NCBI RefSeq assembly: GCF_000246855.1
Contig: NC_016609.1
Coordinates: 2,790,001-2,854,000 of the forward strand
Source: Niastella koreensis GR20-10
GTDB lineage: Bacteria; Bacteroidota; Bacteroidia; Chitinophagales; Chitinophagaceae
Reading direction: 5' to 3'
DNA: 64,000 bases
The translations under genes were made by a program, and so were the position numbers. Positions 1 through 64,000 of this stretch are shown here, piece by piece. The notes under the pieces are model-generated. The model was not told the DNA's origin and did not search any database. It was given only the letters and a program-made list of their open reading frames with translations. The stretch's first letter is position 1, and every line of letters begins with the position of its first letter.

Positions 1-395
1 ATCCTGAATGCGCCGCACTGTATTGAGGAACCGTATCTTTGATCTAAGTAGGCCAAAATTGCCTGTTCATTATATGATACGGTAAGAATAAAATCATACT
101 GTTCGAAATCGATCTCCTGCCATTTCATGGCCGTTATTGCATGCAGATGAGGATTGTTTTTTAAAAGGGCGTCAGATAGCATATTGTGACCTGCTGCTGT
201 AAAGTTGATGGTTATTGCGGCGTTCTGCAGAAAGCCCTTCAAATAGGTAAGCTTGTGAAAACGGATCACCCAGTCGCCTATAATATCAAATTCTTCTTCA
301 TGCAGTATAAGTACCCGTTTAATACTCGCAACATCCAACATGTTATTGTTATGCAATATCTTATTCAGCGTTTCCTTTTGGCTTTCAATTCTCAT
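1..395 (-). CDS. GT9-like (heptosyltransferase-like) protein, 3' end beyond the left edge
   Basis: An open frame starts with ATG at 395 and reads 131 codons without a stop to the window edge, so only the N-terminal part is present. The translation (for example VLILHEEEFDIIGDW, then LLKNNPHLHAITAMKWQEIDFEQYDFIL) is clearly homologous to the N-terminal half of each of the three repeats in the 1122-aa protein at 15217-18585. It starts 26 bp after the LanC-like stop codon and so belongs to the GT92-GT92-LanC operon. The part that would carry the GT9 donor-site motif lies off the window. The family assignment rests on the longer paralogue, and the function is inferred to be glycosyl transfer or sugar-nucleotide binding. 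Confidence 0.75.
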   Translation of the reverse strand, partial: MRIESQKETLNKILHNNNMLDVASIKRVLILHEEEFDIIGDWVIRFHKLTYLKGFLQNAAITINFTAAGHNMLSDALLKNNPHLHAITAMKWQEIDFEQYDFILTVSYNEQAILAYLDQRYGSSIQCGAFR

Positions 396-421
396 GTGCT
401 ATTATATTTATTCCGGTTATT

Positions 422-1507
422 TTAATGCAGCAAATCATAGAGCCAGTCCCCCTGTATGCATCCCTCAAGTGTTAGCAATGCCATGCCCTCTGCAGCATAC
501 CCGCCTGGAAAACCGTACTCATGGTGCCCGTTATGCAATATGTTATCGTTCTTATTTATTCTTCTTTTATAAAAATCCAGGCACGCTGCAGCATAATTAT
601 TAAAAGAATCTTCCTTTAAGACGGTTTGTAATTTTCTACAGGCAATGGCATGGTACAACAGGTCTGCGTTCGTACTGTTGTTCAACAGGAATAATTGATC
701 CACAGCCCCTTCATATTCTTCAAGCAGCCGTATCGCAAACGTTGCAAAACCGGGATCTGTCGTTCTCTCGTATACCTGTAACAGCGACAGTGCCATGCTG
801 AAAGGGTTGCAACCGGTTGTAAATGGCTTAAAACGCGGATTGTTAAAGAGGACCATCTCCAGGCCCCTGAAACTATGCGGTAAAATCATCCTGATCTCTT
901 TCTCTCTAAAGCCCGTAGTAAATATCCTGGATAGTACATCTAATATGCCAATGAAATCTTTGTTATCCAGTTGCGGCATCAGGGTTGGGTCCACAAGGCG
1001 GAGCAAGTAAAAGAAATGCAAAACGCATTTCCTGTTGTATTTGGATGAAGGTCCTATAGTTATCAGGGAGTTTTTGCGATAATCCTGCGCAAAATATTTT
1101 CCCAGCCCTGACAGCCTGTACAGGTTTTTGTGGATGTTTTCACGCGGGAAATCACGAACGTTGTTATAAATTACCTGTTTCGCCGTTTCAGGCAATTCGG
1201 CCATACCTTCGTTTATAAATCCTTTTTTCAATAAGTAATTGAGTCCGGCATCCACACCACTCAGGCCATCATAATAATCTGCCGAAGTAAATTCCCCGAT
1301 ACTGTTCCGGATATCGTCTATAAGTTCGTCCGCCATCGCCGTACAGGCCTCGTTATTATAACTGCAGCCATAATGAAAAAGGAAAATGGCCATGCCCATT
1401 TTTCCATTAAGTCCCCTGTCGGTTATGTGAGTGCTGCCGGCAGACATACGGCTAACAATGTTGTGCAGTATGCCGGATATTGTTTCTTCAACAATTAGTT
1501 GTTCCAT
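422..1507 (-). CDS. LanC-like protein with a degenerate zinc site
   Basis: A 361-aa protein with the repeating Gly-rich helix pattern of lanthionine cyclases (GLNGKMGMAIFLFHYG near residue 33, YYDGLSGVDAGLNYLL near 78, GGYAAEGMALLTL near the C-terminus). True LanC enzymes bind zinc with Cys, then Cys-His in a CHG motif, to activate cysteine thiols. Here one Cys may survive (TTGCNPF), but the position matching CHG reads LLN in FLLNNSTNADLL. Lanthionine formation is therefore doubtful. The start overlaps the upstream GT92 stop by 13 bp, so translation is probably coupled. It could be a peptide-binding or scaffolding relative. No LanB/LanM dehydratase or precursor peptide is visible in the window. 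Confidence 0.72.
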   Translation of the reverse strand: MEQLIVEETISGILHNIVSRMSAGSTHITDRGLNGKMGMAIFLFHYGCSYNNEACTAMADELIDDIRNSIGEFTSADYYDGLSGVDAGLNYLLKKGFINEGMAELPETAKQVIYNNVRDFPRENIHKNLYRLSGLGKYFAQDYRKNSLITIGPSSKYNRKCVLHFFYLLRLVDPTLMPQLDNKDFIGILDVLSRIFTTGFREKEIRMILPHSFRGLEMVLFNNPRFKPFTTGCNPFSMALSLLQVYERTTDPGFATFAIRLLEEYEGAVDQLFLLNNSTNADLLYHAIACRKLQTVLKEDSFNNYAAACLDFYKRRINKNDNILHNGHHEYGFPGGYAAEGMALLTLEGCIQGDWLYDLLH

Positions 1508-2352
1508 TGTACATTGTATTTTTTAATTCCCATTTTCATGAGTTTATAAAGAATTGCAGCGGTATATTTTTGCATATATGTATCAATCATCTCATTTTTG
1601 TCGAGCGACATAGACACCACAAACATCTTTAAAGTCTCTTCTTCGTCAAATAGCCAAACGGGACCGGTCATATGATTTATAGATACGGTGCCACGCTTTG
1701 CTCGTTTCAACCATCTTGTAAATGAACGGCATTGGTAATGGTTAATATGCGCCACAGCTGATATGCCATCGTATATATCATTTTCATGCGCTCTGTTATT
1801 TGCATCCACCCATCCTTCGGGCGATTTCAGCTCGCAAATGTGTGCATTCGGTATATTTACTATTGCCTGGGATCGTGTTATTGACTTTACATTATAGTGA
1901 GGCTCGATCTTTCGCCGTATAAGGGAAGCGGTAACGAGGCCCGGCGGATCATTGTAATAGCCATTATGGCCAAATGCATGCCAACGGAGTGAGATGGAAA
2001 CTGCGTTGGGAAAACCCGCCAGGAATTCGTTGATGGTATCGTGTTTTCGCAGCTCTATGAATTCATCACCATCTATAAACGTCATCCATTCAAAACCGGC
2101 GCCATATTCCGCTACGGCATTCAGATAGGCCTTTGTTTGCCGGTTTCTGCCCGGAAGATCCTCATGCACATAAAACCAGGGGATAACGGTTACATATGCA
2201 GCATGCGGTTGTAAAAGTTGCTGTAATGGCAGCTCAGGCGAATCATCGTAGAGAAAAAAATGATCGATGCCTATCATTTTGTGATATACCAGCCATTCAT
2301 CGAGGAAAGGTTCTTCATCCTTAAGGATGGCTACCAGGCAAATTGGTTTCAT
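1495..2352 (-). CDS. GT92-type glycosyltransferase (copy 2)
   Basis: A 285-aa protein of the GT92 / DUF23-like group of GT-A-fold glycosyltransferases. It opens with ICLVAILKDEEPFLDEW, followed by YHKMIGIDHFFLYDDS, the metal/nucleotide-sugar motif FIDGDEF (Asp94-Gly-Asp96-Glu97), and the C-terminal HINHYQCRSFTRWLKRA block typical of the family (HYxxRS). There is no membrane segment, so it is probably cytosolic. It is a tandem paralogue of the gene at 2384-3226: start, DGDEF region and the C-terminal YKLMKMGIKK are nearly the same in both. It sits 31 bp after that gene and overlaps the LanC-like start. Donor and acceptor are unknown. Confidence 0.85.
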   Translation of the reverse strand: MKPICLVAILKDEEPFLDEWLVYHKMIGIDHFFLYDDSPELPLQQLLQPHAAYVTVIPWFYVHEDLPGRNRQTKAYLNAVAEYGAGFEWMTFIDGDEFIELRKHDTINEFLAGFPNAVSISLRWHAFGHNGYYNDPPGLVTASLIRRKIEPHYNVKSITRSQAIVNIPNAHICELKSPEGWVDANNRAHENDIYDGISAVAHINHYQCRSFTRWLKRAKRGTVSINHMTGPVWLFDEEETLKMFVVSMSLDKNEMIDTYMQKYTAAILYKLMKMGIKKYNVQWNN

Positions 2353-2383
2353 TTTATATTAGTATAAAAATTTTAATTACCAA

Positions 2384-3226
2384 TTATTTTTTAATTCCCA
2401 TTTTCATAAGTTTGTAAAGGATGGCAGCGGAATACTTCTGCATATAGGTGTCTATCTTTTCGTTTTTGTCCGATGCCATAGCCACTACGAACTGCTTTAA
2501 ACATTGTTCTTCGTCCAGTCGCCAGCGTTCCTTTTGGGGGAATGATTCCATATTGTCGAAAGTTACTTCGCCCCGGTTGGCACGTCGCATCCATCTTTTA
2601 AACGATCGGCATTGATAATGGTTAATATGCGCCACTTCCGATATGCCTTCGTATAAATCTTCAAGAACCTTGTTGTTGGTATCTACCCTGCTGCTGTATT
2701 TGAGCACGCAAACATGTGCATTCTCTATGCTTGCTATTGCCCCGGGTCTCGTTATGGATTTTACATTCTCGCTGGGCTTTCCTTTTCTCCTGATAAGCGA
2801 AGCGGTTATAAGCCCTGGTGGATCGTCGTAAAAGTTGTTATGGCCAAATACATGCCAATGGAGCGTGATGGAAACGGCTTCCGGAAAATCGAGCAGGAAC
2901 TCATTAATGGTATCGTGCTTTCGTAGCACTATGAACTCATCGCCGTCGATAAAGGTGATCCATTCAAAACCCGAACCGTATTCCTGCAAGGCGTGCGTAT
3001 AAGCCTTTGTTTGCCGGTTAATGCCCGGGCGCTCCTCATGCATATGATACCATGGAATAACGGTTACGTATGCGGCATGCGGTTGTAACAATTTTTTCAG
3101 TGGCAGGTCAGGTGCATCATCGTAGAGAAAAAAATGATTGATGCCAATCATTTTGTGATATACGAGCCATTCATCGAGGAATGGTTCTTCATCCCGGAGG
3201 ATGGCTGCCAGGCAAATAAATTTCAT
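2384..3226 (-). CDS. GT92-type glycosyltransferase (copy 1)
   Basis: A 280-aa paralogue of the next gene with the same layout: KDEEP-like opening (LRDEEPFLDEW), YHKMIGINHFFLYDD, FIDGDEF near residue 94 and HINHYQCRSFKRWMRRA. It is the first gene of the minus-strand operon that runs off the left edge, and its ATG at 3226 faces the divergent control region 3227-3455. The two copies differ mostly in the middle acceptor-side region (residues about 150-240), which fits a tandem duplication followed by acceptor divergence. Substrate unknown. Because of its neighbours, glycosylation of a secreted peptide or lipopeptide is a reasonable guess. Confidence 0.85.
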   Translation of the reverse strand: MKFICLAAILRDEEPFLDEWLVYHKMIGINHFFLYDDAPDLPLKKLLQPHAAYVTVIPWYHMHEERPGINRQTKAYTHALQEYGSGFEWITFIDGDEFIVLRKHDTINEFLLDFPEAVSITLHWHVFGHNNFYDDPPGLITASLIRRKGKPSENVKSITRPGAIASIENAHVCVLKYSSRVDTNNKVLEDLYEGISEVAHINHYQCRSFKRWMRRANRGEVTFDNMESFPQKERWRLDEEQCLKQFVVAMASDKNEKIDTYMQKYSAAILYKLMKMGIKK

Positions 3227-3455
3227 TTTTTATGATTTTCGACGATGAGTGAAGGTTTGCTTGTTGTTTTAAAAATAGTACTGATTTTACAAAAAAACAG
3301 GTAAAAGAGGGATGTAATTTGCCACGCCCTGATAATATATAGTAATACCCGCAGTTTATTTAGTATGACTGCTACCGTGAAATCTATCACCTGTACTTAA
3401 TTTAATTTTATTTCCTGTACCTGAAAAGGCCAGGTGATAGCTTTTATTAATACAC
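3227..3455. promoter_or_regulatory. Divergent intergenic control region
   Basis: These 229 bp separate the start of the GT92 operon (minus) from the start of the ABC exporter (plus), so both promoters should lie here. I see no clean Bacteroidota promoter (TTTG / TAnnTTTG at proper spacing). Two things stand out. TAGTAATACCCG at 3340-3351 and CTATCACC at 3384-3391 both recur in the same order upstream of the antiterminator gene (7272-7283 and 7298-7305). There is also a 10-bp perfect inverted repeat, CTATCACCTG / CAGGTGATAG, at 3384-3393 and 3431-3440. The role is inferred from position. Confidence 0.5.
3384..3440. repeat. 10-bp perfect inverted repeat upstream of the ABC exporter
   Basis: CTATCACCTG at 3384-3393 and its exact reverse complement CAGGTGATAG at 3431-3440 are separated by 37 AT-rich bases. 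The right arm ends 15 bases before the exporter ATG (3456). The pair could be two half-sites bound by a looping regulator, or a long-loop hairpin in the 5' leader that masks the ribosome binding region. Confidence 0.55.
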
Positions 3456-5702
3456 ATGAATTCTGGTGCAGTGAAAAATATCTCTTTTAATAAACGGACC
3501 GGCCATCTGCCAAGTGGGTATGCATGCCTGTGGATAATTGTTCAGCATTATGATAAAAAATACAGTGAAGAAAATTTCCGGGGAAAAATAGATGTAAACA
3601 AAGCGGGTATTGCGTTATCAGATATAAGTATAGCCGCAGAAAAAACAGGCTTCAGGGCCCGGTGCACAGAACTAACTTTTAAAGAATTGACCGATGATGC
3701 ATTTTTACCCTGTATTATAAAGTGGGACCGGCAATATTGTGTCTTACAATCCGGGCCGGGTTTTGGAAAAGGTAAAATGCTACAGTGTATAACACCGGCA
3801 GGCGACATTATTTCATATACCAGGGCCGAATTTATGCGGCACTGGACAGGCAATGAACTAACCGGTATCCAGACTACCGGCGAAGTATTGCTGCTGGAAC
3901 CATCTTTTACGTTCCATAACAGGGACAGAAAAAATGGGGATACATTAAGCTGGCGAATAATACTGAAGTTTTTTACCCGAAGCCGGTTGCAGATCACCCA
4001 GGTTGTTATGTCATTGCTGATCTCGTCACTGTTTCAGCTTATCATTCCCTTTTTGATGCAAAGTGTTGTAGATATAGGTGTCAATACCCAGGACCTTAAC
4101 TATATCACTATCGTGCTTTGTGCTATGTTCATGCTCATCATGGGCCGCATAAGCGTTGATTTTATACGCAGCCGCCTAATATTATATATTACCACCACTG
4201 TAAATATTTCCGTTATTTCAGAATTCTGGATAAAACTTACCAGGTTACCCATCTCCTACTTTGACCGTAATCATACCGGCGACATTTTGCAGCGTATCAG
4301 CGACAATAAGAATGTTCAGAATTTTTTAACTGGCCCTACCCTTACTACCATTTATTCAATACTCAATTTTATTGTATTTGCCATCGTGTTGATGATGTAC
4401 AAAATAGAGTTGTTCATTATTTTCACGATCGCCATGGTGCTGTATTCATTGTGGATGCAGTTGTTTCTGCGGTTCCGTCGCAAAATTAATTATGAGTTAT
4501 TCGATGCCTCTGCCCAGGAAAACAATACCACCCTTCAACTGGTGCAGGGTATGCAGGATATAAGATTAAATAATATTGGGCAGTTCAAAAGATGGGACTG
4601 GGAAAAGATGCAACTCGCCTTGTTCCGGCTCTATAGCAAACGGCTAAACTATAATCAATTGCAACAGGCCGGCGCCATGGCTATCAACCACCTGAAAGAT
4701 ATGGTGCTTACTTTTGCCGTAGCAAAATTATTAGTTGAAGGTGAATTGACATTTGGGGCCATGCTGGCCATACAGTATATCATCGGGCAGCTGGGCGCGC
4801 CTATTGAACAATTGATCTGGTATATTCAAAACGCACAGGATGCGAAGATCAGCATGGAGCGGTTGAATGAAATTCATGAAAAAGAGGAGGAAGAGATTCC
4901 CGGAAAAAACTATATTTTACATCTGCCTCCTCTGCAAATCATTCAGTTGACCAACTTTTCATTTACCTTCCCCGGAAACAATACATCCCGTGTATTAAAT
5001 GATCTTTTTATTACAATACCGCCGGGAAAAACAACGGCTATCGTTGGAGAAAGCGGATGTGGTAAAACCACTTTATTGAAGATTCTGCTGAAGTTTTATA
5101 ATCGGTACGAAGGTAATATTACCGTTGGCGATATTGAATTTAAAGACATCAGTCCCTCCTACTGGCGCAGTCAATGTGCGGCCGTATTTCAGGATGGCTT
5201 TATATTCAGTGATACTATCGAAAAGAATATATCAATGGAGCATCAGCAGGCCGACAGGGAAAAATTGATGGAAGCCTGCAGAATAGCCAATATCCTGTCA
5301 TTTATTGATTCACTGCCCGATGGTTTCAATACAAGACTTGGCACAGATGGCACAGGCATAAGCCAGGGACAAAAACAACGGTTATTGATAGCCCGGGCTG
5401 TATATAAAGACCCGCAATACCTTTTCCTTGATGAATTTACCAACTCACTGGATGCGGCAAATGAAGTGACCGTTATTGAAAATTTAAGACTTTTCTCAGC
5501 AAACAGGACCATCGTTGTAATAGCTCACCGTTTAAGTACTGTAAGAAATGCCGATAATATCATAGTAATGCACCAGGGCCGTATTACGGAACAGGGAACG
5601 CATGAGGAACTGACGCGGGCAAAAGGGAAATATTTCAAATTGATAAAAAATCAATTACTGACCGACTCAATTGAAATGTCAAATAATGCCAACCAATTAT
5701 AA
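3456..5702 (+). CDS. ABC exporter with a degenerate C39 peptidase-like domain
   Basis: A 748-aa half-exporter of the peptidase-containing bacteriocin type: C39-like domain (about 1-130), transmembrane domain (about 165-450), ATPase (about 490-735). The ATPase is intact: Walker A GESGCGKTTL, signature ISQGQ, Walker B LFLDEFTNSLD, H-loop AHRLS. The C39 domain has lost its catalytic residues: the DCGPACL motif reads PSGYACL (Ser20 for Cys), the catalytic His position reads Tyr94 (RQYCVLQ), and the Asp of the DP motif reads Thr113 (ITPAG). It therefore should not cleave leader peptides, and resembles the non-proteolytic domains of HlyB-type exporters. It overlaps the HlyD-like gene by 17 bp, so the two form a transport unit. 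The likely cargo is the NRPS product or a peptide of the left operon. Confidence 0.88.
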   Translation: MNSGAVKNISFNKRTGHLPSGYACLWIIVQHYDKKYSEENFRGKIDVNKAGIALSDISIAAEKTGFRARCTELTFKELTDDAFLPCIIKWDRQYCVLQSGPGFGKGKMLQCITPAGDIISYTRAEFMRHWTGNELTGIQTTGEVLLLEPSFTFHNRDRKNGDTLSWRIILKFFTRSRLQITQVVMSLLISSLFQLIIPFLMQSVVDIGVNTQDLNYITIVLCAMFMLIMGRISVDFIRSRLILYITTTVNISVISEFWIKLTRLPISYFDRNHTGDILQRISDNKNVQNFLTGPTLTTIYSILNFIVFAIVLMMYKIELFIIFTIAMVLYSLWMQLFLRFRRKINYELFDASAQENNTTLQLVQGMQDIRLNNIGQFKRWDWEKMQLALFRLYSKRLNYNQLQQAGAMAINHLKDMVLTFAVAKLLVEGELTFGAMLAIQYIIGQLGAPIEQLIWYIQNAQDAKISMERLNEIHEKEEEEIPGKNYILHLPPLQIIQLTNFSFTFPGNNTSRVLNDLFITIPPGKTTAIVGESGCGKTTLLKILLKFYNRYEGNITVGDIEFKDISPSYWRSQCAAVFQDGFIFSDTIEKNISMEHQQADREKLMEACRIANILSFIDSLPDGFNTRLGTDGTGISQGQKQRLLIARAVYKDPQYLFLDEFTNSLDAANEVTVIENLRLFSANRTIVVIAHRLSTVRNADNIIVMHQGRITEQGTHEELTRAKGKYFKLIKNQLLTDSIEMSNNANQL

Positions 5703-6243
5703 AACACGAGATATTAAAAGTAATTATAAAGGGACGCCGCTCAGAACGCCGGGGTATATTGATCTTAATACACAGACCGGAGTCGTTCCTTCAAAGCCTG
5801 GCGGCATTTACCGATGGATATTTCCTCATTTTGCCGGTGTATTATTCCTGGGGCTGGCTGTGTTGTGGTTCATTCCCCATCCCGAGATCATAAAAACAAC
5901 GGGTACAGTAACAGGGATCGATGCCCAGGAGAAAATGTTATATATTAATATAGCCGCCCCTGAAGACAGTATGCAGACTATTCGTTCAGGTCAATTAATA
6001 CAAATAAGAGTTAAAGAACAGCCCGGCGCTCAGTTTGATGTTGTAACAGGCAGGTTGCTGCAGGTATCAGCTGGCAGGTTGGAGCATGATCTGATGGCTA
6101 AGGTATTGTTATCGGAATTTAAAACGGCTCAGTATAACAGGCCCGGCAACAAAAGTTTAAAAGTTAACCTGGTCATTGTTGTAAAAGACCTGAGATTACT
6201 GCAATGTATTTTCAAAAACCCGCTAAAACAAATGGGAAAGTAA
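5686..6243 (+). CDS. Short HlyD-like periplasmic adaptor subunit
   Basis: A 185-aa protein starting at ATG 5686 (MPTNYKTRDIK). An in-frame TTG at 5671 would add five residues, but ATG is preferred. Layout: cytoplasmic N-terminus of about 45 residues, one membrane anchor (FAGVLFLGLAVLWFI), then a beta-rich HlyD-type portion (IKTTGTVTGIDAQEKMLYINI; GQLIQIRVKEQPGAQFDVVTGRLLQVS). Usual HlyD adaptors are about 400 aa and carry a coiled-coil hairpin with a lipoyl domain. Here that middle part is missing, so it could not reach an outer-membrane channel in the usual way. It overlaps the exporter stop, so coupled translation and a complex with it are likely. Confidence 0.72.
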   Translation: MPTNYKTRDIKSNYKGTPLRTPGYIDLNTQTGVVPSKPGGIYRWIFPHFAGVLFLGLAVLWFIPHPEIIKTTGTVTGIDAQEKMLYINIAAPEDSMQTIRSGQLIQIRVKEQPGAQFDVVTGRLLQVSAGRLEHDLMAKVLLSEFKTAQYNRPGNKSLKVNLVIVVKDLRLLQCIFKNPLKQMGK

Positions 6244-6270
6244 AGGTCCCGGATGTATCAACCTGCACGA

Positions 6271-6311
6271 TTATTGCTCAAATCAACACACTTATTGCTT
6301 AAATAGCACAC
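6271..6311. repeat. Tandem direct repeat of about 20 bp (possible operator)
   Basis: Two head-to-tail copies, at 6271-6291 and 6292-6311, share TTATTGCT, then C/T, AAAT and CACAC. A decayed third copy begins TTATCAGTTTAA at 6312. The 20-21 bp period is two helical turns, as expected of stacked sites for a DNA-binding protein. It lies in the 302-bp gap between the HlyD-like gene and the response-regulator gene, about 235 bp before the latter. The binding protein is unknown. Confidence 0.45.
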
Positions 6312-6426
6312 TTATCAGTTTAACCCTTTAGTTAATTGTTATATTCACCTTTTTATCTAAATTTGGTTCTCCCTTCTATAATTACAATCCTGAAAGGCAA
6401 CTCTGTTAACGTAGCGTGATTTTTCC

Positions 6427-6458
6427 CTTGTGAATGAAAAGGTTCACAAGTTTCGTTT
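6427..6458 (+). terminator. Inverted repeat followed by a T-rich run; possible terminator
   Basis: CTTGTGAA (6427-6434) and TTCACAAG (6443-6450) are perfect 8-bp complements around an 8-base loop, followed directly by TTTCGTTTT. This could end transcripts from the ABC-HlyD unit, although it lies about 185 bp past the stop and the stem is AT-rich. It could instead be a palindromic operator for the response-regulator gene that starts at 6546. The rest of the 6244-6545 gap holds the direct repeats and nothing else I recognise. Confidence 0.4.
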
Positions 6459-6545
6459 TCTAATCCCTGTGTGCCTTAAACGCCGTACAGGATCAGGATA
6501 TTGTTTTTTCTAATATATTCCATAAATCTCACAATCCATTAAACC

Positions 6546-7235
6546 ATGTTATCTAAGCTGATTAACATTGCCATTGTTGACACGCACACTTTGTTTAGAA
6601 AGACCCTAAAAAACTACATTTCTGATCAAAGGAATATGAATGTTGTTATACAATCGCCCAACATCTCGGATCTCCTAAGCAAACTGAAAGATTTTGAAGT
6701 TCATATTCTGCTTATGGAGGTATACGTGCCCGAACAAAACGGTGTTGATGCAGTGAAAAACATCAAAAGTAAATACCCTGATATCAAGATCCTGGCCTTA
6801 TCAACATGCACCGAAATGAATTCTTTAAACGAATTGCTTGACGCCGGCGTATATGGCATCATTTCAAAAACAGACGAACCCGATGAGCTTATACGTGCTA
6901 TTGAGGCCATCTCGGAAAAGGGAATATACCGCAGCGCGCTTTTTACGGAAATAATGTACTGGAATAAACAGCATAACTTAATGTCGAATAAAGAGACAAC
7001 AACTGTTTCATTAAATAAAAGAGAAAGCGAGATGCTGCAGCTATTGTGGGAAGAAAAAAGCAATAAAGAAATAGCTGGCTATTTATATTTAAGTGTAAGG
7101 TCGGTAGAAAAGATAAGGCAGGACCTGAAAGAAAAACTGGGCGTAAAGTCTACCATCGGCCTGATAAAATATGGCATCAATAAAAAAATAATAAAAGTTA
7201 CCTCACCCGTTTACACCAAATGGCTACAGCCTTGA
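6546..7235 (+). CDS. NarL/FixJ-type response regulator with atypical receiver
   Basis: A 229-aa protein with a receiver domain (about 6-125) and a LuxR-type helix-turn-helix (about 153-212: LNKRESEMLQLLWEEKSNKEIA, then SVRSVEKIRQDLKEKLGV). The receiver is altered at key sites. The acidic pocket is Asp12-Thr13 instead of Asp-Asp. The phospho-acceptor position in ILLMEVYVPEQNG is Glu58. The conserved Ser86 and Lys108 remain. Glu often mimics phosphorylated Asp, so the protein may be active without a kinase, or respond to something else. No histidine kinase is adjacent. It lies alone between the exporter unit and the accessory operon, where it could control the divergent promoters nearby. Confidence 0.88.
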   Translation: MLSKLINIAIVDTHTLFRKTLKNYISDQRNMNVVIQSPNISDLLSKLKDFEVHILLMEVYVPEQNGVDAVKNIKSKYPDIKILALSTCTEMNSLNELLDAGVYGIISKTDEPDELIRAIEAISEKGIYRSALFTEIMYWNKQHNLMSNKETTTVSLNKRESEMLQLLWEEKSNKEIAGYLYLSVRSVEKIRQDLKEKLGVKSTIGLIKYGINKKIIKVTSPVYTKWLQP

Positions 7236-7255
7236 AAAACTGATAAAATAAAATT

Positions 7256-7272
7256 GCGGAAGACCGCTTTTT
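7256..7272 (+). terminator. Short hairpin with T tract after the response-regulator gene
   Basis: GCGG, loop AAGA, CCGC and then five T residues, beginning 20 bp after the stop codon at 7235. The stem is only four G/C pairs, so it is a weak intrinsic terminator, but position and T run fit. Confidence 0.4.
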
Positions 7273-7305
7273 AGTAATACCCGTATTAAACATACGGCTA
7301 TCACC
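7272..7305. promoter_or_regulatory. Palindrome and hairpin region upstream of the antiterminator operon
   Basis: TAATAC-CC-GTATTA (7275-7288) is a perfect 6+6 palindrome. It lies within TAGTAATACCCG (7272-7283), a 12-mer also found upstream of the ABC exporter (3340-3351). CTATCACC follows at 7298-7305, as it does there at 3384-3391. The same stretch can also fold as CCGTAT-TAAAC-ATACGG (7281-7297), and TACCCG could pair with CGGGTA downstream. A site for a LuxR-type regulator is plausible because such proteins bind short palindromes. The remainder of 7236-7483 shows no convincing gene: a 60-codon frame at 7357-7539 runs into the next gene and resembles nothing. Confidence 0.42.
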
Positions 7306-7483
7306 ATCGGGTAATTCTGTTGATCATTTAATTTTAAAGCGTTCGTTCATGTCTGTGTGACAGTATCCGGTTTAATGGCCGGATCACTGACTGGTTTACT
7401 ATTCAATACTAAAATTTGCACCTGCCGGTCCCATTGCTATGGTTATAGCAACAGGAAGCTGCATGTCTTAAAAGAAAAGCATC

Positions 7484-7993
7484 ATGACCACTACATTTCA
7501 CAAAGGCTGGTACCTTATCTATACAAAGCCACGCCATGAAAAAAAGGTTCATTCCAGATTAAATGAACTTCAGATCAATTCGTTACTGCCTGTGAAAAAA
7601 ACGCTCAGAACATGGCACGACCGGAACAAATATATTGACCAGCCACTTTTCCCCTCCTATATTTTTATTTATCTGAACAACATGCAGAACTATTATGATG
7701 GAATAGACATAGATGGTTCCCTGTACTATGTAAAAACAGGCAAGCAAATGGCGCAGGTAAGCGAAATGGTCGTCAATAACATAAAGCTTATCACCGACCA
7801 GGTAGATGAGCTTGAAGTATCGGACGATCGCTTTCAGCCGGGCAGGAAACTGGTGATCGCCAAAGGTGCTTTAACAGGTCTTTCCTGCGAGGTGGTTGAG
7901 TTCAATAATAAACAAAAGTTGCTGGTAAGAGTAGATCTGCTGAAAAGAAATATACTTATCGCCTTGCCGGAAGACCATTTTATTGCCCTATGA
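7484..7993 (+). CDS. UpxY-family transcription antiterminator (NusG-like)
   Basis: A 169-aa NusG paralogue: NGN domain (GWYLIYTKPRHEKKVHSRL near residue 8, FPSYIFIYL near 58) and a C-terminal KOW-like domain (FQPGRKLVIAKGALTGL, VEFNNKQKLLVRVDLL). The family includes UpxY, RfaH and LoaP, which ride with RNA polymerase through long operons; LoaP is known to act on long antibiotic operons. It heads an operon with DUF4254, acylase, membrane protein and Sfp, and sits beside an NRPS operon longer than 50 kb, which suggests that operon as its target. Its stop overlaps the next start (ATGA at 7990). The leader element it would recognise is not visible, because the NRPS operon starts beyond the right edge. 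Confidence 0.87.
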   Translation: MTTTFHKGWYLIYTKPRHEKKVHSRLNELQINSLLPVKKTLRTWHDRNKYIDQPLFPSYIFIYLNNMQNYYDGIDIDGSLYYVKTGKQMAQVSEMVVNNIKLITDQVDELEVSDDRFQPGRKLVIAKGALTGLSCEVVEFNNKQKLLVRVDLLKRNILIALPEDHFIAL

Positions 7994-8625
7994 GTACATT
8001 ATTCAATAACTTCAGTGTGTTCAGTGATAACGTACAGGCTATTTATGGTCGGGCCATCGAGGATTATCATGTAGCTGATTCAATTGAAACTGCAGTTGAA
8101 AACCCTTTTCCTGTGGGTGAGCTGGAACATTTATTATATTTAAAGTGCTGGATAGACAACGTGCAATGGCATGTTGAAGATGCCATTCGCGATCCACATA
8201 TCGATGCCACTGATGCGTTAAAACTAAAACGCCGTATCGACCAGCTGAACCAGGAACGTACGAATACCGTTGAATACATAGACGATTATTTTCTTCATTA
8301 CTATACAGGCGTGCCGGTTATGCCTTATGCGCGGGTGAATACAGAAAGCCCGGCCTGGGCCCTGGACCGGCTGTCGATCCTTTGTTTAAAAATATACCAT
8401 ATGAATGCCGAGGTGCAAAGAACCGAAGCATCGCCGGACCATATACATCGTTGCCGGAATAAACTGGCCACTTTACGCCTGCAGCAAATCGATCTGTCGG
8501 TAAGCATTAACGAATTGCTGCTTGATATTTCGAAAGGCAACAAACAGATGAAGGTATATAGGCAAATGAAGATGTATAACGACGAAAACCTGAATCCCGT
8601 TTTGTATAATACATCAAAGTTTTGA
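7990..8625 (+). CDS. DUF4254 protein
   Basis: A 211-aa protein matching the pattern I know for DUF4254: ENPFPVGELEHLLYLKCWI, VQWHVEDAIRDP, LKRRIDQLNQERT, NTESPAWALDRLSILCLKIYHM and a C-terminal KVYRQMKMYNDENLNPVLY. It is helical, with no signal peptide or membrane segment, so probably cytosolic. The family occurs in Bacteroidota, often near glycosyltransferase genes, and has no established biochemical role that I know of. It overlaps the antiterminator by 4 bp and ends 6 bp before the acylase, which places it firmly in the accessory operon. Confidence 0.82.
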   Translation: MSTLFNNFSVFSDNVQAIYGRAIEDYHVADSIETAVENPFPVGELEHLLYLKCWIDNVQWHVEDAIRDPHIDATDALKLKRRIDQLNQERTNTVEYIDDYFLHYYTGVPVMPYARVNTESPAWALDRLSILCLKIYHMNAEVQRTEASPDHIHRCRNKLATLRLQQIDLSVSINELLLDISKGNKQMKVYRQMKMYNDENLNPVLYNTSKF

Positions 8626-8631
8626 CCTTTC

Positions 8632-11052
8632 ATGAAAAAAGTAGTTACTTTCACCATTACTGTGACTGCCCTGGTGCTTGTTATTTATATCTGCTCGCGG
8701 CAGTTTGGCAATGTTCCTCCACTTGGCAGGATACTTAACCCGTTCACCGGTCTCATTCAGAACGAGGATGATGAAAATCTGCAAAAGTCCCGGGTAAACA
8801 TAGGTCATTTAGGCCTTACTGAGTCCGTGGCAGTTTACTTCGACAACCGGAAAGTACCGCACATTTTTGCAAAAAATACAGCCGACCTCTATTTCGTTCA
8901 GGGCTATATAACCGCCAGCCTGCGTTTATGGCAAATGGATTTTCTAACTTATGTTTCAGCAGGCCGCCTGGGTGAAATATTTGAGGGGAAGTTCTTTGAC
9001 TATGACAGAACGCAAAGACGAATAGGCATTCTGGAGGCTGCAAAGGCCTCTGTAAAGATGATAGAGGCTGATAAGGAAACCAATCAGATAATAACGGCTT
9101 ATACAAAGGGGGTCAATGCATATATAGCTCAACTCGGTTATAAAAATATGCCTGTGGAATACAAATTGTTAAATTACAGGCCAGAGCCATGGAGCAAACT
9201 AAAAACAGCATTGCTGATGAAGTACATGGCTAATACCCTTTCCGGTTATGAAGAAGATTATACAATGACCAATTTAATGTTAGCGCTTGGGGAAGAAAAA
9301 TTCAATACCCTTTTTCCGGGAATGGGTGCACATATAACGCCGGTTGTTAACGATTCAACAGCCGTTTTAAACCGCAGCCTTATTCATACACCCAAACCGC
9401 AATATCTCGATTCTTCTTTTTTATCAACCGGTCCCATAGCTGCTGCCAGTAACTATGATCCCAAACTGGGTAGTAACAGCTGGGTGATTTCCGGGAAGAA
9501 AACGAGATCGGGTAATCCTATTTTATGCGCCGACCCGCACCTGAGTTTATCGCTGCCATGTATCTGGCTTGAAATGCAGCTGACTGCCCCAGGCATCAAC
9601 GTATATGGCGTTTCAATTCCGGGTACACCTGCCGTTATCATAGGCTTTAATGAAGATATTGCGTGGGGCATAACCAATGGAAGTGATGATGTAAAAGACT
9701 GGTACAAATTAAAAATGACCCCTGACTGTAAAAAATATCAATACGATGGACAATGGAAGGATGTAACCTATACAGTTGAAGAGATAAAAAGGAAAGGCAT
9801 GCCCACATTTAATGACACCATATACCACACCCTGCATGGACCTATTGTTTGCGATAAAAATTTCCCAACGGCGCAGCCTGAAGTATTCAACCATGCTCTG
9901 AAATGGGCATTGCATACTCCTTCAAACGAGTTCCTGACATTTATACAATTAAACAAGGCTAAAAATTATACGGATTACAGCAACGCTTTAGTGCATTACT
10001 TTTGTCCCTCCCAGAATTTCACTTTTGCAGGCAAAAACAACGATATTGCAGTAACGCACCAGGGAAAAATGGCTGTTAAATGGCCGGGTGAGGGTAAATT
10101 TATTTTAGATGGCACCAACAGCTCATGCCTGCCTTCAGCATATATTCCACAAGACAGCCTGCCTCATTTACTTAACCCTTTATGCGGATACATATTATCG
10201 GCCAATCAACAGCCAACGGGCAGCCACTACCCTTATTACTATAATGGCTATTACAGTGAAAACCGGGCTAACCGCATCGGGCGCTTACTGGCTAACGATA
10301 ACAACTTTACTCCGGAGCAAATGAAAATTATGCAACTGGACAATACCAGCAATTTCGCCGTAGACGCCCTGCCGGTTTTAAAAAGCGCCGTCAATGAAAA
10401 CAACTGGCCCGACAGTATAAAAAAAGCATTTGTGCAATTCAGCAGGTGGAAAGGGGCCTACGATAAAAATGATGAGCAGGCAAAGTTATTCGATCTGTGG
10501 ATGAAAAAGATAAGGGATTATACCTGGGATGAAATAAAGAAATATCCTTTCAGATCGAAATTGCCGGACGACTACATCCTGCTGGATCTCATTCGGCAAC
10601 AACCTGACAGTTATTTATTTGACAAACCCGAAACACCAGAAAAGGAAGATGCCCGTGATATAGTTACCAATGCTTTTTTATCTGCAGGCCGTGAATATCT
10701 GAAATTAAAAAGAAAAGGAAGCGTGCGTTGGGGCGACCTTAACAGAGTGGCGGTTATTCATATGACCAATATCAGATTTTTTAACAGGCAGGACCTGCCA
10801 GGTGCAGGCAATCCACAGGCAATTAATGCTATGTCTTCAAAGACAGGCCCCAGTTGGAGAATGATAGTAGAGTTGGGTGAAAGCCCCCTGGCTTTCGGGA
10901 TTTACGCAGGCGGGCAAAGTGGAAATATAGGCAGTACCTATTACGATGATTTTATAAACGACTGGAACCAGGGAACATATTATCCGCTTTATCTGTTTAG
11001 ATCAAAAGAAGAAGCAAAAAATAAAACTACCAGTACCTGGATGCTAAAATAA
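8632..11052 (+). CDS. Penicillin-acylase-family N-terminal nucleophile hydrolase
   Basis: An 806-aa precursor with an N-terminal signal anchor (VVTFTITVTALVLVIYI), so probably periplasmic. The family matures by autoproteolysis before a Ser that becomes the catalytic N-terminus. Here that is Ser281 in LGSNSWVISG, which splits the protein into an alpha part of about 280 residues and a beta part of about 525. Other family landmarks are YFDNRKVPHIFA, FVQGYITASLRLWQMDF, AGRLGEIFEG, PCIWLEMQL, GFNEDIAWGITNG and a C-terminal GGQSGNIGS block. Members cleave amides such as penicillins or acyl-homoserine lactones, and PvdQ removes the fatty acyl chain of a pyoverdine precursor. As the NRPS here starts from an FAAL-loaded acyl chain, a similar deacylating role is a good hypothesis. 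Self-resistance by degradation is an alternative. Confidence 0.9.
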   Translation: MKKVVTFTITVTALVLVIYICSRQFGNVPPLGRILNPFTGLIQNEDDENLQKSRVNIGHLGLTESVAVYFDNRKVPHIFAKNTADLYFVQGYITASLRLWQMDFLTYVSAGRLGEIFEGKFFDYDRTQRRIGILEAAKASVKMIEADKETNQIITAYTKGVNAYIAQLGYKNMPVEYKLLNYRPEPWSKLKTALLMKYMANTLSGYEEDYTMTNLMLALGEEKFNTLFPGMGAHITPVVNDSTAVLNRSLIHTPKPQYLDSSFLSTGPIAAASNYDPKLGSNSWVISGKKTRSGNPILCADPHLSLSLPCIWLEMQLTAPGINVYGVSIPGTPAVIIGFNEDIAWGITNGSDDVKDWYKLKMTPDCKKYQYDGQWKDVTYTVEEIKRKGMPTFNDTIYHTLHGPIVCDKNFPTAQPEVFNHALKWALHTPSNEFLTFIQLNKAKNYTDYSNALVHYFCPSQNFTFAGKNNDIAVTHQGKMAVKWPGEGKFILDGTNSSCLPSAYIPQDSLPHLLNPLCGYILSANQQPTGSHYPYYYNGYYSENRANRIGRLLANDNNFTPEQMKIMQLDNTSNFAVDALPVLKSAVNENNWPDSIKKAFVQFSRWKGAYDKNDEQAKLFDLWMKKIRDYTWDEIKKYPFRSKLPDDYILLDLIRQQPDSYLFDKPETPEKEDARDIVTNAFLSAGREYLKLKRKGSVRWGDLNRVAVIHMTNIRFFNRQDLPGAGNPQAINAMSSKTGPSWRMIVELGESPLAFGIYAGGQSGNIGSTYYDDFINDWNQGTYYPLYLFRSKEEAKNKTTSTWMLK

Positions 11053-11066
11053 CCAAACCAACCATT

Positions 11067-11429
11067 ATGGCCAGCTCCTTAAAAGATAATATTAGAACCA
11101 TGTTTATAGTGGCTTTAGGCGCCATCGTTACTTTGAAGATCGACAGTTTGCCATGGTGGAGCTTTACCATCACTATTTTTATCACAGGCGCCGTTACCAC
11201 CTTGCTGAAATGGAACATTTCGGGGTTCATTACCGGTTTTATTTCAGGTGTTATTGTATGGACCGGGGGTAATTTGTATTATCATTTATTGTATGATGGG
11301 ATCATTTTTAGAAAGACCGGCCCGGTCACTGCCCTGCTGTTCTTTTGCCTGGCGGGGTTAGCAGGCGGCTTACTGGCAGGACTATCGTTATATACAGGGA
11401 AAAGATTAATGGAATTCAGCAGGCATTAA
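11067..11429 (+). CDS. Small membrane protein of unknown function
   Basis: A 120-aa, strongly hydrophobic protein with about four predicted membrane helices (around residues 12-24, 30-48, 52-70 and 85-108). I recognise no family motif. The start is ATG 11067, 14 bp after the acylase stop, and the Sfp gene follows after 13 bp, so it is co-transcribed. It could be an immunity or membrane-adaptation protein, but nothing in the sequence shows this. Confidence 0.65.
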   Translation: MASSLKDNIRTMFIVALGAIVTLKIDSLPWWSFTITIFITGAVTTLLKWNISGFITGFISGVIVWTGGNLYYHLLYDGIIFRKTGPVTALLFFCLAGLAGGLLAGLSLYTGKRLMEFSRH

Positions 11430-11442
11430 CATCCCGGATAGC

Positions 11443-12129
11443 ATGGCAATTGTATACTACTTCAATGTTGACGAGATCAGAGACTGTGAAATAAGGGAAT
11501 ATTTACAGCACCTTCCGGCATTTATGCAACAGGAAGTGATGAAATACAGGAATACGATCGATCAGAAAAGCAGGTTGGCCGCCAGGCTTATGTTATGTGA
11601 AAGCCTGCGAACTTCGGGGATTGATGACTGGCAGGATAAATGGAGGAAGAATGTTCATAATAAACCTTTTATTGAAGGCTGGAAGCCCTTTAATATCTCT
11701 CACTCGGGAAAACTGGTCGTCTTTTCTTATGCGGATGGCTCAATAGGTGTTGATATCGAGAAAGTACAAACCATTCAACATGGAGAATTAATGCGGTATT
11801 TTCATGCGGAAGAACAGGAGTTCATAAGAAGTGCAGCCAATAAACTCGATTCTTTTTATGAAGTATGGGTAAAAAAAGAGGCATTTCTAAAAGCAACGGG
11901 CACAGGACTGGTAAACGGATTGAACGCCTGTAACTGCATTCTCAAAAATGTTAGTTACCAGGGGGATTGCTGGCATTTTCATGTCATTGACATACATCCG
12001 GATTATAAGAGCTGTTTGTGCACGTTGAATGAAAAAGAGCCTATAACGATCAGCGCATTCCGGTTTGAACGCGCTCAATATTTTCCAAACATCAACCCGC
12101 CATCCTCCAACCCTCTTTCATACATGTAA
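11443..12129 (+). CDS. 4'-phosphopantetheinyl transferase, Sfp type
   Basis: A 228-aa Sfp-like enzyme that would move phosphopantetheine from CoA to the conserved Ser of the carrier domains in this locus (12 PCPs and one ACP). Landmarks: FNISHSGKLVVFSYADG, the magnesium motif SIGVDIEKV, and FYEVWVKKEAFLKATGTGL. It is the last gene of the accessory operon. Its final 55 bp overlap the 3' end of the convergent FkbM-type methyltransferase gene, so the two operons meet tail to tail with no space for separate terminators. Confidence 0.92.
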   Translation: MAIVYYFNVDEIRDCEIREYLQHLPAFMQQEVMKYRNTIDQKSRLAARLMLCESLRTSGIDDWQDKWRKNVHNKPFIEGWKPFNISHSGKLVVFSYADGSIGVDIEKVQTIQHGELMRYFHAEEQEFIRSAANKLDSFYEVWVKKEAFLKATGTGLVNGLNACNCILKNVSYQGDCWHFHVIDIHPDYKSCLCTLNEKEPITISAFRFERAQYFPNINPPSSNPLSYM

Positions 12130-13028
12130 TTGAGCACCCCGGCAAACTCTTCCCTTTTAACCGTTTTGTTCAATGACGGCACTCTTAAGGTTGTAAACCC
12201 CGGCAATAAGGCCAACAGCTTTTCAACAGTTACATTGCTTACATTACGCAGGTGATGGGGTATAAACTCCATGATCAGGCCCCTGGCTTTCGATAGAATA
12301 TCCTGCATGCCTTTCAATGCGAAATACTCAGACCCTTCGATATCCATAAGCACCACGTCAAAATCGCGGCGGGTGAAATAATTATCCAACGCTACGCCGG
12401 CTACCTCTATCTCCTGTGGTTCGTCATAATTATAAATATAATGATCTTTAACCGGTTTGCGCTTACTGCCACCAGAGTTAGCCCTGTTTAACATGAACTT
12501 CAACGTTTCTTCTTTATCATTGGCTGCAATATTGAATATTTCACAATTGGTAACATTGTTCAGCCTGATATTCATTTCGAGTAACCGGAATGTATGGGGG
12601 TTGGCCTCAATGGCGGCTACGTAGGCGTACTTTTTTGCCAGGGGGATGGCGAGTGTGCCTATGTGGGCGCCCACTACCAGCACCTTCGAGGCAGGAAGAG
12701 CACTTCTGTAAATAGATTTCAGCAACTCGGTACTAAATCGTCCGTCGCGCCTGATATCCCAGCCAACACCATAGTCCTCGGGGTCGCTGGCAAATAATCC
12801 ATCGATGGTTTCCGTTATAATGGCCCGGCCATGGGCGCCCAATAACTTTTTTGTGAAGAGCCCTACACCAGCCATTTGCTGCAGCCGGTCGGCGGCATTA
12901 CTACGCATGATCTTTTTTAGCTCTTCATTACATGCCATATAGTAGTTCAGGATGTTTTCAACTACTGCTGTATCGTCGGCAGAGAAGGCTTCGGGGTCCT
13001 TAACGATCTGTTCTATGCTTATTTTCAT
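12075..13028 (-). CDS. FkbM-type SAM-dependent methyltransferase
   Basis: A 317-aa protein with an N-terminal helical extension of about 110 residues and a Rossmann methyltransferase domain: motif I VLVVGAHIGTLAIPLAK, acidic end of beta2 AAIEANP, LLEMNIRLNNV, and the FkbM-type VLMDIEGSEYFALKG block. FkbM enzymes usually O-methylate hydroxyls of natural products or sugars. It is the last gene of the NRPS operon, 14 bp after the SbnB-like gene. Candidate substrates are a beta-hydroxy group made by the CmlA-like enzyme or an attached sugar. The 3' end overlaps the Sfp gene. Confidence 0.82.
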   Translation of the reverse strand: MKISIEQIVKDPEAFSADDTAVVENILNYYMACNEELKKIMRSNAADRLQQMAGVGLFTKKLLGAHGRAIITETIDGLFASDPEDYGVGWDIRRDGRFSTELLKSIYRSALPASKVLVVGAHIGTLAIPLAKKYAYVAAIEANPHTFRLLEMNIRLNNVTNCEIFNIAANDKEETLKFMLNRANSGGSKRKPVKDHYIYNYDEPQEIEVAGVALDNYFTRRDFDVVLMDIEGSEYFALKGMQDILSKARGLIMEFIPHHLRNVSNVTVEKLLALLPGFTTLRVPSLNKTVKREEFAGVLNYMYERGLEDGGLMFGKY

Positions 13029-13042
13029 AAATCGGTATTTTA

Positions 13043-14008
13043 TTATTCAAGTTCAGTTCCTACGGTAAGTTGTTCCGCCCTGGTAAAATAATGCCCGGCT
13101 ACTGCAATGTCGAATACCGACATTCCCATTGGGTTGAACATCACTGTTTGCGGTTGTTTCAACTGAGACAAACCAATGCCGGCCACCAATTCGACTATAT
13201 TGTATACCTGTTGCTTCTGCAGGCCGTGGTTCAGATGCATATTTTCAATGTCGGTATTTTCTCTGCAAACTTCATCCCAGTCATCAACAATGATCGTATC
13301 GGCATATTGGATCCAGGATGCCATATAATCTCTCAGCGAAACGTTCAGGTGTAATGAACCTTTTTTGGGCATACTGTCAATATAGGGGCCGTTTGATACC
13401 GTACAGGTAACAAAAATATCTGCGTTTGAAAATGCTTCCTGCCAGGTATCGCAGATCCTGATACTGTCAGCATGAGGATGTTCGCTTACCATTTTTTCAC
13501 ATGGCCTGATATCGTATATACTTACCATTTCTATACGGTCACCCAGCAATCCGAATAACATATCGGTATGCAGCCTGCCAATAGGGCCCAGTCCGCACAT
13601 GCCTACCCTGATCCTGCTCATGTGGTTATATTTTAACCAAAGCTCTACCATAAGGCCCGATACCCCGGCCGTTCTTATGCCACTTAACAAAGGTGTGTTA
13701 ATAATGCTCACCGGCTGCCCGGTGGCCGCATCATTCAGGATTATAACGGAATGCGCCCGCCTGATCCCTTTGTTTATATTGTCGGGAAAACTGGCAATCC
13801 ACTTTATGCCTGCCAGTTCCGTTTCACCGCCTAAAAATCCCGGCATGGCAATGATCCTGTTCTTCCTGTTCCTGTATCTCAGGTAGGGTTTGATAGGCTG
13901 CGCAAAATCCTCCTGCGCCATTGTTTTGCAGGCCTTACGTATCACCGTTGTAACAGCAGGCCAGTTTACACCTATCTTTTTTATATCATCTTCATTTAAA
14001 TACTTCAT
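13043..14008 (-). CDS. SbnB-like dehydrogenase (ornithine cyclodeaminase superfamily)
   Basis: A 321-aa member of the ornithine cyclodeaminase / mu-crystallin superfamily: substrate Lys in AGIKWIASFPDN, INKGIRRAHSVIILNDAATGQP, LSGIRTAGVSGL, and NAD-binding GMCGLGPIGRLH. These lines agree best with SbnB, which oxidises N-(2-amino-2-carboxyethyl)-L-glutamate to release L-2,3-diaminopropionate (Dap). SbnB needs SbnA to make its substrate, and no SbnA-like PLP enzyme is in the window. It may lie beyond the edge or elsewhere, or this enzyme may instead make another non-proteinogenic residue. It starts 3 bp after the GT71-like gene. Confidence 0.72.
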   Translation of the reverse strand: MKYLNEDDIKKIGVNWPAVTTVIRKACKTMAQEDFAQPIKPYLRYRNRKNRIIAMPGFLGGETELAGIKWIASFPDNINKGIRRAHSVIILNDAATGQPVSIINTPLLSGIRTAGVSGLMVELWLKYNHMSRIRVGMCGLGPIGRLHTDMLFGLLGDRIEMVSIYDIRPCEKMVSEHPHADSIRICDTWQEAFSNADIFVTCTVSNGPYIDSMPKKGSLHLNVSLRDYMASWIQYADTIIVDDWDEVCRENTDIENMHLNHGLQKQQVYNIVELVAGIGLSQLKQPQTVMFNPMGMSVFDIAVAGHYFTRAEQLTVGTELE

Positions 14009-14011
14009 ATA

Positions 14012-15181
14012 TCAGGCTCTTTGTATCACATGATCAAAAGTTGATTCCTTAAGTCCACGCGGATAACCGGGTCTGGCTTTCAGGTTATAGTAGTGGAGTA
14101 AAAAGCGTGCGTAGAATTTAAAGTTTCTTAGCTCTTTAAGTATTTCAAGGCCTTTTTGCTCATAATCTCCGAACAATTCCCTGAAATCAAGCAACTCTAC
14201 TTCACCAACCAGGTCATAGAAAGTTCTTCCTTTGGACTCCCCCATATTACAATGGCTTATGATACAGCTTTCCCGTGCAGCACCGGATTTAAAACGCCTG
14301 ATCTTATCCCATACAAGCTCATCTTCTGCCGTAATATCCCATTTCCAGGCATTCCTGTGCAGGAAAAGGATATTATCGGCGCTGTCATGCTGTACCATGG
14401 TGAGGCCATATAAAAGATCTTTGTCTTCCGCCTCAAATCCGCATGCACCTGCATGCATGGCTATCATATTATAGTGCGTTCCTAACGCTTTCCAGGCAAA
14501 CCTGAAAGTGTCTTTATCACCTAAAAGCATTTCATAATAGTGCTCACGCCTGAGGTTGAAGTGCAGGCATAAATTTATTTCTTTCCAGCATTTTTCCTTA
14601 TTTATCAATATCTGGCCGCTTTCCTGCTCGATCGAGTGATAGTCGCTGGACCCTGTTATTTCCCATATGGGATTTGCCCTGTCCGTTATCCAGTAATCGG
14701 GCCAGAATATAGTGCCATAGGTTTTATACAAAACGTCGTCAAACAAATAGGCAGGATCTGCTACGCAGTTATTATCGGCATCCAGAAAAAGCACTTCTTT
14801 AAAACTGCTATTGAGTATGGCAAAAGGTTTCAAAGAAAACCCATATACCTGCAGACCGGTGTAATCAAGGCTGTTTTTACATTGAACGCCCAGTTGTTCG
14901 AATGCACGGATCGTTTCGGCGTTCAATTCATGTCCGGTATACCACAATTCAATTGGCAGCATACAGCCCGTTTGCCTGAGCATATTGATGTTGACCCATG
15001 CGCAGGTAACATGGTTAACGCCACCTGCGCAGGTAACAATACCTTTACCTTCAAAATTACCGGCATAAGGGGGGATCGATGCTGCATATTCCTGCCAGCC
15101 TTTTCTTAAAAGCGCAATCATGTGCGCATTTACAGTATAGTTGGTTTTCCGAATGAATTTATCCGTAAACGTAAATATCAT
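14012..15181 (-). CDS. GT71-like putative mannosyltransferase
   Basis: A 389-aa protein matching the MNN1-like putative mannosyltransferase family: KGIVTCAGGVNHVTCAWV near residue 46, NMLRQTGCMLPIELWYTG, and metal motif VLFLDADNN (Asp134-Ala-Asp136). In fungi such enzymes use GDP-mannose; bacterial members are little studied. There is no membrane segment. Position between the triple GT9-like gene (35 bp upstream) and the SbnB-like gene (3 bp downstream) in the NRPS operon argues for glycosylation of the peptide. The sugar donor cannot be read from the sequence. Confidence 0.8.
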   Translation of the reverse strand: MIFTFTDKFIRKTNYTVNAHMIALLRKGWQEYAASIPPYAGNFEGKGIVTCAGGVNHVTCAWVNINMLRQTGCMLPIELWYTGHELNAETIRAFEQLGVQCKNSLDYTGLQVYGFSLKPFAILNSSFKEVLFLDADNNCVADPAYLFDDVLYKTYGTIFWPDYWITDRANPIWEITGSSDYHSIEQESGQILINKEKCWKEINLCLHFNLRREHYYEMLLGDKDTFRFAWKALGTHYNMIAMHAGACGFEAEDKDLLYGLTMVQHDSADNILFLHRNAWKWDITAEDELVWDKIRRFKSGAARESCIISHCNMGESKGRTFYDLVGEVELLDFRELFGDYEQKGLEILKELRNFKFYARFLLHYYNLKARPGYPRGLKESTFDHVIQRA

Positions 15182-15216
15182 TACTTAAAGATTTTAATAA
15201 TACAGGTACTGTGTGG

Positions 15217-18200
15217 TTATGCTGTGAGCTGTTTCGTTCGTACAGTGTATTTACCGGCTATAAATCGTATCAACATATCGGCTGTATATTCTTTACACGG
15301 CAGGGAGTCCTTCATTTTTTTTTCTTCATCACTCAGGTCTGCAAGCACTACTATTCCCTTTTTATTATTTCGTTCCTTTAACAACAGGCAGCTGACAAGG
15401 GGTGTTTTTTCCCACCATACATGAACATCATATCTGTCCTTGCCATACCAGCCGGTGTACACCACCAGCGGTGGAATTTTAGCTGCATCCATGCCGCTGC
15501 TCACATAGTTATTAAAGATGCTGGATGCGCAATGCATTAACCCGGTGCAGGGCCCGAACATAAAACTTGTATAGCCGGAACCTATGAGGCAAAGGTCCTG
15601 ACGTAAACTCAGGCCTTTTGAAAAGATCAGCTTTCCCATAGCTTCGCTGCTCAGCCACTCGCTGTAAAAGTTTTGCTTTCCTATATTCTGTTCATCGAAG
15701 ATCAGCACTTTTATATCGTCCATTTCCAGGATGTATTTGAGGATATCGAAGTATACGTCTATATTCAGCAGCTTACTTCTTACTGCCGACGAATCGATCA
15801 TGATCACCAGTTTTTCATGCTTCTTCATTCCGTTGGCTTCTAACCAGCTATTGGCCCATTGTTGCTCCTCTTTGCTGATATACAACTCACCCAGCCGCGG
15901 TACTTTCATATAGTCAGACAAGCCGGTATTCTCCGGGAAAATATAACTGCTGCCCTCTTCGGCCCGCAGAATATGCCCCGACATGGAATATACCGGAAGC
16001 TTCATTTGACCGTTGGCGATACGGTCTCCATATTTGTTGTGCAGAAATTCAAGTAAACGGTCTTCGTTGTAAGTAATGCATATGACGGCATCGAAGTCAT
16101 CAAACACGATGTCATCCCACTGTAGCGCAGTGACGCTATCTAAATACGGGTTGTTCTTTAGCAGCCCTTCATAATATTTTTGATTCTGTTTATTGGTAAA
16201 ATTCAAATGAATAGCTGCGGAATTCAGGTAGGACCTAAAATGCCTGAACTTATCTGATTTTATGCAGGAATCGCCCAGCATAGTTGATCTTTCTTCATAG
16301 AGGATCAGAATATTCCGGCGGTTTCTAATATCAACGGCCTGTGTATGCTCAACGATCCTTTTTAAAGTATGCTGTCTGTTGTCGGTAAACCTGTTGTTTA
16401 TAAAGCCGAGCAGCATATCTGCTGTATATTCACTGCATGGCAGTAAACTTCCTGTTATGCTTTCTCCCTCGGGCAGTTTACCTAGTAAGTGCAATTTTTT
16501 CTCACTGTCAGCATGTTTAAGCAGCAGGCAGTTTACCAACGGAGACGAGCCCCAATAAGACCGGATGTCATAATTTTCATCGCCGGACATGCCCGTATAA
16601 ACTACCAGTAAAGGAATGCTGCTATTGTTCAATCCCTTGCTTTTATAATAGTTGAAGATGCGGGAAGCGCAATGCATGAGGCCGGTACAGGGGCCCAATA
16701 CAAGACGGGTGTGGCTGGAGCCTAACAGGCAAAGGTCTTCCCGAAGGCTAAGCCCTTCGGAAAAGATCATTTTTGACATTCTTTCTTCTCCCAGCCATCC
16801 TTTATACAAGTGCCGCTTTCCCTGCCTGCGTTCGTCAAAGATCAGCACCTTTCTGCGGCCGCCGTCGAGCAGGCCTTTAAGCAGTTCGAAGTAAACGTTA
16901 TAATTCAGGAGTTTGTTTTTTACGGCCGCTGAATCAATAATAATGAATAGTTCCTCTTCTTTCTGTAATCCTTTTGATGCTAACCAGTCATCGGCCCATT
17001 GCTGTTCTTCGGCGCTGATGTACAATTCACCGGGACGGGGCCTGTGCAGGTATTTTGCAAGACCGTCCAGAACAGGGTAAACACGCACTTCGGTACCGGT
17101 GGGCTTTAACAGTAATTCGGAGATCGAATACACGGGCACGTGCGTTTGCCGGTCGTTGAACCATTCCTGCAGCCGGGCCTGTAGCTTATTCTCTTCAAAG
17201 GCTACGCAAATTAACAGATCAAAATCGTTGGGTGGCAGGTTTTGCCAGGCGCCGCTGAACACTTCATCAATATGGGGGTTGTTTTGTAACAGCGCTTCAT
17301 AAAACCTTTGGTTCCTGGCCGTCTTAAAATTAACAGCGATAGAAGCCTGGTTCAGGTATTCTTTGAGGTACCTTAGTTTATCAAGCATTATGCAGGTGTC
17401 GCCCAACAAAAGCAGGTCTTCTTCAAATAACACCAGCACCTTTTTTGCATGTATAAATACCGGGGCGCCGGCTTGTTCTTTAGCTGGTTCCAGCTTTTCG
17501 TTTACATAATCGATTAGCATACCGGCTGTATACTCACTGCATACCAGGGTGTCCTTAATCCCTTTTTCTTCAGGCGTAAGGTCGTGTAATTGAAGCAGCA
17601 CTTTCCTGCCATTTATCCTTTTCAGCATGATGCAATTGATCAACGGGCAATTACCCCACCAGCGGTTAGCGCTCTGCCCTTCTACAGGATATACGCCGGT
17701 ATAGGTGATCAGTACCGGCACTTTATCGGGGGGCAGGCCATTGTTTACATAATTATTGTATATTCCGGAAGCACAATGCATAACTCCCGTACAGGGGCCA
17801 AAAACCATTTTCGTATAGGAGCTGCCGATCAGGCACAGATTATCGCGCAAGCTGCGGCCCTTTGAAAAAATGATCCTCCCGATCTGGTCCTCCCCTACCC
17901 ATTGCTGGTAAAACTCCTGCTTTCCCATATTATTTTCATCAAAAACAAGCAAACGGGTATTGGGCCGGTTTAGCAGGTGCTTTATCAATTCAAAATATAC
18001 AACGGTATCTACCAGTTTCTTTTTTGAAGAGGATGAATCTACCATAACAAAAAGCGATTCTCCCTGCTGGTAGCCATTTTCAATAAGCCAGTTGTTGGCC
18101 CATTGTTGTTCTTCATTGGTAATAAATAATTCACCGGGTTTAAAAAGGTCCACATGGTCCTTCACCGATTCACTTTCCTGAACAACATACACATCCAGCT

Positions 18201-18585
18201 TCATTTCATCATTCAGCACCTGCTGCTGGTATTTACTATTCAGGAAGTCTATAAAAGGTTGTTCGTTTTGCATTATACAGATCACTGCATCGAACAGCCG
18301 GAAATCGATCTCCTCCCATTGCATTGATGAAATGCGGTCTACGAAAGGGCTGTTCTTTAATATGGCATGATAGTACCCTTCGTTCTTTTTACTGCTAAAG
18401 TTCATGGTGATAGCCGCATCCTTTAACCAGGTTTTGAAATACCTGAACTTGTCGAACCGTACACAACAGTCGCCAATATATACGATCTCTTCTTCATATA
18501 AAGCCAATACGTGTTTGTATGCTTTGTTATCAACTGCATCGGCGCTTAGGATCACCTTACTGAAAACAGATTGATTATTCATCAT
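15217..18585 (-). CDS. Three tandem GT9-like (heptosyltransferase-like) modules in one protein
   Basis: An 1122-aa protein made of three homologous modules of about 370 residues (about 15-385, 385-755 and 755-1122). Each has an N-terminal part (for example RRNILILYEERSTMLGDSC, then LLKNNPYLDSVTALQWDD) and a C-terminal part with GELYISxEEQQWAxxWL, LxxDLCLxGSxxTxxxxGPCTGxMHCAS and SEYTADML. The GPCTGxMH block matches the donor-site GNDTGPMH of GT9 enzymes, but with Cys in place of the Asp, so activity is uncertain. No signal or membrane segments. A fourth relative begins at the left window edge (1-395). It lies 9 bp after the type II thioesterase gene. It may add repeated sugars, or serve as a binding scaffold. 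Confidence 0.72.
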   Translation of the reverse strand: MMNNQSVFSKVILSADAVDNKAYKHVLALYEEEIVYIGDCCVRFDKFRYFKTWLKDAAITMNFSSKKNEGYYHAILKNSPFVDRISSMQWEEIDFRLFDAVICIMQNEQPFIDFLNSKYQQQVLNDEMKLDVYVVQESESVKDHVDLFKPGELFITNEEQQWANNWLIENGYQQGESLFVMVDSSSSKKKLVDTVVYFELIKHLLNRPNTRLLVFDENNMGKQEFYQQWVGEDQIGRIIFSKGRSLRDNLCLIGSSYTKMVFGPCTGVMHCASGIYNNYVNNGLPPDKVPVLITYTGVYPVEGQSANRWWGNCPLINCIMLKRINGRKVLLQLHDLTPEEKGIKDTLVCSEYTAGMLIDYVNEKLEPAKEQAGAPVFIHAKKVLVLFEEDLLLLGDTCIMLDKLRYLKEYLNQASIAVNFKTARNQRFYEALLQNNPHIDEVFSGAWQNLPPNDFDLLICVAFEENKLQARLQEWFNDRQTHVPVYSISELLLKPTGTEVRVYPVLDGLAKYLHRPRPGELYISAEEQQWADDWLASKGLQKEEELFIIIDSAAVKNKLLNYNVYFELLKGLLDGGRRKVLIFDERRQGKRHLYKGWLGEERMSKMIFSEGLSLREDLCLLGSSHTRLVLGPCTGLMHCASRIFNYYKSKGLNNSSIPLLVVYTGMSGDENYDIRSYWGSSPLVNCLLLKHADSEKKLHLLGKLPEGESITGSLLPCSEYTADMLLGFINNRFTDNRQHTLKRIVEHTQAVDIRNRRNILILYEERSTMLGDSCIKSDKFRHFRSYLNSAAIHLNFTNKQNQKYYEGLLKNNPYLDSVTALQWDDIVFDDFDAVICITYNEDRLLEFLHNKYGDRIANGQMKLPVYSMSGHILRAEEGSSYIFPENTGLSDYMKVPRLGELYISKEEQQWANSWLEANGMKKHEKLVIMIDSSAVRSKLLNIDVYFDILKYILEMDDIKVLIFDEQNIGKQNFYSEWLSSEAMGKLIFSKGLSLRQDLCLIGSGYTSFMFGPCTGLMHCASSIFNNYVSSGMDAAKIPPLVVYTGWYGKDRYDVHVWWEKTPLVSCLLLKERNNKKGIVVLADLSDEEKKMKDSLPCKEYTADMLIRFIAGKYTVRTKQLTA

Positions 18586-18594
18586 CAGAATTGT

Positions 18595-19305
18595 TTAAAA
18601 ATGCTGAACGGGCGCAAGGTTTTTATAACAGTAGTTGAACGCTGCGGCTATCTTTTCGGGGTGGTCATGAATAAAGAAATGTCCGCCGGAAAGCACTTCA
18701 TGTTTAAACCAGGAATTCGTGAACCGGCCCCAGTTTGTGATCTCTTCCACCCTTTCTTCTTCACTGCCCATCAGGGCATAAATGGGTGCGTTCACTCTTA
18801 TATTGCCGGTAAGGCCATGTTCTTCGGCGATTTCAAAATCGGCCCTGAGTATGGGTTCGAAATACCCGAAATATTCGGTATTCTTAAGTATATCCTGGGG
18901 CACGCCCCCTAATAATTCCAGTTCCTGTATGAATTCCTCGTGCTGCATACGGTACCTGCATTTTTTATCCTGCTCTTCATTGGGCCCAATGTTACCGCTA
19001 ACAATGAGGCAGGCAGGCTTTATACCTTGTTGCTGCAACAGGTGACCCGCCTTTAAGGCGAGATAGGCGCCCATACTATGGCCGTAGATAAGAAATACCG
19101 GATGGGTGATCTTTTTTATTAATTGCGAGTAAACATCGTGTACTGCAAGATCAAAATTCCTTAGTAACGCCTCGCCCAGCCTTTTGCCTCTGCCGGGAAG
19201 CTCGAGGCATTCCACTTCAAAGTTGTTCAGCAGCGGCTTCATGTAGTCAAAGGAATAGCAATTGCCACCGGCAAAATGCAAAAGGAACAATTGCGGTTTT
19301 CTCAT
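18595..19305 (-). CDS. Type II (editing) thioesterase
   Basis: A 236-aa alpha/beta hydrolase of the GrsT/SrfAD type: oxyanion strand FLLHFAGGNCYSF, LELPGRGKR, nucleophile GHSMG (Ser77), and catalytic His in LSGGHFFIHDHP. Such enzymes clear misacylated or blocked carrier domains in trans. As no thioesterase domain follows the last NRPS module, this is the only thioesterase seen and might also release product, though type II enzymes rarely do. It overlaps the beta-hydroxylase gene by 4 bp (19302-19305). Confidence 0.93.
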   Translation of the reverse strand: MRKPQLFLLHFAGGNCYSFDYMKPLLNNFEVECLELPGRGKRLGEALLRNFDLAVHDVYSQLIKKITHPVFLIYGHSMGAYLALKAGHLLQQQGIKPACLIVSGNIGPNEEQDKKCRYRMQHEEFIQELELLGGVPQDILKNTEYFGYFEPILRADFEIAEEHGLTGNIRVNAPIYALMGSEEERVEEITNWGRFTNSWFKHEVLSGGHFFIHDHPEKIAAAFNYCYKNLAPVQHF

Positions 19306-20957
19306 ATGCCGGCCTCCTGTATGCTGAGGGCTGTTTCCGGTATAATTGCCGCTTTGGTATCATAATTATAAAGGATCTCTTTTTCACCATATAACCGCTC
19401 TGCTATGATGCCCCGTTTATGGCATTCATCTACCAGCAGGTTCGACTGTATAATAGGATTTGATTCTTCAGTATATCTTACCGTGCTTATAAATTCCAGC
19501 CAGGGTTCCTGGCCCATCGCGTACACATATGCTTCTTTGGGATGGAAGATATTGATCAGGTGCATTCCCCTTTCATAATTGGAGCCCGACAGCCGGCGCG
19601 ACTGGTCTTTGTCCCTGGCCAGGTCTTCGGTAAGTAATGGACCATACAGCCAGGTAAGCGGCGCACCATCGCATTCCATTCCCAGGAACACCACATCTAC
19701 ATCACCGGTCTCCCGATGCACATGTTCGTACAGTTTTGCTTCCACTATCCTTGAGTCGGCTGCAAACAGGAAGTTGAATTTTTCCACGCCTACATAATAA
19801 CATGCTTTGGTGTGAATATTAAGGTCGCTGTGTTCACCGGTAAAGGGAATGCCTTTTACAACGCAGTTCTCAAACCTGATCTCTTCCATTTCATCGATTT
19901 CCCGTACGTTTTTAAAGCCTACCCGGTTGAACACCATTTTAAGGTTGGGGTCCTGCAATGCGCCGGTGGTGGTCCTTGGCACGATGATATTTTTGATCTT
20001 ATGTCTTAAAGGCAGCAGGGTTTCAAAAAGGATATGGTCCTGGTGGTTGTGAGTGATCAATACATAATCAATTACATCAGGAAGGTCGATGTCGGAGAAA
20101 TGGTTTACAGTTGACTGGTAGCCGTAGTAACTGATGAGGGGGTCAACCAGTATACTTACCTCTTTTGTTTCGATGAGAATGCAGGCATGGCCGAAATAAC
20201 GCATTCTTACAAACGGGCCCTCATATTTATTATAACGGGGCTGGGCTTCCTGTGTAAAGAAGGTATCAAAAAGCGCCCTGTCTTCCGGCTTCACCCCCAG
20301 AATCTCCGCCACTTCTTCTATGGAACCCCCTTCCCTTTTCATCCGGCTAAGGGCGTCGATGCCGGGATGATCGAAAGGAATGTTCAGGTGCAATACATTT
20401 GGTTCATCGAGCCGTGCCGTGCTTAAACAAAAAGGGCGTTCATCATTGTTGGTAACCCACAAGGCAATACTTTGGGCATCCCTGTTGTAAAACTCACTGT
20501 TGTATAATAGCGCTTCAAAGAATCTGAAAGATGGGTTATTGTTCAGGTCATAAGTCAGTTCTACATAGCCTTTAAGAATGTCAGGCACCTTTTCGTACAG
20601 GCTTTCCAGCGCGTACCCTTTTGCCTGTTTTTTCAGCATGTCGTCAAGTTCTTTTACCGCTTCGGCAAACTTTATCAGGTGGGCGTTCTTTTCGAGTGTG
20701 GCAGCTTTTAATTTGATAATGTCTTCCACGCGGGGCTGCTTGTAATCCATAAACGGGCCACCCAACATTTTAGGGTTCTGCACAGCTGCGGCATGGATCT
20801 GTGGCGACTGTATGTACGAATTCATGATCTTTAAATGCCGGCCAACAACGTTCATGGCGGCTGTAGCAGGAGAAACCAGATGCGACCAGGCATACCATCT
20901 GTCAAATAATGGCTCTATCACCAGGTTCGGCTTTGTGTACCAGGTATTACTTTTCAT
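19302..20957 (-). CDS. CmlA-type diiron beta-hydroxylase (MBL fold)
   Basis: A 551-aa protein with a long N-terminal dimerization-type domain (about 1-240) and a metallo-beta-lactamase-fold domain. Likely metal ligands: His303-Asn-His305-Gln-Asp307-His308 (THNHQDH), GEHSD, FAADS and GMECDGAPLTWLYGP. This matches CmlA, the diiron monooxygenase of chloramphenicol synthesis, which beta-hydroxylates an amino acid while it is bound to a PCP. The size and ligand positions (305/307/309/310 in CmlA, as I recall) agree closely. It is 38 bp downstream of the last NRPS gene. Probable role: beta-hydroxylation of one or more residues on the assembly line, with the aromatic-like modules as first candidates. 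Confidence 0.87.
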   Translation of the reverse strand: MKSNTWYTKPNLVIEPLFDRWYAWSHLVSPATAAMNVVGRHLKIMNSYIQSPQIHAAAVQNPKMLGGPFMDYKQPRVEDIIKLKAATLEKNAHLIKFAEAVKELDDMLKKQAKGYALESLYEKVPDILKGYVELTYDLNNNPSFRFFEALLYNSEFYNRDAQSIALWVTNNDERPFCLSTARLDEPNVLHLNIPFDHPGIDALSRMKREGGSIEEVAEILGVKPEDRALFDTFFTQEAQPRYNKYEGPFVRMRYFGHACILIETKEVSILVDPLISYYGYQSTVNHFSDIDLPDVIDYVLITHNHQDHILFETLLPLRHKIKNIIVPRTTTGALQDPNLKMVFNRVGFKNVREIDEMEEIRFENCVVKGIPFTGEHSDLNIHTKACYYVGVEKFNFLFAADSRIVEAKLYEHVHRETGDVDVVFLGMECDGAPLTWLYGPLLTEDLARDKDQSRRLSGSNYERGMHLINIFHPKEAYVYAMGQEPWLEFISTVRYTEESNPIIQSNLLVDECHKRGIIAERLYGEKEILYNYDTKAAIIPETALSIQEAGI

Positions 20958-20996
20958 AATTACTGAAAAATTTAGTTTACTTATTTTATGGCGCTG

Positions 20997-23900
20997 TTAT
21001 AACTTGTCTAATTCTTCCAATTGATCGAGCTTCAATCCTTTATAGGTAAAGTCAACGGGGGTAAAATGTGTTTTGTCTTCTTTTGATAGAATTTCAATGA
21101 GGTTTTCAAGATGCAAACGGAAAGAAGCCAGTACGGCGTCGATGGTTGACTGTTTAAACTGGTGCTGGCTGTATGCTATTGATAAACGCATTTTCCCGTC
21201 TACTACAATACAGTTAACATTTAACAGCATATCCCTTACGCTGTCTTCCTGTATTTCGCGTCCCTTATAATTGCCGGATAGTTTGAATAGCGGCGCTGCA
21301 CCGTTGCCGGCTTTATCGGAAGACCCGCCTGAACCAAAACCACCGAGATAGTTAAAGGAGATTTCCGGTGAAATGGTATATTTTTTCCCGGCCAGGTATT
21401 TCAGAATGCCATAACCGATCCCTTTGCCGGGCACACGATGCAGATATTCTTTTACTTCCAGTAACTGCCTGAGGGTGTTGCCATCTTTTACATCGAGCAC
21501 TACCGGATAGTGGGTTGTGAACCAACCAATCGTTCTGCTGATGTCCATTTCTTCACCAATGTATTCTCTTCCATGTCCTTCCAGCCGGACCACCACTTTA
21601 TCTATATTGAACATGTCATGTATAGATATGCTCAGGGCAGTAAGCAGCACGTCGTTGATATCTGTTTTATAAGCTTTGTAAGACTTTGTTAACAAGCGGT
21701 CGGTTTGCTCTTCGCTTAACTGCACGGTTGATACCACCGTATCTTTACTAAGATTACTGCCTTCTGAAAAGTCTTTTGCCAGTGGTTGTAATTTAACAGC
21801 ATCGGCTATGTTCCAATAAGACTCTTCTTCCTGCCAGTTATTACTATGGGCATAGTCCAACTGTTTTTCCATCCAGTCTTTAAATGAGTTTGATTTTTCA
21901 GGAAGGCTGAATGCTTCACCTGCCACATATTGATCATACAGGGTGGAAACATCTTCGAGAATAACGCGCCATGAAACGCCATCTATGATCAAATGATGGG
22001 CTACCAACAGTAAACGGTCGCCGTCGGCCGCACGGAAAAGGCATATTTTAAATAAAGGCCCGTTTTCCAGGTCAAAGGAGGCGTGCATACGATCACAATG
22101 TGCGGCAAATTCGGTTTCATTTTCCCATTCAACTATTTTGAATGCGCATCCCGGCGCCTCGCCTTTATTTTCCTGTTTCCAACCTTCAGCCGTTTGTATA
22201 AACACCATCCTCAATGCATCATGGTGTTGTATTATCTTATCAAAAACAGCTTTTAGCGCTTCTTCGTGAAGCCGGTGTTTGCTTACCAGTAAAACCGACT
22301 GGTTGTAATGTGCTTTGTTTTCAATAGTACTTTCTAGAAACTCGTTTTGTATGGGGCTTAATGGCACCAGGCCGGTTACTGTTTCCTGGTTAATTGAGCG
22401 TACAGACAACTTTACAAAACCAGCCAGCTGTTCTATTACCGGAATAAGAAGAATGTCCTGTATGGACAGCCCATAGCCCATTTTCTTTAACTGCGCAATG
22501 ATCTGTATGGCTTTTATAGAATCGCCGCCCAGGGCAAAAAAACTATCATTAATGCCCACATTGTTTTTTTTCAATACCAGCTCAAAGGCTTTTATAAGGG
22601 CGGCTTCTATTCCATTGCGTGCACCGATATATGACTGGTCTTTTGCAAACTGCCATTCTTCAGGGTCGGGCAGCGACTTTCTGTCGATTTTTCCGTTGGC
22701 CGTTAATGGAAGTTGACTGAGGAATATAAAATGCCCGGGCACCATATACGAAGGAAGTATGTTACCCAGGTACGATTGAAGTTCAGCTACCCCGGGAAGG
22801 TGATGCCCCGACACATAGGCAATCAATACTTTACTTTTATCGTACAACCTGTCAACTACGGCAACGCTTTTTACAGCGGGATGCGTGAGCAGTGCATTTT
22901 CGATTTCACCAATTTCAACCCGGAAGCCCCGGATCTTTATCTGGCCGTCCTTTCTTCCGATAAACTCAATTTTACCATTGGCAAGCCATCTGCCAAGATC
23001 GCCGGTCTTATAGATCTGCTCTCCTTTTTTGAAAGGCGCTTCAATAAATTTTTCATTGGTCAGTTCAGGCCTGTTCAGGTAACCTAAGGCCAGCCCGTCG
23101 CCACTTATACAGATCTCGCCCGGTATACCCATGGCAGCGAGTTCGCCGTGTGCGTCAACAATATAAACCCTTGTATTGCCAAAAGGTGTTCCCAGGGCGA
23201 TCTTTTCATTGCATTCATCCAGTGATATCCGGTTCAACAGCTTGCCAATGGTTGTTTCGGTAGGCCCGTAATGGTTATACACTTCACAGGCGGCCCCACT
23301 TTGCTTTAGTTTGTCTAGTACGTCGTGCGTTAACGGTTCTCCACCAAAAACAAGTGTTTTGCAAGGGATAAACGACCTGTTTTCTTCCTGTAACGCTTTC
23401 CAGTGTGAGGGAACGATCTTTATACAATCCAATGCGGTGGCAGCCATTATTTCGGGGCTCATTACAGCCGATGCCGAAAATATATGCAGACAACCACCTA
23501 ACAGGAGCGAACTGTATATAACCGTATTTCCCAGATCGGCGGCAAGCGTTGACATCAATCCGAATGTGGCGCAATCTTTAACATTCGTTCGCTCTGTAAA
23601 CCCATAAACATAATCTACAAGCGAACGGTGACTGATCATTACTCCTTTAGGCTGTCCGGTACTTCCGGATGTATAAATAACATAAGCAACGGAATCGGGC
23701 CGGTGCAATTGTTGTGGATCTAAATCGAAACCAACCGTTTCGTCTGCTTGTATGTCGATCGCAAAAACATTTCCTGTATAGTAATCGAGATCCAGCAGGT
23801 ATTGTGATTCTGTGATGAGAATATTTGCTTCGCTGTCTGCCAGCATAAACTTTTTTCTGGCCACCGGATAGTCGGGGTCTACAGGCACATAAGCGGCCCC

Positions 23901-26900
23901 GGCTTTCAGAATAGCGAGTAGTGCTACGATCATTTTCTCTGACCGGTCGAGCATCATACCTACCCTGGAATTGACATCGATATGGTAATTGGCGCGCAGG
24001 TAGGCGGCAATACGATCTGACCGTTCGTCCAGTTCACAATAAGTAAGTTGCGCAGACCCAAAAATTAACGCAATATTTTCAGGTGTTTTGCGCGCCTGCT
24101 CCCTAAAGAGACCAACAACTGTTCTTTGTTTTGGATAATCAACTGCCGATGTAGTAAACCCGGTAAGCAATTGTTCGCTTTCCGTTGCAGACAACAGGTT
24201 GAGTGTACAAACCGGGGTGGCCGGTTTTTCCACGATGGCGTTTAACAACTGTTCAAAATGCTGCAGCATGCGGTCTGCCGTGCTTTCTTTATAAATGGTA
24301 TTGTTGTAAATGAGGCTTACATGCAGGTTGTTGCCACCACTCTCGGTAAAGAAGAAAGTCATATCGAACTTGCTGGTTACGTACTGGTAGCCATCGTACC
24401 GGCTGACATTAAAATCACCCATGCCCCCGCCTGTTGCTGAACTTCCGCTGCCATTGCGCTGCAACACCACCATTACTTCGAACAGCGGGTGCCGGCTGAT
24501 ATCGCGTTGAAGGTTCAATTGTTCTACCAGTTCGTCAAATGGGTACGACTGATGTTCGTATGCGCCGAGCGTTACCTGTTTTACATTCTCCAACAGGTCT
24601 TCAAAACTGTTCTCCCCATTAAACCGGGTTCGCAATGCAAGCGTATTGACATAAAATCCTATCTGATTTTCGAGGTCGGGGTGCTGCCTGCTGGCAATAG
24701 AACTGCCCAACACAATATCTTCCTGGCCTGTGTACCGGTACAACAGGGCATTTACCGCTGCCAGCAGGCCCATGAACAGGGTGGCGTCCTGCTGAAGGGT
24801 TAACGATTTAATTGCTTTTCCTATGGAAGGTGACAGCCATTTCCTTACTATACCCCCGGTGTACGTTTTTACAGGCGGGCGGGGATTATCACCGGGTAAG
24901 GCCAGCACCGGCAATTCGCCTTCAAAGCAGAGTTTCCAGTAATTCTTATGAAGGGTTGCCTGGTCGTTCTTTAATTGCTGCTGCTGCCATGCCGCATAAT
25001 CTTTGTATTGTATCCTCAGTGGCGGTAACGGGTCGGCGGCCCCTTTCAGGAATGCATTGTAAATGGTCATCAATTCTTTTATCAAAATACCGGTCGACAG
25101 GTCGTCACTGATAATATGATGTATGACGTAGGTAAAGATCCATTTGTTTTTGGCAACCCGGTACAGGTTCACACTAATGAGCGGGCCGGTGCTCAGATCG
25201 AAGGTTGTTGTAAAACTTTGCTGAAGCAGGTCTTTTACCCGGTTTTCGGGGTCCTTTTCCTGTATAAGATCGGTGTAGTTAATATTAAATGCCGCTTCAT
25301 CGGGCGATAGCACAAATTGTTTTGGAACGCCGTTCTCCTCTTCCTTAAAAATTGTACGCAGCGATTCGTGCCGCCGGATCAGGGCCCTGAACGATTGGTT
25401 CAATATGTCATAGTTAACTTCGCCATCGAACACATAAGCGCCCGGAATGGTATAGGCGGCATTTCCACCCGTCAGTTTACTCAGGATCCATAACCTTCGC
25501 TGAGAGGAGGACAAGTCATAGTTATGTCTGTTCTCTACAGGCAGGATCTCGTCAAATGCCATTTTCTTTGACTCGGCAATCAGTTTAGCCTGTTCTTCCA
25601 GAATGGAAACAGTAAACAATGTACGAAGCTCTATCTTTACTTCGAATTCCTTATATATCATGGTTGCCAGCCGGGCAATTCTAAGACTGTGCCCGCCCCT
25701 CTCGAAGAAATCGCTCCTGGCGGTAATTCGTTCCCGGTCCATAGAAAGTACATCGCTCCATAATGTTATCAGTCTTTCTTCCGTGCTGGTTAAAGCACCA
25801 TCGGTGCGGGTATTCATTTCCAGGTTTCGTATAGCAGGTTCGGGCAGCGCTTTACGGTCTACTTTACCATGTGCAGTGAGGGGCATTTCAGAAAGCAGTT
25901 CAACATGGGACGGAACTATATAAGCCGGCAACACTTTATTTATATAATGGCGAACCGCATCTGCCGTAAGTTCATGCTTCCCTGCAACGTAAGCGATCAG
26001 TTCCAGCAAACCTTCTTTATCCGGCCTGGCAATAACGGCAGCAGCAGTAACACCCGGGCAGCCTGTCAGCGCCGCCTCCACATCACCCAATTCCACCCTG
26101 TAACCACGTATTTTCACCTGATCGTCTTTTCGGCCGGTGTATACTATGCGGCCATCATTCAGCCTTCGGCCGGTGTCACCGGTCCTGTAAAGCCGATCTC
26201 CGTTTTTATAAGGATTCTGAACAAACTTTTCTGCAGTCATTTCGGACTGACCGAGATACCCCTTACACACACCTGCCCCGCCAACGCAGATCTCACCCGG
26301 TATGCCAGTACCGCAAACCCCCAACTGTTCATCGAGGATGTAAATAGCTGCGCCATCAATGGGTTTTCCAATCGTAATTGAACTATTGGGGTCCACTTCT
26401 TCAATCATACAACCAACCGTAGCTTCAGTAGGACCATACTCGTTAAAGATCCTTATAGCCGGGTTGATCTTTTTCAAAATATCAACATGTTTTGGCAATA
26501 ATTCTTCCCCGCCTACAATGGCGCTGACCATGGTGGTAGAACCAAGTTCCAGGTTCTGCAGATAATTGATATGCGAGGGCGTTAGTTTAATACAGTTTAT
26601 ACCGCTGTCTGCAGCAAAGCTGTGTTGGAATATTTCGGAAAGTTCAGCTTCCTGTGCGTAGATGTAAAGGGTATTGCCGCGAACGAGCGTACAGAAAATA
26701 CCCGTGACCGTAAGGTCGAACGACAACGAGGTATACAAACCGAAATTTCCATGGGCTGCATTGGTAAAATAATACTGACAGCACCACTGAATATAATTTG
26801 ACAGATTCCCGTGCGAAATGCTACAGCCCTTGGGCTTACCGGTAGAACCTGAAGTAAAGATCACATACGCCGTATCTTCGGGACTTGTATTTGTTGCCAA

Positions 26901-28895
26901 TGGAACGGGCGGTTGCTGCAGCATGTTGAGCTGCACATCCATGGCAAATACAGTGCCTTCATAGTATGACAGATCAAATGCATAGGCAGTTTGGGTGATC
27001 ATCACTTTCATGCCTGCATCCCGAATGATCTGCTCCTGCCTTGCAGGCGGGTATGCAGTATCTACCGGTACATACGCTGCACCCGCTTTTAACACACCCA
27101 GCATGGCTATTATCAAATTTTCAGACCTGTCGAGTAAGATGCCAACCAGGTTGTTGCTTTTCAATGAACATTCTTCTTTTAAATAATGGGCCAGCCTGGT
27201 GGATAGTTCATCGAGCTCGCTAAAGGTGAGCGAAGTATCGCCAAAGATCAGGGCCGTTTTACCGGGCCCGCCGGCTACCTGTTTTTGAAACAACGACAAT
27301 ACCGAAGTGAAGGCCGGTGCTTCTGCGCCTGTTTTCAGCAGCCGGGCCATTTCATCGGAAGGTATATAGGAATGTTTATTTACCGGCCCTTCCGGTGCAG
27401 CAATTATTGATGTAAGCAGCATACTGAAATGCGTATGTAACCGCTCTATCGTTTCTTTTTCGTAAAGGTCTTTGTTGTACTCTATTGATAAATTGAGGTC
27501 TTCGCCCGATGCCGCGAACATAAAAGTAAGGTCAAACTTACTCACTGTATGTTCGCCTGCTTCATAACCGCTGATCTGCAGGTTGGGCAGCGATGGCGCA
27601 TTTTTCGATGGTGAATTTTCGTGAAAGTCAACCAATACATCGAAGAAAGCGCTTCTGCCTGTTTCCCGTTTAACGGGCAGGGCATTTAAAAGTTCATCCA
27701 GCGGATAAGCCTGGTGCGTTTGCGCTTCAAGGATGGTTGTACGAATAATTTGCAGTACCGTTTTAAAATCGTTCTCTCCTTTAAATCGTGCTCTGATTGG
27801 CAGTGTGTTCAGGAAGAGACCTATCTGTCCCTCCAGTTCAGCCTGTGTTCTGCCGGCTATGGGGGTCCCTACAACAATATCATCCTGCGCGGAATAGCGG
27901 TGAAGCAGGATGTTTACAACTGTCATCAGTCCCATGAACAGGGTGGCACGCTGCTCCTGCGCCAATTGCCTGATACCTTGCGCCAATTCCTTTTCTATCT
28001 TTTTGCTTACAATGCCACCTTCATTTGTCTTTACGGCAGGGCGCTCCCTGTCGGCAGGCAATTGTAATACCGGTAACTCTTCCATTTGTTTTAACCAGTA
28101 TTGTTTATGAGGTATCATTGATTCATGCTGAAGCTGCTCCTGCTGCCACACCGCGTAATCCCTGTATTGCAAATGCAGGGGTGATAATGGTATCGAAGAT
28201 GCTGTTGACAGCGCATTATATACCGAAAGCAGTTCGTGAATGAGTATACCCATTGACCAGCCATCGGTGATTATATGGTGTAATACATAGGCAAAAACCC
28301 ATTTATTATCCTCCAGCTGATATAGATAACCTTTTACCAGTGGACCGGTACTTAAATCAAAAGATAATCTAAGGTCTTCCTGCACGATGGCAGCTATCGT
28401 TCGCTTATAGTTGTTACGAAGATCTTTCCTGTTCAGGATCGCAAAACCTGGTTCGTTTACGTCACAAATGAACTGCCTTGCCTCGCCGGACCCATTGTCT
28501 TTAAAAACAGTGCGCAGGCTTTCATGACGGTTTACGATTTCTTTGAATGCCGCTGCAAAGGCTTCTTCGTTAAGCTGGCCTTCAAATAACCAGGCGCCTG
28601 GTATATTATACTCTATACTGCCGGGGGTGAGTTGATTTAAGATCCAGAGCCTGCGCTGTGAGGATGATAATGGATAGCTATCCTGTTTTTCAACCGGTTT
28701 TATTGAATGTACAGGTCTGCCATTGCTGTTCTTTCGAAGATAGGTCAAAAGCGCTTCCTTATTTACCTGTATGGCTGCAAGCAGCTCTTCGCTAACATCA
28801 GCTGATCCCGCTTCGATTACCAGTTCGTTATTGTTCAGGGATAAACGTATATCGGATGCTCTAAGGCTTTTAATTATTTCCTTAACATTTTTCAT
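20997..28895 (-). CDS. NRPS 3: two modules plus terminal epimerization domain
   Basis: A 2632-aa protein: TubC-type docking domain (1-55), C1 (HHIITDGWS near 210), A1, T1 (GGHS near 1067), C2, A2, T2 (GGDS near 2123), E (HHLIIDGVSW near 2300). Pocket residues read by eye give DLTKIGEVGK for A1 (Asn-like) and DLTKVGHIGK for A2 (Asp). The GGDS carrier and the HHLIIDGVSW motif mark a true E domain, so the last residue should become D-Asp. C2 has HHIISDD instead of HHxxxDG. The protein ends right after E (FKQ...LDQLEELDKL) with no thioesterase, reductase or terminal C domain. It follows NRPS 2 by 46 bp and is presumed last in the line. Confidence 0.95.
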   Translation of the reverse strand: MKNVKEIIKSLRASDIRLSLNNNELVIEAGSADVSEELLAAIQVNKEALLTYLRKNSNGRPVHSIKPVEKQDSYPLSSSQRRLWILNQLTPGSIEYNIPGAWLFEGQLNEEAFAAAFKEIVNRHESLRTVFKDNGSGEARQFICDVNEPGFAILNRKDLRNNYKRTIAAIVQEDLRLSFDLSTGPLVKGYLYQLEDNKWVFAYVLHHIITDGWSMGILIHELLSVYNALSTASSIPLSPLHLQYRDYAVWQQEQLQHESMIPHKQYWLKQMEELPVLQLPADRERPAVKTNEGGIVSKKIEKELAQGIRQLAQEQRATLFMGLMTVVNILLHRYSAQDDIVVGTPIAGRTQAELEGQIGLFLNTLPIRARFKGENDFKTVLQIIRTTILEAQTHQAYPLDELLNALPVKRETGRSAFFDVLVDFHENSPSKNAPSLPNLQISGYEAGEHTVSKFDLTFMFAASGEDLNLSIEYNKDLYEKETIERLHTHFSMLLTSIIAAPEGPVNKHSYIPSDEMARLLKTGAEAPAFTSVLSLFQKQVAGGPGKTALIFGDTSLTFSELDELSTRLAHYLKEECSLKSNNLVGILLDRSENLIIAMLGVLKAGAAYVPVDTAYPPARQEQIIRDAGMKVMITQTAYAFDLSYYEGTVFAMDVQLNMLQQPPVPLATNTSPEDTAYVIFTSGSTGKPKGCSISHGNLSNYIQWCCQYYFTNAAHGNFGLYTSLSFDLTVTGIFCTLVRGNTLYIYAQEAELSEIFQHSFAADSGINCIKLTPSHINYLQNLELGSTTMVSAIVGGEELLPKHVDILKKINPAIRIFNEYGPTEATVGCMIEEVDPNSSITIGKPIDGAAIYILDEQLGVCGTGIPGEICVGGAGVCKGYLGQSEMTAEKFVQNPYKNGDRLYRTGDTGRRLNDGRIVYTGRKDDQVKIRGYRVELGDVEAALTGCPGVTAAAVIARPDKEGLLELIAYVAGKHELTADAVRHYINKVLPAYIVPSHVELLSEMPLTAHGKVDRKALPEPAIRNLEMNTRTDGALTSTEERLITLWSDVLSMDRERITARSDFFERGGHSLRIARLATMIYKEFEVKIELRTLFTVSILEEQAKLIAESKKMAFDEILPVENRHNYDLSSSQRRLWILSKLTGGNAAYTIPGAYVFDGEVNYDILNQSFRALIRRHESLRTIFKEEENGVPKQFVLSPDEAAFNINYTDLIQEKDPENRVKDLLQQSFTTTFDLSTGPLISVNLYRVAKNKWIFTYVIHHIISDDLSTGILIKELMTIYNAFLKGAADPLPPLRIQYKDYAAWQQQQLKNDQATLHKNYWKLCFEGELPVLALPGDNPRPPVKTYTGGIVRKWLSPSIGKAIKSLTLQQDATLFMGLLAAVNALLYRYTGQEDIVLGSSIASRQHPDLENQIGFYVNTLALRTRFNGENSFEDLLENVKQVTLGAYEHQSYPFDELVEQLNLQRDISRHPLFEVMVVLQRNGSGSSATGGGMGDFNVSRYDGYQYVTSKFDMTFFFTESGGNNLHVSLIYNNTIYKESTADRMLQHFEQLLNAIVEKPATPVCTLNLLSATESEQLLTGFTTSAVDYPKQRTVVGLFREQARKTPENIALIFGSAQLTYCELDERSDRIAAYLRANYHIDVNSRVGMMLDRSEKMIVALLAILKAGAAYVPVDPDYPVARKKFMLADSEANILITESQYLLDLDYYTGNVFAIDIQADETVGFDLDPQQLHRPDSVAYVIYTSGSTGQPKGVMISHRSLVDYVYGFTERTNVKDCATFGLMSTLAADLGNTVIYSSLLLGGCLHIFSASAVMSPEIMAATALDCIKIVPSHWKALQEENRSFIPCKTLVFGGEPLTHDVLDKLKQSGAACEVYNHYGPTETTIGKLLNRISLDECNEKIALGTPFGNTRVYIVDAHGELAAMGIPGEICISGDGLALGYLNRPELTNEKFIEAPFKKGEQIYKTGDLGRWLANGKIEFIGRKDGQIKIRGFRVEIGEIENALLTHPAVKSVAVVDRLYDKSKVLIAYVSGHHLPGVAELQSYLGNILPSYMVPGHFIFLSQLPLTANGKIDRKSLPDPEEWQFAKDQSYIGARNGIEAALIKAFELVLKKNNVGINDSFFALGGDSIKAIQIIAQLKKMGYGLSIQDILLIPVIEQLAGFVKLSVRSINQETVTGLVPLSPIQNEFLESTIENKAHYNQSVLLVSKHRLHEEALKAVFDKIIQHHDALRMVFIQTAEGWKQENKGEAPGCAFKIVEWENETEFAAHCDRMHASFDLENGPLFKICLFRAADGDRLLLVAHHLIIDGVSWRVILEDVSTLYDQYVAGEAFSLPEKSNSFKDWMEKQLDYAHSNNWQEEESYWNIADAVKLQPLAKDFSEGSNLSKDTVVSTVQLSEEQTDRLLTKSYKAYKTDINDVLLTALSISIHDMFNIDKVVVRLEGHGREYIGEEMDISRTIGWFTTHYPVVLDVKDGNTLRQLLEVKEYLHRVPGKGIGYGILKYLAGKKYTISPEISFNYLGGFGSGGSSDKAGNGAAPLFKLSGNYKGREIQEDSVRDMLLNVNCIVVDGKMRLSIAYSQHQFKQSTIDAVLASFRLHLENLIEILSKEDKTHFTPVDFTYKGLKLDQLEELDKL

Positions 28896-28941
28896 ATTGA
28901 TTGCTGATTTACATTTTATTGAATGGAAGCGGAATGTATAT

Positions 28942-31900
28942 TTAGCGTTTTAGCCAGAGAAGGTTTTGTATCTCTTCCCCTATCGATTCTATGTCGGGAT
29001 TATTCATGAATTCAGTAATATCCAGGTCTACCTCATATAGCTCGCGGACCTTCAACGTTACTTTTATGGCGGAAATACTATGTCCGCCAAGCTCAAAGAA
29101 ATTATCCTTCACCCCTATGGTGTCTTTGCCGCCACCCAGTACTTCACTCCACATGAGCACCAGGTTTTCCTCTATGTCGTTTCTGGCGGCTACGTATCCT
29201 GCGCTTTTATTATTTTCTGACAATGCCGGCAACAAGCTTCTGTCTATTTTACCATTGAGTGTGATGGGTATTTTATCTAATTGTATGATCCAGGAAGGGA
29301 TCATGTAAGCCGGCAGTTTACGAAACAGCCAGGCCCGAAGCGTATTGATACTTATTTCTGTTGTGCCGGTAAAATAAGAAACAAGACCTTCGTTGCCGGC
29401 CGGCATTACTACGGCCTGCTCAATACCGGTATAGCGTAAGAGCACCTGTTCTATTTCTCCGGGTTCTATTCTGAACCCTCTTATCTTGACCTGATCGTCT
29501 TTTCTACCCAGAAAAGCAATATTTCCATCTGTGAGCAGGCGGCCAAGATCACCGGTTCTATAAATGAATGCACCCGGTTTAAACGGATCGGGGACAAATT
29601 TCTGTGCAGTAAGTTCGGGCTGGTTCATATAGCCGTTGCCAAGGCCATGCCCCCCGATGCAGATCTCTCCCACTACACCCTGTGGTACCAGCTGCAGATC
29701 ATTATCCAGCATATATACATAGTTGTTGCCGAATGGCCGTCCCAGTGAGATCACTTCCGAAGATGAAAGGTCAATATGTTTAACCAGTTTTCCGATGGTG
29801 GTTTCTGATGGACCATAATGGTTAAACACCTGGCATTGCCCACCGCCTGACCGTATTATTTCTAAAATATCCGGGGTTAGCCTTTCACCACCGAAGATGA
29901 GGCATTTGCGGGGTGCAAACAGCTTCCCTTTACCCTGAAGGGCTGCGTAATGTGAAGGAACTATCTTCAGGCAGTCGATGTTGGCCCGGCTCATATTGTC
30001 GGGGTTCTTTACATCTGCTGCAGAAAAAATATGCAGGGCGCCACCTATCAGCAAAGAAGTGTAAATAATGGTATTGCCAAGGTCTGCTGCTATGGTAGAA
30101 ACCAGGCCAAAGCTATTGCAGTCTTCAATATTGGTGCGGCCTCTGATGCCATAGGAATAGTCCACCAACGCCCGATGACTGATCATGACCCCTTTGGGCT
30201 TTCCGGTAGAGCCTGAGGTATAGACAACATACGCCAGGTCTTCAGGACCGGAAACTGTTTCAATTTCTGTTATGGGGAAATCTGACCTGCCGGTGCTGAA
30301 CCGCTCAAATTCTTCCCCATCCAAGAGGGCTTTGCATTTACTATCGCTGATCATGTAGTCTATGCGGTCCTTTGGAAATTCGGTGTCTATTGGAATATAA
30401 GCCGCACCCGCTTTCAGGATGGCCAGCATAGCTATTATCATTTTTTCGCTTCTTTCCAATGCTATGGCCACCAGGTGGCCCCGGTTTATCCCGTATTTAT
30501 TAAGCAGGTAATGGGCTAATTGATTCGACTGTTCGTTTAGTTCTTTGTAGGTGAGCTTTACATCTCCATACACCAACGCAAGGTTCGCCGGTGTTTTGGC
30601 CGCCTGTTCTGTAAACAGGTGGGCGATGGTTTTATTGGCCGGGTAGGGAATGTTGTTATCGTTTAATTCAATGATCAGGTGTTTCTTTTCAGCCGCAGTC
30701 AGGTAATCGAGCCTGTTAAGTGGAACAAGCGGCGACTGAATTACCGCGCCAAGCAGTTGTTCCAGATGATTCAATATTCTTTCAGCTGTGCTGCGGTAAA
30801 AAATATCACTGTTATATATAAGGGCAGCTTCTATTCCGTCGCCAATAATTTTAAAATCAAAAGTAAGATCGAACCTGCAGGTAAGACTTTTTCCTTCGGC
30901 ATAGTCGGTCACGGCCAAATCACCCAGTGAATGGAATTTTCTTTTACTTTCTGATTCCTGTAATACGAGTACCACATCAAAAAGAGGATTTCTGGCAACA
31001 TCCCGTGGAAGTTTTAATTGTTCAACGAGTTCATCAAATGGATATGACTGATGGGAATAAGCATCCAGGGTGAGCTTATGAATAAGGGCCAGCAGCGACT
31101 CAAAACTGTCTTCGCCTTTAAACCGGGAGCGCAGGGCGAGGGCATTTATATAAAACCCTATCTGGTTTTCCAGCTCAAGATGATCTCTGCACGAAACCGA
31201 ACTACCAATAATAATATCTTCCTGACCTGTGTACCGGTATAGCAGGGTATTTACTGCAGCCAGCAATCCCATGAATAGCGTGGCCTGTTGTTTTTGCAGC
31301 AAACCTTTAAACTCATTACACAGGCGGGCGTTCAACCGCCTGGTGACACGGCCGCCGGCGTAGGTCTTTATTGCGGGCCGGGGCATATCGCCCACCAGGT
31401 TTAGAACAGGTAACTGACCGGCAAACTGCTCCATCCACCAGGTACGGTGCGCCTGAAAGCCTTCTCCCTTGAGCTGTTGTTGTTGCCAGCAGGCATAGTC
31501 CTTATATTGGATTCGCAATGGCGCCAGATCGTGTTCCCCATTATAAAGTTCCAGTAATTCATTTATGAGTACGTTCATTGACAGGCCATCACTGATAATA
31601 TGGTGCATTACGTAACTGAACACCCATTTGTTATCAGCAAGCCTGTACAGGGCGGCTCTTAACAACGGCCCCTCAGCCAGGTTAAACGGATAAGCAAAAT
31701 CACCCTGTACAAGATCATGTACCCGTTCTTTGTTATCACGCAGGTCGGTATAACCGATTTGGAAGGGAGCGGGCGCCTGTATTTCCTGCCATACGTCTCC
31801 GGCTTTATCTTCTTTAAATATTGTCCGAAGTATTTCATGGCGTTCGATCAGGGTAGCAAAAGCAGTTTCCAATGCTTTTATATTCAGGGCTCCTTCAAAT

Positions 31901-34900
31901 ACATAGGCTCCGGGCACATTATAGGCTATAGAAGCCGCTTCAAAACGGCTCATTACCCATAAACGGCGCTGTGAAGAAGAGAGGGTATACCGTGGCTGTA
32001 CAGGAACAGGTACAATATCGGTATAAACAGTTTTTGCCGCGGCATTCACCAATAACGCTAATTCTTCCAAAACAGGATGGCTGAAAATCTCTTTCAGTCC
32101 AACCTTTACATGGAATGCCTTAAACAGGCGGGTGACCAGGCGGGTGGCTTTTATGCTATTGCCACCCAGGAGGAAAAAGTTATCTTTTACACTTATCTTT
32201 TCTTTATCTAACAGCTCACTCCATATGTATACCAGTTGCTGCTCGGCTGCATTCCGGGGAGCAATGTATTCATTGCCTGTATCCATGGCATGATCTTCCG
32301 GAGCAGGGAGGGCTTTTTTGTGAACCTTACCGTTATTGTTTAATGGTAAGGCATCGAGCTGAACAAAATGCGCCGGTATCATATAGGCCGGCAGTGTTTT
32401 TTCGAGATAACCCGCCAGCATGGAAGTATTAAGCTCCTTGTTGCTTACAATATAGGCCACCAGTTCTTTTTCACCTTCCGTGCCGGTATGTACCGTTACT
32501 ACGGCTGCGCTCACTCCGGCATATTGCTGTAAAGTATGTTCAATCTCTCCTGTTTCAACTCTGAAGCCACGAATTTTTACCTGGTTATCTTTACGGCCAA
32601 TGAACACCATTGTACCATCTGGTAACCAGCGGCCCATGTCGCCTGTTTTATACATCCGTTCGCCTGCTTTGACCGGGTTGGGTACAAACTTTCCGGCAGT
32701 CAGTTCAGGTTGATTCAGGTAACCCCGGGCCAGGCCATCACCTCCTACACAAATTTCACCGGCCACTCCTATGCCGCATAATTGTCCGTTTTCATCAAGG
32801 ATATAAGCCGTGCTGTTGTTGATGGGGCGGCCTATGGGGATAAGCTCTCCTGCGTGGTTACCAATTTCGTGTGTGAGTGAAAAGGTAGTATTCTCTGTTG
32901 GCCCGTAACCATTTACCATACGCAACGAAGGATAAGCTTCTTTTAAACGGTTGATATGTACGGGTGATAGTTTATCGCCACCGGCTATCACTGTTTTCAA
33001 ACCTGCAAACAGCTCTATGGCCCTGTCAACCAGCTCATTTAGCCAGCCGGCAGTAAACCACATCGTATCTACTTTCTTTTCATTTATCTCTGCAGCAAGC
33101 AACGATGCATCCAATAGTTTATCATTACTGCAGAAAACAAGCTTCCCGCCTGTTAACAGCATACTCCAGTATTCAAAAGTAGTAGCATCGAAGGAGATGG
33201 CGCCGGTTGACAAAAGGGTTTCATTCCCTGTTAATGGAACAAAATTGCAGGGTATCACCAGCCGCAGTACGCTGCGGTGTTCTACCATTACACCTTTGGG
33301 CTGGCCGGTAGAACCGGAGGTGTACATAATATAGGCCAGGCTGGTGGCAGTGGTGACAGCCGGCATATTTGCAGCACTGTAATTGTGTTTTTCTTTTTCA
33401 AATGTTGTCAATACCTGCTCGTCTATCAGCATTTTGCACCCGCTGTCGGCCGCTATATAATCGATGCGATGCTGCGGATACTCAGGCAATACCGGTACAA
33501 AGGCTGCGCCGGCCTTCAATATTCCCAGTATTACGATCATTAGCTTTTCGGAACGCTGCAGTTTTATACCTACCCTGTCGTTAGGGTTGATTCTATGGTT
33601 GTGTTTAAGGAAATGCGCCAGCCGGTTGGCTTCTTCATTGAGCTGCCTGTAGGTAAGCGTGGTATTGCCAAATACGATGGCCGTCTTATCGGCTGACCGT
33701 TCGGCCTGCCATTCAAAAACATCAACGATCGTTTTGTTGCGCGGATAATCATCAGCCGTGCTATTGAATGTTTCTATCAAATGATGTCTTTCCTTCGCAG
33801 TCAGATAATTTAACTTATTAAGCGCTGTTGACGGATCTTCGATGATGGCCGTTAACAATTGTTCCAGGTGGCCCATCATTAACTGTGCTGTATAAGCGGG
33901 GTATATATCACTATTGTAAATAATAGTTACATCGAGGTTGTCGCCAAACTCAGCAAAAGTAAACTGAAGATCAAATTTACTATTGACGCCGGTACCGGTA
34001 TTGTAGGCAACCGACTGAAGATCTGTGAAGCGCTCATTATGAACTTCAGGATTTTCCTGTAACAATGCCAATGCTACATCAAACAGCGGATAACGGCTCC
34101 TGTCATGTTGCAGGTTTAGCTCGCCTGCCAACTGATCGAACGGGTAAGCCTGGTGTGTGTAAGCATCTAATGTCTGGCTGCGAACGTCAGACAGTAATTC
34201 TATAAAGCTAACTCCGCCTTTAAAACGGGATCGTAACGCCAGGGTATTTACATAAAAGCCTATCTGTCCTTCCAGGTCAACATGTTCGCGGCCAGCTACG
34301 GGCGACCCTATAATTATATCTTCCTGGCCGGTGTAACGATATAATAAAGTGTTAACAGCGGCCAGCAATCCCATGAACAGCGTGGCGTTCTGATGGTGCG
34401 TAAGTTGTTTCAATCCTTTATACAAATCACTCCCCAACTGTTTATTAACCTGTCCTCCTGAATATGTCTTAATGGCAGGGCGTGGCCTGTCTGTCAACAG
34501 TTCCAGCACCGGCAGTTCTCCGCCGAGGCGATCCCTCCAGTATGAACGATGCGCCGCCATTTTTTCGCCATTCAGTTGCTGCTGTTGCCAGGTGGCGTAA
34601 TCTTTATATTGTATACGTAAAGGCGATAGCTCATTTTCGCCTTTATATAATTGCAACAATTCTTTCATAAGCACCTCCATGGATACGCCGTCGGAGATGA
34701 TATGGTGCATTACATAACTGAAGACCCATTTGTTATCGCCTAACTGGTATAATGCCGCTTTCAATAACGGCCCTTCTGTTAAATCAAAAATGTGCAAGGC
34801 ATCCTGTTCGAGCAGTGCATTCAACTTTTGCTGATCCTGTCTCAGGTCTGTATATGAAATCGCAAATGGCGCTGGTGGTTTAATGAATTGCCTTACCTCA

Positions 34901-37900
34901 TCTTTTTCGCCTTCCCTGAATACCGTTCGTAAGATCTCATGGCGGGCGATGAGTCTGGTGATGCTTTTTTCAAGGTCCATTATGTTTAACAGCCCCTCGA
35001 AAAGATAAGCACCGGGAACATTATACGCTACATTGCCCTCTTCAAACTGGCTCAATACCCATAAACGCCGCTGGGAGGAAGATAATACATAGCTGTCCTG
35101 TACAGGCGCCTGCGGAATTGCCGCAAAGGTGGTTTTGCCGGAAGCTGCTATCAGCAAGGCCTGGTCTGCCAATACCGGATTGGCAAAAATATCTTTTAAG
35201 GCTATTTTTACTTCAAACTCCCTGTGCAATTGCGTGGCCAGGCGAATGGCTTTCAGGCTGTGCCCGCCCAGGGAAAAGAAGTTATCATTTATACTTATTT
35301 TTTCTTTGTTAACTCCCAGCACTTCACTCCATACATCAGCCAATTTTCTTTCGATGTCATTTCCCGGCGCCTGATAAGCAGTGTTGGGTTGCGTTTCCTG
35401 TTCCCCGGGAGATGGCAGCTTTTTCCTGTCCACCTTTCCGTTGGCGTTTAAAGGAAGCGCCTCCAGTTGTATGTAGTGCGCCGGCAGCATGTAAGCCGGC
35501 AGTGTTTTAGCCAGGTGTTCCGTAAGTAAAACCGTGCCTGGCTCCGTGTTGCTTACTATATAGGCAATCAGTTCTTTTTGTCCGTCACTGCCGGTGCGTG
35601 GCACTACTACTGCATTGGTTATATCGCTGTGTTGTTGTAATACCTGTTCGATTTCGCCCAGCTCAACGCGGTACCCCCGGATCTTCACCTGGTCGTCTTT
35701 ACGGCCGGTAAACATGATCACGCCTTCATTTGTCCAGTGACCGGTATCGCCGGTGCGGTACATCCGTTCGCCTGCTTTAACCGGGTTGGGTACAAACTTT
35801 TCGGCAGTCAGTTCGGGTTGGTTCAGGTAACCCCGGGCCAGGCCATCGCCCCCCACACAAATTTCACCGGCCACTCCTATGCCGCATAATTGTCCATTTT
35901 TATCGAGGATATATGCCGTGCTGTTATTGATGGGACGGCCTATAGGAATAATTGTTTGTTCACTACCAATTTCATGAGTCAGCGAGAAGGTGGTATTTTC
36001 AGTAGGGCCATAACCGTTTATGATACGTAACGAAGGATAGGCTTGTTTTAAGCGATTGATATGTACGGGTGACAGTTTATCGCCACCGGCAATCACTGTT
36101 TTCAAAGTGGCAAACAACCCGATATTACCGTCTACCAGTTCATTTAACCAGCCGGCCGTGAACCACATGGTATCTACCTGTTTTGTTTTGATTGCTGCTG
36201 CAAGCAGCGAGTGGTCGAGCAGCGTTTCCCGGCTGCACATCACCAGGCTGCCACCGGTGAGCAACATGCTCCAGTATTCGAAGGTAGTGGCATCGAAGGA
36301 GATGGCGCCGGTGGACAATAGTGTTTCATTCCCTGTTAATGGAACAAAATTGCAGGGCAGTACCAGGCGCAGCACACTTCGCTGTTCTACCAGCGTGCCT
36401 TTGGGCTGTCCTGTAGAACCGGAGGTGTACATGACATAAGCCAGATCGGTTGCCTGGCTATCAACTGCCGGCATGCAAAGCGGTGTGGAGAGATTGTCCA
36501 GTTGAATATCTATGGCAAAGAGGCCGCCTGTATAGTAATCGAGCTCAAAAAGGTGATCGCTTTGAGTGATGAGTACTTTGGCCCCGGTATCGTTTAGAAT
36601 AAATTGTTTGCGCCCGTGCGGATAAGCAGGATCTATGGGCACATACGCCGCGCCTGCTTTTAGGATGCCCAAAATGGCTACCAGCAGTTTTTCCGAGCGG
36701 TCGACCATTACCCCTACCAGGTCGTTGCGGCCCACGCCATATTGCTGGCGCAGATAGTGACCCAATTGGCTGGAACGTTCGTCGAGCTCTTTGTAAGTAT
36801 ATATATTGTCTTCAAATAATACAGCTGATTTATGCGGGGTGTTTATTGCCTGTTCGTTAAAGACCTGCGTTATTGTTTTGCTGGCCGGATAAACGACAGA
36901 GGTATCATTAAAGGCGCTCAACAAACGCTGTTTTTCCGGATCGCTGATATAATTGAGGTTGTTTAAAGACGTTGCAGGAGCCGCAATGATGGAACCCAGC
37001 AGCTGCTCAAAATGTTGCAACAGTTGTATGGCCGTGTTATCTGTATAGATATCGGTGTTAAACACCAGGTCTACAAGCAGGTGGTTATCTACCTCAATAA
37101 AGTTAAACGCCAGGTCAAATTTGCTCACGGCATCCCTTACTGTTGTATAAGGATGGATCGTCAGCGATTGGGTCAACTGTTCCGGTAAAGGTTTTACAGT
37201 TCCCATATTCTGTAACACAACCGATACATCAAAGAGCGGGTGACGGCTGAGGTCACGTTGCAGCGTAAGCTCATCTACCAACCGGTCGAAGGGATACACC
37301 TGGTGTGCATAGGCATCCAATGTGCGGTTACTGACAGCAGCCAGTAAGTCAATAAAACTATCGTCGCCTTTAAATTGGTTGCGCAGCGCCAGTGTATTGA
37401 GGAAATTACCCAGCTGGCCTTCGAGCTCAACATGTTCTCGACCGGCTATCTGGCTGCCTGTTATAATATCTTCCTGACCGGTGTACCGGTATAACAAGGT
37501 GTTCACCGCAGCCAGTAAACCCATAAACAGGGTAGCATGGCGTTCTTTTACCAGCTGCTTCAGTGCTGCGGTGAGTTCTGCGTTCAATTGGCGGGTGATG
37601 GATTGGCCCACATAAGTTTTTGCAGCCGGACGGGTTTTAGTTCCGGGCAACTCCAGTACGGGTAGTTCGCCTGCAAACTGCTGCAGCCAGTAAGCCCGGT
37701 GCACCGCCAGGGTATCACCACTCAATTGCTGGTGCTGCCAGTGTGCATAATCCCTGTATTGAATACGAAGCGGCGCCAGGCTGTGATCACCGCTATATAA
37801 TTGTAACAGCTCATCGATCAGTATGATCATAGATACCCCATCACTAATGATATGGTGCATCACAAAACTGACAATCCATTTGCCAGCTGTTAACTGGTAT

Positions 37901-40900
37901 AAACATACCCGCAGCAACGGTCCTTCACCCAGATCAAAGGGACGAGCAAAGTCTTTCTTTATATATCCTGTCACATCTTCCCCATTGGTCAGATCGATAC
38001 AGTCAATCTTGAAATTAACTTCCGGCTGTATGAACTGTCGAACTTCTCCCTGCTCATCTTCCCTGAATACCGTTCGTAAGATCTCATGGCGGGCGATGAG
38101 TCTGGTGATGCTTTTTTCAAGGTCCATTATGTTTAACAGCCCCTCGAAAAGATAAGCACCGGGAACATTATACGCTACATTGCCCTCTTCAAACTGGCTC
38201 AATACCCATAGCCGTTGTTGCGCGGAAGACAGTGCATAACTATCCTGCTCAGGTGCTTTGGGGATGTTTAGGTATTCTGTTTTGGTTAATGTAGATAGTA
38301 GTAAGGCCTGTTCTTCCAGTACAGGATGAGAGAAAATATCTTTAAGGCCAACCTTTACACCAAATACTTTGTGTAACTGGCTGGTAAGCCGGATGGCTCT
38401 TAAGCTGTGGCCGCCCAGGTTAAAAAAATTGGCATACAAACCGATCTTCGCCGCCTCTATGCCCAGCACTTCACTCCATACCTCAGCCAACTGTATTTCG
38501 ATACTGTTTCGCGGCGCCTGGTGCGTATCATTTGAGCCTGAGTAGAGGAAGTCCGGTAAAGGAAGTAAATTTCTATCTACTTTACCATTTGCGGTAAGCG
38601 GAAGCGCCTCCAGTTGTATGTAGTGCGCCGGCAGCATGTAAGCCGGCAGTGTTTTAGCCAGGTGTTCCGTAAGTAAAACCGTGCCTGGCTCCGTGTTGCT
38701 TACTATATAGGCAATCAGTTCTTTTTGTGCGTCACTGCCGGTGCGTGGCACCACTACTGCATTGGTTATATCGCTGTGTTGTTGTAATACCTGTTCGATT
38801 TCGCCCAGCTCAACGCGGTACCCCCGGATCTTCACCTGGTCGTCTTTACGGCCGGTAAAAATGATCACGCCTTCATTTGTCCAGTAACCGGTATCGCCGG
38901 TGCGGTACATCCGTTCGCCTGCTTTAACCGGGTTGGGTACAAACTTTTCGGCAGTCAGTTCGGGTTGGTTCAGGTAACCCCGGGCCAGGCCATCGCCCCC
39001 CACACAAATTTCACCGGCCACTCCTATGCCGCATAATTGTCCATTTTTATCGAGGATATATGCCGTGCTGTTGTTGATGGGACGGCCTATAGGAATAATT
39101 GTTTGTTCACTACCAATTTCATGAGTCAGCGAGAAGGTGGTATTTTCAGTAGGGCCATAACCGTTTATGATACGTAACGAAGGATAGGCTTGTTTTAAGC
39201 GATTGATATGTACGGGTGACAGTTTATCGCCACCGGCAATCACTGTTTTCAAAGTGGCAAACAACCCGATATTACCGTCTACCAGTTCATTTAACCAGCC
39301 GGCCGTGAACCACATGGTATCTACCTGTTTTGTTTTGATTGCTGCTGCAAGCAGCGAGTGGTCGAGCAGCGTTTCCCGGCTGCACATCACCAGGCTGCCA
39401 CCGGTGAGCAACATGCTCCAGTATTCGAAGGTAGTGGCATCGAAGGAGATGGCGCCGGTGGACAATAGTGTTTCATTCCCTGTTAATGGAACAAAATTGC
39501 AGGGCAGTACCAGGCGCAGCACACTTCGCTGTTCTACCAGCGTGCCTTTGGGCTGTCCTGTAGAACCGGAGGTGTACATGACATAAGCCAGATCGGTTGC
39601 CTGGCTATCAACTGCCGGCATGCTCACTGGTGTGGAGAGATTGTCCAGTTGAATATCTATGGCAAAGAGGCCGCCTGTATAGTAATCGAGCTCAAAAAGG
39701 TGATCGCTTTGAGTGATGAGTACTTTGGCCCCGGTATCGTTTAGAATAAATTGTTTGCGCCCGTGCGGATAAGCAGGATCTATGGGCACATACGCCGCGC
39801 CTGCTTTGAGGATGCCCAAAATGGCTACCAGCAGTTTTTCCGAGCGGTCGACCATTACCCCTACCAGGTCGTTGCGGCCCACGCCATATTGCTGGCGCAG
39901 ATAGTGACCGAACTGGCTGGAACGTTCGTCGAGCTCTTTGTAAGTATATATATTGTCTTCAAATAATACAGCTGATTTATGCGGGGTGTTTATTGCCTGT
40001 TCGTTAAAGACCTGCGTTATTGTTTTGCTGGCCGGATAAACGACAGAGGTATCATTAAAGGCGCTCAACAAACGCTGTTTTTCCGGATCGCTGATATAAT
40101 TGAGGTTGTTTAAAGACGTTGCAGGAGCCGCAATGATGGAACCCAGCAGCTGCTCAAAATGTTGCAACAGTTGTATGGCCGTGTTATCTGTATAGATATC
40201 GGTGTTAAACACCAGGTCTACAAGCAGGTGGTTATCTACCTCAATAAAATTGAAGGCCAGGTCAAATTTGCTCACGGCATCCCTTACTGTTGTATAAGGA
40301 TGGATCGTCAGCGATTGGGTCAACTGTTCCGGTAAAGGTTTTACAGTTCCCATATTCTGTAACACAACCGATACATCAAAGAGCGGGTGACGGCTGAGGT
40401 CACGTTGCAGCGTAAGCTCATCTACCAACCGGTCGAAGGGATACACCTGGTGTGCATAGGCATCCAATGTGCGGTTACTGACAGCAGCCAGTAAGTCAAT
40501 AAAACTATCGTCGCCTTTAAATTGGTTGCGCAGCGCCAGTGTATTGAGGAAATTACCCAGCTGGCCTTCTAGCTCAACATGTTCTCGACCGGCTATCTGG
40601 CTGCCTGTTATAATATCTTCCTGACCGGTGTACCGGTATAACAAGGTGTTCACCGCAGCCAGTAAGCCCATAAACAGGGTAGCATGGCGTTCTTTTACCA
40701 GCTGCTTCAGTGCTGCGGTGAGTTCTGCGTTCAATTGGCGGGTGATGGATTGACCCACATAAGTTTTTGCAGCCGGACGGGTTTTAGTTCCGGGCAACTC
40801 CAGTACGGGTAGTTCGCCTGCAAACTGCTGCAGCCAGTAAGCCCGGTGCACCGCCAGGGTATCACCACTCAATTGCTGGTGCTGCCAGTGTGCATAATCC

Positions 40901-43900
40901 CTGTATTGAATACGAAGCGGCGCGAGGCTGTTATCACCGCTATATAATTGTAACAGCTCATCGATCAGTATGATCATAGATACCCCATCACTAATGATAT
41001 GGTGCATCACAAAACTGACAATCCATTTGCCAGCTGTTAACTGGTATAAACATACCCGCAGCAACGGTCCTTCACCCAGGTCAAAGGGACGAGCAAAGTC
41101 TTTCTTTATATATCCTGTCACATCTTCCCCATTGGTCAGATCGATACAGTCAATCTTGAAATTAACTTCCGGCTGTATGAACTGTCGAACTTCTCCCTGC
41201 TCATCTTCGCGGAACACGGTACGCAGGACCTCATGGCGTTTGATTAGGGTATTAAAGGCCTGCTCAAACGCCGCTACCTGTAACCTGCCTGTAAACTCAT
41301 AGGCTGCCGGTATATTATAGGCTACATTGCCATCTTCAAACTGGCTCAGTACCCATAGCCGTTGTTGCGCGGAAGACAGTGCATAACTATCCTGCTCAGG
41401 TGCTTTGGGGATGTTTAGGTATTCTGTTTTGGTTAATGTAGATAGTAGTAAGGCCTGTTCTTCCAGTACAGGATGAGAGAAAATATCTTTAAGGCCAACC
41501 TTTACACCAAATACTTTGTGTAACTGGCTGGTAAGCCGGATGGCTCTTAAGCTGTGGCCGCCCAGGTTAAAAAAATTGGCATACAAACTGATCTTCGCCG
41601 CCTCTATGCCCAGCACTTCACTCCATACCTGCACCAGTTGCTGTTCTTTAGCATTCCGCGGCGCCACATAACTGGCAGTGCTTCCCAATTCCATACCTTC
41701 GGGTACAGGCAGTGATTTCCTGTCTGCTTTTCCACTGCTGTTTAAAGGTAAAGCATCAAGTTGCACGTAATAGGAAGGCAACATGTACGCAGGAAGGCTT
41801 TTACGAAGATGGGCTTCTATGTCGAAAACATTCAATTGTATATTGCTCACCAGGTAGGCGATCAGGTTCTTTTCACCGTCGTTTCCGGTACGGGCTACTA
41901 CTACTGCATCGCTTATATCACTGTGTTGTTGTAATACGTGTTCTATCTCACCGGTCTCTATCCTGTAACCACGGATCTTTACCTGATCGTCTTTACGGCC
42001 GGTAAATATGATCATGCCGTCGCTGGTCCAGTAACCGGTGTCGCCGGTGCGGTAGATCAATTCCGTCTTATTAAACGGGTTGGTCACAAATTTTTCAGCA
42101 GTCAGCTCCGGTTTGTTCAGGTAACCGCGCGCCAGGCCATCACCTCCTATACAGATCTCTCCCTGCACACCTACCGGTGATAACTGCCCCCGGGGATCCA
42201 GGATATACAATTGCGTATTCCAGATAGGACCGCCTATAGGAATAACCTGGTCGCCCCGATGCGTTGTATAAGCGCTGGCCTGTATGGACGCTTCGGTGGG
42301 CCCGTATAAATTATGTAAGGGGATATTCAATTGTTCATACCACCGTTCAACAGTGCCAGCGGTTAAGGCTTCACCGATCGTCATCACATTTGTTACACTG
42401 CGCATGCTGTGGCGTAAAACATCGTTATCAAAACCATACGCCAAAAAACTGTTCAACATAGAGGGAACAAAATGCACACAGGTAACGCCTTCCGAACTGA
42501 TGAGGGACAGTAACTTTTCAGGCGAAGCCACCTCGTCGGGCGAACATAACACCTCGCTGGCGCCAAAGCACAGGGGAAGGAATAACTCTGATACCGATAC
42601 ATCGAAAGTGAACGAGGTCTTCTGCAGAATAATATCATCAGGCGTGAAGCCATAGTGCTTCCACATCCAGTTCAAACGGCTTACAACGCCGCGATGCTCC
42701 AGCATGCAGCCTTTTGGCCGGCCGGTAGAACCTGAAGTGTAGATCACATACATCAGGTTGCGGCTGCCGGCAACCGGTGGAAGATCGGAATCGTTGTACG
42801 TAAATAATATATTTTTTAGCTGTTCCAGTGCTGCTGTATCCAGCACGGCTTTACAATGGCTGTCAGCCAGTATATACTCAATGCGTTCGTGCGGATAGGT
42901 TGGATCAATGGGTACATAGGCGCCACCGGCTTTCAACACCCCGAGTAAACAGATCACCTGCCAGTCGCTCCGTTCCAACTGCACCCCTACCAGGTCATCA
43001 GCTCCTATCTTAAACTGTTTACGCAGGTGGCGTGCCACGCGGTTTGAAAGGCTGTTCAGTTCCCGGTACGTAAGGTGCGTATTTCCATATACGAGGGCTA
43101 TCTTCTCAGGGCTAAGTAATACTTGTTCTTCAAATAATGCGGTTACCGTCTTTTGCGTAGGGTAACCCGTTTCGGTATCGTTAAACGACGCTGTTAATTC
43201 CTTCACCTCTTCGGGCGCCAGGAATTGAAGTTGATCGAGTGCCGTTGCGGGAGAGGCAATTATGGATGTAAGCAGGTTTTCCAAATGCCCCATCAACCTG
43301 TTTATGCTGCTTTCATTGAAAATATCGGCATTGTAGGTAAGGTCTACACTTATTGCATCACCTGTTTCGGCAAAGTCGAACTGCAGGTCAAACTTACTGC
43401 TCAGCGCCAGATCCCCTGTATACGCTTCCATGCTGGTTTTGCCTGTTCCAGTATTGTCTGCATAGTTGTGCAATACCACCATTACGTCAAACAAGGGATG
43501 ACGGCTCAGGTCGCGCTGTAAATGCAATTCATCAACCAGCGCATCAAAAGGATAAACCTGGTGTGCATAGGCGTTCAGCGTATGTTCACGAACGAATGAT
43601 AATAATTTTTCATAGCTGTCGCTTCCCCGGAACTGGCAACGCAGGGCCAGTATGTTCATATATAAGCCTATCTGGTCCTCCAGATCAATATGTTCGCGGC
43701 CGGCAACCGGCGTTCCAATTATAAGATCTGTTTGAGCGGTGTAACGGTACAATAAGGCGTTCACGGCCGCCAGCAATCCCATAAACATCGTTGCATCCTG
43801 CTCTTTAACCAGGCGCTTCAGGCCATCCCTTAGTTCTTTATTGAACAACCTGCTTTTTTTGCCGCCGGTAAACGATTTTACCAATGGCCGGGCGTTATCG

Positions 43901-44721
43901 CTCAATAACTCCAGCACAGGCAGCTCACCCGAAAACCGGTTCAGCCAGTATTTTCGATGCGCTTCCAGTTTTTCTCCACTCAATTGCAAGGCCTGCCAGT
44001 GCGCGTAATCCTTGTATTGCACCCGTAACGGCTCAAGAGCATCCGCTCCGTTATAAAACTGCAGCAGTTCTCTTATGAGCACCCCCATTGACCAGCCATC
44101 GCTGATGGTGTGGTGCATTACAAAACTTAAGATCCATTTGTTATCTGTTAACTGGTAAACCGTTGCTTTTAACAATGGACCTGTTGACAGATCGAACACA
44201 TGGCTAAAATCCCGGTTTAACAATTCATGAACGGGTACTGTATTATTACGAAGATCAGTGAATGTAATATTGAAGTTGCCTGAAGCCTGAATCCACTGCC
44301 GCACTTCCCCCTGCTCGTCTTCCCTGAATACCGTGCGCAGTATTTCATGACGGCTTATCAATAAATTAAAACTCCGGTCGAGCGCTTCCCTGTTCAATTG
44401 CTCTTCAAACACAAAGGCGCCCGGGATGTTATACGCGATATTGCCCGATTCGAACTGGCTTAATACCCATAACCGGCGCTGTGCCGGAGATAAGGGATAG
44501 CTGTCTTGTACGGGTACCGGCGGAATACGGACTGCAAAAGAATCCAAAAAACCCTTTTGTTCGTTCTTTAAAAGGAATTGAATTAGCTCTTTCCTGTTCT
44601 CTTTTATTCTTGTTATAAGGTCTGCATTTACCTGAGCGCCGCTGGCAAATACTTTCAATTCGCCCGCAACTACTTCAAGCAATACATTATTATCCGCTAT
44701 GTCCTTTAATAAGCTGTTCAT
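28942..44721 (-). CDS. NRPS 2: five C-A-T modules
   Basis: A 5259-aa protein: TubC-type docking domain (1-55), then five C-A-T modules with carrier serines near residues 1054, 2103, 3152, 4187 and 5214. All five C domains keep HHxxxDG. Pocket residues by eye: A1 DVSHMILIQK (Ser-like scaffold with changed pocket, unassigned); A2, A3 and A4 DAFWIGGTFK (Val); A5 DLTKIGHIGK (Asp). There is no E domain. Modules 2 and 3 are almost identical DNA over about 3 kb, evidence of recent duplication. The C-terminus ends in LLWLKR, similar to MLWLKNEQ near the end of the FAAL-ACP protein, perhaps a docking motif. The start lies 19 bp after NRPS 1. Confidence 0.96.
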   Translation of the reverse strand: MNSLLKDIADNNVLLEVVAGELKVFASGAQVNADLITRIKENRKELIQFLLKNEQKGFLDSFAVRIPPVPVQDSYPLSPAQRRLWVLSQFESGNIAYNIPGAFVFEEQLNREALDRSFNLLISRHEILRTVFREDEQGEVRQWIQASGNFNITFTDLRNNTVPVHELLNRDFSHVFDLSTGPLLKATVYQLTDNKWILSFVMHHTISDGWSMGVLIRELLQFYNGADALEPLRVQYKDYAHWQALQLSGEKLEAHRKYWLNRFSGELPVLELLSDNARPLVKSFTGGKKSRLFNKELRDGLKRLVKEQDATMFMGLLAAVNALLYRYTAQTDLIIGTPVAGREHIDLEDQIGLYMNILALRCQFRGSDSYEKLLSFVREHTLNAYAHQVYPFDALVDELHLQRDLSRHPLFDVMVVLHNYADNTGTGKTSMEAYTGDLALSSKFDLQFDFAETGDAISVDLTYNADIFNESSINRLMGHLENLLTSIIASPATALDQLQFLAPEEVKELTASFNDTETGYPTQKTVTALFEEQVLLSPEKIALVYGNTHLTYRELNSLSNRVARHLRKQFKIGADDLVGVQLERSDWQVICLLGVLKAGGAYVPIDPTYPHERIEYILADSHCKAVLDTAALEQLKNILFTYNDSDLPPVAGSRNLMYVIYTSGSTGRPKGCMLEHRGVVSRLNWMWKHYGFTPDDIILQKTSFTFDVSVSELFLPLCFGASEVLCSPDEVASPEKLLSLISSEGVTCVHFVPSMLNSFLAYGFDNDVLRHSMRSVTNVMTIGEALTAGTVERWYEQLNIPLHNLYGPTEASIQASAYTTHRGDQVIPIGGPIWNTQLYILDPRGQLSPVGVQGEICIGGDGLARGYLNKPELTAEKFVTNPFNKTELIYRTGDTGYWTSDGMIIFTGRKDDQVKIRGYRIETGEIEHVLQQHSDISDAVVVARTGNDGEKNLIAYLVSNIQLNVFDIEAHLRKSLPAYMLPSYYVQLDALPLNSSGKADRKSLPVPEGMELGSTASYVAPRNAKEQQLVQVWSEVLGIEAAKISLYANFFNLGGHSLRAIRLTSQLHKVFGVKVGLKDIFSHPVLEEQALLLSTLTKTEYLNIPKAPEQDSYALSSAQQRLWVLSQFEDGNVAYNIPAAYEFTGRLQVAAFEQAFNTLIKRHEVLRTVFREDEQGEVRQFIQPEVNFKIDCIDLTNGEDVTGYIKKDFARPFDLGEGPLLRVCLYQLTAGKWIVSFVMHHIISDGVSMIILIDELLQLYSGDNSLAPLRIQYRDYAHWQHQQLSGDTLAVHRAYWLQQFAGELPVLELPGTKTRPAAKTYVGQSITRQLNAELTAALKQLVKERHATLFMGLLAAVNTLLYRYTGQEDIITGSQIAGREHVELEGQLGNFLNTLALRNQFKGDDSFIDLLAAVSNRTLDAYAHQVYPFDRLVDELTLQRDLSRHPLFDVSVVLQNMGTVKPLPEQLTQSLTIHPYTTVRDAVSKFDLAFNFIEVDNHLLVDLVFNTDIYTDNTAIQLLQHFEQLLGSIIAAPATSLNNLNYISDPEKQRLLSAFNDTSVVYPASKTITQVFNEQAINTPHKSAVLFEDNIYTYKELDERSSQFGHYLRQQYGVGRNDLVGVMVDRSEKLLVAILGILKAGAAYVPIDPAYPHGRKQFILNDTGAKVLITQSDHLFELDYYTGGLFAIDIQLDNLSTPVSMPAVDSQATDLAYVMYTSGSTGQPKGTLVEQRSVLRLVLPCNFVPLTGNETLLSTGAISFDATTFEYWSMLLTGGSLVMCSRETLLDHSLLAAAIKTKQVDTMWFTAGWLNELVDGNIGLFATLKTVIAGGDKLSPVHINRLKQAYPSLRIINGYGPTENTTFSLTHEIGSEQTIIPIGRPINNSTAYILDKNGQLCGIGVAGEICVGGDGLARGYLNQPELTAEKFVPNPVKAGERMYRTGDTGYWTNEGVIIFTGRKDDQVKIRGYRVELGEIEQVLQQHSDITNAVVVPRTGSDAQKELIAYIVSNTEPGTVLLTEHLAKTLPAYMLPAHYIQLEALPLTANGKVDRNLLPLPDFLYSGSNDTHQAPRNSIEIQLAEVWSEVLGIEAAKIGLYANFFNLGGHSLRAIRLTSQLHKVFGVKVGLKDIFSHPVLEEQALLLSTLTKTEYLNIPKAPEQDSYALSSAQQRLWVLSQFEEGNVAYNVPGAYLFEGLLNIMDLEKSITRLIARHEILRTVFREDEQGEVRQFIQPEVNFKIDCIDLTNGEDVTGYIKKDFARPFDLGEGPLLRVCLYQLTAGKWIVSFVMHHIISDGVSMIILIDELLQLYSGDHSLAPLRIQYRDYAHWQHQQLSGDTLAVHRAYWLQQFAGELPVLELPGTKTRPAAKTYVGQSITRQLNAELTAALKQLVKERHATLFMGLLAAVNTLLYRYTGQEDIITGSQIAGREHVELEGQLGNFLNTLALRNQFKGDDSFIDLLAAVSNRTLDAYAHQVYPFDRLVDELTLQRDLSRHPLFDVSVVLQNMGTVKPLPEQLTQSLTIHPYTTVRDAVSKFDLAFNFIEVDNHLLVDLVFNTDIYTDNTAIQLLQHFEQLLGSIIAAPATSLNNLNYISDPEKQRLLSAFNDTSVVYPASKTITQVFNEQAINTPHKSAVLFEDNIYTYKELDERSSQLGHYLRQQYGVGRNDLVGVMVDRSEKLLVAILGILKAGAAYVPIDPAYPHGRKQFILNDTGAKVLITQSDHLFELDYYTGGLFAIDIQLDNLSTPLCMPAVDSQATDLAYVMYTSGSTGQPKGTLVEQRSVLRLVLPCNFVPLTGNETLLSTGAISFDATTFEYWSMLLTGGSLVMCSRETLLDHSLLAAAIKTKQVDTMWFTAGWLNELVDGNIGLFATLKTVIAGGDKLSPVHINRLKQAYPSLRIINGYGPTENTTFSLTHEIGSEQTIIPIGRPINNSTAYILDKNGQLCGIGVAGEICVGGDGLARGYLNQPELTAEKFVPNPVKAGERMYRTGDTGHWTNEGVIMFTGRKDDQVKIRGYRVELGEIEQVLQQHSDITNAVVVPRTGSDGQKELIAYIVSNTEPGTVLLTEHLAKTLPAYMLPAHYIQLEALPLNANGKVDRKKLPSPGEQETQPNTAYQAPGNDIERKLADVWSEVLGVNKEKISINDNFFSLGGHSLKAIRLATQLHREFEVKIALKDIFANPVLADQALLIAASGKTTFAAIPQAPVQDSYVLSSSQRRLWVLSQFEEGNVAYNVPGAYLFEGLLNIMDLEKSITRLIARHEILRTVFREGEKDEVRQFIKPPAPFAISYTDLRQDQQKLNALLEQDALHIFDLTEGPLLKAALYQLGDNKWVFSYVMHHIISDGVSMEVLMKELLQLYKGENELSPLRIQYKDYATWQQQQLNGEKMAAHRSYWRDRLGGELPVLELLTDRPRPAIKTYSGGQVNKQLGSDLYKGLKQLTHHQNATLFMGLLAAVNTLLYRYTGQEDIIIGSPVAGREHVDLEGQIGFYVNTLALRSRFKGGVSFIELLSDVRSQTLDAYTHQAYPFDQLAGELNLQHDRSRYPLFDVALALLQENPEVHNERFTDLQSVAYNTGTGVNSKFDLQFTFAEFGDNLDVTIIYNSDIYPAYTAQLMMGHLEQLLTAIIEDPSTALNKLNYLTAKERHHLIETFNSTADDYPRNKTIVDVFEWQAERSADKTAIVFGNTTLTYRQLNEEANRLAHFLKHNHRINPNDRVGIKLQRSEKLMIVILGILKAGAAFVPVLPEYPQHRIDYIAADSGCKMLIDEQVLTTFEKEKHNYSAANMPAVTTATSLAYIMYTSGSTGQPKGVMVEHRSVLRLVIPCNFVPLTGNETLLSTGAISFDATTFEYWSMLLTGGKLVFCSNDKLLDASLLAAEINEKKVDTMWFTAGWLNELVDRAIELFAGLKTVIAGGDKLSPVHINRLKEAYPSLRMVNGYGPTENTTFSLTHEIGNHAGELIPIGRPINNSTAYILDENGQLCGIGVAGEICVGGDGLARGYLNQPELTAGKFVPNPVKAGERMYKTGDMGRWLPDGTMVFIGRKDNQVKIRGFRVETGEIEHTLQQYAGVSAAVVTVHTGTEGEKELVAYIVSNKELNTSMLAGYLEKTLPAYMIPAHFVQLDALPLNNNGKVHKKALPAPEDHAMDTGNEYIAPRNAAEQQLVYIWSELLDKEKISVKDNFFLLGGNSIKATRLVTRLFKAFHVKVGLKEIFSHPVLEELALLVNAAAKTVYTDIVPVPVQPRYTLSSSQRRLWVMSRFEAASIAYNVPGAYVFEGALNIKALETAFATLIERHEILRTIFKEDKAGDVWQEIQAPAPFQIGYTDLRDNKERVHDLVQGDFAYPFNLAEGPLLRAALYRLADNKWVFSYVMHHIISDGLSMNVLINELLELYNGEHDLAPLRIQYKDYACWQQQQLKGEGFQAHRTWWMEQFAGQLPVLNLVGDMPRPAIKTYAGGRVTRRLNARLCNEFKGLLQKQQATLFMGLLAAVNTLLYRYTGQEDIIIGSSVSCRDHLELENQIGFYINALALRSRFKGEDSFESLLALIHKLTLDAYSHQSYPFDELVEQLKLPRDVARNPLFDVVLVLQESESKRKFHSLGDLAVTDYAEGKSLTCRFDLTFDFKIIGDGIEAALIYNSDIFYRSTAERILNHLEQLLGAVIQSPLVPLNRLDYLTAAEKKHLIIELNDNNIPYPANKTIAHLFTEQAAKTPANLALVYGDVKLTYKELNEQSNQLAHYLLNKYGINRGHLVAIALERSEKMIIAMLAILKAGAAYIPIDTEFPKDRIDYMISDSKCKALLDGEEFERFSTGRSDFPITEIETVSGPEDLAYVVYTSGSTGKPKGVMISHRALVDYSYGIRGRTNIEDCNSFGLVSTIAADLGNTIIYTSLLIGGALHIFSAADVKNPDNMSRANIDCLKIVPSHYAALQGKGKLFAPRKCLIFGGERLTPDILEIIRSGGGQCQVFNHYGPSETTIGKLVKHIDLSSSEVISLGRPFGNNYVYMLDNDLQLVPQGVVGEICIGGHGLGNGYMNQPELTAQKFVPDPFKPGAFIYRTGDLGRLLTDGNIAFLGRKDDQVKIRGFRIEPGEIEQVLLRYTGIEQAVVMPAGNEGLVSYFTGTTEISINTLRAWLFRKLPAYMIPSWIIQLDKIPITLNGKIDRSLLPALSENNKSAGYVAARNDIEENLVLMWSEVLGGGKDTIGVKDNFFELGGHSISAIKVTLKVRELYEVDLDITEFMNNPDIESIGEEIQNLLWLKR
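34911..35063. repeat. 153-bp identical patch, copy a (NRPS 2 module 4 C domain)
   Basis: Identical at every base to 38058-38210, offset 3147 bp. It encodes the start of the C domain in NRPS 2 module 4 (EEGNVAYNVPGAYLFEG to LIARHEILRTVFRE). Confidence 0.9.
35453..38483. repeat. 3-kb module duplication, copy a (NRPS 2)
   Basis: Near-identical to 38600-41630, offset 3147 bp. It covers A and most of C of module 3 and extends through the module 2 carrier domain. It is broken only by a divergent patch from about 38058 to 38187. Confidence 0.88.
38058..38210. repeat. 153-bp identical patch, copy b (NRPS 2 module 3 C domain)
   Basis: Identical at every base to 34911-35063. It interrupts the otherwise near-identical module 2/3 duplication, which is what a gene-conversion tract would look like. 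Confidence 0.9.
38600..41630. repeat. 3-kb module duplication, copy b (NRPS 2)
   Basis: Partner of 35453-38483. Both copies encode a Val-type adenylation domain (pocket DAFWIGGTFK), so the duplication directly added a second Val to the predicted product. Confidence 0.88.
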
Positions 44722-44740
44722 ACTGGAACTTGTTACGCTG

Positions 44741-47700
44741 TTAAATATCTATCTGCACCAATTCGCTTTTGTTTTTCTCCTGACGGTTCTGATTAAGGAA
44801 GAATTCGATTTGTAAGCATAAATTCTCAATGGTAGGTTCCGTAAATATGTTTTGTATATTAATCCGAACAAGAAAGGTGGCGTTTATCCTTGAAATCAGT
44901 TTGACCGCTTTCAGGCTATGAGCGCCCAGATCAAAAAAGTTATCCTTCACGCCTATCTTTTCTTTATTTATTCCCAACACTTCGCTCCACAGCTGCACCA
45001 GTTGTTGTTCTATATCATTACGTGGCGCCACATAATCAGTTCCTGTACTCATCTGCAACCCTTCGGGTGCGGGCAGCGATTTGCGATCTGTTTTACCACT
45101 TGCATTTAATGGCATGGCGTCCAGTTGTACAAAGTGCGCCGGTATCATGTACTGGGGTAAGGTCTTTCCCAGGTAGTTTTTTAGTTTGGCCATGTCTAAA
45201 GCGGCATCGCTCACCACATAGGCGATCAATTCCTTTTCGCCATCATGGCCGTTGCGGGCCACCACTACGGCATTATTGATGTGGCTGTATTGGTGCAATA
45301 CATGTTCTATCTCTCCTGTTTCTATTCTATAACCCCGGATTTTTACCTGGTGATCTTTGCGGCCGGTGTAAACAATGGTCCCATCCAGTTGCCAGTAACC
45401 CAGGTCGCCGGTCAGGTATATTTTTTCTCCCTTCCTGAATGGATGGGGTACAAATTTTTCTGCTGTCAGCGCTGCATTGTTCAGGTAACCGCGGGCGAGG
45501 CCATCACCGCCTATACCAATTTCCCCCTGTACCCCAATTGGTGATAACTGACCGCCTGCGCCCAGTACATACAGCTGCGTATTCCAGATGGGGCGGCCTA
45601 TGGGAATAAACTGGTCGCCACGACTGGTTTCATATGCTGTTACGTCAATGGAGGCCTCTGTAGGGCCGTATAAATTATGTAAAGGAATTTGTAGTTGTTC
45701 ATACCACCGTTCAACTGTAGCCGTGGTTAAAGCTTCCCCGCTTGCCATTACTTTGGTCACAGGGCTCATGCCGTTTCTTAAAGCATCCGCCTCAAAACCA
45801 TAACTCAAAAAGCTGTTGAGCATGGAGGGCACAAAATGCAAACAGGTTATATGTTCCGCACTAATGAGGGAGAGTAACTTTTCGGGTGAAGCCACGTCCT
45901 GGGGCGGGCACAATACCTCACTGGCGCCAAAACACAAAGGCAGAAATAATTCCCATACCGATACATCGAAGGTGAAGGATGTTTTCTGCAGGATAATATC
46001 GTCGCTGTTGAACCCATAGTGATGCCACATCCAGTTCAGTCGGTTTACCACCCCGCGGTGCTCCAGCATGCAGCCTTTTGGGCGGCCGGTAGAGCCGGAG
46101 GTATAGATCACATACATCAGGTTGCTGCTGCGGCCAACAGGTGTCAGGTTGGTATCGTCGTAATTAAATAGTAGATCTTTTAACTGGTGCAGTGCGGCTG
46201 CATCGAGCACCGTTTTACAATTGCTGTCAGCAAGGATGTAATCGATGCGCTCCTGCGGATAGGTTGGATCGATGGGCACATACGCGCCGCCTGCTTTTAA
46301 TACGCCCAATAAACAGATCACCTGCCATTCGCTGCGTTCCAATTGTACCGCCACCAGGTCATCTGCCCCTATATTATATTGTTCACGCAAATAATGCCCT
46401 ACCCTGTTAGACAGGCGGTGCAGCATATCGTAGGTAAGCCGCGCATCGCCATATACGAGGGCTGTTTTGGCGGGCGTCAATGCCGCCTGTTGTGTAAAAA
46501 GTTCTATTACGGTCTTTTCTGCCGGATAAGCAATGGCGGTATCATTAAAGGAATAGATCAACTGCTGTTGCTCTTCAGCAGTGAGGTATTGCAACTGATC
46601 GATCGGGGTTGCGGGCGCTGAAACAATGGATGCCAGCAGGTTTTCAAAATGCTCCAATAACCTGGTTATCCTGCTTTCATTATATATATCGGTGTTATAA
46701 GTAAGTTCTACGTTTATTGTATCTGCTGTTTCTGTAAAATCGAACTGCCAATCGAAGCGGCTGGTTACGGGTAATTGTTCATTGTAAGCTTCCATCTTAC
46801 TGCTGCCCGCTGCACTGTTCCATATGTCGGCATAGTCTGCTGTTTCATTATGCAACACCACCATTACGTCAAACAAGGGATGGCGGCTCAGGTCGCGGGC
46901 TACATTCAATTCATTGACGAGCACATCAAATGGATAAGCCTGGTGCGTATAGGCCTGCAATGTATGTTCGCGAATGGAAGCCACGAACGATTCAAAACTA
47001 TCGTTTCCTGAAAACCGGGCACGTAAGGCCAGTGTGTTCACATAAAAACCGATCTGCTCTTCGAGATCAACATGTTCGCGGCCGGCAACCGGCGTTCCAA
47101 TTATAAGATCTGTTTGCGCGGTGTAACGGTACAATAAGGCGTTCACTGCTGCCAGCAGTCCCATAAATAAGGTAGCCTCGTGCTGCTTTACCAACTGCTT
47201 CAGCCCTGTGCTCAGTGCTGTATGCAACAGCCTGCTTTTTTTACCCCCGGTAAATGATTTTACCGCAGGCCGTGCTTTGTCGGCAGGTAATTCCAGCACG
47301 GGCAGTTCACCTGCAAACTGTTGTAACCAGTAAGCGCGGTGTTCTTCCAGGACCTTTCCGCTCAGCTGCTGCGCCTGCCAGTGCGCATAGTCCTTGTATT
47401 GGATGCGCAACGGCGGCAAGGCAGCATCCCCGTTGTATACATGCTGCAGTTCTTTTATCAGTACCCCCATTGACCAGCCATCGCTGATAATGTGGTGCAT
47501 GACAAAGCTGACCACCCATTTTTCATCTGCCAGTTGATAAACACCTGCCGCGAGCAAAGGACCCGCAGACAGATCGAATGCATGGCTAAAAGCGCCGGTC
47601 AAAAGACCCGGCAATTCGTATTCTTTACCACGTATATCGAAATAGGCAATCTTAAAGTCGGTCTCTGGCAAAATAAACTGAAGCACATTTCCCTGCTCGT

Positions 47701-50700
47701 TTTCCCGGAAAACGGTGCGCAGGATCTCATGACGGCTGATGAGGGAATTTAAAGCCTGCTCAAGGGCCGGCCTGTTCAATGGCCCATCGAATACACAGGC
47801 GCCGGGAACATTATAGGCCACATTACCCGATTTAAACTGGCTAAGCACCCACAAGCGACGTTGTGAAGATGACAATACGTACCCATCCTGAACAGGCGCC
47901 TGGGGTATTTGTGAAAATTCAGTTGTCACCATTGTGCTGAGCAGGGATGCCTGGTTTTCCAGTATGGAATGGCTAAAAAGGTCCTGCAGTTCAACTTTGA
48001 CTGAAAACTTTTTATGTAATTGATTGGCCAAACGGGCAGCCCGCAGGCTGTGTCCGCCCAATTCAAAAAAATCATCCTGTATGCCGATCTTTTCTATATC
48101 GATGCTTAATACTTCGCTCCATATTTCTGCAAGCCTGTATTCATTATCGTTACGGGGAGCGATATATTCTTTGTTTGAGCCCCTTCCCAAATCTCCAGGT
48201 AATGGCAGAGCGCTCTTGTCTATCTTGCCGCTTGTATTTAAAGGCATTGCAGCAAGTGGAATAAACCGGTCGGGTATCATATAAGCCGGCAGCATGGCTT
48301 CCAGCCAGGTGCGAATGCTGCCTGGGTCCAATTCATTGACACCTGTTATATAAGCTGTCAATTGTTGATCGCCATTCCTGCCCGGATGTATGATGACCAC
48401 TGCGGCGTCGATATTTTCATGTTGCTGCAGCACCCGCTCTATTTCTTTCAATTCAATGCGATGACCATGGACTTTTACCTGGTCGTCTTTACGGCCAACG
48501 TAAGCAATAGTTCCATCGGCCTGCCAGTAACCAAGATCACCTGTGCGGTATATTTTTTCTCCTTCCCGAAACGGATTAGGAGTGAATTTATCATTGGTAA
48601 GTGAAGGCTGATTCAGGTAACCGCGGGCAAGGCCATGGCCGCCTATACAAATTTCTCCCGGTACATTTACTGGCACCAGTGAATTGTATTTGTCAATAAT
48701 ATAAATACGTGCATTGGCGATCGGGCGGCCAATTGGGACGCTATCAATGGTTATGGACGGCTCCCGGTTCAGGTGAAATACGGCAGCACAAATACCGGCT
48801 TCTGTAGGTCCGTATCCATTATAAAAAGTGCCGGACTTCGAATAGGATATGGCCTTATCCAGAAGGGCAGCCTCTCCCGCGCTAACCATCCGCTTTAACG
48901 GCCTGATGCTTTCTACCGGAATAACTTTAAGATAAGCTGGTGGCAGCGTTGCAATATCGATATCATTTTCAGCTATGTATTGTACAAGTTTTAACGGGTC
49001 TTTCTTTTTCTCCTCTTCCTGGATATACAGAGAAGCGCCCGCACATAGGGCAACAAATATCTCAGCAATGGATGCATCGAAAGATGCAGACGCAAATTGC
49101 AGGTGCCGCTCCCCTTCTTTAGCTTCATAAGCGCTCCTTAATGCAAAGATGGTATTGTTAATGGCGCCATGTTCTATCATCACTCCCTTCGGCGTTCCCG
49201 TGGATCCTGAGGTATATATTACATAAGCGAGGTCATTTTCACCGATGCTATTGCCGGGAGAAGAAACGGGAGTATCCATTTCTTCAAGTTGTATGTCTAT
49301 TGCCAGCATGGGGCCACTGTAATACTCCAGATCGAAAATGTAATCAGTTTCTGTGATCAGCAATTTTGCAGCTGTATCGTTTAGTATAAACGCTTTTCGT
49401 TTGGCGGGATATACCGGATCTATCGGCACATACGCAGCCCCGCTTTTTAATATGCCCAAAATGGCGATGATCAGTTTTTCTGACCTGTTCAGCATTATGC
49501 CTATCAACTCATTTGGACCCATATTATAATTGGCTTTAAGATAATGCGCCAATTGATTGGAGCGTTCATCGAGCTCCCTGTAAGATAATTTTGTTGCGCC
49601 ATATGATACGGCCAGGCTGTTGGGGTTTGTTTGAACCTGTTGTTCAAACTGACTTATAATAGTGCTGTTTGCAGGGAACGATGTTTCGGAGTTATTAAAT
49701 GTAACCAGCAGCTGATGTTTTTCCTGGCTGCTGAGGTAATTGAGCTGATAAATGGGAAGTGAAGGCGAAGCAACGATGGCTGCCAATAACTGCTCCAGGT
49801 GTTTTAACAACTGGTCAACCAGGCTGCGGGGGTAGATGTCTGTATTATAGTTGACAACTACATCCAGCCCATTATCGGTTTCCATAAAATCAAATACGAG
49901 GTCAAAACGGCTGGTATTTTCTTTCAGCTCCTCGTAATCACTGATGGTTAAACCGGTGAGTGTTTTTTGTATGCGGCCGTTTTCATTGGCATTCTGGAGG
50001 ACCACTTCTATTTCAAACAGCGCATTCCTGCTCAGGTCTCTTGCTACCTGTAATTCTTCCACCAGCGTGTCGAATGGATAAACGGCATGGGTATAGGCCT
50101 CGAGCGTTTGGGTTCGAATAAGTGACAACAGCTGTACATAGCTAAACTCGCTATTGAAGCGGGAGCGTAACGCCAGGGTGTTTGCATACAAACCGATCTG
50201 CGGTTCTATATCTGCATGATCGCGGTTGGCTACCGGTGTACCGATAATAATATCCTCGTGACCGGTATATTTAAATAAAAGCGTTTTTACTGCCGCCAGC
50301 AAAGCCATGAACAACGTAGCATCCTGTTCGCGGGTTAGTTGTTTGAGCTCACTGCACAATTGTGCATCGAAGGTTTTGCGGGTTATACTGCCAGCATAGG
50401 TCTTTACCGCCGGACGAATTTTTGTACCCGGCAGGTCCATCACCGGCAATTCGCCAGCAAACTGCTGCAACCAGTAAGCGCGGTGTTCTTCCTGGATCTT
50501 TCCGCTCAGTTGCTGCGCCTGCCAGTGCGCATAGTCCTTGTATTGGATGCGCAACGGCGGCAAGGCAGCATCCCCGTTGTATACATGCTGCAGTTCTTTT
50601 ATCAGTACCCCCATTGACCAGCCATCGCTGATAATGTGGTGCATGACAAAGCTGACCACCCATTTTTCATCTGCCAGTTGATAAACACCTGCCGCGAGCA

Positions 50701-53700
50701 AAGGACCCGCAGACAGATCGAATGCATGGCTAAAAGCGCCGGTCAAAAGACCCGGCAATTCGTATTCTTTACCACGTATATCGAAATAGGCAATCTTAAA
50801 GTCGGTCTCTGGCAAAATAAACTGAAGCACATTTCCCTGCTCGTTTTCCCGGAAAACGGTGCGCAGGATCTCATGACGGCTGATGAGGGAATTTAAAGCC
50901 TGCTCAAGGGCCGGCCTGTTCAATGGCCCATCGAATACACAGGCGCCGGGAACATTATAGGCCACATTACCCGATTTAAACTGGCTAAGCACCCACAAGC
51001 GACGTTGTGAAGATGACAATACGTACCCATCCTGAACAGGCGCCTGGGGTATTTGTGAAAATTCAGTTGTCACCATTGTGCTGAGCAGGGATGCCTGGTT
51101 TTCCAGTATGGAATGGCTAAAAAGGTCCTGCAGTTCAACTTTGACTGAAAACTTTTTATGTAATTGATTGGCCAAACGGGCAGCCTTCAGGCTGTGTCCG
51201 CCCAATTCAAAAAAATCATCCTGTATGCCGATCTTTTCTATATCGATGCTTAATACTTCGCTCCATATTTGTGCAAGCTTTGATTCTATCTGGTTACGGG
51301 GCGCGATGTATTCTTTTCCTGAATTCATATCCAGCGCTCCCGGTAATGGCAATGCACGCCTGTCTACTTTTCCGCTTGCATTCAATGACAGTTTTTCGGG
51401 TTGAATAAACCGGTCGGGTATCATATACGCCGGCAGCATCGCATTCAGCCAATTACGAATGCCGCCTGCATTCAATTCATCGCTGCCAGTTATATAGGCA
51501 ACGAGCTGTTGATCGCCGGCTTCATCTGTATGTACGATCACTACCGCCGTATTTATATGCTCATGCAGTTCAAGCGCACGTTCAATTTCACTCAGTTCTA
51601 TACGATAACCCCTCACTTTTACCTGATCATCTTTACGACCCGAGTATACAATAGTTCCATCGGCCTGCCAGTAACCGAAATCACCTGTGCGGTATATTTT
51701 TTCTCCTTTCCGAAACGGATCAGCAGTGAATTTATCATTGGTAAGTGAAGGCTGGTTCAGGTAACCACGTGCCAAACCCCGTCCCGCGATACAGATCTCT
51801 CCCGGTATGTTTAGGGGAAGCAGCGCGTCGTACTTATCTAAAATATATATACGGGTATTGGCAATCGGCCGGCCTATAGGCACACTATCAATGGTTATGG
51901 CCGCTTCTTTGTTCATGTTAAATATAGCAGCGCAAATACTCGATTCTGTGGGCCCGTACCCGTTAAAAAATAAACCACCTGACCGGGAAAAAGCAATTGC
52001 CTTTTCGAGGATGGCCGCTTCGCCGGCGCTAATCATTTTCTTTAAAGGTCTGATGTTTTCTACCGGAATAACTTTAAGATAAGGAGGCGGGATCACGGCC
52101 TGGTCTATGCAGTTTTCAATAAGATATTGAACCAGCATTAACGGGTCTTTCTTTTTCTCCTCTTCCGGAATATAGAGGGATGAACCGATACATAAGGCCA
52201 TAAATATCTCGGCAATAGAGGCATCGAATGCGGAGGAGGCCAATTGTAAGTGCCGCTCTCCTGTTTTTATCTCATAAGCGTTTATTAATGCGAAGATGTT
52301 ATTGTAAATGCTGCCATGTTCTATCATCACTCCCTTCGGCGTTCCCGTGGATCCTGAGGTATATATTACATAAGCGAGGTCATTTTCACCGATGCTATTG
52401 CCGGGAGAAGAAACGGGAGTATCCATTTCTTCAAGTTGTATGTCTATTGCCAGCATGGGGCCACTGTAATACTCCAGATCGAAAATGTAATCAGTTTCTG
52501 TGATCAGCAATTTTGCAGCTGTATCGTTTAGGATAAACGCTTTTCGTTTGGCGGGATATACCGGATCTATCGGCACATACGCAGCCCCGCTTTTTAATAT
52601 GCCCAAAATGGCGATGATCAGTTTTTCTGACCTGTTCAGCATTATGCCTATCAACTCATTTGGACCCATATTATAATTGGCTTTAAGATAATGCGCCAAT
52701 TGATTGGAGCGTTCATCGAGCTCCCTGTAAGATAATTTTGTTGCGCCATATGATACGGCCAGGCTGTTGGGGTTTGTTTGAACCTGTTGTTCAAACTGAC
52801 TTATAATAGTGCTGTTTGCAGGGAACGATGTTTCGGAGTTATTAAATGTAACCAGCAGCTGATGTCTTTCCTGGCTGCTGAGGTAATTGAGCTGATAAAT
52901 GGGAAGTGAAGGCGAAGCGACGATGGCTGCCAATAACTGCTCCAGGTGTTTTAACAACTGGTCAACCAGGCTGCGGGGGTAGATGTCTGTATTATAGTTG
53001 ACAACTACATCCAGCCCATTATCGGTTTCCATAAAATCAAATACGAGGTCAAAACGGCTGGTATTTTCTTTCAGCTCCTCGTAATCACTGATGGTTAAAC
53101 CGGTGAGTGTTTTTTGTATGCGGCCGTTTTCATTGGCATTCTGGAGGACCACTTCTATTTCAAACAGCGCATTCCTGCTCAGGTCTCTTGCTACCTGTAA
53201 TTCTTCCACCAGCGTGTCGAATGGATAAACGGCATGGGTATAGGCCTCGAGCGTTTGGGTTCGAATAAGTGACAACAGCTGCACATAGCTAAACTCGCTA
53301 TTGAAGCGGGAGCGCAACGCCAGGGTGTTTGCATACAAACCGATCTGCGGTTCCATATCTGCATGATCGCGGTTGGCTACCGGTGTACCGATAATAATAT
53401 CCTCGTGGCCGGTATATTTAAATAAAAGCGTTTTTACTGCCGCCAGCAAAGCCATGAACAACGTAGCATCCTGTTCGCGGGTTAGTTGTTTGAGCTCACT
53501 GCACAATTGTGCATCGAAGGTTTTGCGGGTTATACTGCCAGCATAGGTCTTTACCGCCGGACGAATTTTTGTACCCGGCAGGTCCATCACCGGCAATTCG
53601 CCAGCAAACTGCTGCAACCAGTAAGCGCGGTGTTCTTCCTGGATCTTTCCGCTCAGTTGCTGTTGCTGCCAGTGTGCATAGTCTTTATATTGAATGCGTA

Positions 53701-56700
53701 AAGAAGGCAAGGTTATGTCTTCCTGCTTCACGGCACTATTATATACATGTAACAGATCGCTGATGAGCACGCCTATTGACCAGCCGTCGCTGATAATATG
53801 GTGCATGACAAAACTGAATACCCATTTATTATCCTGCAACTGGTATAACGTAGCCCGCATCAACGGGCCGTTCTCGAGGTAAAAAGAAACAGAGTGATCC
53901 TGCTTCAGCAAAAACGGCAAATGATCTTTATTTCCTCTCAGATCTAAGTAGTACACCCTGAAATCCATTGATGGCAGGATAAACTGGCGTACCTCACCGT
54001 GTTCATCTTCACGGAATACTGTACGCAATATTTCGTGGCGATCGATCAAAGAAGAAAAACTCAACTCAAGCGCCTGCCGGTCCAGTTGTCCTTCGAATAC
54101 ATAAGCGCCGGGAATATTATAAGCTATATTGCCGGTTTCAAACTGGCTAAGCACCCACAAGCGACGTTGCGAGGAAGACAATACATAACTGCTTTGGCCG
54201 GCTGCCAACGGTATCTGTGCAAAAGTTGTGGTAACAGAATCAGCTAACAACTGCGCCTGCTCCTGTAATACAGGATGTGAAAATATGTCTTTCAATTGCA
54301 GCTTTACCTCAAATTCACGGTACAGCTGGCTCACCAATCGCGTTGCCTTCAGGCTGTGGCCGCCCAAATTAAAAAAGTTGGCATGCACACCGATCTTTGC
54401 CTGGTCTGTACCCAATAACTCACTCCACACCCGGGCCAGTTGTTGTTCTAAAGCATTACGTGGCGCCACATAATCAGTTCCTGTACCCATCTGCAACCCT
54501 TCGGGTGCGGGCAGCGATTTGCGATCTGTTTTACCACTTGCATTTAATGGCATGGCGTCCAGTTGTACAAAGTGGGCCGGTATCATGTACTGGGGTAAGG
54601 TCTTTCCCAGGTAGTTCTTTAGTTTGGCCATGTCTAAGGCGGCATCGCTCACCACATAGGCGATCAATTCTTTTTCGCCATCATAGCCGTTGCGGGCCAC
54701 CACTACGGCATTATTGATGTGGCTGTATTGCTGCAATACGTGTTCTATCTCTCCTGTTTCTATTCTATAACCCCGGATTTTTACCTGGTGATCTTTGCGG
54801 CCGGTGTAAACAATGGTCCCATCCAGTTGCCAGTAACCCAGGTCGCCGGTCAGGTATATTTTTTCTCCCTTCCTGAATGGATGGGGTACAAATTTTTCTG
54901 CTGTCAGCGCTGCATTGTTCAGGTAACCGCGGGCGAGGCCATCACCGCCTATACCAATTTCCCCCTGTACCCCAATTGGTGATAACTGACCGCCTGCGCC
55001 CAGTACATACAGCTGCGTATTCCAGATGGGGCGGCCTATGGGAATAAACTGGTCGCCACGACTGGTTTCATATGCTGTTACGTCAATGGAGGCCTCTGTA
55101 GGGCCGTATAAATTATGTAAAGGAATTTGTAGTTGTTCATACCACCGTTCAACTGTAGCCGTGGTTAAAGCTTCCCCGCTTGCCATTACTTTGGTCACAG
55201 GGCTCATGTCGTTTCTTAAAGCATCCGCCTCAAAACCATAACTCAAAAAGCTGTTGAGCATGGAGGGCACAAAATGCAAACAGGTTATATGTTCCGCACT
55301 AATTAGGGAGAGTAACTTTTCGGGTGAAGCCACGTCCTGGGGCGGGCACAATACCTCACTGGCGCCAAAACACAAAGGCAGAAATAATTCCCATACCGAT
55401 ACATCGAAGGTGAAGGATGTTTTCTGCAGGATAATATCGTCGCTGTTGAACCCATAGTGATGCCACATCCAGTTCAGTCGGTTTACCACACCGCGGTGCT
55501 CCAGCATGCAGCCTTTTGGGCGGCCGGTAGAGCCGGAGGTATAGATCACATACATCAGGTTGCTGCTGCGGCCAACAGGTGTCAGGTTGGTATCGTCGTA
55601 ATTAAATAGTAGATCTTTTAACTGGTGCAGTGCGGCTGCATCGAGCACCGTTTTACAATTGCTGTCAGCAAGGATGTAATCGATGCGCTCCTGCGGATAG
55701 GTTGGATCGATGGGCACATACGCGCCGCCTGCTTTTAATACGCCCAATAAACAGATCACCTGCCATTCGCTGCGTTCCAATTGTACCGCCACCAGGTCAT
55801 CTGCCCCTATATTATATTGTTCACGCAAATAATGCCCTACCCTGTTAGACAGGCGGTGCAGCATATCGTAGGTAAGCCGCGCATCGCCATATACGAGGGC
55901 TGTTTTGGCGGGCGTCAATGCCGCCTGTTGTGTAAAAAGTTCTATTACGGTCTTTTCTGCCGGATAAGCAATGGCGGTATCATTAAAGGAATAGATCAAC
56001 TGCTGTTGCTCTTCAGCAGTGAGGTATTGCAACTGATCGATCGGGGTTGCGGGCGCTGAAACAATGGATGCCAGCAGGTTTTCAAAATGCTCCAATAACC
56101 TGGTTATCCTGCTTTCATTATATATATCGGTGTTATAAGTAAGTTCTACGTTTATTGTATCTGCTGTTTCTGTAAAATCGAACTGCCAATCGAAGCGGCT
56201 GGTTACGGGTAATTGTTCATTGTAAGCTTCCATCTTACTGCTGCCCGCTGCACTGTTCCATATGTCGGCATAGTCTGCTGTTTCATTATGCAACACCACC
56301 ATTACGTCAAACAAGGGATGGCGGCTCAGGTCGCGGGCTACATTCAATTCATTGACGAGCACATCAAATGGATAAGCCTGGTGCGTATAGGCCTGCAATG
56401 TATGTTCGCGAATGGAAGCCACGAACGATTCAAAACTATCGCTTCCTGAAAACCGGGCACGTAAGGCCAGTGTGTTCACATAAAAACCGATCTGGTCTTC
56501 GAGGTCAACATGTTCGCGGCCGGCAACCGGCGTTCCAATTATAAGATCTGTTTGCGCGGTGTAACGGTACAATAAGGCGTTCACTGCTGCCAGCAGTCCC
56601 ATAAATAAGGTAGCCTCGTGCTGCTTTACCAACTGCTTCAGCCCTGTGCTCAGTGCTGTATGCAACAGCCTGCTTTTTTTACCCCCGGTAAATGATTTTA

Positions 56701-59700
56701 CCGCAGGCCGTGCTTTGTCGGCAGGTAATTCCAGCACGGACAGTTCACCTGCAAACTGTTGTAACCAGTAAGCGCGGTGTTGATCGAGGACCTTTCCGCT
56801 CAATTGTTGCGCCTGCCAGTGCGCATAGTCCTTGTATTGGATGCGCAACGGCGGCAAGGCAGCATTCCCGTTGTATACATGCTGCAGTTCTTTTATCAGT
56901 ACCCCCATTGACCAGCCATCGCTGATAATGTGGTGCATCAACAGGCTGAAGATGCTTTTATCGTCGGCCAACTGGTATATTGCCACCCGTAATAAGGGAC
57001 CTGTTGAAAGATCGAACAGGTGGCTGCCCTCACGTGTAAGCAGTAGTGGTAGTTCTTCTTCCCTGCCGCGCAGGTCGGTATAAGCAATCGCAAAGGCGAT
57101 CTCCGGATCAATATATTGGCGCACATTTCCGTGCTCGTCTTCCCTGAAAACGGTACGCAGCATCTCATGCCGGCTGATCAGTTTATTAAAAGCAAGCTCA
57201 AGAGCGCCCGGGTTCAGTTCTCCCGTAAACAAACAGGTACCATGAATATTATAGGCAACATTTGCCGACTCTAACTGGCTTAATATCCATAAACGGCGCT
57301 GGGCCGCGGATAAAGCATAACTGGTTGCTGCGGCAACAGGCAAAATTGACGTAAAAGCCGCCTTTGCCGATTCCTGTATCAGCTTTGCCTGTTGTTCCAG
57401 CGTATCATAAGTAAATAATTCTTTCAGGATAAATTTTACCTCAAAATGCCTGTATATGAGGCTTGCCAACCGGGTCGCTTTCAAACTGTGGCCGCCCAGC
57501 GAAAAGAAGCTGTCTGTTACACTGATCCTGTTTTCATTTATACCCAATACAGTGCTCCATATATATACCAACTTTGCTTCGGTGTTATTGCGCGGTGCAA
57601 TATAGGCGGCCCCGCCTGCTAAAGCCACTCCATCCGGTGCAGGCAGCGATCTTTTGTCTGTTTTACCACTTGCATTTAATGGCAATGCATCCAGTTTCAC
57701 ATACCAGGCCGGTAACATGTATGCGGGGAGTCGTTTTGCCAGAAAGCGCTTGAGGTCTGTGATGTCCAATGCCGGACCGCTTACAACATAGGCAACTAGT
57801 TCCTGCCCGCCATCGTTACCTGTACGGGCCATTACTACCGCATCACTTATATTTTTATATTGCTGTAAGGCATGTTCTATCTCTGCCGGTTCTATCCGGA
57901 ATCCGCGCACTTTTACCTGGTCATCTTTACGGCCTGTATAAACAACGGCGCCATCGGCCTGCCAGTAGCCAATATCGCCCGTGCGGTAAATCCTTTCTCC
58001 ATTTCTGAACGGATTGGGAACAAATTTTTCTGCTGTCAGCGTTGGATTATTAAGGTATCCCCGGGCCAGGCCCTCACCGCCTATACAGATCTCGCCTGTT
58101 ACCCCTGTTGGTGTTGGCTGATCGCCGGCGCCCAGGATATACAACTGCGTATTCCAGATAGGACGGCCTATAGGTATCAAATGATCGCCCCGATGAACGG
58201 TGCAGGCGCTTGCTTCTATGGCTGATTCTGTAGGGCCATACAAATTATGTAATGGAATATTTAACTGTGCATACCACCTTTCAACGGTACCCGCGGCCAA
58301 GGCTTCACCGCTTGCCATCGCTTTGGTCACACTACGCATGCCCTGGCGCAACGCACCGGGTGCCAAGCCATAGCCAAGAAAACTATTCAGCATCGAGGGC
58401 ACAAAATGAACGCAGGTAATATTTTGTGATTGAATGAGCGCAAGCAAACGTTCGGGCGAACCTGCGTCTTCTTTCGGGCACAATACTGTAGTGGCCCCAA
58501 AACACAGGGGAAGGAACAATTCCAGTATTGACACATCGAAGGTGAAGGATGTCTTTTGAAGAATAATATCATTGCTATTGAACCCATACTGGCCCCACAT
58601 CCAGCATAAACGGCTTACAATATTCCGGTGTTCCAGCATGCAGCCTTTTGGCCGGCCGGTTGAACCGGAGGTATACATGACATAGATCAGGTTAGTGCTA
58701 CCGGCAACAGGCGGCAGGTTGGTATCGTCGTAAGAAGAAAACACTTCCTGTAACTGTTTCAGTGCTGCTGCATCCATTACCGCTTTACACCTGCTATCTG
58801 CCAGCATATAATCGATACGGTCTTGCGGATAGTCGGGACCGATGGGCACATAGGCGCCGCCTGCTTTTAATACACCTAACAAACAGATCACCTGCCATTC
58901 ACTGCGATCGAGCTGCACGGCTACCAGGTCATCTGTACTTATGTTATAATGCGCGGTCAAATACCGTGCTGCCTGGTTGGCAAGCCTGTTCAGCCGGTCA
59001 TAAGTAAGACGGTTATCCCCGGCTATAAGCGCTGTTCTATCTGGCGTTAACGCTGCCTGTTCGGTAAAGAGGTCCGTTACGGTCTTTTCGCGTGGATAAG
59101 CAACTGCCGTATCATTAAACGAATAAAGAAGCTGTTCACGTTCTTCAGGAGAAACGGCCTGCAGGTTATTTATTGTTTCGCCAGCGTTATCGAGCACCTG
59201 GTATATAACATGGCGATAAGCATTGTATATTCTCTCAATGGTATCTTTCCGGTATAAACCTGTAGCGTATTCTATCTCAAGATAGAACCTGTTACCGGTA
59301 TCGCCCGAAAAGTTGAAGCTGAGGTCAAACTTGGCGGTGACATTATCCAGATCGAACCGGCCGGAATCGGACAGGTAATTACCAATATCCTCTACCACAA
59401 GATCTGATGCTGCCCCCGGGTGCATCGATGGATTGTTCTGTACAACCATTAAAACGTCGAACAATGCATCCCGTCCTGCTGCTGATTGTACTGCTGCCTG
59501 TTCTATTATTTTATCAAGTGCGTATTCCTGGAACTCAAATGCCTGCTTTGAATTCAGTGAGGTCCGTTTCAGGCAGTCAGGGAAAGATTCTGTATCGTTA
59601 ATAGACGACCGTAAAGGAAGGGTGTTTACATAAAGTCCCAATTGTTCTTCAAGCTCATAATGATTTCGTACCGATACCGGGGTGCCGATTATAATATCCT

Positions 59701-60706
59701 GCTGCCCCGACAGCTTATAAAGCAAAACGGACAATGTGGTCCTGAAAAAATTAAACAGGGTAACCTGCTGCTCTTTGCAAAACCGCCTGATACGATCATA
59801 CATAGCTGGTTGCCAGTAAAACCGGCAGATGCCGCCCTCGAAGTTTTTTACACCCGGTCTTGGGAAATCTGCAGGCAGGTTCAGCGGAGAAACCGTTTCT
59901 CTATATTCTTTGGCCCAGAATTGTGCGGCCCGGCCGTTGAGTGTACCATTGGTCCGTTGTGATAACCAGGCAACATAATCTTTATATTGTATGGTCATTG
60001 GTTGCACAACAGGCGTTTCTCCCCGGCTCAACCCGCCGTAATAAGATAGTATTTCCTGCAACAACAAGGCTATCGACCAGCCATCGCTGATAATATGGTG
60101 TATGGTAAGGAATAGCGCTGCTTCCCCGGGCGACACCTGTAACAGGTCCATCCGCAGCAATGGGCCATTCTCCAGATCGAAAGCTGTTTTGAAAAGCATC
60201 TGGTACTTTTCACGTAAATATTCTTTTGTCAGTGGCGTGCCCTGAAAATACTCCACCTTCGTCCCTGGAGCCATTTCATCTGTAATAAACTGGCGCGGCA
60301 CAAAATCCACCTCTCTGAAAACAGTACGTAAACTCTCATGTTTTGCAACTACTATTTTCAATGCCTGGTCCATTAAGCCCGGGTCAATAACGCCTTTCAA
60401 ATAAAGACCGGTAACAATATTATAGGCAGTATTCCCTCCCTGGCGCTGACACAAGAGCCAGATCCTTTTTTGCGCTTCGGAAACTTCGTAATAGGTGTTC
60501 ATGCCCACTCGTTCAATGGAGGCATACTTCATCCGGTTTGCATTTTCCTTAAGGAAAGAAAGCAATTCCTGCCTGCCATCCTGTATAGTTGCTATTAACT
60601 CCTGCGACAAACTGCCCGTGTCACCGGTTAATTTAAGTTGTTCTCCTTCTGCTACAGGAACAACATTCAGCTGTTTAAGCAGTGCTATAATTTCCTGTGT
60701 ACTCAT
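44741..60706 (-). CDS. NRPS 1: five C-A-T modules
   Basis: A 5321-aa protein: TubC-type docking domain (1-55), then five C-A-T modules with carrier serines near residues 1072, 2116, 3170, 4219 and 5264. C1 diverges from the other C domains (VSEAQKRIWLLCQRQGG), as expected for one that accepts the fatty acyl chain from the upstream ACP. Pocket residues by eye: A1 DVLHMSLIEK (Ser-like); A2 and A5 DVWHMSLIDK (Ser); A3 DAAVIAGICK and A4 DAATVAGICK (aromatic-like, uncertain). T5 has LGAHS instead of LGGHS, with the phosphopantetheine Ser kept. No E domain. It overlaps the FAAL-ACP stop by 4 bp. Modules 2 and 5, and 3 and 4, share long near-identical DNA. Confidence 0.96.
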   Translation of the reverse strand: MSTQEIIALLKQLNVVPVAEGEQLKLTGDTGSLSQELIATIQDGRQELLSFLKENANRMKYASIERVGMNTYYEVSEAQKRIWLLCQRQGGNTAYNIVTGLYLKGVIDPGLMDQALKIVVAKHESLRTVFREVDFVPRQFITDEMAPGTKVEYFQGTPLTKEYLREKYQMLFKTAFDLENGPLLRMDLLQVSPGEAALFLTIHHIISDGWSIALLLQEILSYYGGLSRGETPVVQPMTIQYKDYVAWLSQRTNGTLNGRAAQFWAKEYRETVSPLNLPADFPRPGVKNFEGGICRFYWQPAMYDRIRRFCKEQQVTLFNFFRTTLSVLLYKLSGQQDIIIGTPVSVRNHYELEEQLGLYVNTLPLRSSINDTESFPDCLKRTSLNSKQAFEFQEYALDKIIEQAAVQSAAGRDALFDVLMVVQNNPSMHPGAASDLVVEDIGNYLSDSGRFDLDNVTAKFDLSFNFSGDTGNRFYLEIEYATGLYRKDTIERIYNAYRHVIYQVLDNAGETINNLQAVSPEEREQLLYSFNDTAVAYPREKTVTDLFTEQAALTPDRTALIAGDNRLTYDRLNRLANQAARYLTAHYNISTDDLVAVQLDRSEWQVICLLGVLKAGGAYVPIGPDYPQDRIDYMLADSRCKAVMDAAALKQLQEVFSSYDDTNLPPVAGSTNLIYVMYTSGSTGRPKGCMLEHRNIVSRLCWMWGQYGFNSNDIILQKTSFTFDVSILELFLPLCFGATTVLCPKEDAGSPERLLALIQSQNITCVHFVPSMLNSFLGYGLAPGALRQGMRSVTKAMASGEALAAGTVERWYAQLNIPLHNLYGPTESAIEASACTVHRGDHLIPIGRPIWNTQLYILGAGDQPTPTGVTGEICIGGEGLARGYLNNPTLTAEKFVPNPFRNGERIYRTGDIGYWQADGAVVYTGRKDDQVKVRGFRIEPAEIEHALQQYKNISDAVVMARTGNDGGQELVAYVVSGPALDITDLKRFLAKRLPAYMLPAWYVKLDALPLNASGKTDKRSLPAPDGVALAGGAAYIAPRNNTEAKLVYIWSTVLGINENRISVTDSFFSLGGHSLKATRLASLIYRHFEVKFILKELFTYDTLEQQAKLIQESAKAAFTSILPVAAATSYALSAAQRRLWILSQLESANVAYNIHGTCLFTGELNPGALELAFNKLISRHEMLRTVFREDEHGNVRQYIDPEIAFAIAYTDLRGREEELPLLLTREGSHLFDLSTGPLLRVAIYQLADDKSIFSLLMHHIISDGWSMGVLIKELQHVYNGNAALPPLRIQYKDYAHWQAQQLSGKVLDQHRAYWLQQFAGELSVLELPADKARPAVKSFTGGKKSRLLHTALSTGLKQLVKQHEATLFMGLLAAVNALLYRYTAQTDLIIGTPVAGREHVDLEDQIGFYVNTLALRARFSGSDSFESFVASIREHTLQAYTHQAYPFDVLVNELNVARDLSRHPLFDVMVVLHNETADYADIWNSAAGSSKMEAYNEQLPVTSRFDWQFDFTETADTINVELTYNTDIYNESRITRLLEHFENLLASIVSAPATPIDQLQYLTAEEQQQLIYSFNDTAIAYPAEKTVIELFTQQAALTPAKTALVYGDARLTYDMLHRLSNRVGHYLREQYNIGADDLVAVQLERSEWQVICLLGVLKAGGAYVPIDPTYPQERIDYILADSNCKTVLDAAALHQLKDLLFNYDDTNLTPVGRSSNLMYVIYTSGSTGRPKGCMLEHRGVVNRLNWMWHHYGFNSDDIILQKTSFTFDVSVWELFLPLCFGASEVLCPPQDVASPEKLLSLISAEHITCLHFVPSMLNSFLSYGFEADALRNDMSPVTKVMASGEALTTATVERWYEQLQIPLHNLYGPTEASIDVTAYETSRGDQFIPIGRPIWNTQLYVLGAGGQLSPIGVQGEIGIGGDGLARGYLNNAALTAEKFVPHPFRKGEKIYLTGDLGYWQLDGTIVYTGRKDHQVKIRGYRIETGEIEHVLQQYSHINNAVVVARNGYDGEKELIAYVVSDAALDMAKLKNYLGKTLPQYMIPAHFVQLDAMPLNASGKTDRKSLPAPEGLQMGTGTDYVAPRNALEQQLARVWSELLGTDQAKIGVHANFFNLGGHSLKATRLVSQLYREFEVKLQLKDIFSHPVLQEQAQLLADSVTTTFAQIPLAAGQSSYVLSSSQRRLWVLSQFETGNIAYNIPGAYVFEGQLDRQALELSFSSLIDRHEILRTVFREDEHGEVRQFILPSMDFRVYYLDLRGNKDHLPFLLKQDHSVSFYLENGPLMRATLYQLQDNKWVFSFVMHHIISDGWSIGVLISDLLHVYNSAVKQEDITLPSLRIQYKDYAHWQQQQLSGKIQEEHRAYWLQQFAGELPVMDLPGTKIRPAVKTYAGSITRKTFDAQLCSELKQLTREQDATLFMALLAAVKTLLFKYTGHEDIIIGTPVANRDHADMEPQIGLYANTLALRSRFNSEFSYVQLLSLIRTQTLEAYTHAVYPFDTLVEELQVARDLSRNALFEIEVVLQNANENGRIQKTLTGLTISDYEELKENTSRFDLVFDFMETDNGLDVVVNYNTDIYPRSLVDQLLKHLEQLLAAIVASPSLPIYQLNYLSSQERHQLLVTFNNSETSFPANSTIISQFEQQVQTNPNSLAVSYGATKLSYRELDERSNQLAHYLKANYNMGPNELIGIMLNRSEKLIIAILGILKSGAAYVPIDPVYPAKRKAFILNDTAAKLLITETDYIFDLEYYSGPMLAIDIQLEEMDTPVSSPGNSIGENDLAYVIYTSGSTGTPKGVMIEHGSIYNNIFALINAYEIKTGERHLQLASSAFDASIAEIFMALCIGSSLYIPEEEKKKDPLMLVQYLIENCIDQAVIPPPYLKVIPVENIRPLKKMISAGEAAILEKAIAFSRSGGLFFNGYGPTESSICAAIFNMNKEAAITIDSVPIGRPIANTRIYILDKYDALLPLNIPGEICIAGRGLARGYLNQPSLTNDKFTADPFRKGEKIYRTGDFGYWQADGTIVYSGRKDDQVKVRGYRIELSEIERALELHEHINTAVVIVHTDEAGDQQLVAYITGSDELNAGGIRNWLNAMLPAYMIPDRFIQPEKLSLNASGKVDRRALPLPGALDMNSGKEYIAPRNQIESKLAQIWSEVLSIDIEKIGIQDDFFELGGHSLKAARLANQLHKKFSVKVELQDLFSHSILENQASLLSTMVTTEFSQIPQAPVQDGYVLSSSQRRLWVLSQFKSGNVAYNVPGACVFDGPLNRPALEQALNSLISRHEILRTVFRENEQGNVLQFILPETDFKIAYFDIRGKEYELPGLLTGAFSHAFDLSAGPLLAAGVYQLADEKWVVSFVMHHIISDGWSMGVLIKELQHVYNGDAALPPLRIQYKDYAHWQAQQLSGKIQEEHRAYWLQQFAGELPVMDLPGTKIRPAVKTYAGSITRKTFDAQLCSELKQLTREQDATLFMALLAAVKTLLFKYTGHEDIIIGTPVANRDHADIEPQIGLYANTLALRSRFNSEFSYVQLLSLIRTQTLEAYTHAVYPFDTLVEELQVARDLSRNALFEIEVVLQNANENGRIQKTLTGLTISDYEELKENTSRFDLVFDFMETDNGLDVVVNYNTDIYPRSLVDQLLKHLEQLLAAIVASPSLPIYQLNYLSSQEKHQLLVTFNNSETSFPANSTIISQFEQQVQTNPNSLAVSYGATKLSYRELDERSNQLAHYLKANYNMGPNELIGIMLNRSEKLIIAILGILKSGAAYVPIDPVYPAKRKAFILNDTAAKLLITETDYIFDLEYYSGPMLAIDIQLEEMDTPVSSPGNSIGENDLAYVIYTSGSTGTPKGVMIEHGAINNTIFALRSAYEAKEGERHLQFASASFDASIAEIFVALCAGASLYIQEEEKKKDPLKLVQYIAENDIDIATLPPAYLKVIPVESIRPLKRMVSAGEAALLDKAISYSKSGTFYNGYGPTEAGICAAVFHLNREPSITIDSVPIGRPIANARIYIIDKYNSLVPVNVPGEICIGGHGLARGYLNQPSLTNDKFTPNPFREGEKIYRTGDLGYWQADGTIAYVGRKDDQVKVHGHRIELKEIERVLQQHENIDAAVVIIHPGRNGDQQLTAYITGVNELDPGSIRTWLEAMLPAYMIPDRFIPLAAMPLNTSGKIDKSALPLPGDLGRGSNKEYIAPRNDNEYRLAEIWSEVLSIDIEKIGIQDDFFELGGHSLRAARLANQLHKKFSVKVELQDLFSHSILENQASLLSTMVTTEFSQIPQAPVQDGYVLSSSQRRLWVLSQFKSGNVAYNVPGACVFDGPLNRPALEQALNSLISRHEILRTVFRENEQGNVLQFILPETDFKIAYFDIRGKEYELPGLLTGAFSHAFDLSAGPLLAAGVYQLADEKWVVSFVMHHIISDGWSMGVLIKELQHVYNGDAALPPLRIQYKDYAHWQAQQLSGKVLEEHRAYWLQQFAGELPVLELPADKARPAVKSFTGGKKSRLLHTALSTGLKQLVKQHEATLFMGLLAAVNALLYRYTAQTDLIIGTPVAGREHVDLEEQIGFYVNTLALRARFSGNDSFESFVASIREHTLQAYTHQAYPFDVLVNELNVARDLSRHPLFDVMVVLHNETADYADIWNSAAGSSKMEAYNEQLPVTSRFDWQFDFTETADTINVELTYNTDIYNESRITRLLEHFENLLASIVSAPATPIDQLQYLTAEEQQQLIYSFNDTAIAYPAEKTVIELFTQQAALTPAKTALVYGDARLTYDMLHRLSNRVGHYLREQYNIGADDLVAVQLERSEWQVICLLGVLKAGGAYVPIDPTYPQERIDYILADSNCKTVLDAAALHQLKDLLFNYDDTNLTPVGRSSNLMYVIYTSGSTGRPKGCMLEHRGVVNRLNWMWHHYGFNSDDIILQKTSFTFDVSVWELFLPLCFGASEVLCPPQDVASPEKLLSLISAEHITCLHFVPSMLNSFLSYGFEADALRNGMSPVTKVMASGEALTTATVERWYEQLQIPLHNLYGPTEASIDVTAYETSRGDQFIPIGRPIWNTQLYVLGAGGQLSPIGVQGEIGIGGDGLARGYLNNAALTAEKFVPHPFRKGEKIYLTGDLGYWQLDGTIVYTGRKDHQVKIRGYRIETGEIEHVLHQYSHINNAVVVARNGHDGEKELIAYVVSDAALDMAKLKNYLGKTLPQYMIPAHFVQLDAMPLNASGKTDRKSLPAPEGLQMSTGTDYVAPRNDIEQQLVQLWSEVLGINKEKIGVKDNFFDLGAHSLKAVKLISRINATFLVRINIQNIFTEPTIENLCLQIEFFLNQNRQEKNKSELVQIDI
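45021..47500. repeat. 2.5-kb duplication, copy a (NRPS 1 module 5)
   Basis: Near-identical to 54459-56938. The offset is 9438 bp, exactly three times 3146. It covers the end of the C domain and the whole Ser-type A domain of module 5. Confidence 0.88.
47331..48126. repeat. 0.8-kb duplication, copy a (NRPS 1, C5 N-half and T4)
   Basis: Near-identical to 50475-51270, offset 3144 bp. It covers a carrier domain and the N-terminal half of the following C domain. Confidence 0.86.
49166..50515. repeat. 1.35-kb duplication, copy a (NRPS 1, C4 C-half and A4 N-part)
   Basis: Near-identical to 52313-53662, offset 3147 bp. It ends just upstream of the substrate-pocket region of the A domain, so the pocket-coding part of A3 and A4 is outside the identical tract and has diverged. 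Confidence 0.86.
50475..51270. repeat. 0.8-kb duplication, copy b (NRPS 1, C4 N-half and T3)
   Basis: Partner of 47331-48126. It joins the 1.35-kb block 49166-50515 within the C domain, so the C domain of module 4 is a join of two duplicated blocks. Confidence 0.86.
52313..53662. repeat. 1.35-kb duplication, copy b (NRPS 1, C3 C-half and A3 N-part)
   Basis: Partner of 49166-50515, in module 3 of NRPS 1. Only scattered single-base differences are seen between the two. Confidence 0.86.
54459..56938. repeat. 2.5-kb duplication, copy b (NRPS 1 module 2)
   Basis: Partner of 45021-47500, in module 2. Both copies carry the Ser-type pocket DVWHMSLIDK. The junction lies inside the C domain, just after the catalytic HHxxxDG codons. 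Confidence 0.88.
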
Positions 60707-62622
60707 ATTATGACTTCGTTATCGGAGTTTTGCTCGTTTTTCAACCACAGCATATTTTCTAATAAAGCGGCCAGCATGGAGATCGTATTATGCTCCATCA
60801 CCATGGCGGGGTGAATATTCAGATCAAATTCCCTGTTCACGGCATTTACCAGTTCAACCAGTTGCAGGGAATCGATGCCCAGTTCGGCAAGTTCAACGTC
60901 ATCTGCTATCTGCGCATCGATGGGAGAACCGGTTTTGCTTGTTATTAAGTGTAACAAATAATTCCTGACGTTCCGCGGCAATAACATCCCATTTGCGGGT
61001 TGGATGCCTGCTTTTTTCTGTAGTTGTTCTTTTGAGTCTATTATATTAAACCGGTTAATGCTATACCATTCGGGGCACCGGGTGCGTTGTAGTTTTCCGC
61101 TGGTCGTTCTTGGAATATTGAATGGGGACGTTAAAACAATGTCATGTAATGTGACCCCAAACCGGCCTGCAACCAGTTTTTCAATTGCGTAAATGATCGC
61201 CTCTGTATTCAGTGTTTTGATAGCCGGTCTTTTTATTTCAATAACAACCGCTATCTTCTCCCCTATGCTGTCCATTGCAAAAACGGCTACTCCATTGCTG
61301 TCGATAGCCGGATTAACACCCGCAATTGCCTGTTCTATATCGTTAGGAAAAATGTTTTTACCACGTACTATCAGCATCTCTTTTGATCTTCCCAGAATAA
61401 ATAATTCGCCCCGATGCAGAAAACCGGTATCGCCTGTTCTGAGAAAACGTGTTCCATCCAATTCATGAAACAACCCGGTACAATCCCGCTGCCAGTAACC
61501 GCTGGTTATACTTTCACCCGCAATACATATTTCTCCTTCTTCCAGGTCGTTACATACTGCTTTGGTATCTGCCGCAATGATCTTCATGTCAATACCGGCA
61601 GCGATGGACCCGGAACTAATAAAATGCCTGTTGTTATGTGTAATAACCGGCGAAGTCGTGTCTCTGCGCGCTGTTACCAGCAAGGTGGCTTCAGCAAGGC
61701 CATAACATGGATAAAAGCTGTCTTCTTTAAATCCTGCCGGTGCAAAATGATCTGCAAAACGGCGCAGTGTTGCGGGCCTGATGGGTTCCGAGCCATTAAA
61801 GGCCACTTTCCAGCGGGTAAGGTCGATGTCATTCAACTTTTCTGCGGGAATTTTTTCGATACACAGATCATACGCAAAATTAGGCCCGCCGCTGTGTGTT
61901 GCTCTGTATCTTGATACCCCTTCAAGCCAGCGCAACGGCTGCTGTATAAAATCTGCAGCAGGCATGAGTACGCAGGTACAACCGGTAAAAATGGTATGAA
62001 GTATATTCCCTATCAAACCCATATCATGATGAAAGGGCAGCCAGGAAAAAATAACCGAAGCGGTAGTACAATTGAAGGCTGCTTTAAGCAGTTGTTGATT
62101 GTGAATAAGGTTCGTATGGGTGACAACGACCCCTTTCGGTTTGTTGGTAGAACCTGACGTGTATTGAATGAACGAAATATCGTGTGGAGTTGGTAACGTA
62201 TTTATTGATGACTGATCCGATGTGTCGGTAAAAATTATTTTCTGCCCCACCTGTTGCAAAAACCGGCCGGTTTGTTCCTTACATAAGATCGCCGAAGGGG
62301 CTGCATCAACGATGATATGTTGTAACCTGGCGAATTGCTTATTTCCATAAACAGGGGGAGCTGGTACCGCAATAGCACCCACCTGCTGGCAGGCTAAAAA
62401 AGAGATGATAAAAGCCAGCGCATCGTGATAAACAAGCATAACCCTTTCGCCATTGAGTTGCTCCGCAGCCAATGAGGAGGCCAGCGTGCTTACTTCTTTC
62501 CCGAGAGTTGAATAGGAAATATGCCTGTCGGGCTGCCCACCGGTACCTGTTAAAATAAAGGCTGTCTTAAACGGGGCAACCGCTGTATGGTATGATAAAA
62601 AATCAAATATCGTTAGAAGCAT
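60703..62622 (-). CDS. Fatty acyl-AMP ligase with C-terminal acyl carrier protein (FAAL-ACP)
   Basis: A 639-aa loading protein from ATG 62622 (MLLTIFDFLSYHT). The FAAL domain (about 1-545) shows the AMP-binding YTSGSTNKPKGV and FAAL hallmarks FSWLPFHHDMGLIG and LRWLEGVSRYRATHSGGPNFAYDLC. An ACP follows (about 555-625) with Ser in LGIDSLQLVEL. FAALs activate fatty acids as acyl-AMP and hand them to an ACP without CoA, so the peptide should start with an N-acyl group. The frame stays open upstream to a TTG at 62727, which would add 35 residues resembling a membrane helix. I prefer the ATG because FAALs normally begin just before this DFL segment. It overlaps NRPS 1 by 4 bp. Confidence 0.9.
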   Translation of the reverse strand: MLLTIFDFLSYHTAVAPFKTAFILTGTGGQPDRHISYSTLGKEVSTLASSLAAEQLNGERVMLVYHDALAFIISFLACQQVGAIAVPAPPVYGNKQFARLQHIIVDAAPSAILCKEQTGRFLQQVGQKIIFTDTSDQSSINTLPTPHDISFIQYTSGSTNKPKGVVVTHTNLIHNQQLLKAAFNCTTASVIFSWLPFHHDMGLIGNILHTIFTGCTCVLMPAADFIQQPLRWLEGVSRYRATHSGGPNFAYDLCIEKIPAEKLNDIDLTRWKVAFNGSEPIRPATLRRFADHFAPAGFKEDSFYPCYGLAEATLLVTARRDTTSPVITHNNRHFISSGSIAAGIDMKIIAADTKAVCNDLEEGEICIAGESITSGYWQRDCTGLFHELDGTRFLRTGDTGFLHRGELFILGRSKEMLIVRGKNIFPNDIEQAIAGVNPAIDSNGVAVFAMDSIGEKIAVVIEIKRPAIKTLNTEAIIYAIEKLVAGRFGVTLHDIVLTSPFNIPRTTSGKLQRTRCPEWYSINRFNIIDSKEQLQKKAGIQPANGMLLPRNVRNYLLHLITSKTGSPIDAQIADDVELAELGIDSLQLVELVNAVNREFDLNIHPAMVMEHNTISMLAALLENMLWLKNEQNSDNEVII

Positions 62623-62813
62623 ATTATCGTAATTCTGAAAAATGGCAGTAAGAATGAATATTGAGCATATAGCTACCGCTATGGCAAGTGCCAGTTTTAC
62701 TTTTACCAGAGATGAATGAATCCTCAAATGCGGCTACAGCTACAAATTACATTTACAACAGATAACAGCTGCTTGTAGTGGTACTAAATTTCAATACGGC
62801 TTTTACGAAACGA
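62623..62813 (-). other. 191-bp gap or N-terminal extension before FAAL-ACP
   Basis: If FAAL-ACP starts at ATG 62622, this is the longest gap in the NRPS operon. Of it, 62623-62727 is open in the FAAL frame from a TTG and would encode a hydrophobic segment (VKLALAIAVAICSIFILTAIF). I see no convincing promoter or terminator, only a weak 6-bp repeat CTACAA/TTGTAG at 62740-62745 and 62773-62778. Confidence 0.4.
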
Positions 62814-64000
62814 TCAGGCAGAGAGGGCCTGCTGCAAAAGGGCTGTAAAGCTGTTCCGGATTGCTGTTCTTTGGTTATAAGGAAAGATCGTCGTATTAAA
62901 AATAAAATTCAACTTCAGGCAGTTTTTGTATTCTTTTGCCACGAACAACAAGCCGAAGTGTGTTACGATATCGCCATTTTTTTTGCTTTCTGCGGCCTCG
63001 CCAGAATAAACAGCATTTGTATGATCGCTGAAATTATGATAGTTAAAGAAAACTGCACTCTTCAACAGGTCCTCTACCCTTCCATTTGCCAATTCGTCTA
63101 TCAGTTTGTCGAAAGGATACGCATCATGTTGCAGATCATCCAGAAATCCTGATTGTACGTTTTTCAAATGTTGCAATATGTCAGCAGCGTCTTTGATCTC
63201 ATTTCTAACGATCAGCAGGTTGGCAAAGAAGCCGATGAGGCCTGTTACATCCATTTCACCGTAATACCTTGAATTTCTTCCCGACACCGCTGTGCAAATT
63301 GCTACATCGCGTTTATTGGTGATCCGGTGTATAAGCAGCATTAAAACACCTAATAAAAGACTGGTCCTTGTTAAAGCATTTTTTTTGCAAAATGTATCTA
63401 TGCTTTCAAAAAAGGCGCCATCGAGGACCAGCGAAAGTTTATTGACATCTTCTTTGTTACCCTCATTGTTAGCGGTAAAGTTGGGAAATGGTGTACTTAT
63501 TATACAATCATGTAGTTTTTGCAGCCAATATTTCTTATGTTCCAGGCCGGCCGATGAGTCAACAAAAGACCGTTGCCATTCAGAAAAATCTCTGTATTGA
63601 AATGTAAGTGCTTCAGGCATTGGTTTATTCCTGGCAGCTGCGGAATACAGGGCCGTCAATTCATTTTTTATAACAGCTGCGGAATAGCCATCTGAAATAA
63701 TATGGTGTATGGTTATCAAAACAGCGAAGCGGTGATTGTTGAACCGGTATAGCCTTACCCGGAACAAGGGCGCTTTGAACAGGTCCGGCTCCCAATCGTG
63801 TTCAGCCAAAATGATCGTATCAAGGGTTTCTTCTTTGCCAACAGGAATGGGCCCTTCTACCTGAATACTCAATTCTCCGGGCGGCAATATGCGTTGTTTG
63901 ATATCTTCCTTTATGCGTACAAACTCTGTTCGCAGCACCTCATGGCGATATACCAATTGATTGATAGCAGTGGTAAGCACGTCAATTTGTATATCATCGC
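62814..64000 (-). CDS. Condensation domain protein, 5' end beyond the right edge
   Basis: The frame is open to the window edge (DDIQIDVLTTAINQLVYRHEVLRTEF). A GTG at 63980 lies inside the C-domain fold and is not a credible start. The visible 395 codons cover nearly a whole NRPS condensation domain: RHEVLRTEF, catalytic IHHIISDGYS, FQYRDFSEWQ, YPFDKLIDEL. The protein stops right after this domain, with no A or carrier domain following, so it is either a free-standing C domain or the C-terminal C domain of a larger NRPS. It could join the acyl chain, form an ester, or take part in release. It is transcribed toward FAAL-ACP in the same direction. Confidence 0.88.
   Translation of the reverse strand, partial: DDIQIDVLTTAINQLVYRHEVLRTEFVRIKEDIKQRILPPGELSIQVEGPIPVGKEETLDTIILAEHDWEPDLFKAPLFRVRLYRFNNHRFAVLITIHHIISDGYSAAVIKNELTALYSAAARNKPMPEALTFQYRDFSEWQRSFVDSSAGLEHKKYWLQKLHDCIISTPFPNFTANNEGNKEDVNKLSLVLDGAFFESIDTFCKKNALTRTSLLLGVLMLLIHRITNKRDVAICTAVSGRNSRYYGEMDVTGLIGFFANLLIVRNEIKDAADILQHLKNVQSGFLDDLQHDAYPFDKLIDELANGRVEDLLKSAVFFNYHNFSDHTNAVYSGEAAESKKNGDIVTHFGLLFVAKEYKNCLKLNFIFNTTIFPYNQRTAIRNSFTALLQQALSA

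Follow-up and report, generated by a model that had tools for sequence, protein, structure and literature searches.

In the soil bacterium Niastella koreensis (genome 9.03 Mb), we found a giant NRPS enzyme line that probably builds a peptide of 17 residues rather than 12. The architecture of this line is well supported. All 19 C/E-type domains of the genome (PF00668 search) lie at a single locus, which contains 17 A, 17 condensation (C), one epimerase (E), and one terminal C domain, and a T-domain serine motif follows every A domain (17/17). The window, i.e., the whole 64,000-nucleotide stretch analysed, truncates the line at its edge. The segment at 62814-64000 encodes the condensation domain at the C-terminus of N2, a 3654-aa NRPS with three modules that extends beyond the window, and further upstream lies a 2092-aa NRPS (N1, two modules), such that two NRPS genes are located upstream of the FAAL gene. 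A sequence-only reading of the window had described a twelve-module line that makes an acyl-dodecapeptide. Its domain observations were confirmed in part and its interpretation was partly supported: the 5 + 5 + 2 C-A-T modules (44741-60706, 28942-44721, and 20997-28895), the FAAL-ACP start, and the single terminal E domain (TIGR01720, 121 bits; cut-off 74) are real, but the line does not stop at twelve modules, and the dodecapeptide is very probably wrong. The working order appears to be FAAL-N3-N4-N5-N1-N2, which differs from the gene order and ends in a terminal C domain in place of a thioesterase. The components that fall in the window are as follows:

60703..62727, minus strand: FAAL-ACP, fatty-acid loading and start of the line (AMP-binding PF00501, 210 bits; PP-binding PF00550, 51 bits)
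44741..60706, minus strand: N3, 5321 aa, modules 1-5, predicted Ala-Ser-Aro-Aro-Ser (5 C and 5 A domains; pocket codes)
28942..44721, minus strand: N4, 5259 aa, modules 6-10, predicted X-Val-Val-Val-Asp (5 C and 5 A domains; pocket codes)
20997..28895, minus strand: N5, 2632 aa, modules 11-12 (Asn, D-Asp), ending in the E domain at 21042-22373 (domain searches, TIGR01720, codes)
62814-73778, minus strand: N2, 3654 aa, modules 15-17 (Asp-Val/Ile-Aro), of which the end at 62814..64000 is in the window (domain search)

The predicted product is acyl-Ala-Ser-Aro-Aro-Ser-X-Val-Val-Val-Asp-Asn-D-Asp-X-Dap-Asp-Val/Ile-Aro. Judged by its domain sequences, this is a FAAL-initiated NRPS in which activation of the fatty acid by the FAAL is predicted. 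The FAAL assignment holds at the domain level, with a cognate ACP; in NCBIfam, an NRPS/PKS model gave the top match and several fatty-acid--AMP ligase models came next, none of them reaching its curated cut-off. The C-terminal tail of this protein (MLWLKNEQ..) matches that of a Paraflavitalea FAAL, which precedes the first NRPS of that line. Moreover, the first C domain of N3 groups with the FAAL-following C domains of Paraflavitalea and Niastella vici in a three-member clade (support 1.0), and this comparison of three such domains places it in the acyl-starter type. The FAAL would thus load a fatty acid and hand it to N3 through its starter-type C domain.

The order of handover between the synthetases was deduced in part from their termini. 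N1 and N3 have similar tails (score 72, compared to at most 24 against the other two window tails), and N2 and N4 have similar heads (score 124; other window pairs, 44-69). In Paraflavitalea, a pair composed of an N1/N3-type tail and an N2/N4-type head joins adjacent genes, and the pair of FAAL tail and N3 head likewise joins neighbouring genes. Docking domains therefore connect FAAL to N3, N3 to N4, and N1 to N2. A single docking class for the heads of N3 and N5 was rejected (score only 65, compared to 69 for N3/N4), so the N4-N5 contact was assigned by elimination and adjacency. The tails of FAAL and N4 are partly alike (score 37); this likeness, together with one docking class that is used twice, makes cross-wiring possible. 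In a branched form of such wiring, N3 would dock N2 directly and yield a second, eight-residue product from FAAL-N3-N2, as could be expected from the N3/N1 tails and the N4/N2 heads each forming one class in both species. We consider this branch improbable; finer residues may separate the pairs, given that N2 heads score 207 between species and N2 against N4 scores 124 in the window.

The contact between N5 and N1 decides the length of the product. The first C domain of N1 is of the D-accepting type and belongs to a clade of eight (support 1.0) in the C/E tree, for which 133 of 145 domains were retained by a length filter that left out the N5 E domain. Among the other seven members, five are tagged directly after an E domain, the sixth (Paraflavitalea) is preceded by a domain with the E motif HHLVTDGVSW, and the seventh lies at a contig edge. 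The motif HHILMDGWC is present in exactly these eight members among the 133 domains. An RP stretch downstream of C4 was found in 16 of the 17 non-terminal C domains, with the first C domain of N1 as the only one lacking it; the three L-accepting C domains of N2 carry TGKTRP, TDRPRP, and TDKVRP, which fall outside the LPxDxxRP pattern. The N5 tail after the E domain is presumably COM-donor-like. The chain on N5 would be acyl-Ala-Ser-Aro-Aro-Ser-X-Val-Val-Val-Asp-Asn-D-Asp and would reach the D-accepting C domain of N1 through a COM-type contact, after which N1 and N2 would add X-Dap-Asp-Val/Ile-Aro. Because the epimerase-terminated N5 feeds N1 in this order, 17 residues are predicted.

The C-terminus of N2 consists of a lone condensation domain (motif HHIISDGYS) where a thioesterase might be expected. 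It has the C-domain fold with an intact HHxxxDG after the last T domain and falls into a four-member clade of terminal C domains (support 1.0). HH, DG, and NYHN are invariant in an alignment of 11 sequences. This domain may release the chain by ring closure or by transfer onto a free amine. The related line of Paraflavitalea runs from FAAL to terminal C in gene order. Alternatively, the operon could hold two separate lines, with one, FAAL-N3-N4-N5, making an acyl-dodecapeptide that the stand-alone thioesterase releases, and the other, N1-N2, making an unrelated pentapeptide. The position of N1-N2 upstream of FAAL and the presence of a free-standing thioesterase would fit this arrangement, but it is very unlikely: N1 opens with a C domain of the D-accepting type and lacks any starter or loading domain, N5 ends in the only E domain seen among the 19 C/E-type domains of the genome, FAAL and terminal C are opposite ends of a single gene-ordered line in Paraflavitalea, and the arrangement is conserved in Chitinophaga solisilvae. 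The single 17-module line is the preferred reading.

In C. solisilvae O9, an orthologous cluster has an identical gene order, NRPS identities of 55-61%, and, within the limits set by a contig break in N3, the same 17-module plan. Its pocket codes are identical to those of N. koreensis in 9 of the 14 modules that can be compared and one letter off in two; the remaining three (modules 6, 13, and 16) differ. The C. solisilvae operon also differs in having a cyclic-peptide exporter, an acylase, and two extra genes within it. Pocket codes were partly calibrated on the chitinopeptin A line, in which DIWELTADDK corresponds to Dap, DLTKIGHIGK to beta-OH-Asp, DVWHLSLIEK to Ala, and DVWHLSLIDK to Ser (compared with PMC9248904); the chitinopeptin Leu is at module 12 by pocket codes and at position 13 in the published text. 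The first residue, previously read as Ser, is predicted as Ala because its ...SLIEK code is the one found where the chitinopeptin line incorporates D-Ala. The other residues read by eye (Ser, two aromatic, Ser, three Val, Asp, Asn, and Asp, with epimerization at the end) hold by pocket codes. Position 278 of the Val-module pockets is W by column extraction, not F. When the codes were sought as text in the literature, one of them turned up, in a single paper.

Several genes next to the synthetases encode candidate tailoring and precursor-supply enzymes:

19302..20957, minus strand: CmlA-type di-iron beta-hydroxylase, HNHQDH at residue 303 (PF18456, 311 bits)
18595..19305, minus strand: stand-alone type II thioesterase with GHSMG (PF00975, 96 bits; motif)
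15217..18585, minus strand: 1122-aa protein with three tandem GT9-fold repeats (repeat alignment, repeat-3 model, fold search)
14012..15181, minus strand: GT71-type mannosyltransferase-like protein (PF11051, Mannosyl_trans3, 142 bits; 66% identical in C. solisilvae)
13043..14008, minus strand: SbnB-like protein, 2,3-diaminopropionate (Dap) supply (NCBIfam)
80101-81123, outside the window: SbnA-like partner of SbnB
12075..13028, minus strand: FkbM-family methyltransferase (TIGR01444, 83 bits over 37.7)

The CmlA-type, FkbM, and GT71-type proteins named in the sequence-only reading were recovered by Pfam. The CmlA-type hydroxylase is 85% identical in C. solisilvae and 68% identical in the chitinopeptin cluster. 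It may hydroxylate Asp; beta-hydroxylation of carrier-bound residues would most likely fall on Asp. The SbnB/SbnA-like pair scored just under the curated cut-offs (TIGR03944, 309 bits, cut-off 327; TIGR03945, 344 bits, cut-off 350) and is 68.5% and 67% identical in C. solisilvae; these two enzymes would make the Dap. For the 1122-aa protein, the proposed triple GT9-like nature stands at the fold level, in that the model of repeat 3 best matches GT9 heptosyltransferases (1psw, E 4.5e-9, TM 0.56 over the query), but not at the family level, with no GT9 match in Pfam or NCBIfam. Its C. solisilvae counterpart has 1116 aa and is 59% identical. W425-1507 was ruled out as a homologue of the GT9 repeats by alignment (18%). 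Sugars would be added by the GT71-type and triple-GT9 proteins.

Calling the product a lipopeptide is questionable, given that the orthologous operon contains a distinct penicillin-amidase paralogue and the present operon has one beside it:

8632..11052, plus strand: penicillin-amidase/PvdQ-type acylase, probably exported, proposed deacylase (PF01804, 626 bits)
11067..11429, plus strand: 120-aa protein accompanying the acylase (a relative in 7/7 loci that carry the close acylase; no Pfam match)

This Ntn-hydrolase has Ser281 in GSNSW as its nucleophile, aligned with residue 1 of the beta chain of penicillin acylases, and an N-terminus that by eye is hydrophobic, as in an export signal. Here, the gene flanks the operon and is read from the other strand; in C. 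solisilvae, it lies within the operon. A close acylase (54-57% identical, on the CmlA strand) was found less than 10 kb from the CmlA gene in 7 of 80 CmlA loci (C. solisilvae and six others), which links it to lipo-initiated synthetases. An ordinary paralogue of approximately 40% identity dominates the matches listed (E ≤ 1e-60 in at least 332 of 394 genomes), and such a copy is present elsewhere in the N. koreensis genome. The recurrence of the distinct paralogue near CmlA argues that the acyl chain is probably removed, following the logic of PvdQ and corramycin. The acylase would cut off the fatty acid after export, and the chain would then be a temporary anchor or a self-protection group. 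In Paraflavitalea and N. yeongjuensis, the examined parts of the clusters showed no acylase, and the best genome-wide copies in these two, among the matches listed, are the ordinary ones of about 40% identity; deacylation is therefore not a feature of every family member.

Penicillin amidases accept a wide range of acyl substrates, and the acylase could have another role, such as signal quenching or resistance, with the product remaining a true lipopeptide. In the chitinopeptins, which are made with a similar toolkit, the fatty acid is retained (PMC9248904), and the two clusters without a close acylase point in the same direction. We regard retention of the chain as rather unlikely, given the diverged paralogue in the orthologous operon and near CmlA in those seven loci, and the separate copy that the genome already has elsewhere. 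The full reading that we favour, from working order, handovers, and tailoring to release by the terminal C domain and deacylation after export, is reasonably probable as a whole. Its domain content and subtypes, docking classes, catalytic motifs, and conserved orthologous cluster are read from the sequence, and the handover order, the identity of the residues, deacylation, the hydroxylation and glycosylation sites, export, and the biological role are inferred from these.

Pyoverdine also has a FAAL-type start (PvdL), although it is a different peptide with thioesterase release. A resemblance to ramoplanin, which likewise has 17 residues, was considered and dropped. An Ntn-hydrolase acylase (PvdQ) is a further likeness to pyoverdine in the consulted part of PMC10587159. 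Glidonins of Schlegelella brevitalea share the lipo-initiated NRPS, a PvdQ-like deacylase, and condensation-domain release, in that case onto putrescine; they differ in having a starter C rather than a FAAL, 12 residues, C13 followed by A*-T-TE, an acylase approximately 1 Mb from the cluster, and a Burkholderiales host (PMC10587159). Corramycin of Corallococcus resembles this line in its FAAL start and the proposed pre-drug removal of a fatty acid, and differs in its 12-module NRPS/PKS, thioesterase, and other putative hydrolase ComB, as far as the consulted part of that report goes (PMC10099666).

The closest resemblance in accessory genes is to the chitinopeptin clusters of C. eiseniae and C. 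flava, which share the CmlA-type hydroxylase, an SbnA-like protein (45%), an UpxY/NusG-like gene (52%), a type II thioesterase (34%), and one Asp and one Dap module whose pocket codes also occur here; no sbnB was reported in the C. eiseniae cluster (PMC9248904). The backbones are unlike. Chitinopeptins are cyclic lactones of 14-15 residues, and their synthetases carry a TE in the consulted part of the source (PMC9248904). That cluster has five E domains and best-match NRPS identities of only 33-36%, and in 120 kb it has no homologue of the FAAL, GT71, triple GT9, or acylase proteins and no terminal C domain. Compared to the 14-16 modules and equal residue order and E positions of that family, there are 17 modules, one E domain, and different codes here. 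An S8 serine peptidase and other conserved chitinopeptin-family genes (PMC9248904) did not appear among the proteins scanned with Pfam. Based on these sequence comparisons, this locus is a chitinopeptin-like toolkit on a different backbone. The earlier statement that there was no obvious known match holds for the backbone in the searches made, but not for the toolkit, nor with an orthologue in C. solisilvae; no published description of this cluster was recognised in open-licence PMC titles and abstracts.

The line looks like an undescribed variant of known antibiotic and metal-binding peptide factories, and our best guess for the product is a secreted iron-binding or antibiotic glycopeptide. 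Metal binding would be consistent with three Asp modules plus a CmlA-type enzyme. A siderophore with pyoverdine-like logic, in which three beta-hydroxy-Asp (residues 10, 12, and 15) act as ligands and uptake involves the ECF sigma factor and TonB-type outer-membrane protein encoded at 81525-86037 (conserved in C. solisilvae), is a tentative possibility. Chitinopeptin, also with three beta-OH-Asp, binds iron, but its production is not iron-repressed (PMC9248904), and it would be unusual for a siderophore to have 17 residues, three Val and aromatic ones among them, and to be encoded with glycosyltransferase genes. More speculatively, and with little confidence, the Bacteroidota may have a family of long glycopeptides that start on a fatty-acid anchor but end up acyl-free, made by 17-module synthetases working out of gene order, released by the terminal-C clade with invariant NYHN, folded round a metal by three beta-hydroxy-Asp, and with a reused docking code that allows a shorter second product. 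If the favoured reading is true, the compound is five residues longer than first read and contains Dap and D-Asp, possibly with sugars attached and possibly without the fatty acid; anyone looking for an acyl-dodecapeptide would therefore overlook it. With the cluster present in two sequenced genera, the prediction is directly testable in named strains, and the calibrated codes (Dap, beta-OH-Asp, and Ala) and the terminal-C/NYHN marker are usable on other Bacteroidota clusters.

The SbnB-like protein, type II thioesterase, and acylase were not mentioned in the earlier reading, and Rfam gave no match in the window at gathering thresholds. Three further loci may serve the line:

11443..12129, plus strand: 4'-phosphopantetheinyl transferase, which can prime carrier domains (PF01648, 56 bits)
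3456..6243, plus strand: C39/HlyB-type ABC exporter and a small protein, membrane-fusion-like by eye (domain searches)
7484..7993, plus strand: UpxY-family paralogue of NusG, which may act as an antiterminator on the long operon (NF033644, 121 bits over 100)

N. koreensis lacks the cyclic-peptide exporter that the orthologous cluster has (no TIGR01194 match over the cut-off), so the C39/HlyB-type protein is a possible exporter, and the export route may run through it. A 61% identical orthologue of the UpxY-family gene lies directly upstream of SbnA in C. solisilvae.

The window lies at positions 2790001-2854000 of a single contig of 9,033,684 bases. Searching the complete genome for condensation domains gave 19 condensation-type domains, all between window positions (W) ~21042 and ~80063, in a locus that extends up to 16 kb past the window's right edge; W numbers greater than 64000 are beyond the window. 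The genes of this locus, including five NRPS genes (N1-N5), are listed in transcription order, followed by those that adjoin the operon.

W80101-81123, minus strand: SbnA-like
W73791-80069, minus strand: N1, C-A-T-C-A-T
W62814-73778, minus strand: N2, three C-A-T modules, then a terminal C domain
60703-62727, minus strand: FAAL-ACP
44741-60706, minus strand: N3, five modules
28942-44721, minus strand: N4, five modules
20997-28895, minus strand: N5, two modules and an E domain
After N5, minus strand, in this order: CmlA-type hydroxylase, type II thioesterase, 1122-aa triple-repeat protein, GT71-type protein, SbnB-like protein, FkbM
Adjoining the operon, plus strand: PvdQ/penicillin-amidase-type acylase, 120-aa protein, phosphopantetheinyl transferase, UpxY-type NusG

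The twelve modules described in the sequence-only reading are real but make up only 12 of 17, because the locus has 17 A domains, with a T-domain serine motif downstream of every one (17/17).

Three agreeing signs suggest that the working order differs from the gene order and would run FAAL-N3-N4-N5-N1-N2. N1 starts with its C domain from residue 1 and is without the docking head seen on N2-N5 (TubC_N in Pfam; above the cut-off in N5 and N3, below it in N4, and assigned to N2 by likeness to N4). A tree was built from 133 C/E domains of the window and of relatives, after a length filter had removed 12 of 145, N5's own E domain included; in this tree, the first C domain of N1 falls into a clade of eight (support 1.0). 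Among the other seven members, five were tagged as directly following an E domain, one is at a contig edge, and the Paraflavitalea member is preceded by a domain with an E motif that the tagging had missed. The motif HHILMDGWC is found in exactly these eight domains and in none else among the 133, and the RP stretch is missing from the first C domain of N1 alone among 17 C domains (terminal C set aside). Absence of LPxDxxRP is a trait of D-accepting domains in the consulted part of the subtype-defining paper (PMC1894796). Of the 19 condensation-type domains of the locus, one alone was seen to be an E domain, that of N5. The C-terminal tail of N5 is COM-donor-like. Docking tail and head classes pair FAAL with N3, N3 with N4, and N1 with N2. 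Both tail/head pairings reappear between adjacent genes in Paraflavitalea pollutisoli, and in the related line of this species the gene order itself goes from FAAL to terminal C. The handover from N4 to N5 would follow by elimination and adjacency only, and cross-wiring among the synthetases is possible, since one docking class serves twice. The first C domain of N3 forms a three-member clade (support 1.0) with the post-FAAL C domains of Paraflavitalea and N. vici; the FAAL of the latter is 44% identical to that of the window.

Pocket codes were extracted column-wise from an alignment, with the final K assumed.

Pocket codes and predicted residues in the proposed working order
N3, module 1: DVLHMSLIEK, Ala
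N3, module 2: DVWHMSLIDK, Ser
N3, module 3: DAAVIAGICK, Aro
N3, module 4: DAATVAGICK, Aro
N3, module 5: DVWHMSLIDK, Ser
N4, module 6: DVSHMILIQK, X
N4, modules 7, 8, and 9: DAFWIGGTFK (three times), Val-Val-Val
N4, module 10: DLTKIGHIGK, Asp
N5, module 11: DLTKIGEVGK, Asn
N5, module 12: DLTKVGHIGK, D-Asp
N1, module 13: DVYDIGFIDK, X
N1, module 14: DIWELTADDK, Dap
N2, module 15: DLTKVGHIGK, Asp
N2, module 16: DGFWVGGTFK, Val/Ile
N2, module 17: DAFLVAAICK, Aro

For calibration, codes of the C. eiseniae DSM 22224 cluster for chitinopeptin A were read likewise and set against the published structure, in the portion of the source consulted (PMC9248904). Module 9 of that cluster is DIWELTADDK and follows the Lys-type module, and the product has a single Dap, placed after Lys; three DLTKIGHIGK modules correspond to three beta-OH-Asp, DVWHLSLIDK to Ser, and module 3 (DVWHLSLIEK, then E) to D-Ala (PMC9248904). 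PMC12283262, in the part seen, also has DLTKIGEVGK for the Asn/Asp group and DVWHMSLVDK for Ser. With this calibration, the predicted 17-residue product is acyl-Ala-Ser-Aro-Aro-Ser-X-Val-Val-Val-Asp-Asn-D-Asp-X-Dap-Asp-Val/Ile-Aro. The Aro and Val/Ile assignments are presumed from code patterns. The A domains of N3.2 and N3.5 share 99.7% DNA identity (window 45482-55936) and those of N4.2 and N4.3 share 99.2% (35824-40008), while the C domains of N3.4 and N3.5 have, by eye, a common first half and different second halves; we read these patterns as a recent event, either gene conversion or duplication of modules. A DIWQLTADDK module of C. tropicalis goes together with a class-III aminotransferase (L058:18441-19703 and neighbouring NRPS genes of that stretch), and the DIWELTADDK module here with SbnA/SbnB; the two codes may represent a one-letter Dab/Dap distinction.

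A CmlA scan of named genomes matched at least 588 stretches, with at least 312 confirmed as CmlA relatives, and the best 80 were examined. Among these 80, the closest CmlA locus is that of Chitinophaga solisilvae O9 (86%). Of its two contigs, one carries NusG-SbnA-N1-N2-(regulator)-FAAL-N3, and the other N3-N4-N5-CmlA-ABC exporter-thioesterase-triple GT9-acylase-127aa-501aa-327aa-GT71-SbnB-FkbM, with N3 interrupted by the contig end. Where a protein has a counterpart in the window, identity is 54-85%; only the regulator, at 40%, and the 127-aa protein, at 37.5%, fall below this range. Across the 14 of 17 modules compared, pocket codes are identical in nine, one letter apart in two, and further apart in three (modules 6, 13, and 16). 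The C. solisilvae exporter scores 355 bits with the cyclic-peptide exporter model TIGR01194 (cut-off 286); the window genome has no match to this type above the cut-off, and its closest candidate for export is the C39/HlyB-type exporter at 3456-5702. Window 1-6243 contains this C39-peptidase ABC exporter, a small fusion-protein-like partner, two GT92/GT2-like proteins, a weak LanC-like protein under the cut-off (422-1507), and, at -789..395, a protein with one GT9-like repeat; together these may be a separate peptide-secretion island.

The window acylase is a paralogue separate from an approximately 40% identical copy elsewhere in the same genome. Some acylase copy occurs in 332 of 394 family genomes (search at E<=1e-60), and among the best matches listed, copies closer than ~40% occur only in C. 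tropicalis (56%, inside its cluster) and in a single genome of the same genus (45%). In seven of the best 80 CmlA loci, an acylase of 54-57% identity lies on the same strand as CmlA and no more than 10 kb away, and all seven also have a protein related to the 120-aa one; two further loci among the 80, from Segetibacter, have a 38-39% acylase on the opposite strand. No acylase was found in the examined stretches of the Paraflavitalea and N. yeongjuensis clusters. Precedents for a temporary acyl chain, in the parts of the sources consulted, include pyoverdine and glidonin (PMC10587159), as well as corramycin and vioprolide (PMC10099666). Given this distribution and these precedents, we consider with moderate confidence that the fatty acid is taken off the product here.

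For chain release, the last domain of N2 (W62817-64022) forms a four-member clade (support 1.0) with those that end the synthetases of C. tropicalis, N. yeongjuensis, and Paraflavitalea. HH and DG are intact and N-Y-H-N is invariant in 11/11 aligned terminal C sequences, one being the C. solisilvae orthologue; among the 133 C/E domains, N-Y-H-N is found in exactly the four members of this clade. The predicted structure of the N2 terminal domain has a C-domain fold (mean pLDDT 79). Fungal terminal C domains perform ring closure. The terminal C domain for glidonin takes free putrescine as nucleophile, according to the part seen of PMC10587159. The N2 domain may use either route.

The CmlA-type hydroxylase has an HNHQDH motif. 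The three predicted Asp (modules 10, 12, and 15) are reminiscent of the three beta-OH-Asp in chitinopeptins, which bind iron and have hydroxylated Phe and Ile as well (PMC9248904, in part). In a fold search, a model of repeat 3 of the 1122-aa protein (pLDDT 75) best matched GT9 heptosyltransferases. The GT71, GT9, and FkbM proteins suggest sugar and O-methyl decoration, and we would guess the several Ser to be its targets. The window line would function like a chitinopeptin/pyoverdine hybrid. It does not belong to the chitinopeptin family, from which it differs in residue order, module number, E positions, and release domain.

The UpxY-type NusG paralogue (window 7484-7993) has relatives with 61% identity in C. 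solisilvae, 60% in Paraflavitalea, and 52% in the chitinopeptin cluster, each adjoining NRPS genes; this placement suggests that very long NRPS operons in Bacteroidota have antitermination of their own. The genes that diverge from the operon at W81525-86037 encode an ECF sigma factor, a TonB-type outer-membrane protein, and small proteins, and C. solisilvae keeps the sigma factor (68%) and the outer-membrane protein (61%). The N. yeongjuensis cluster (stretch L050) has an adenylyltransferase-type gene (PF04439; L050:16243-17199) and a biopterin-dependent aromatic amino acid hydroxylase (L050:15458-16207), the latter being present in Paraflavitalea too.
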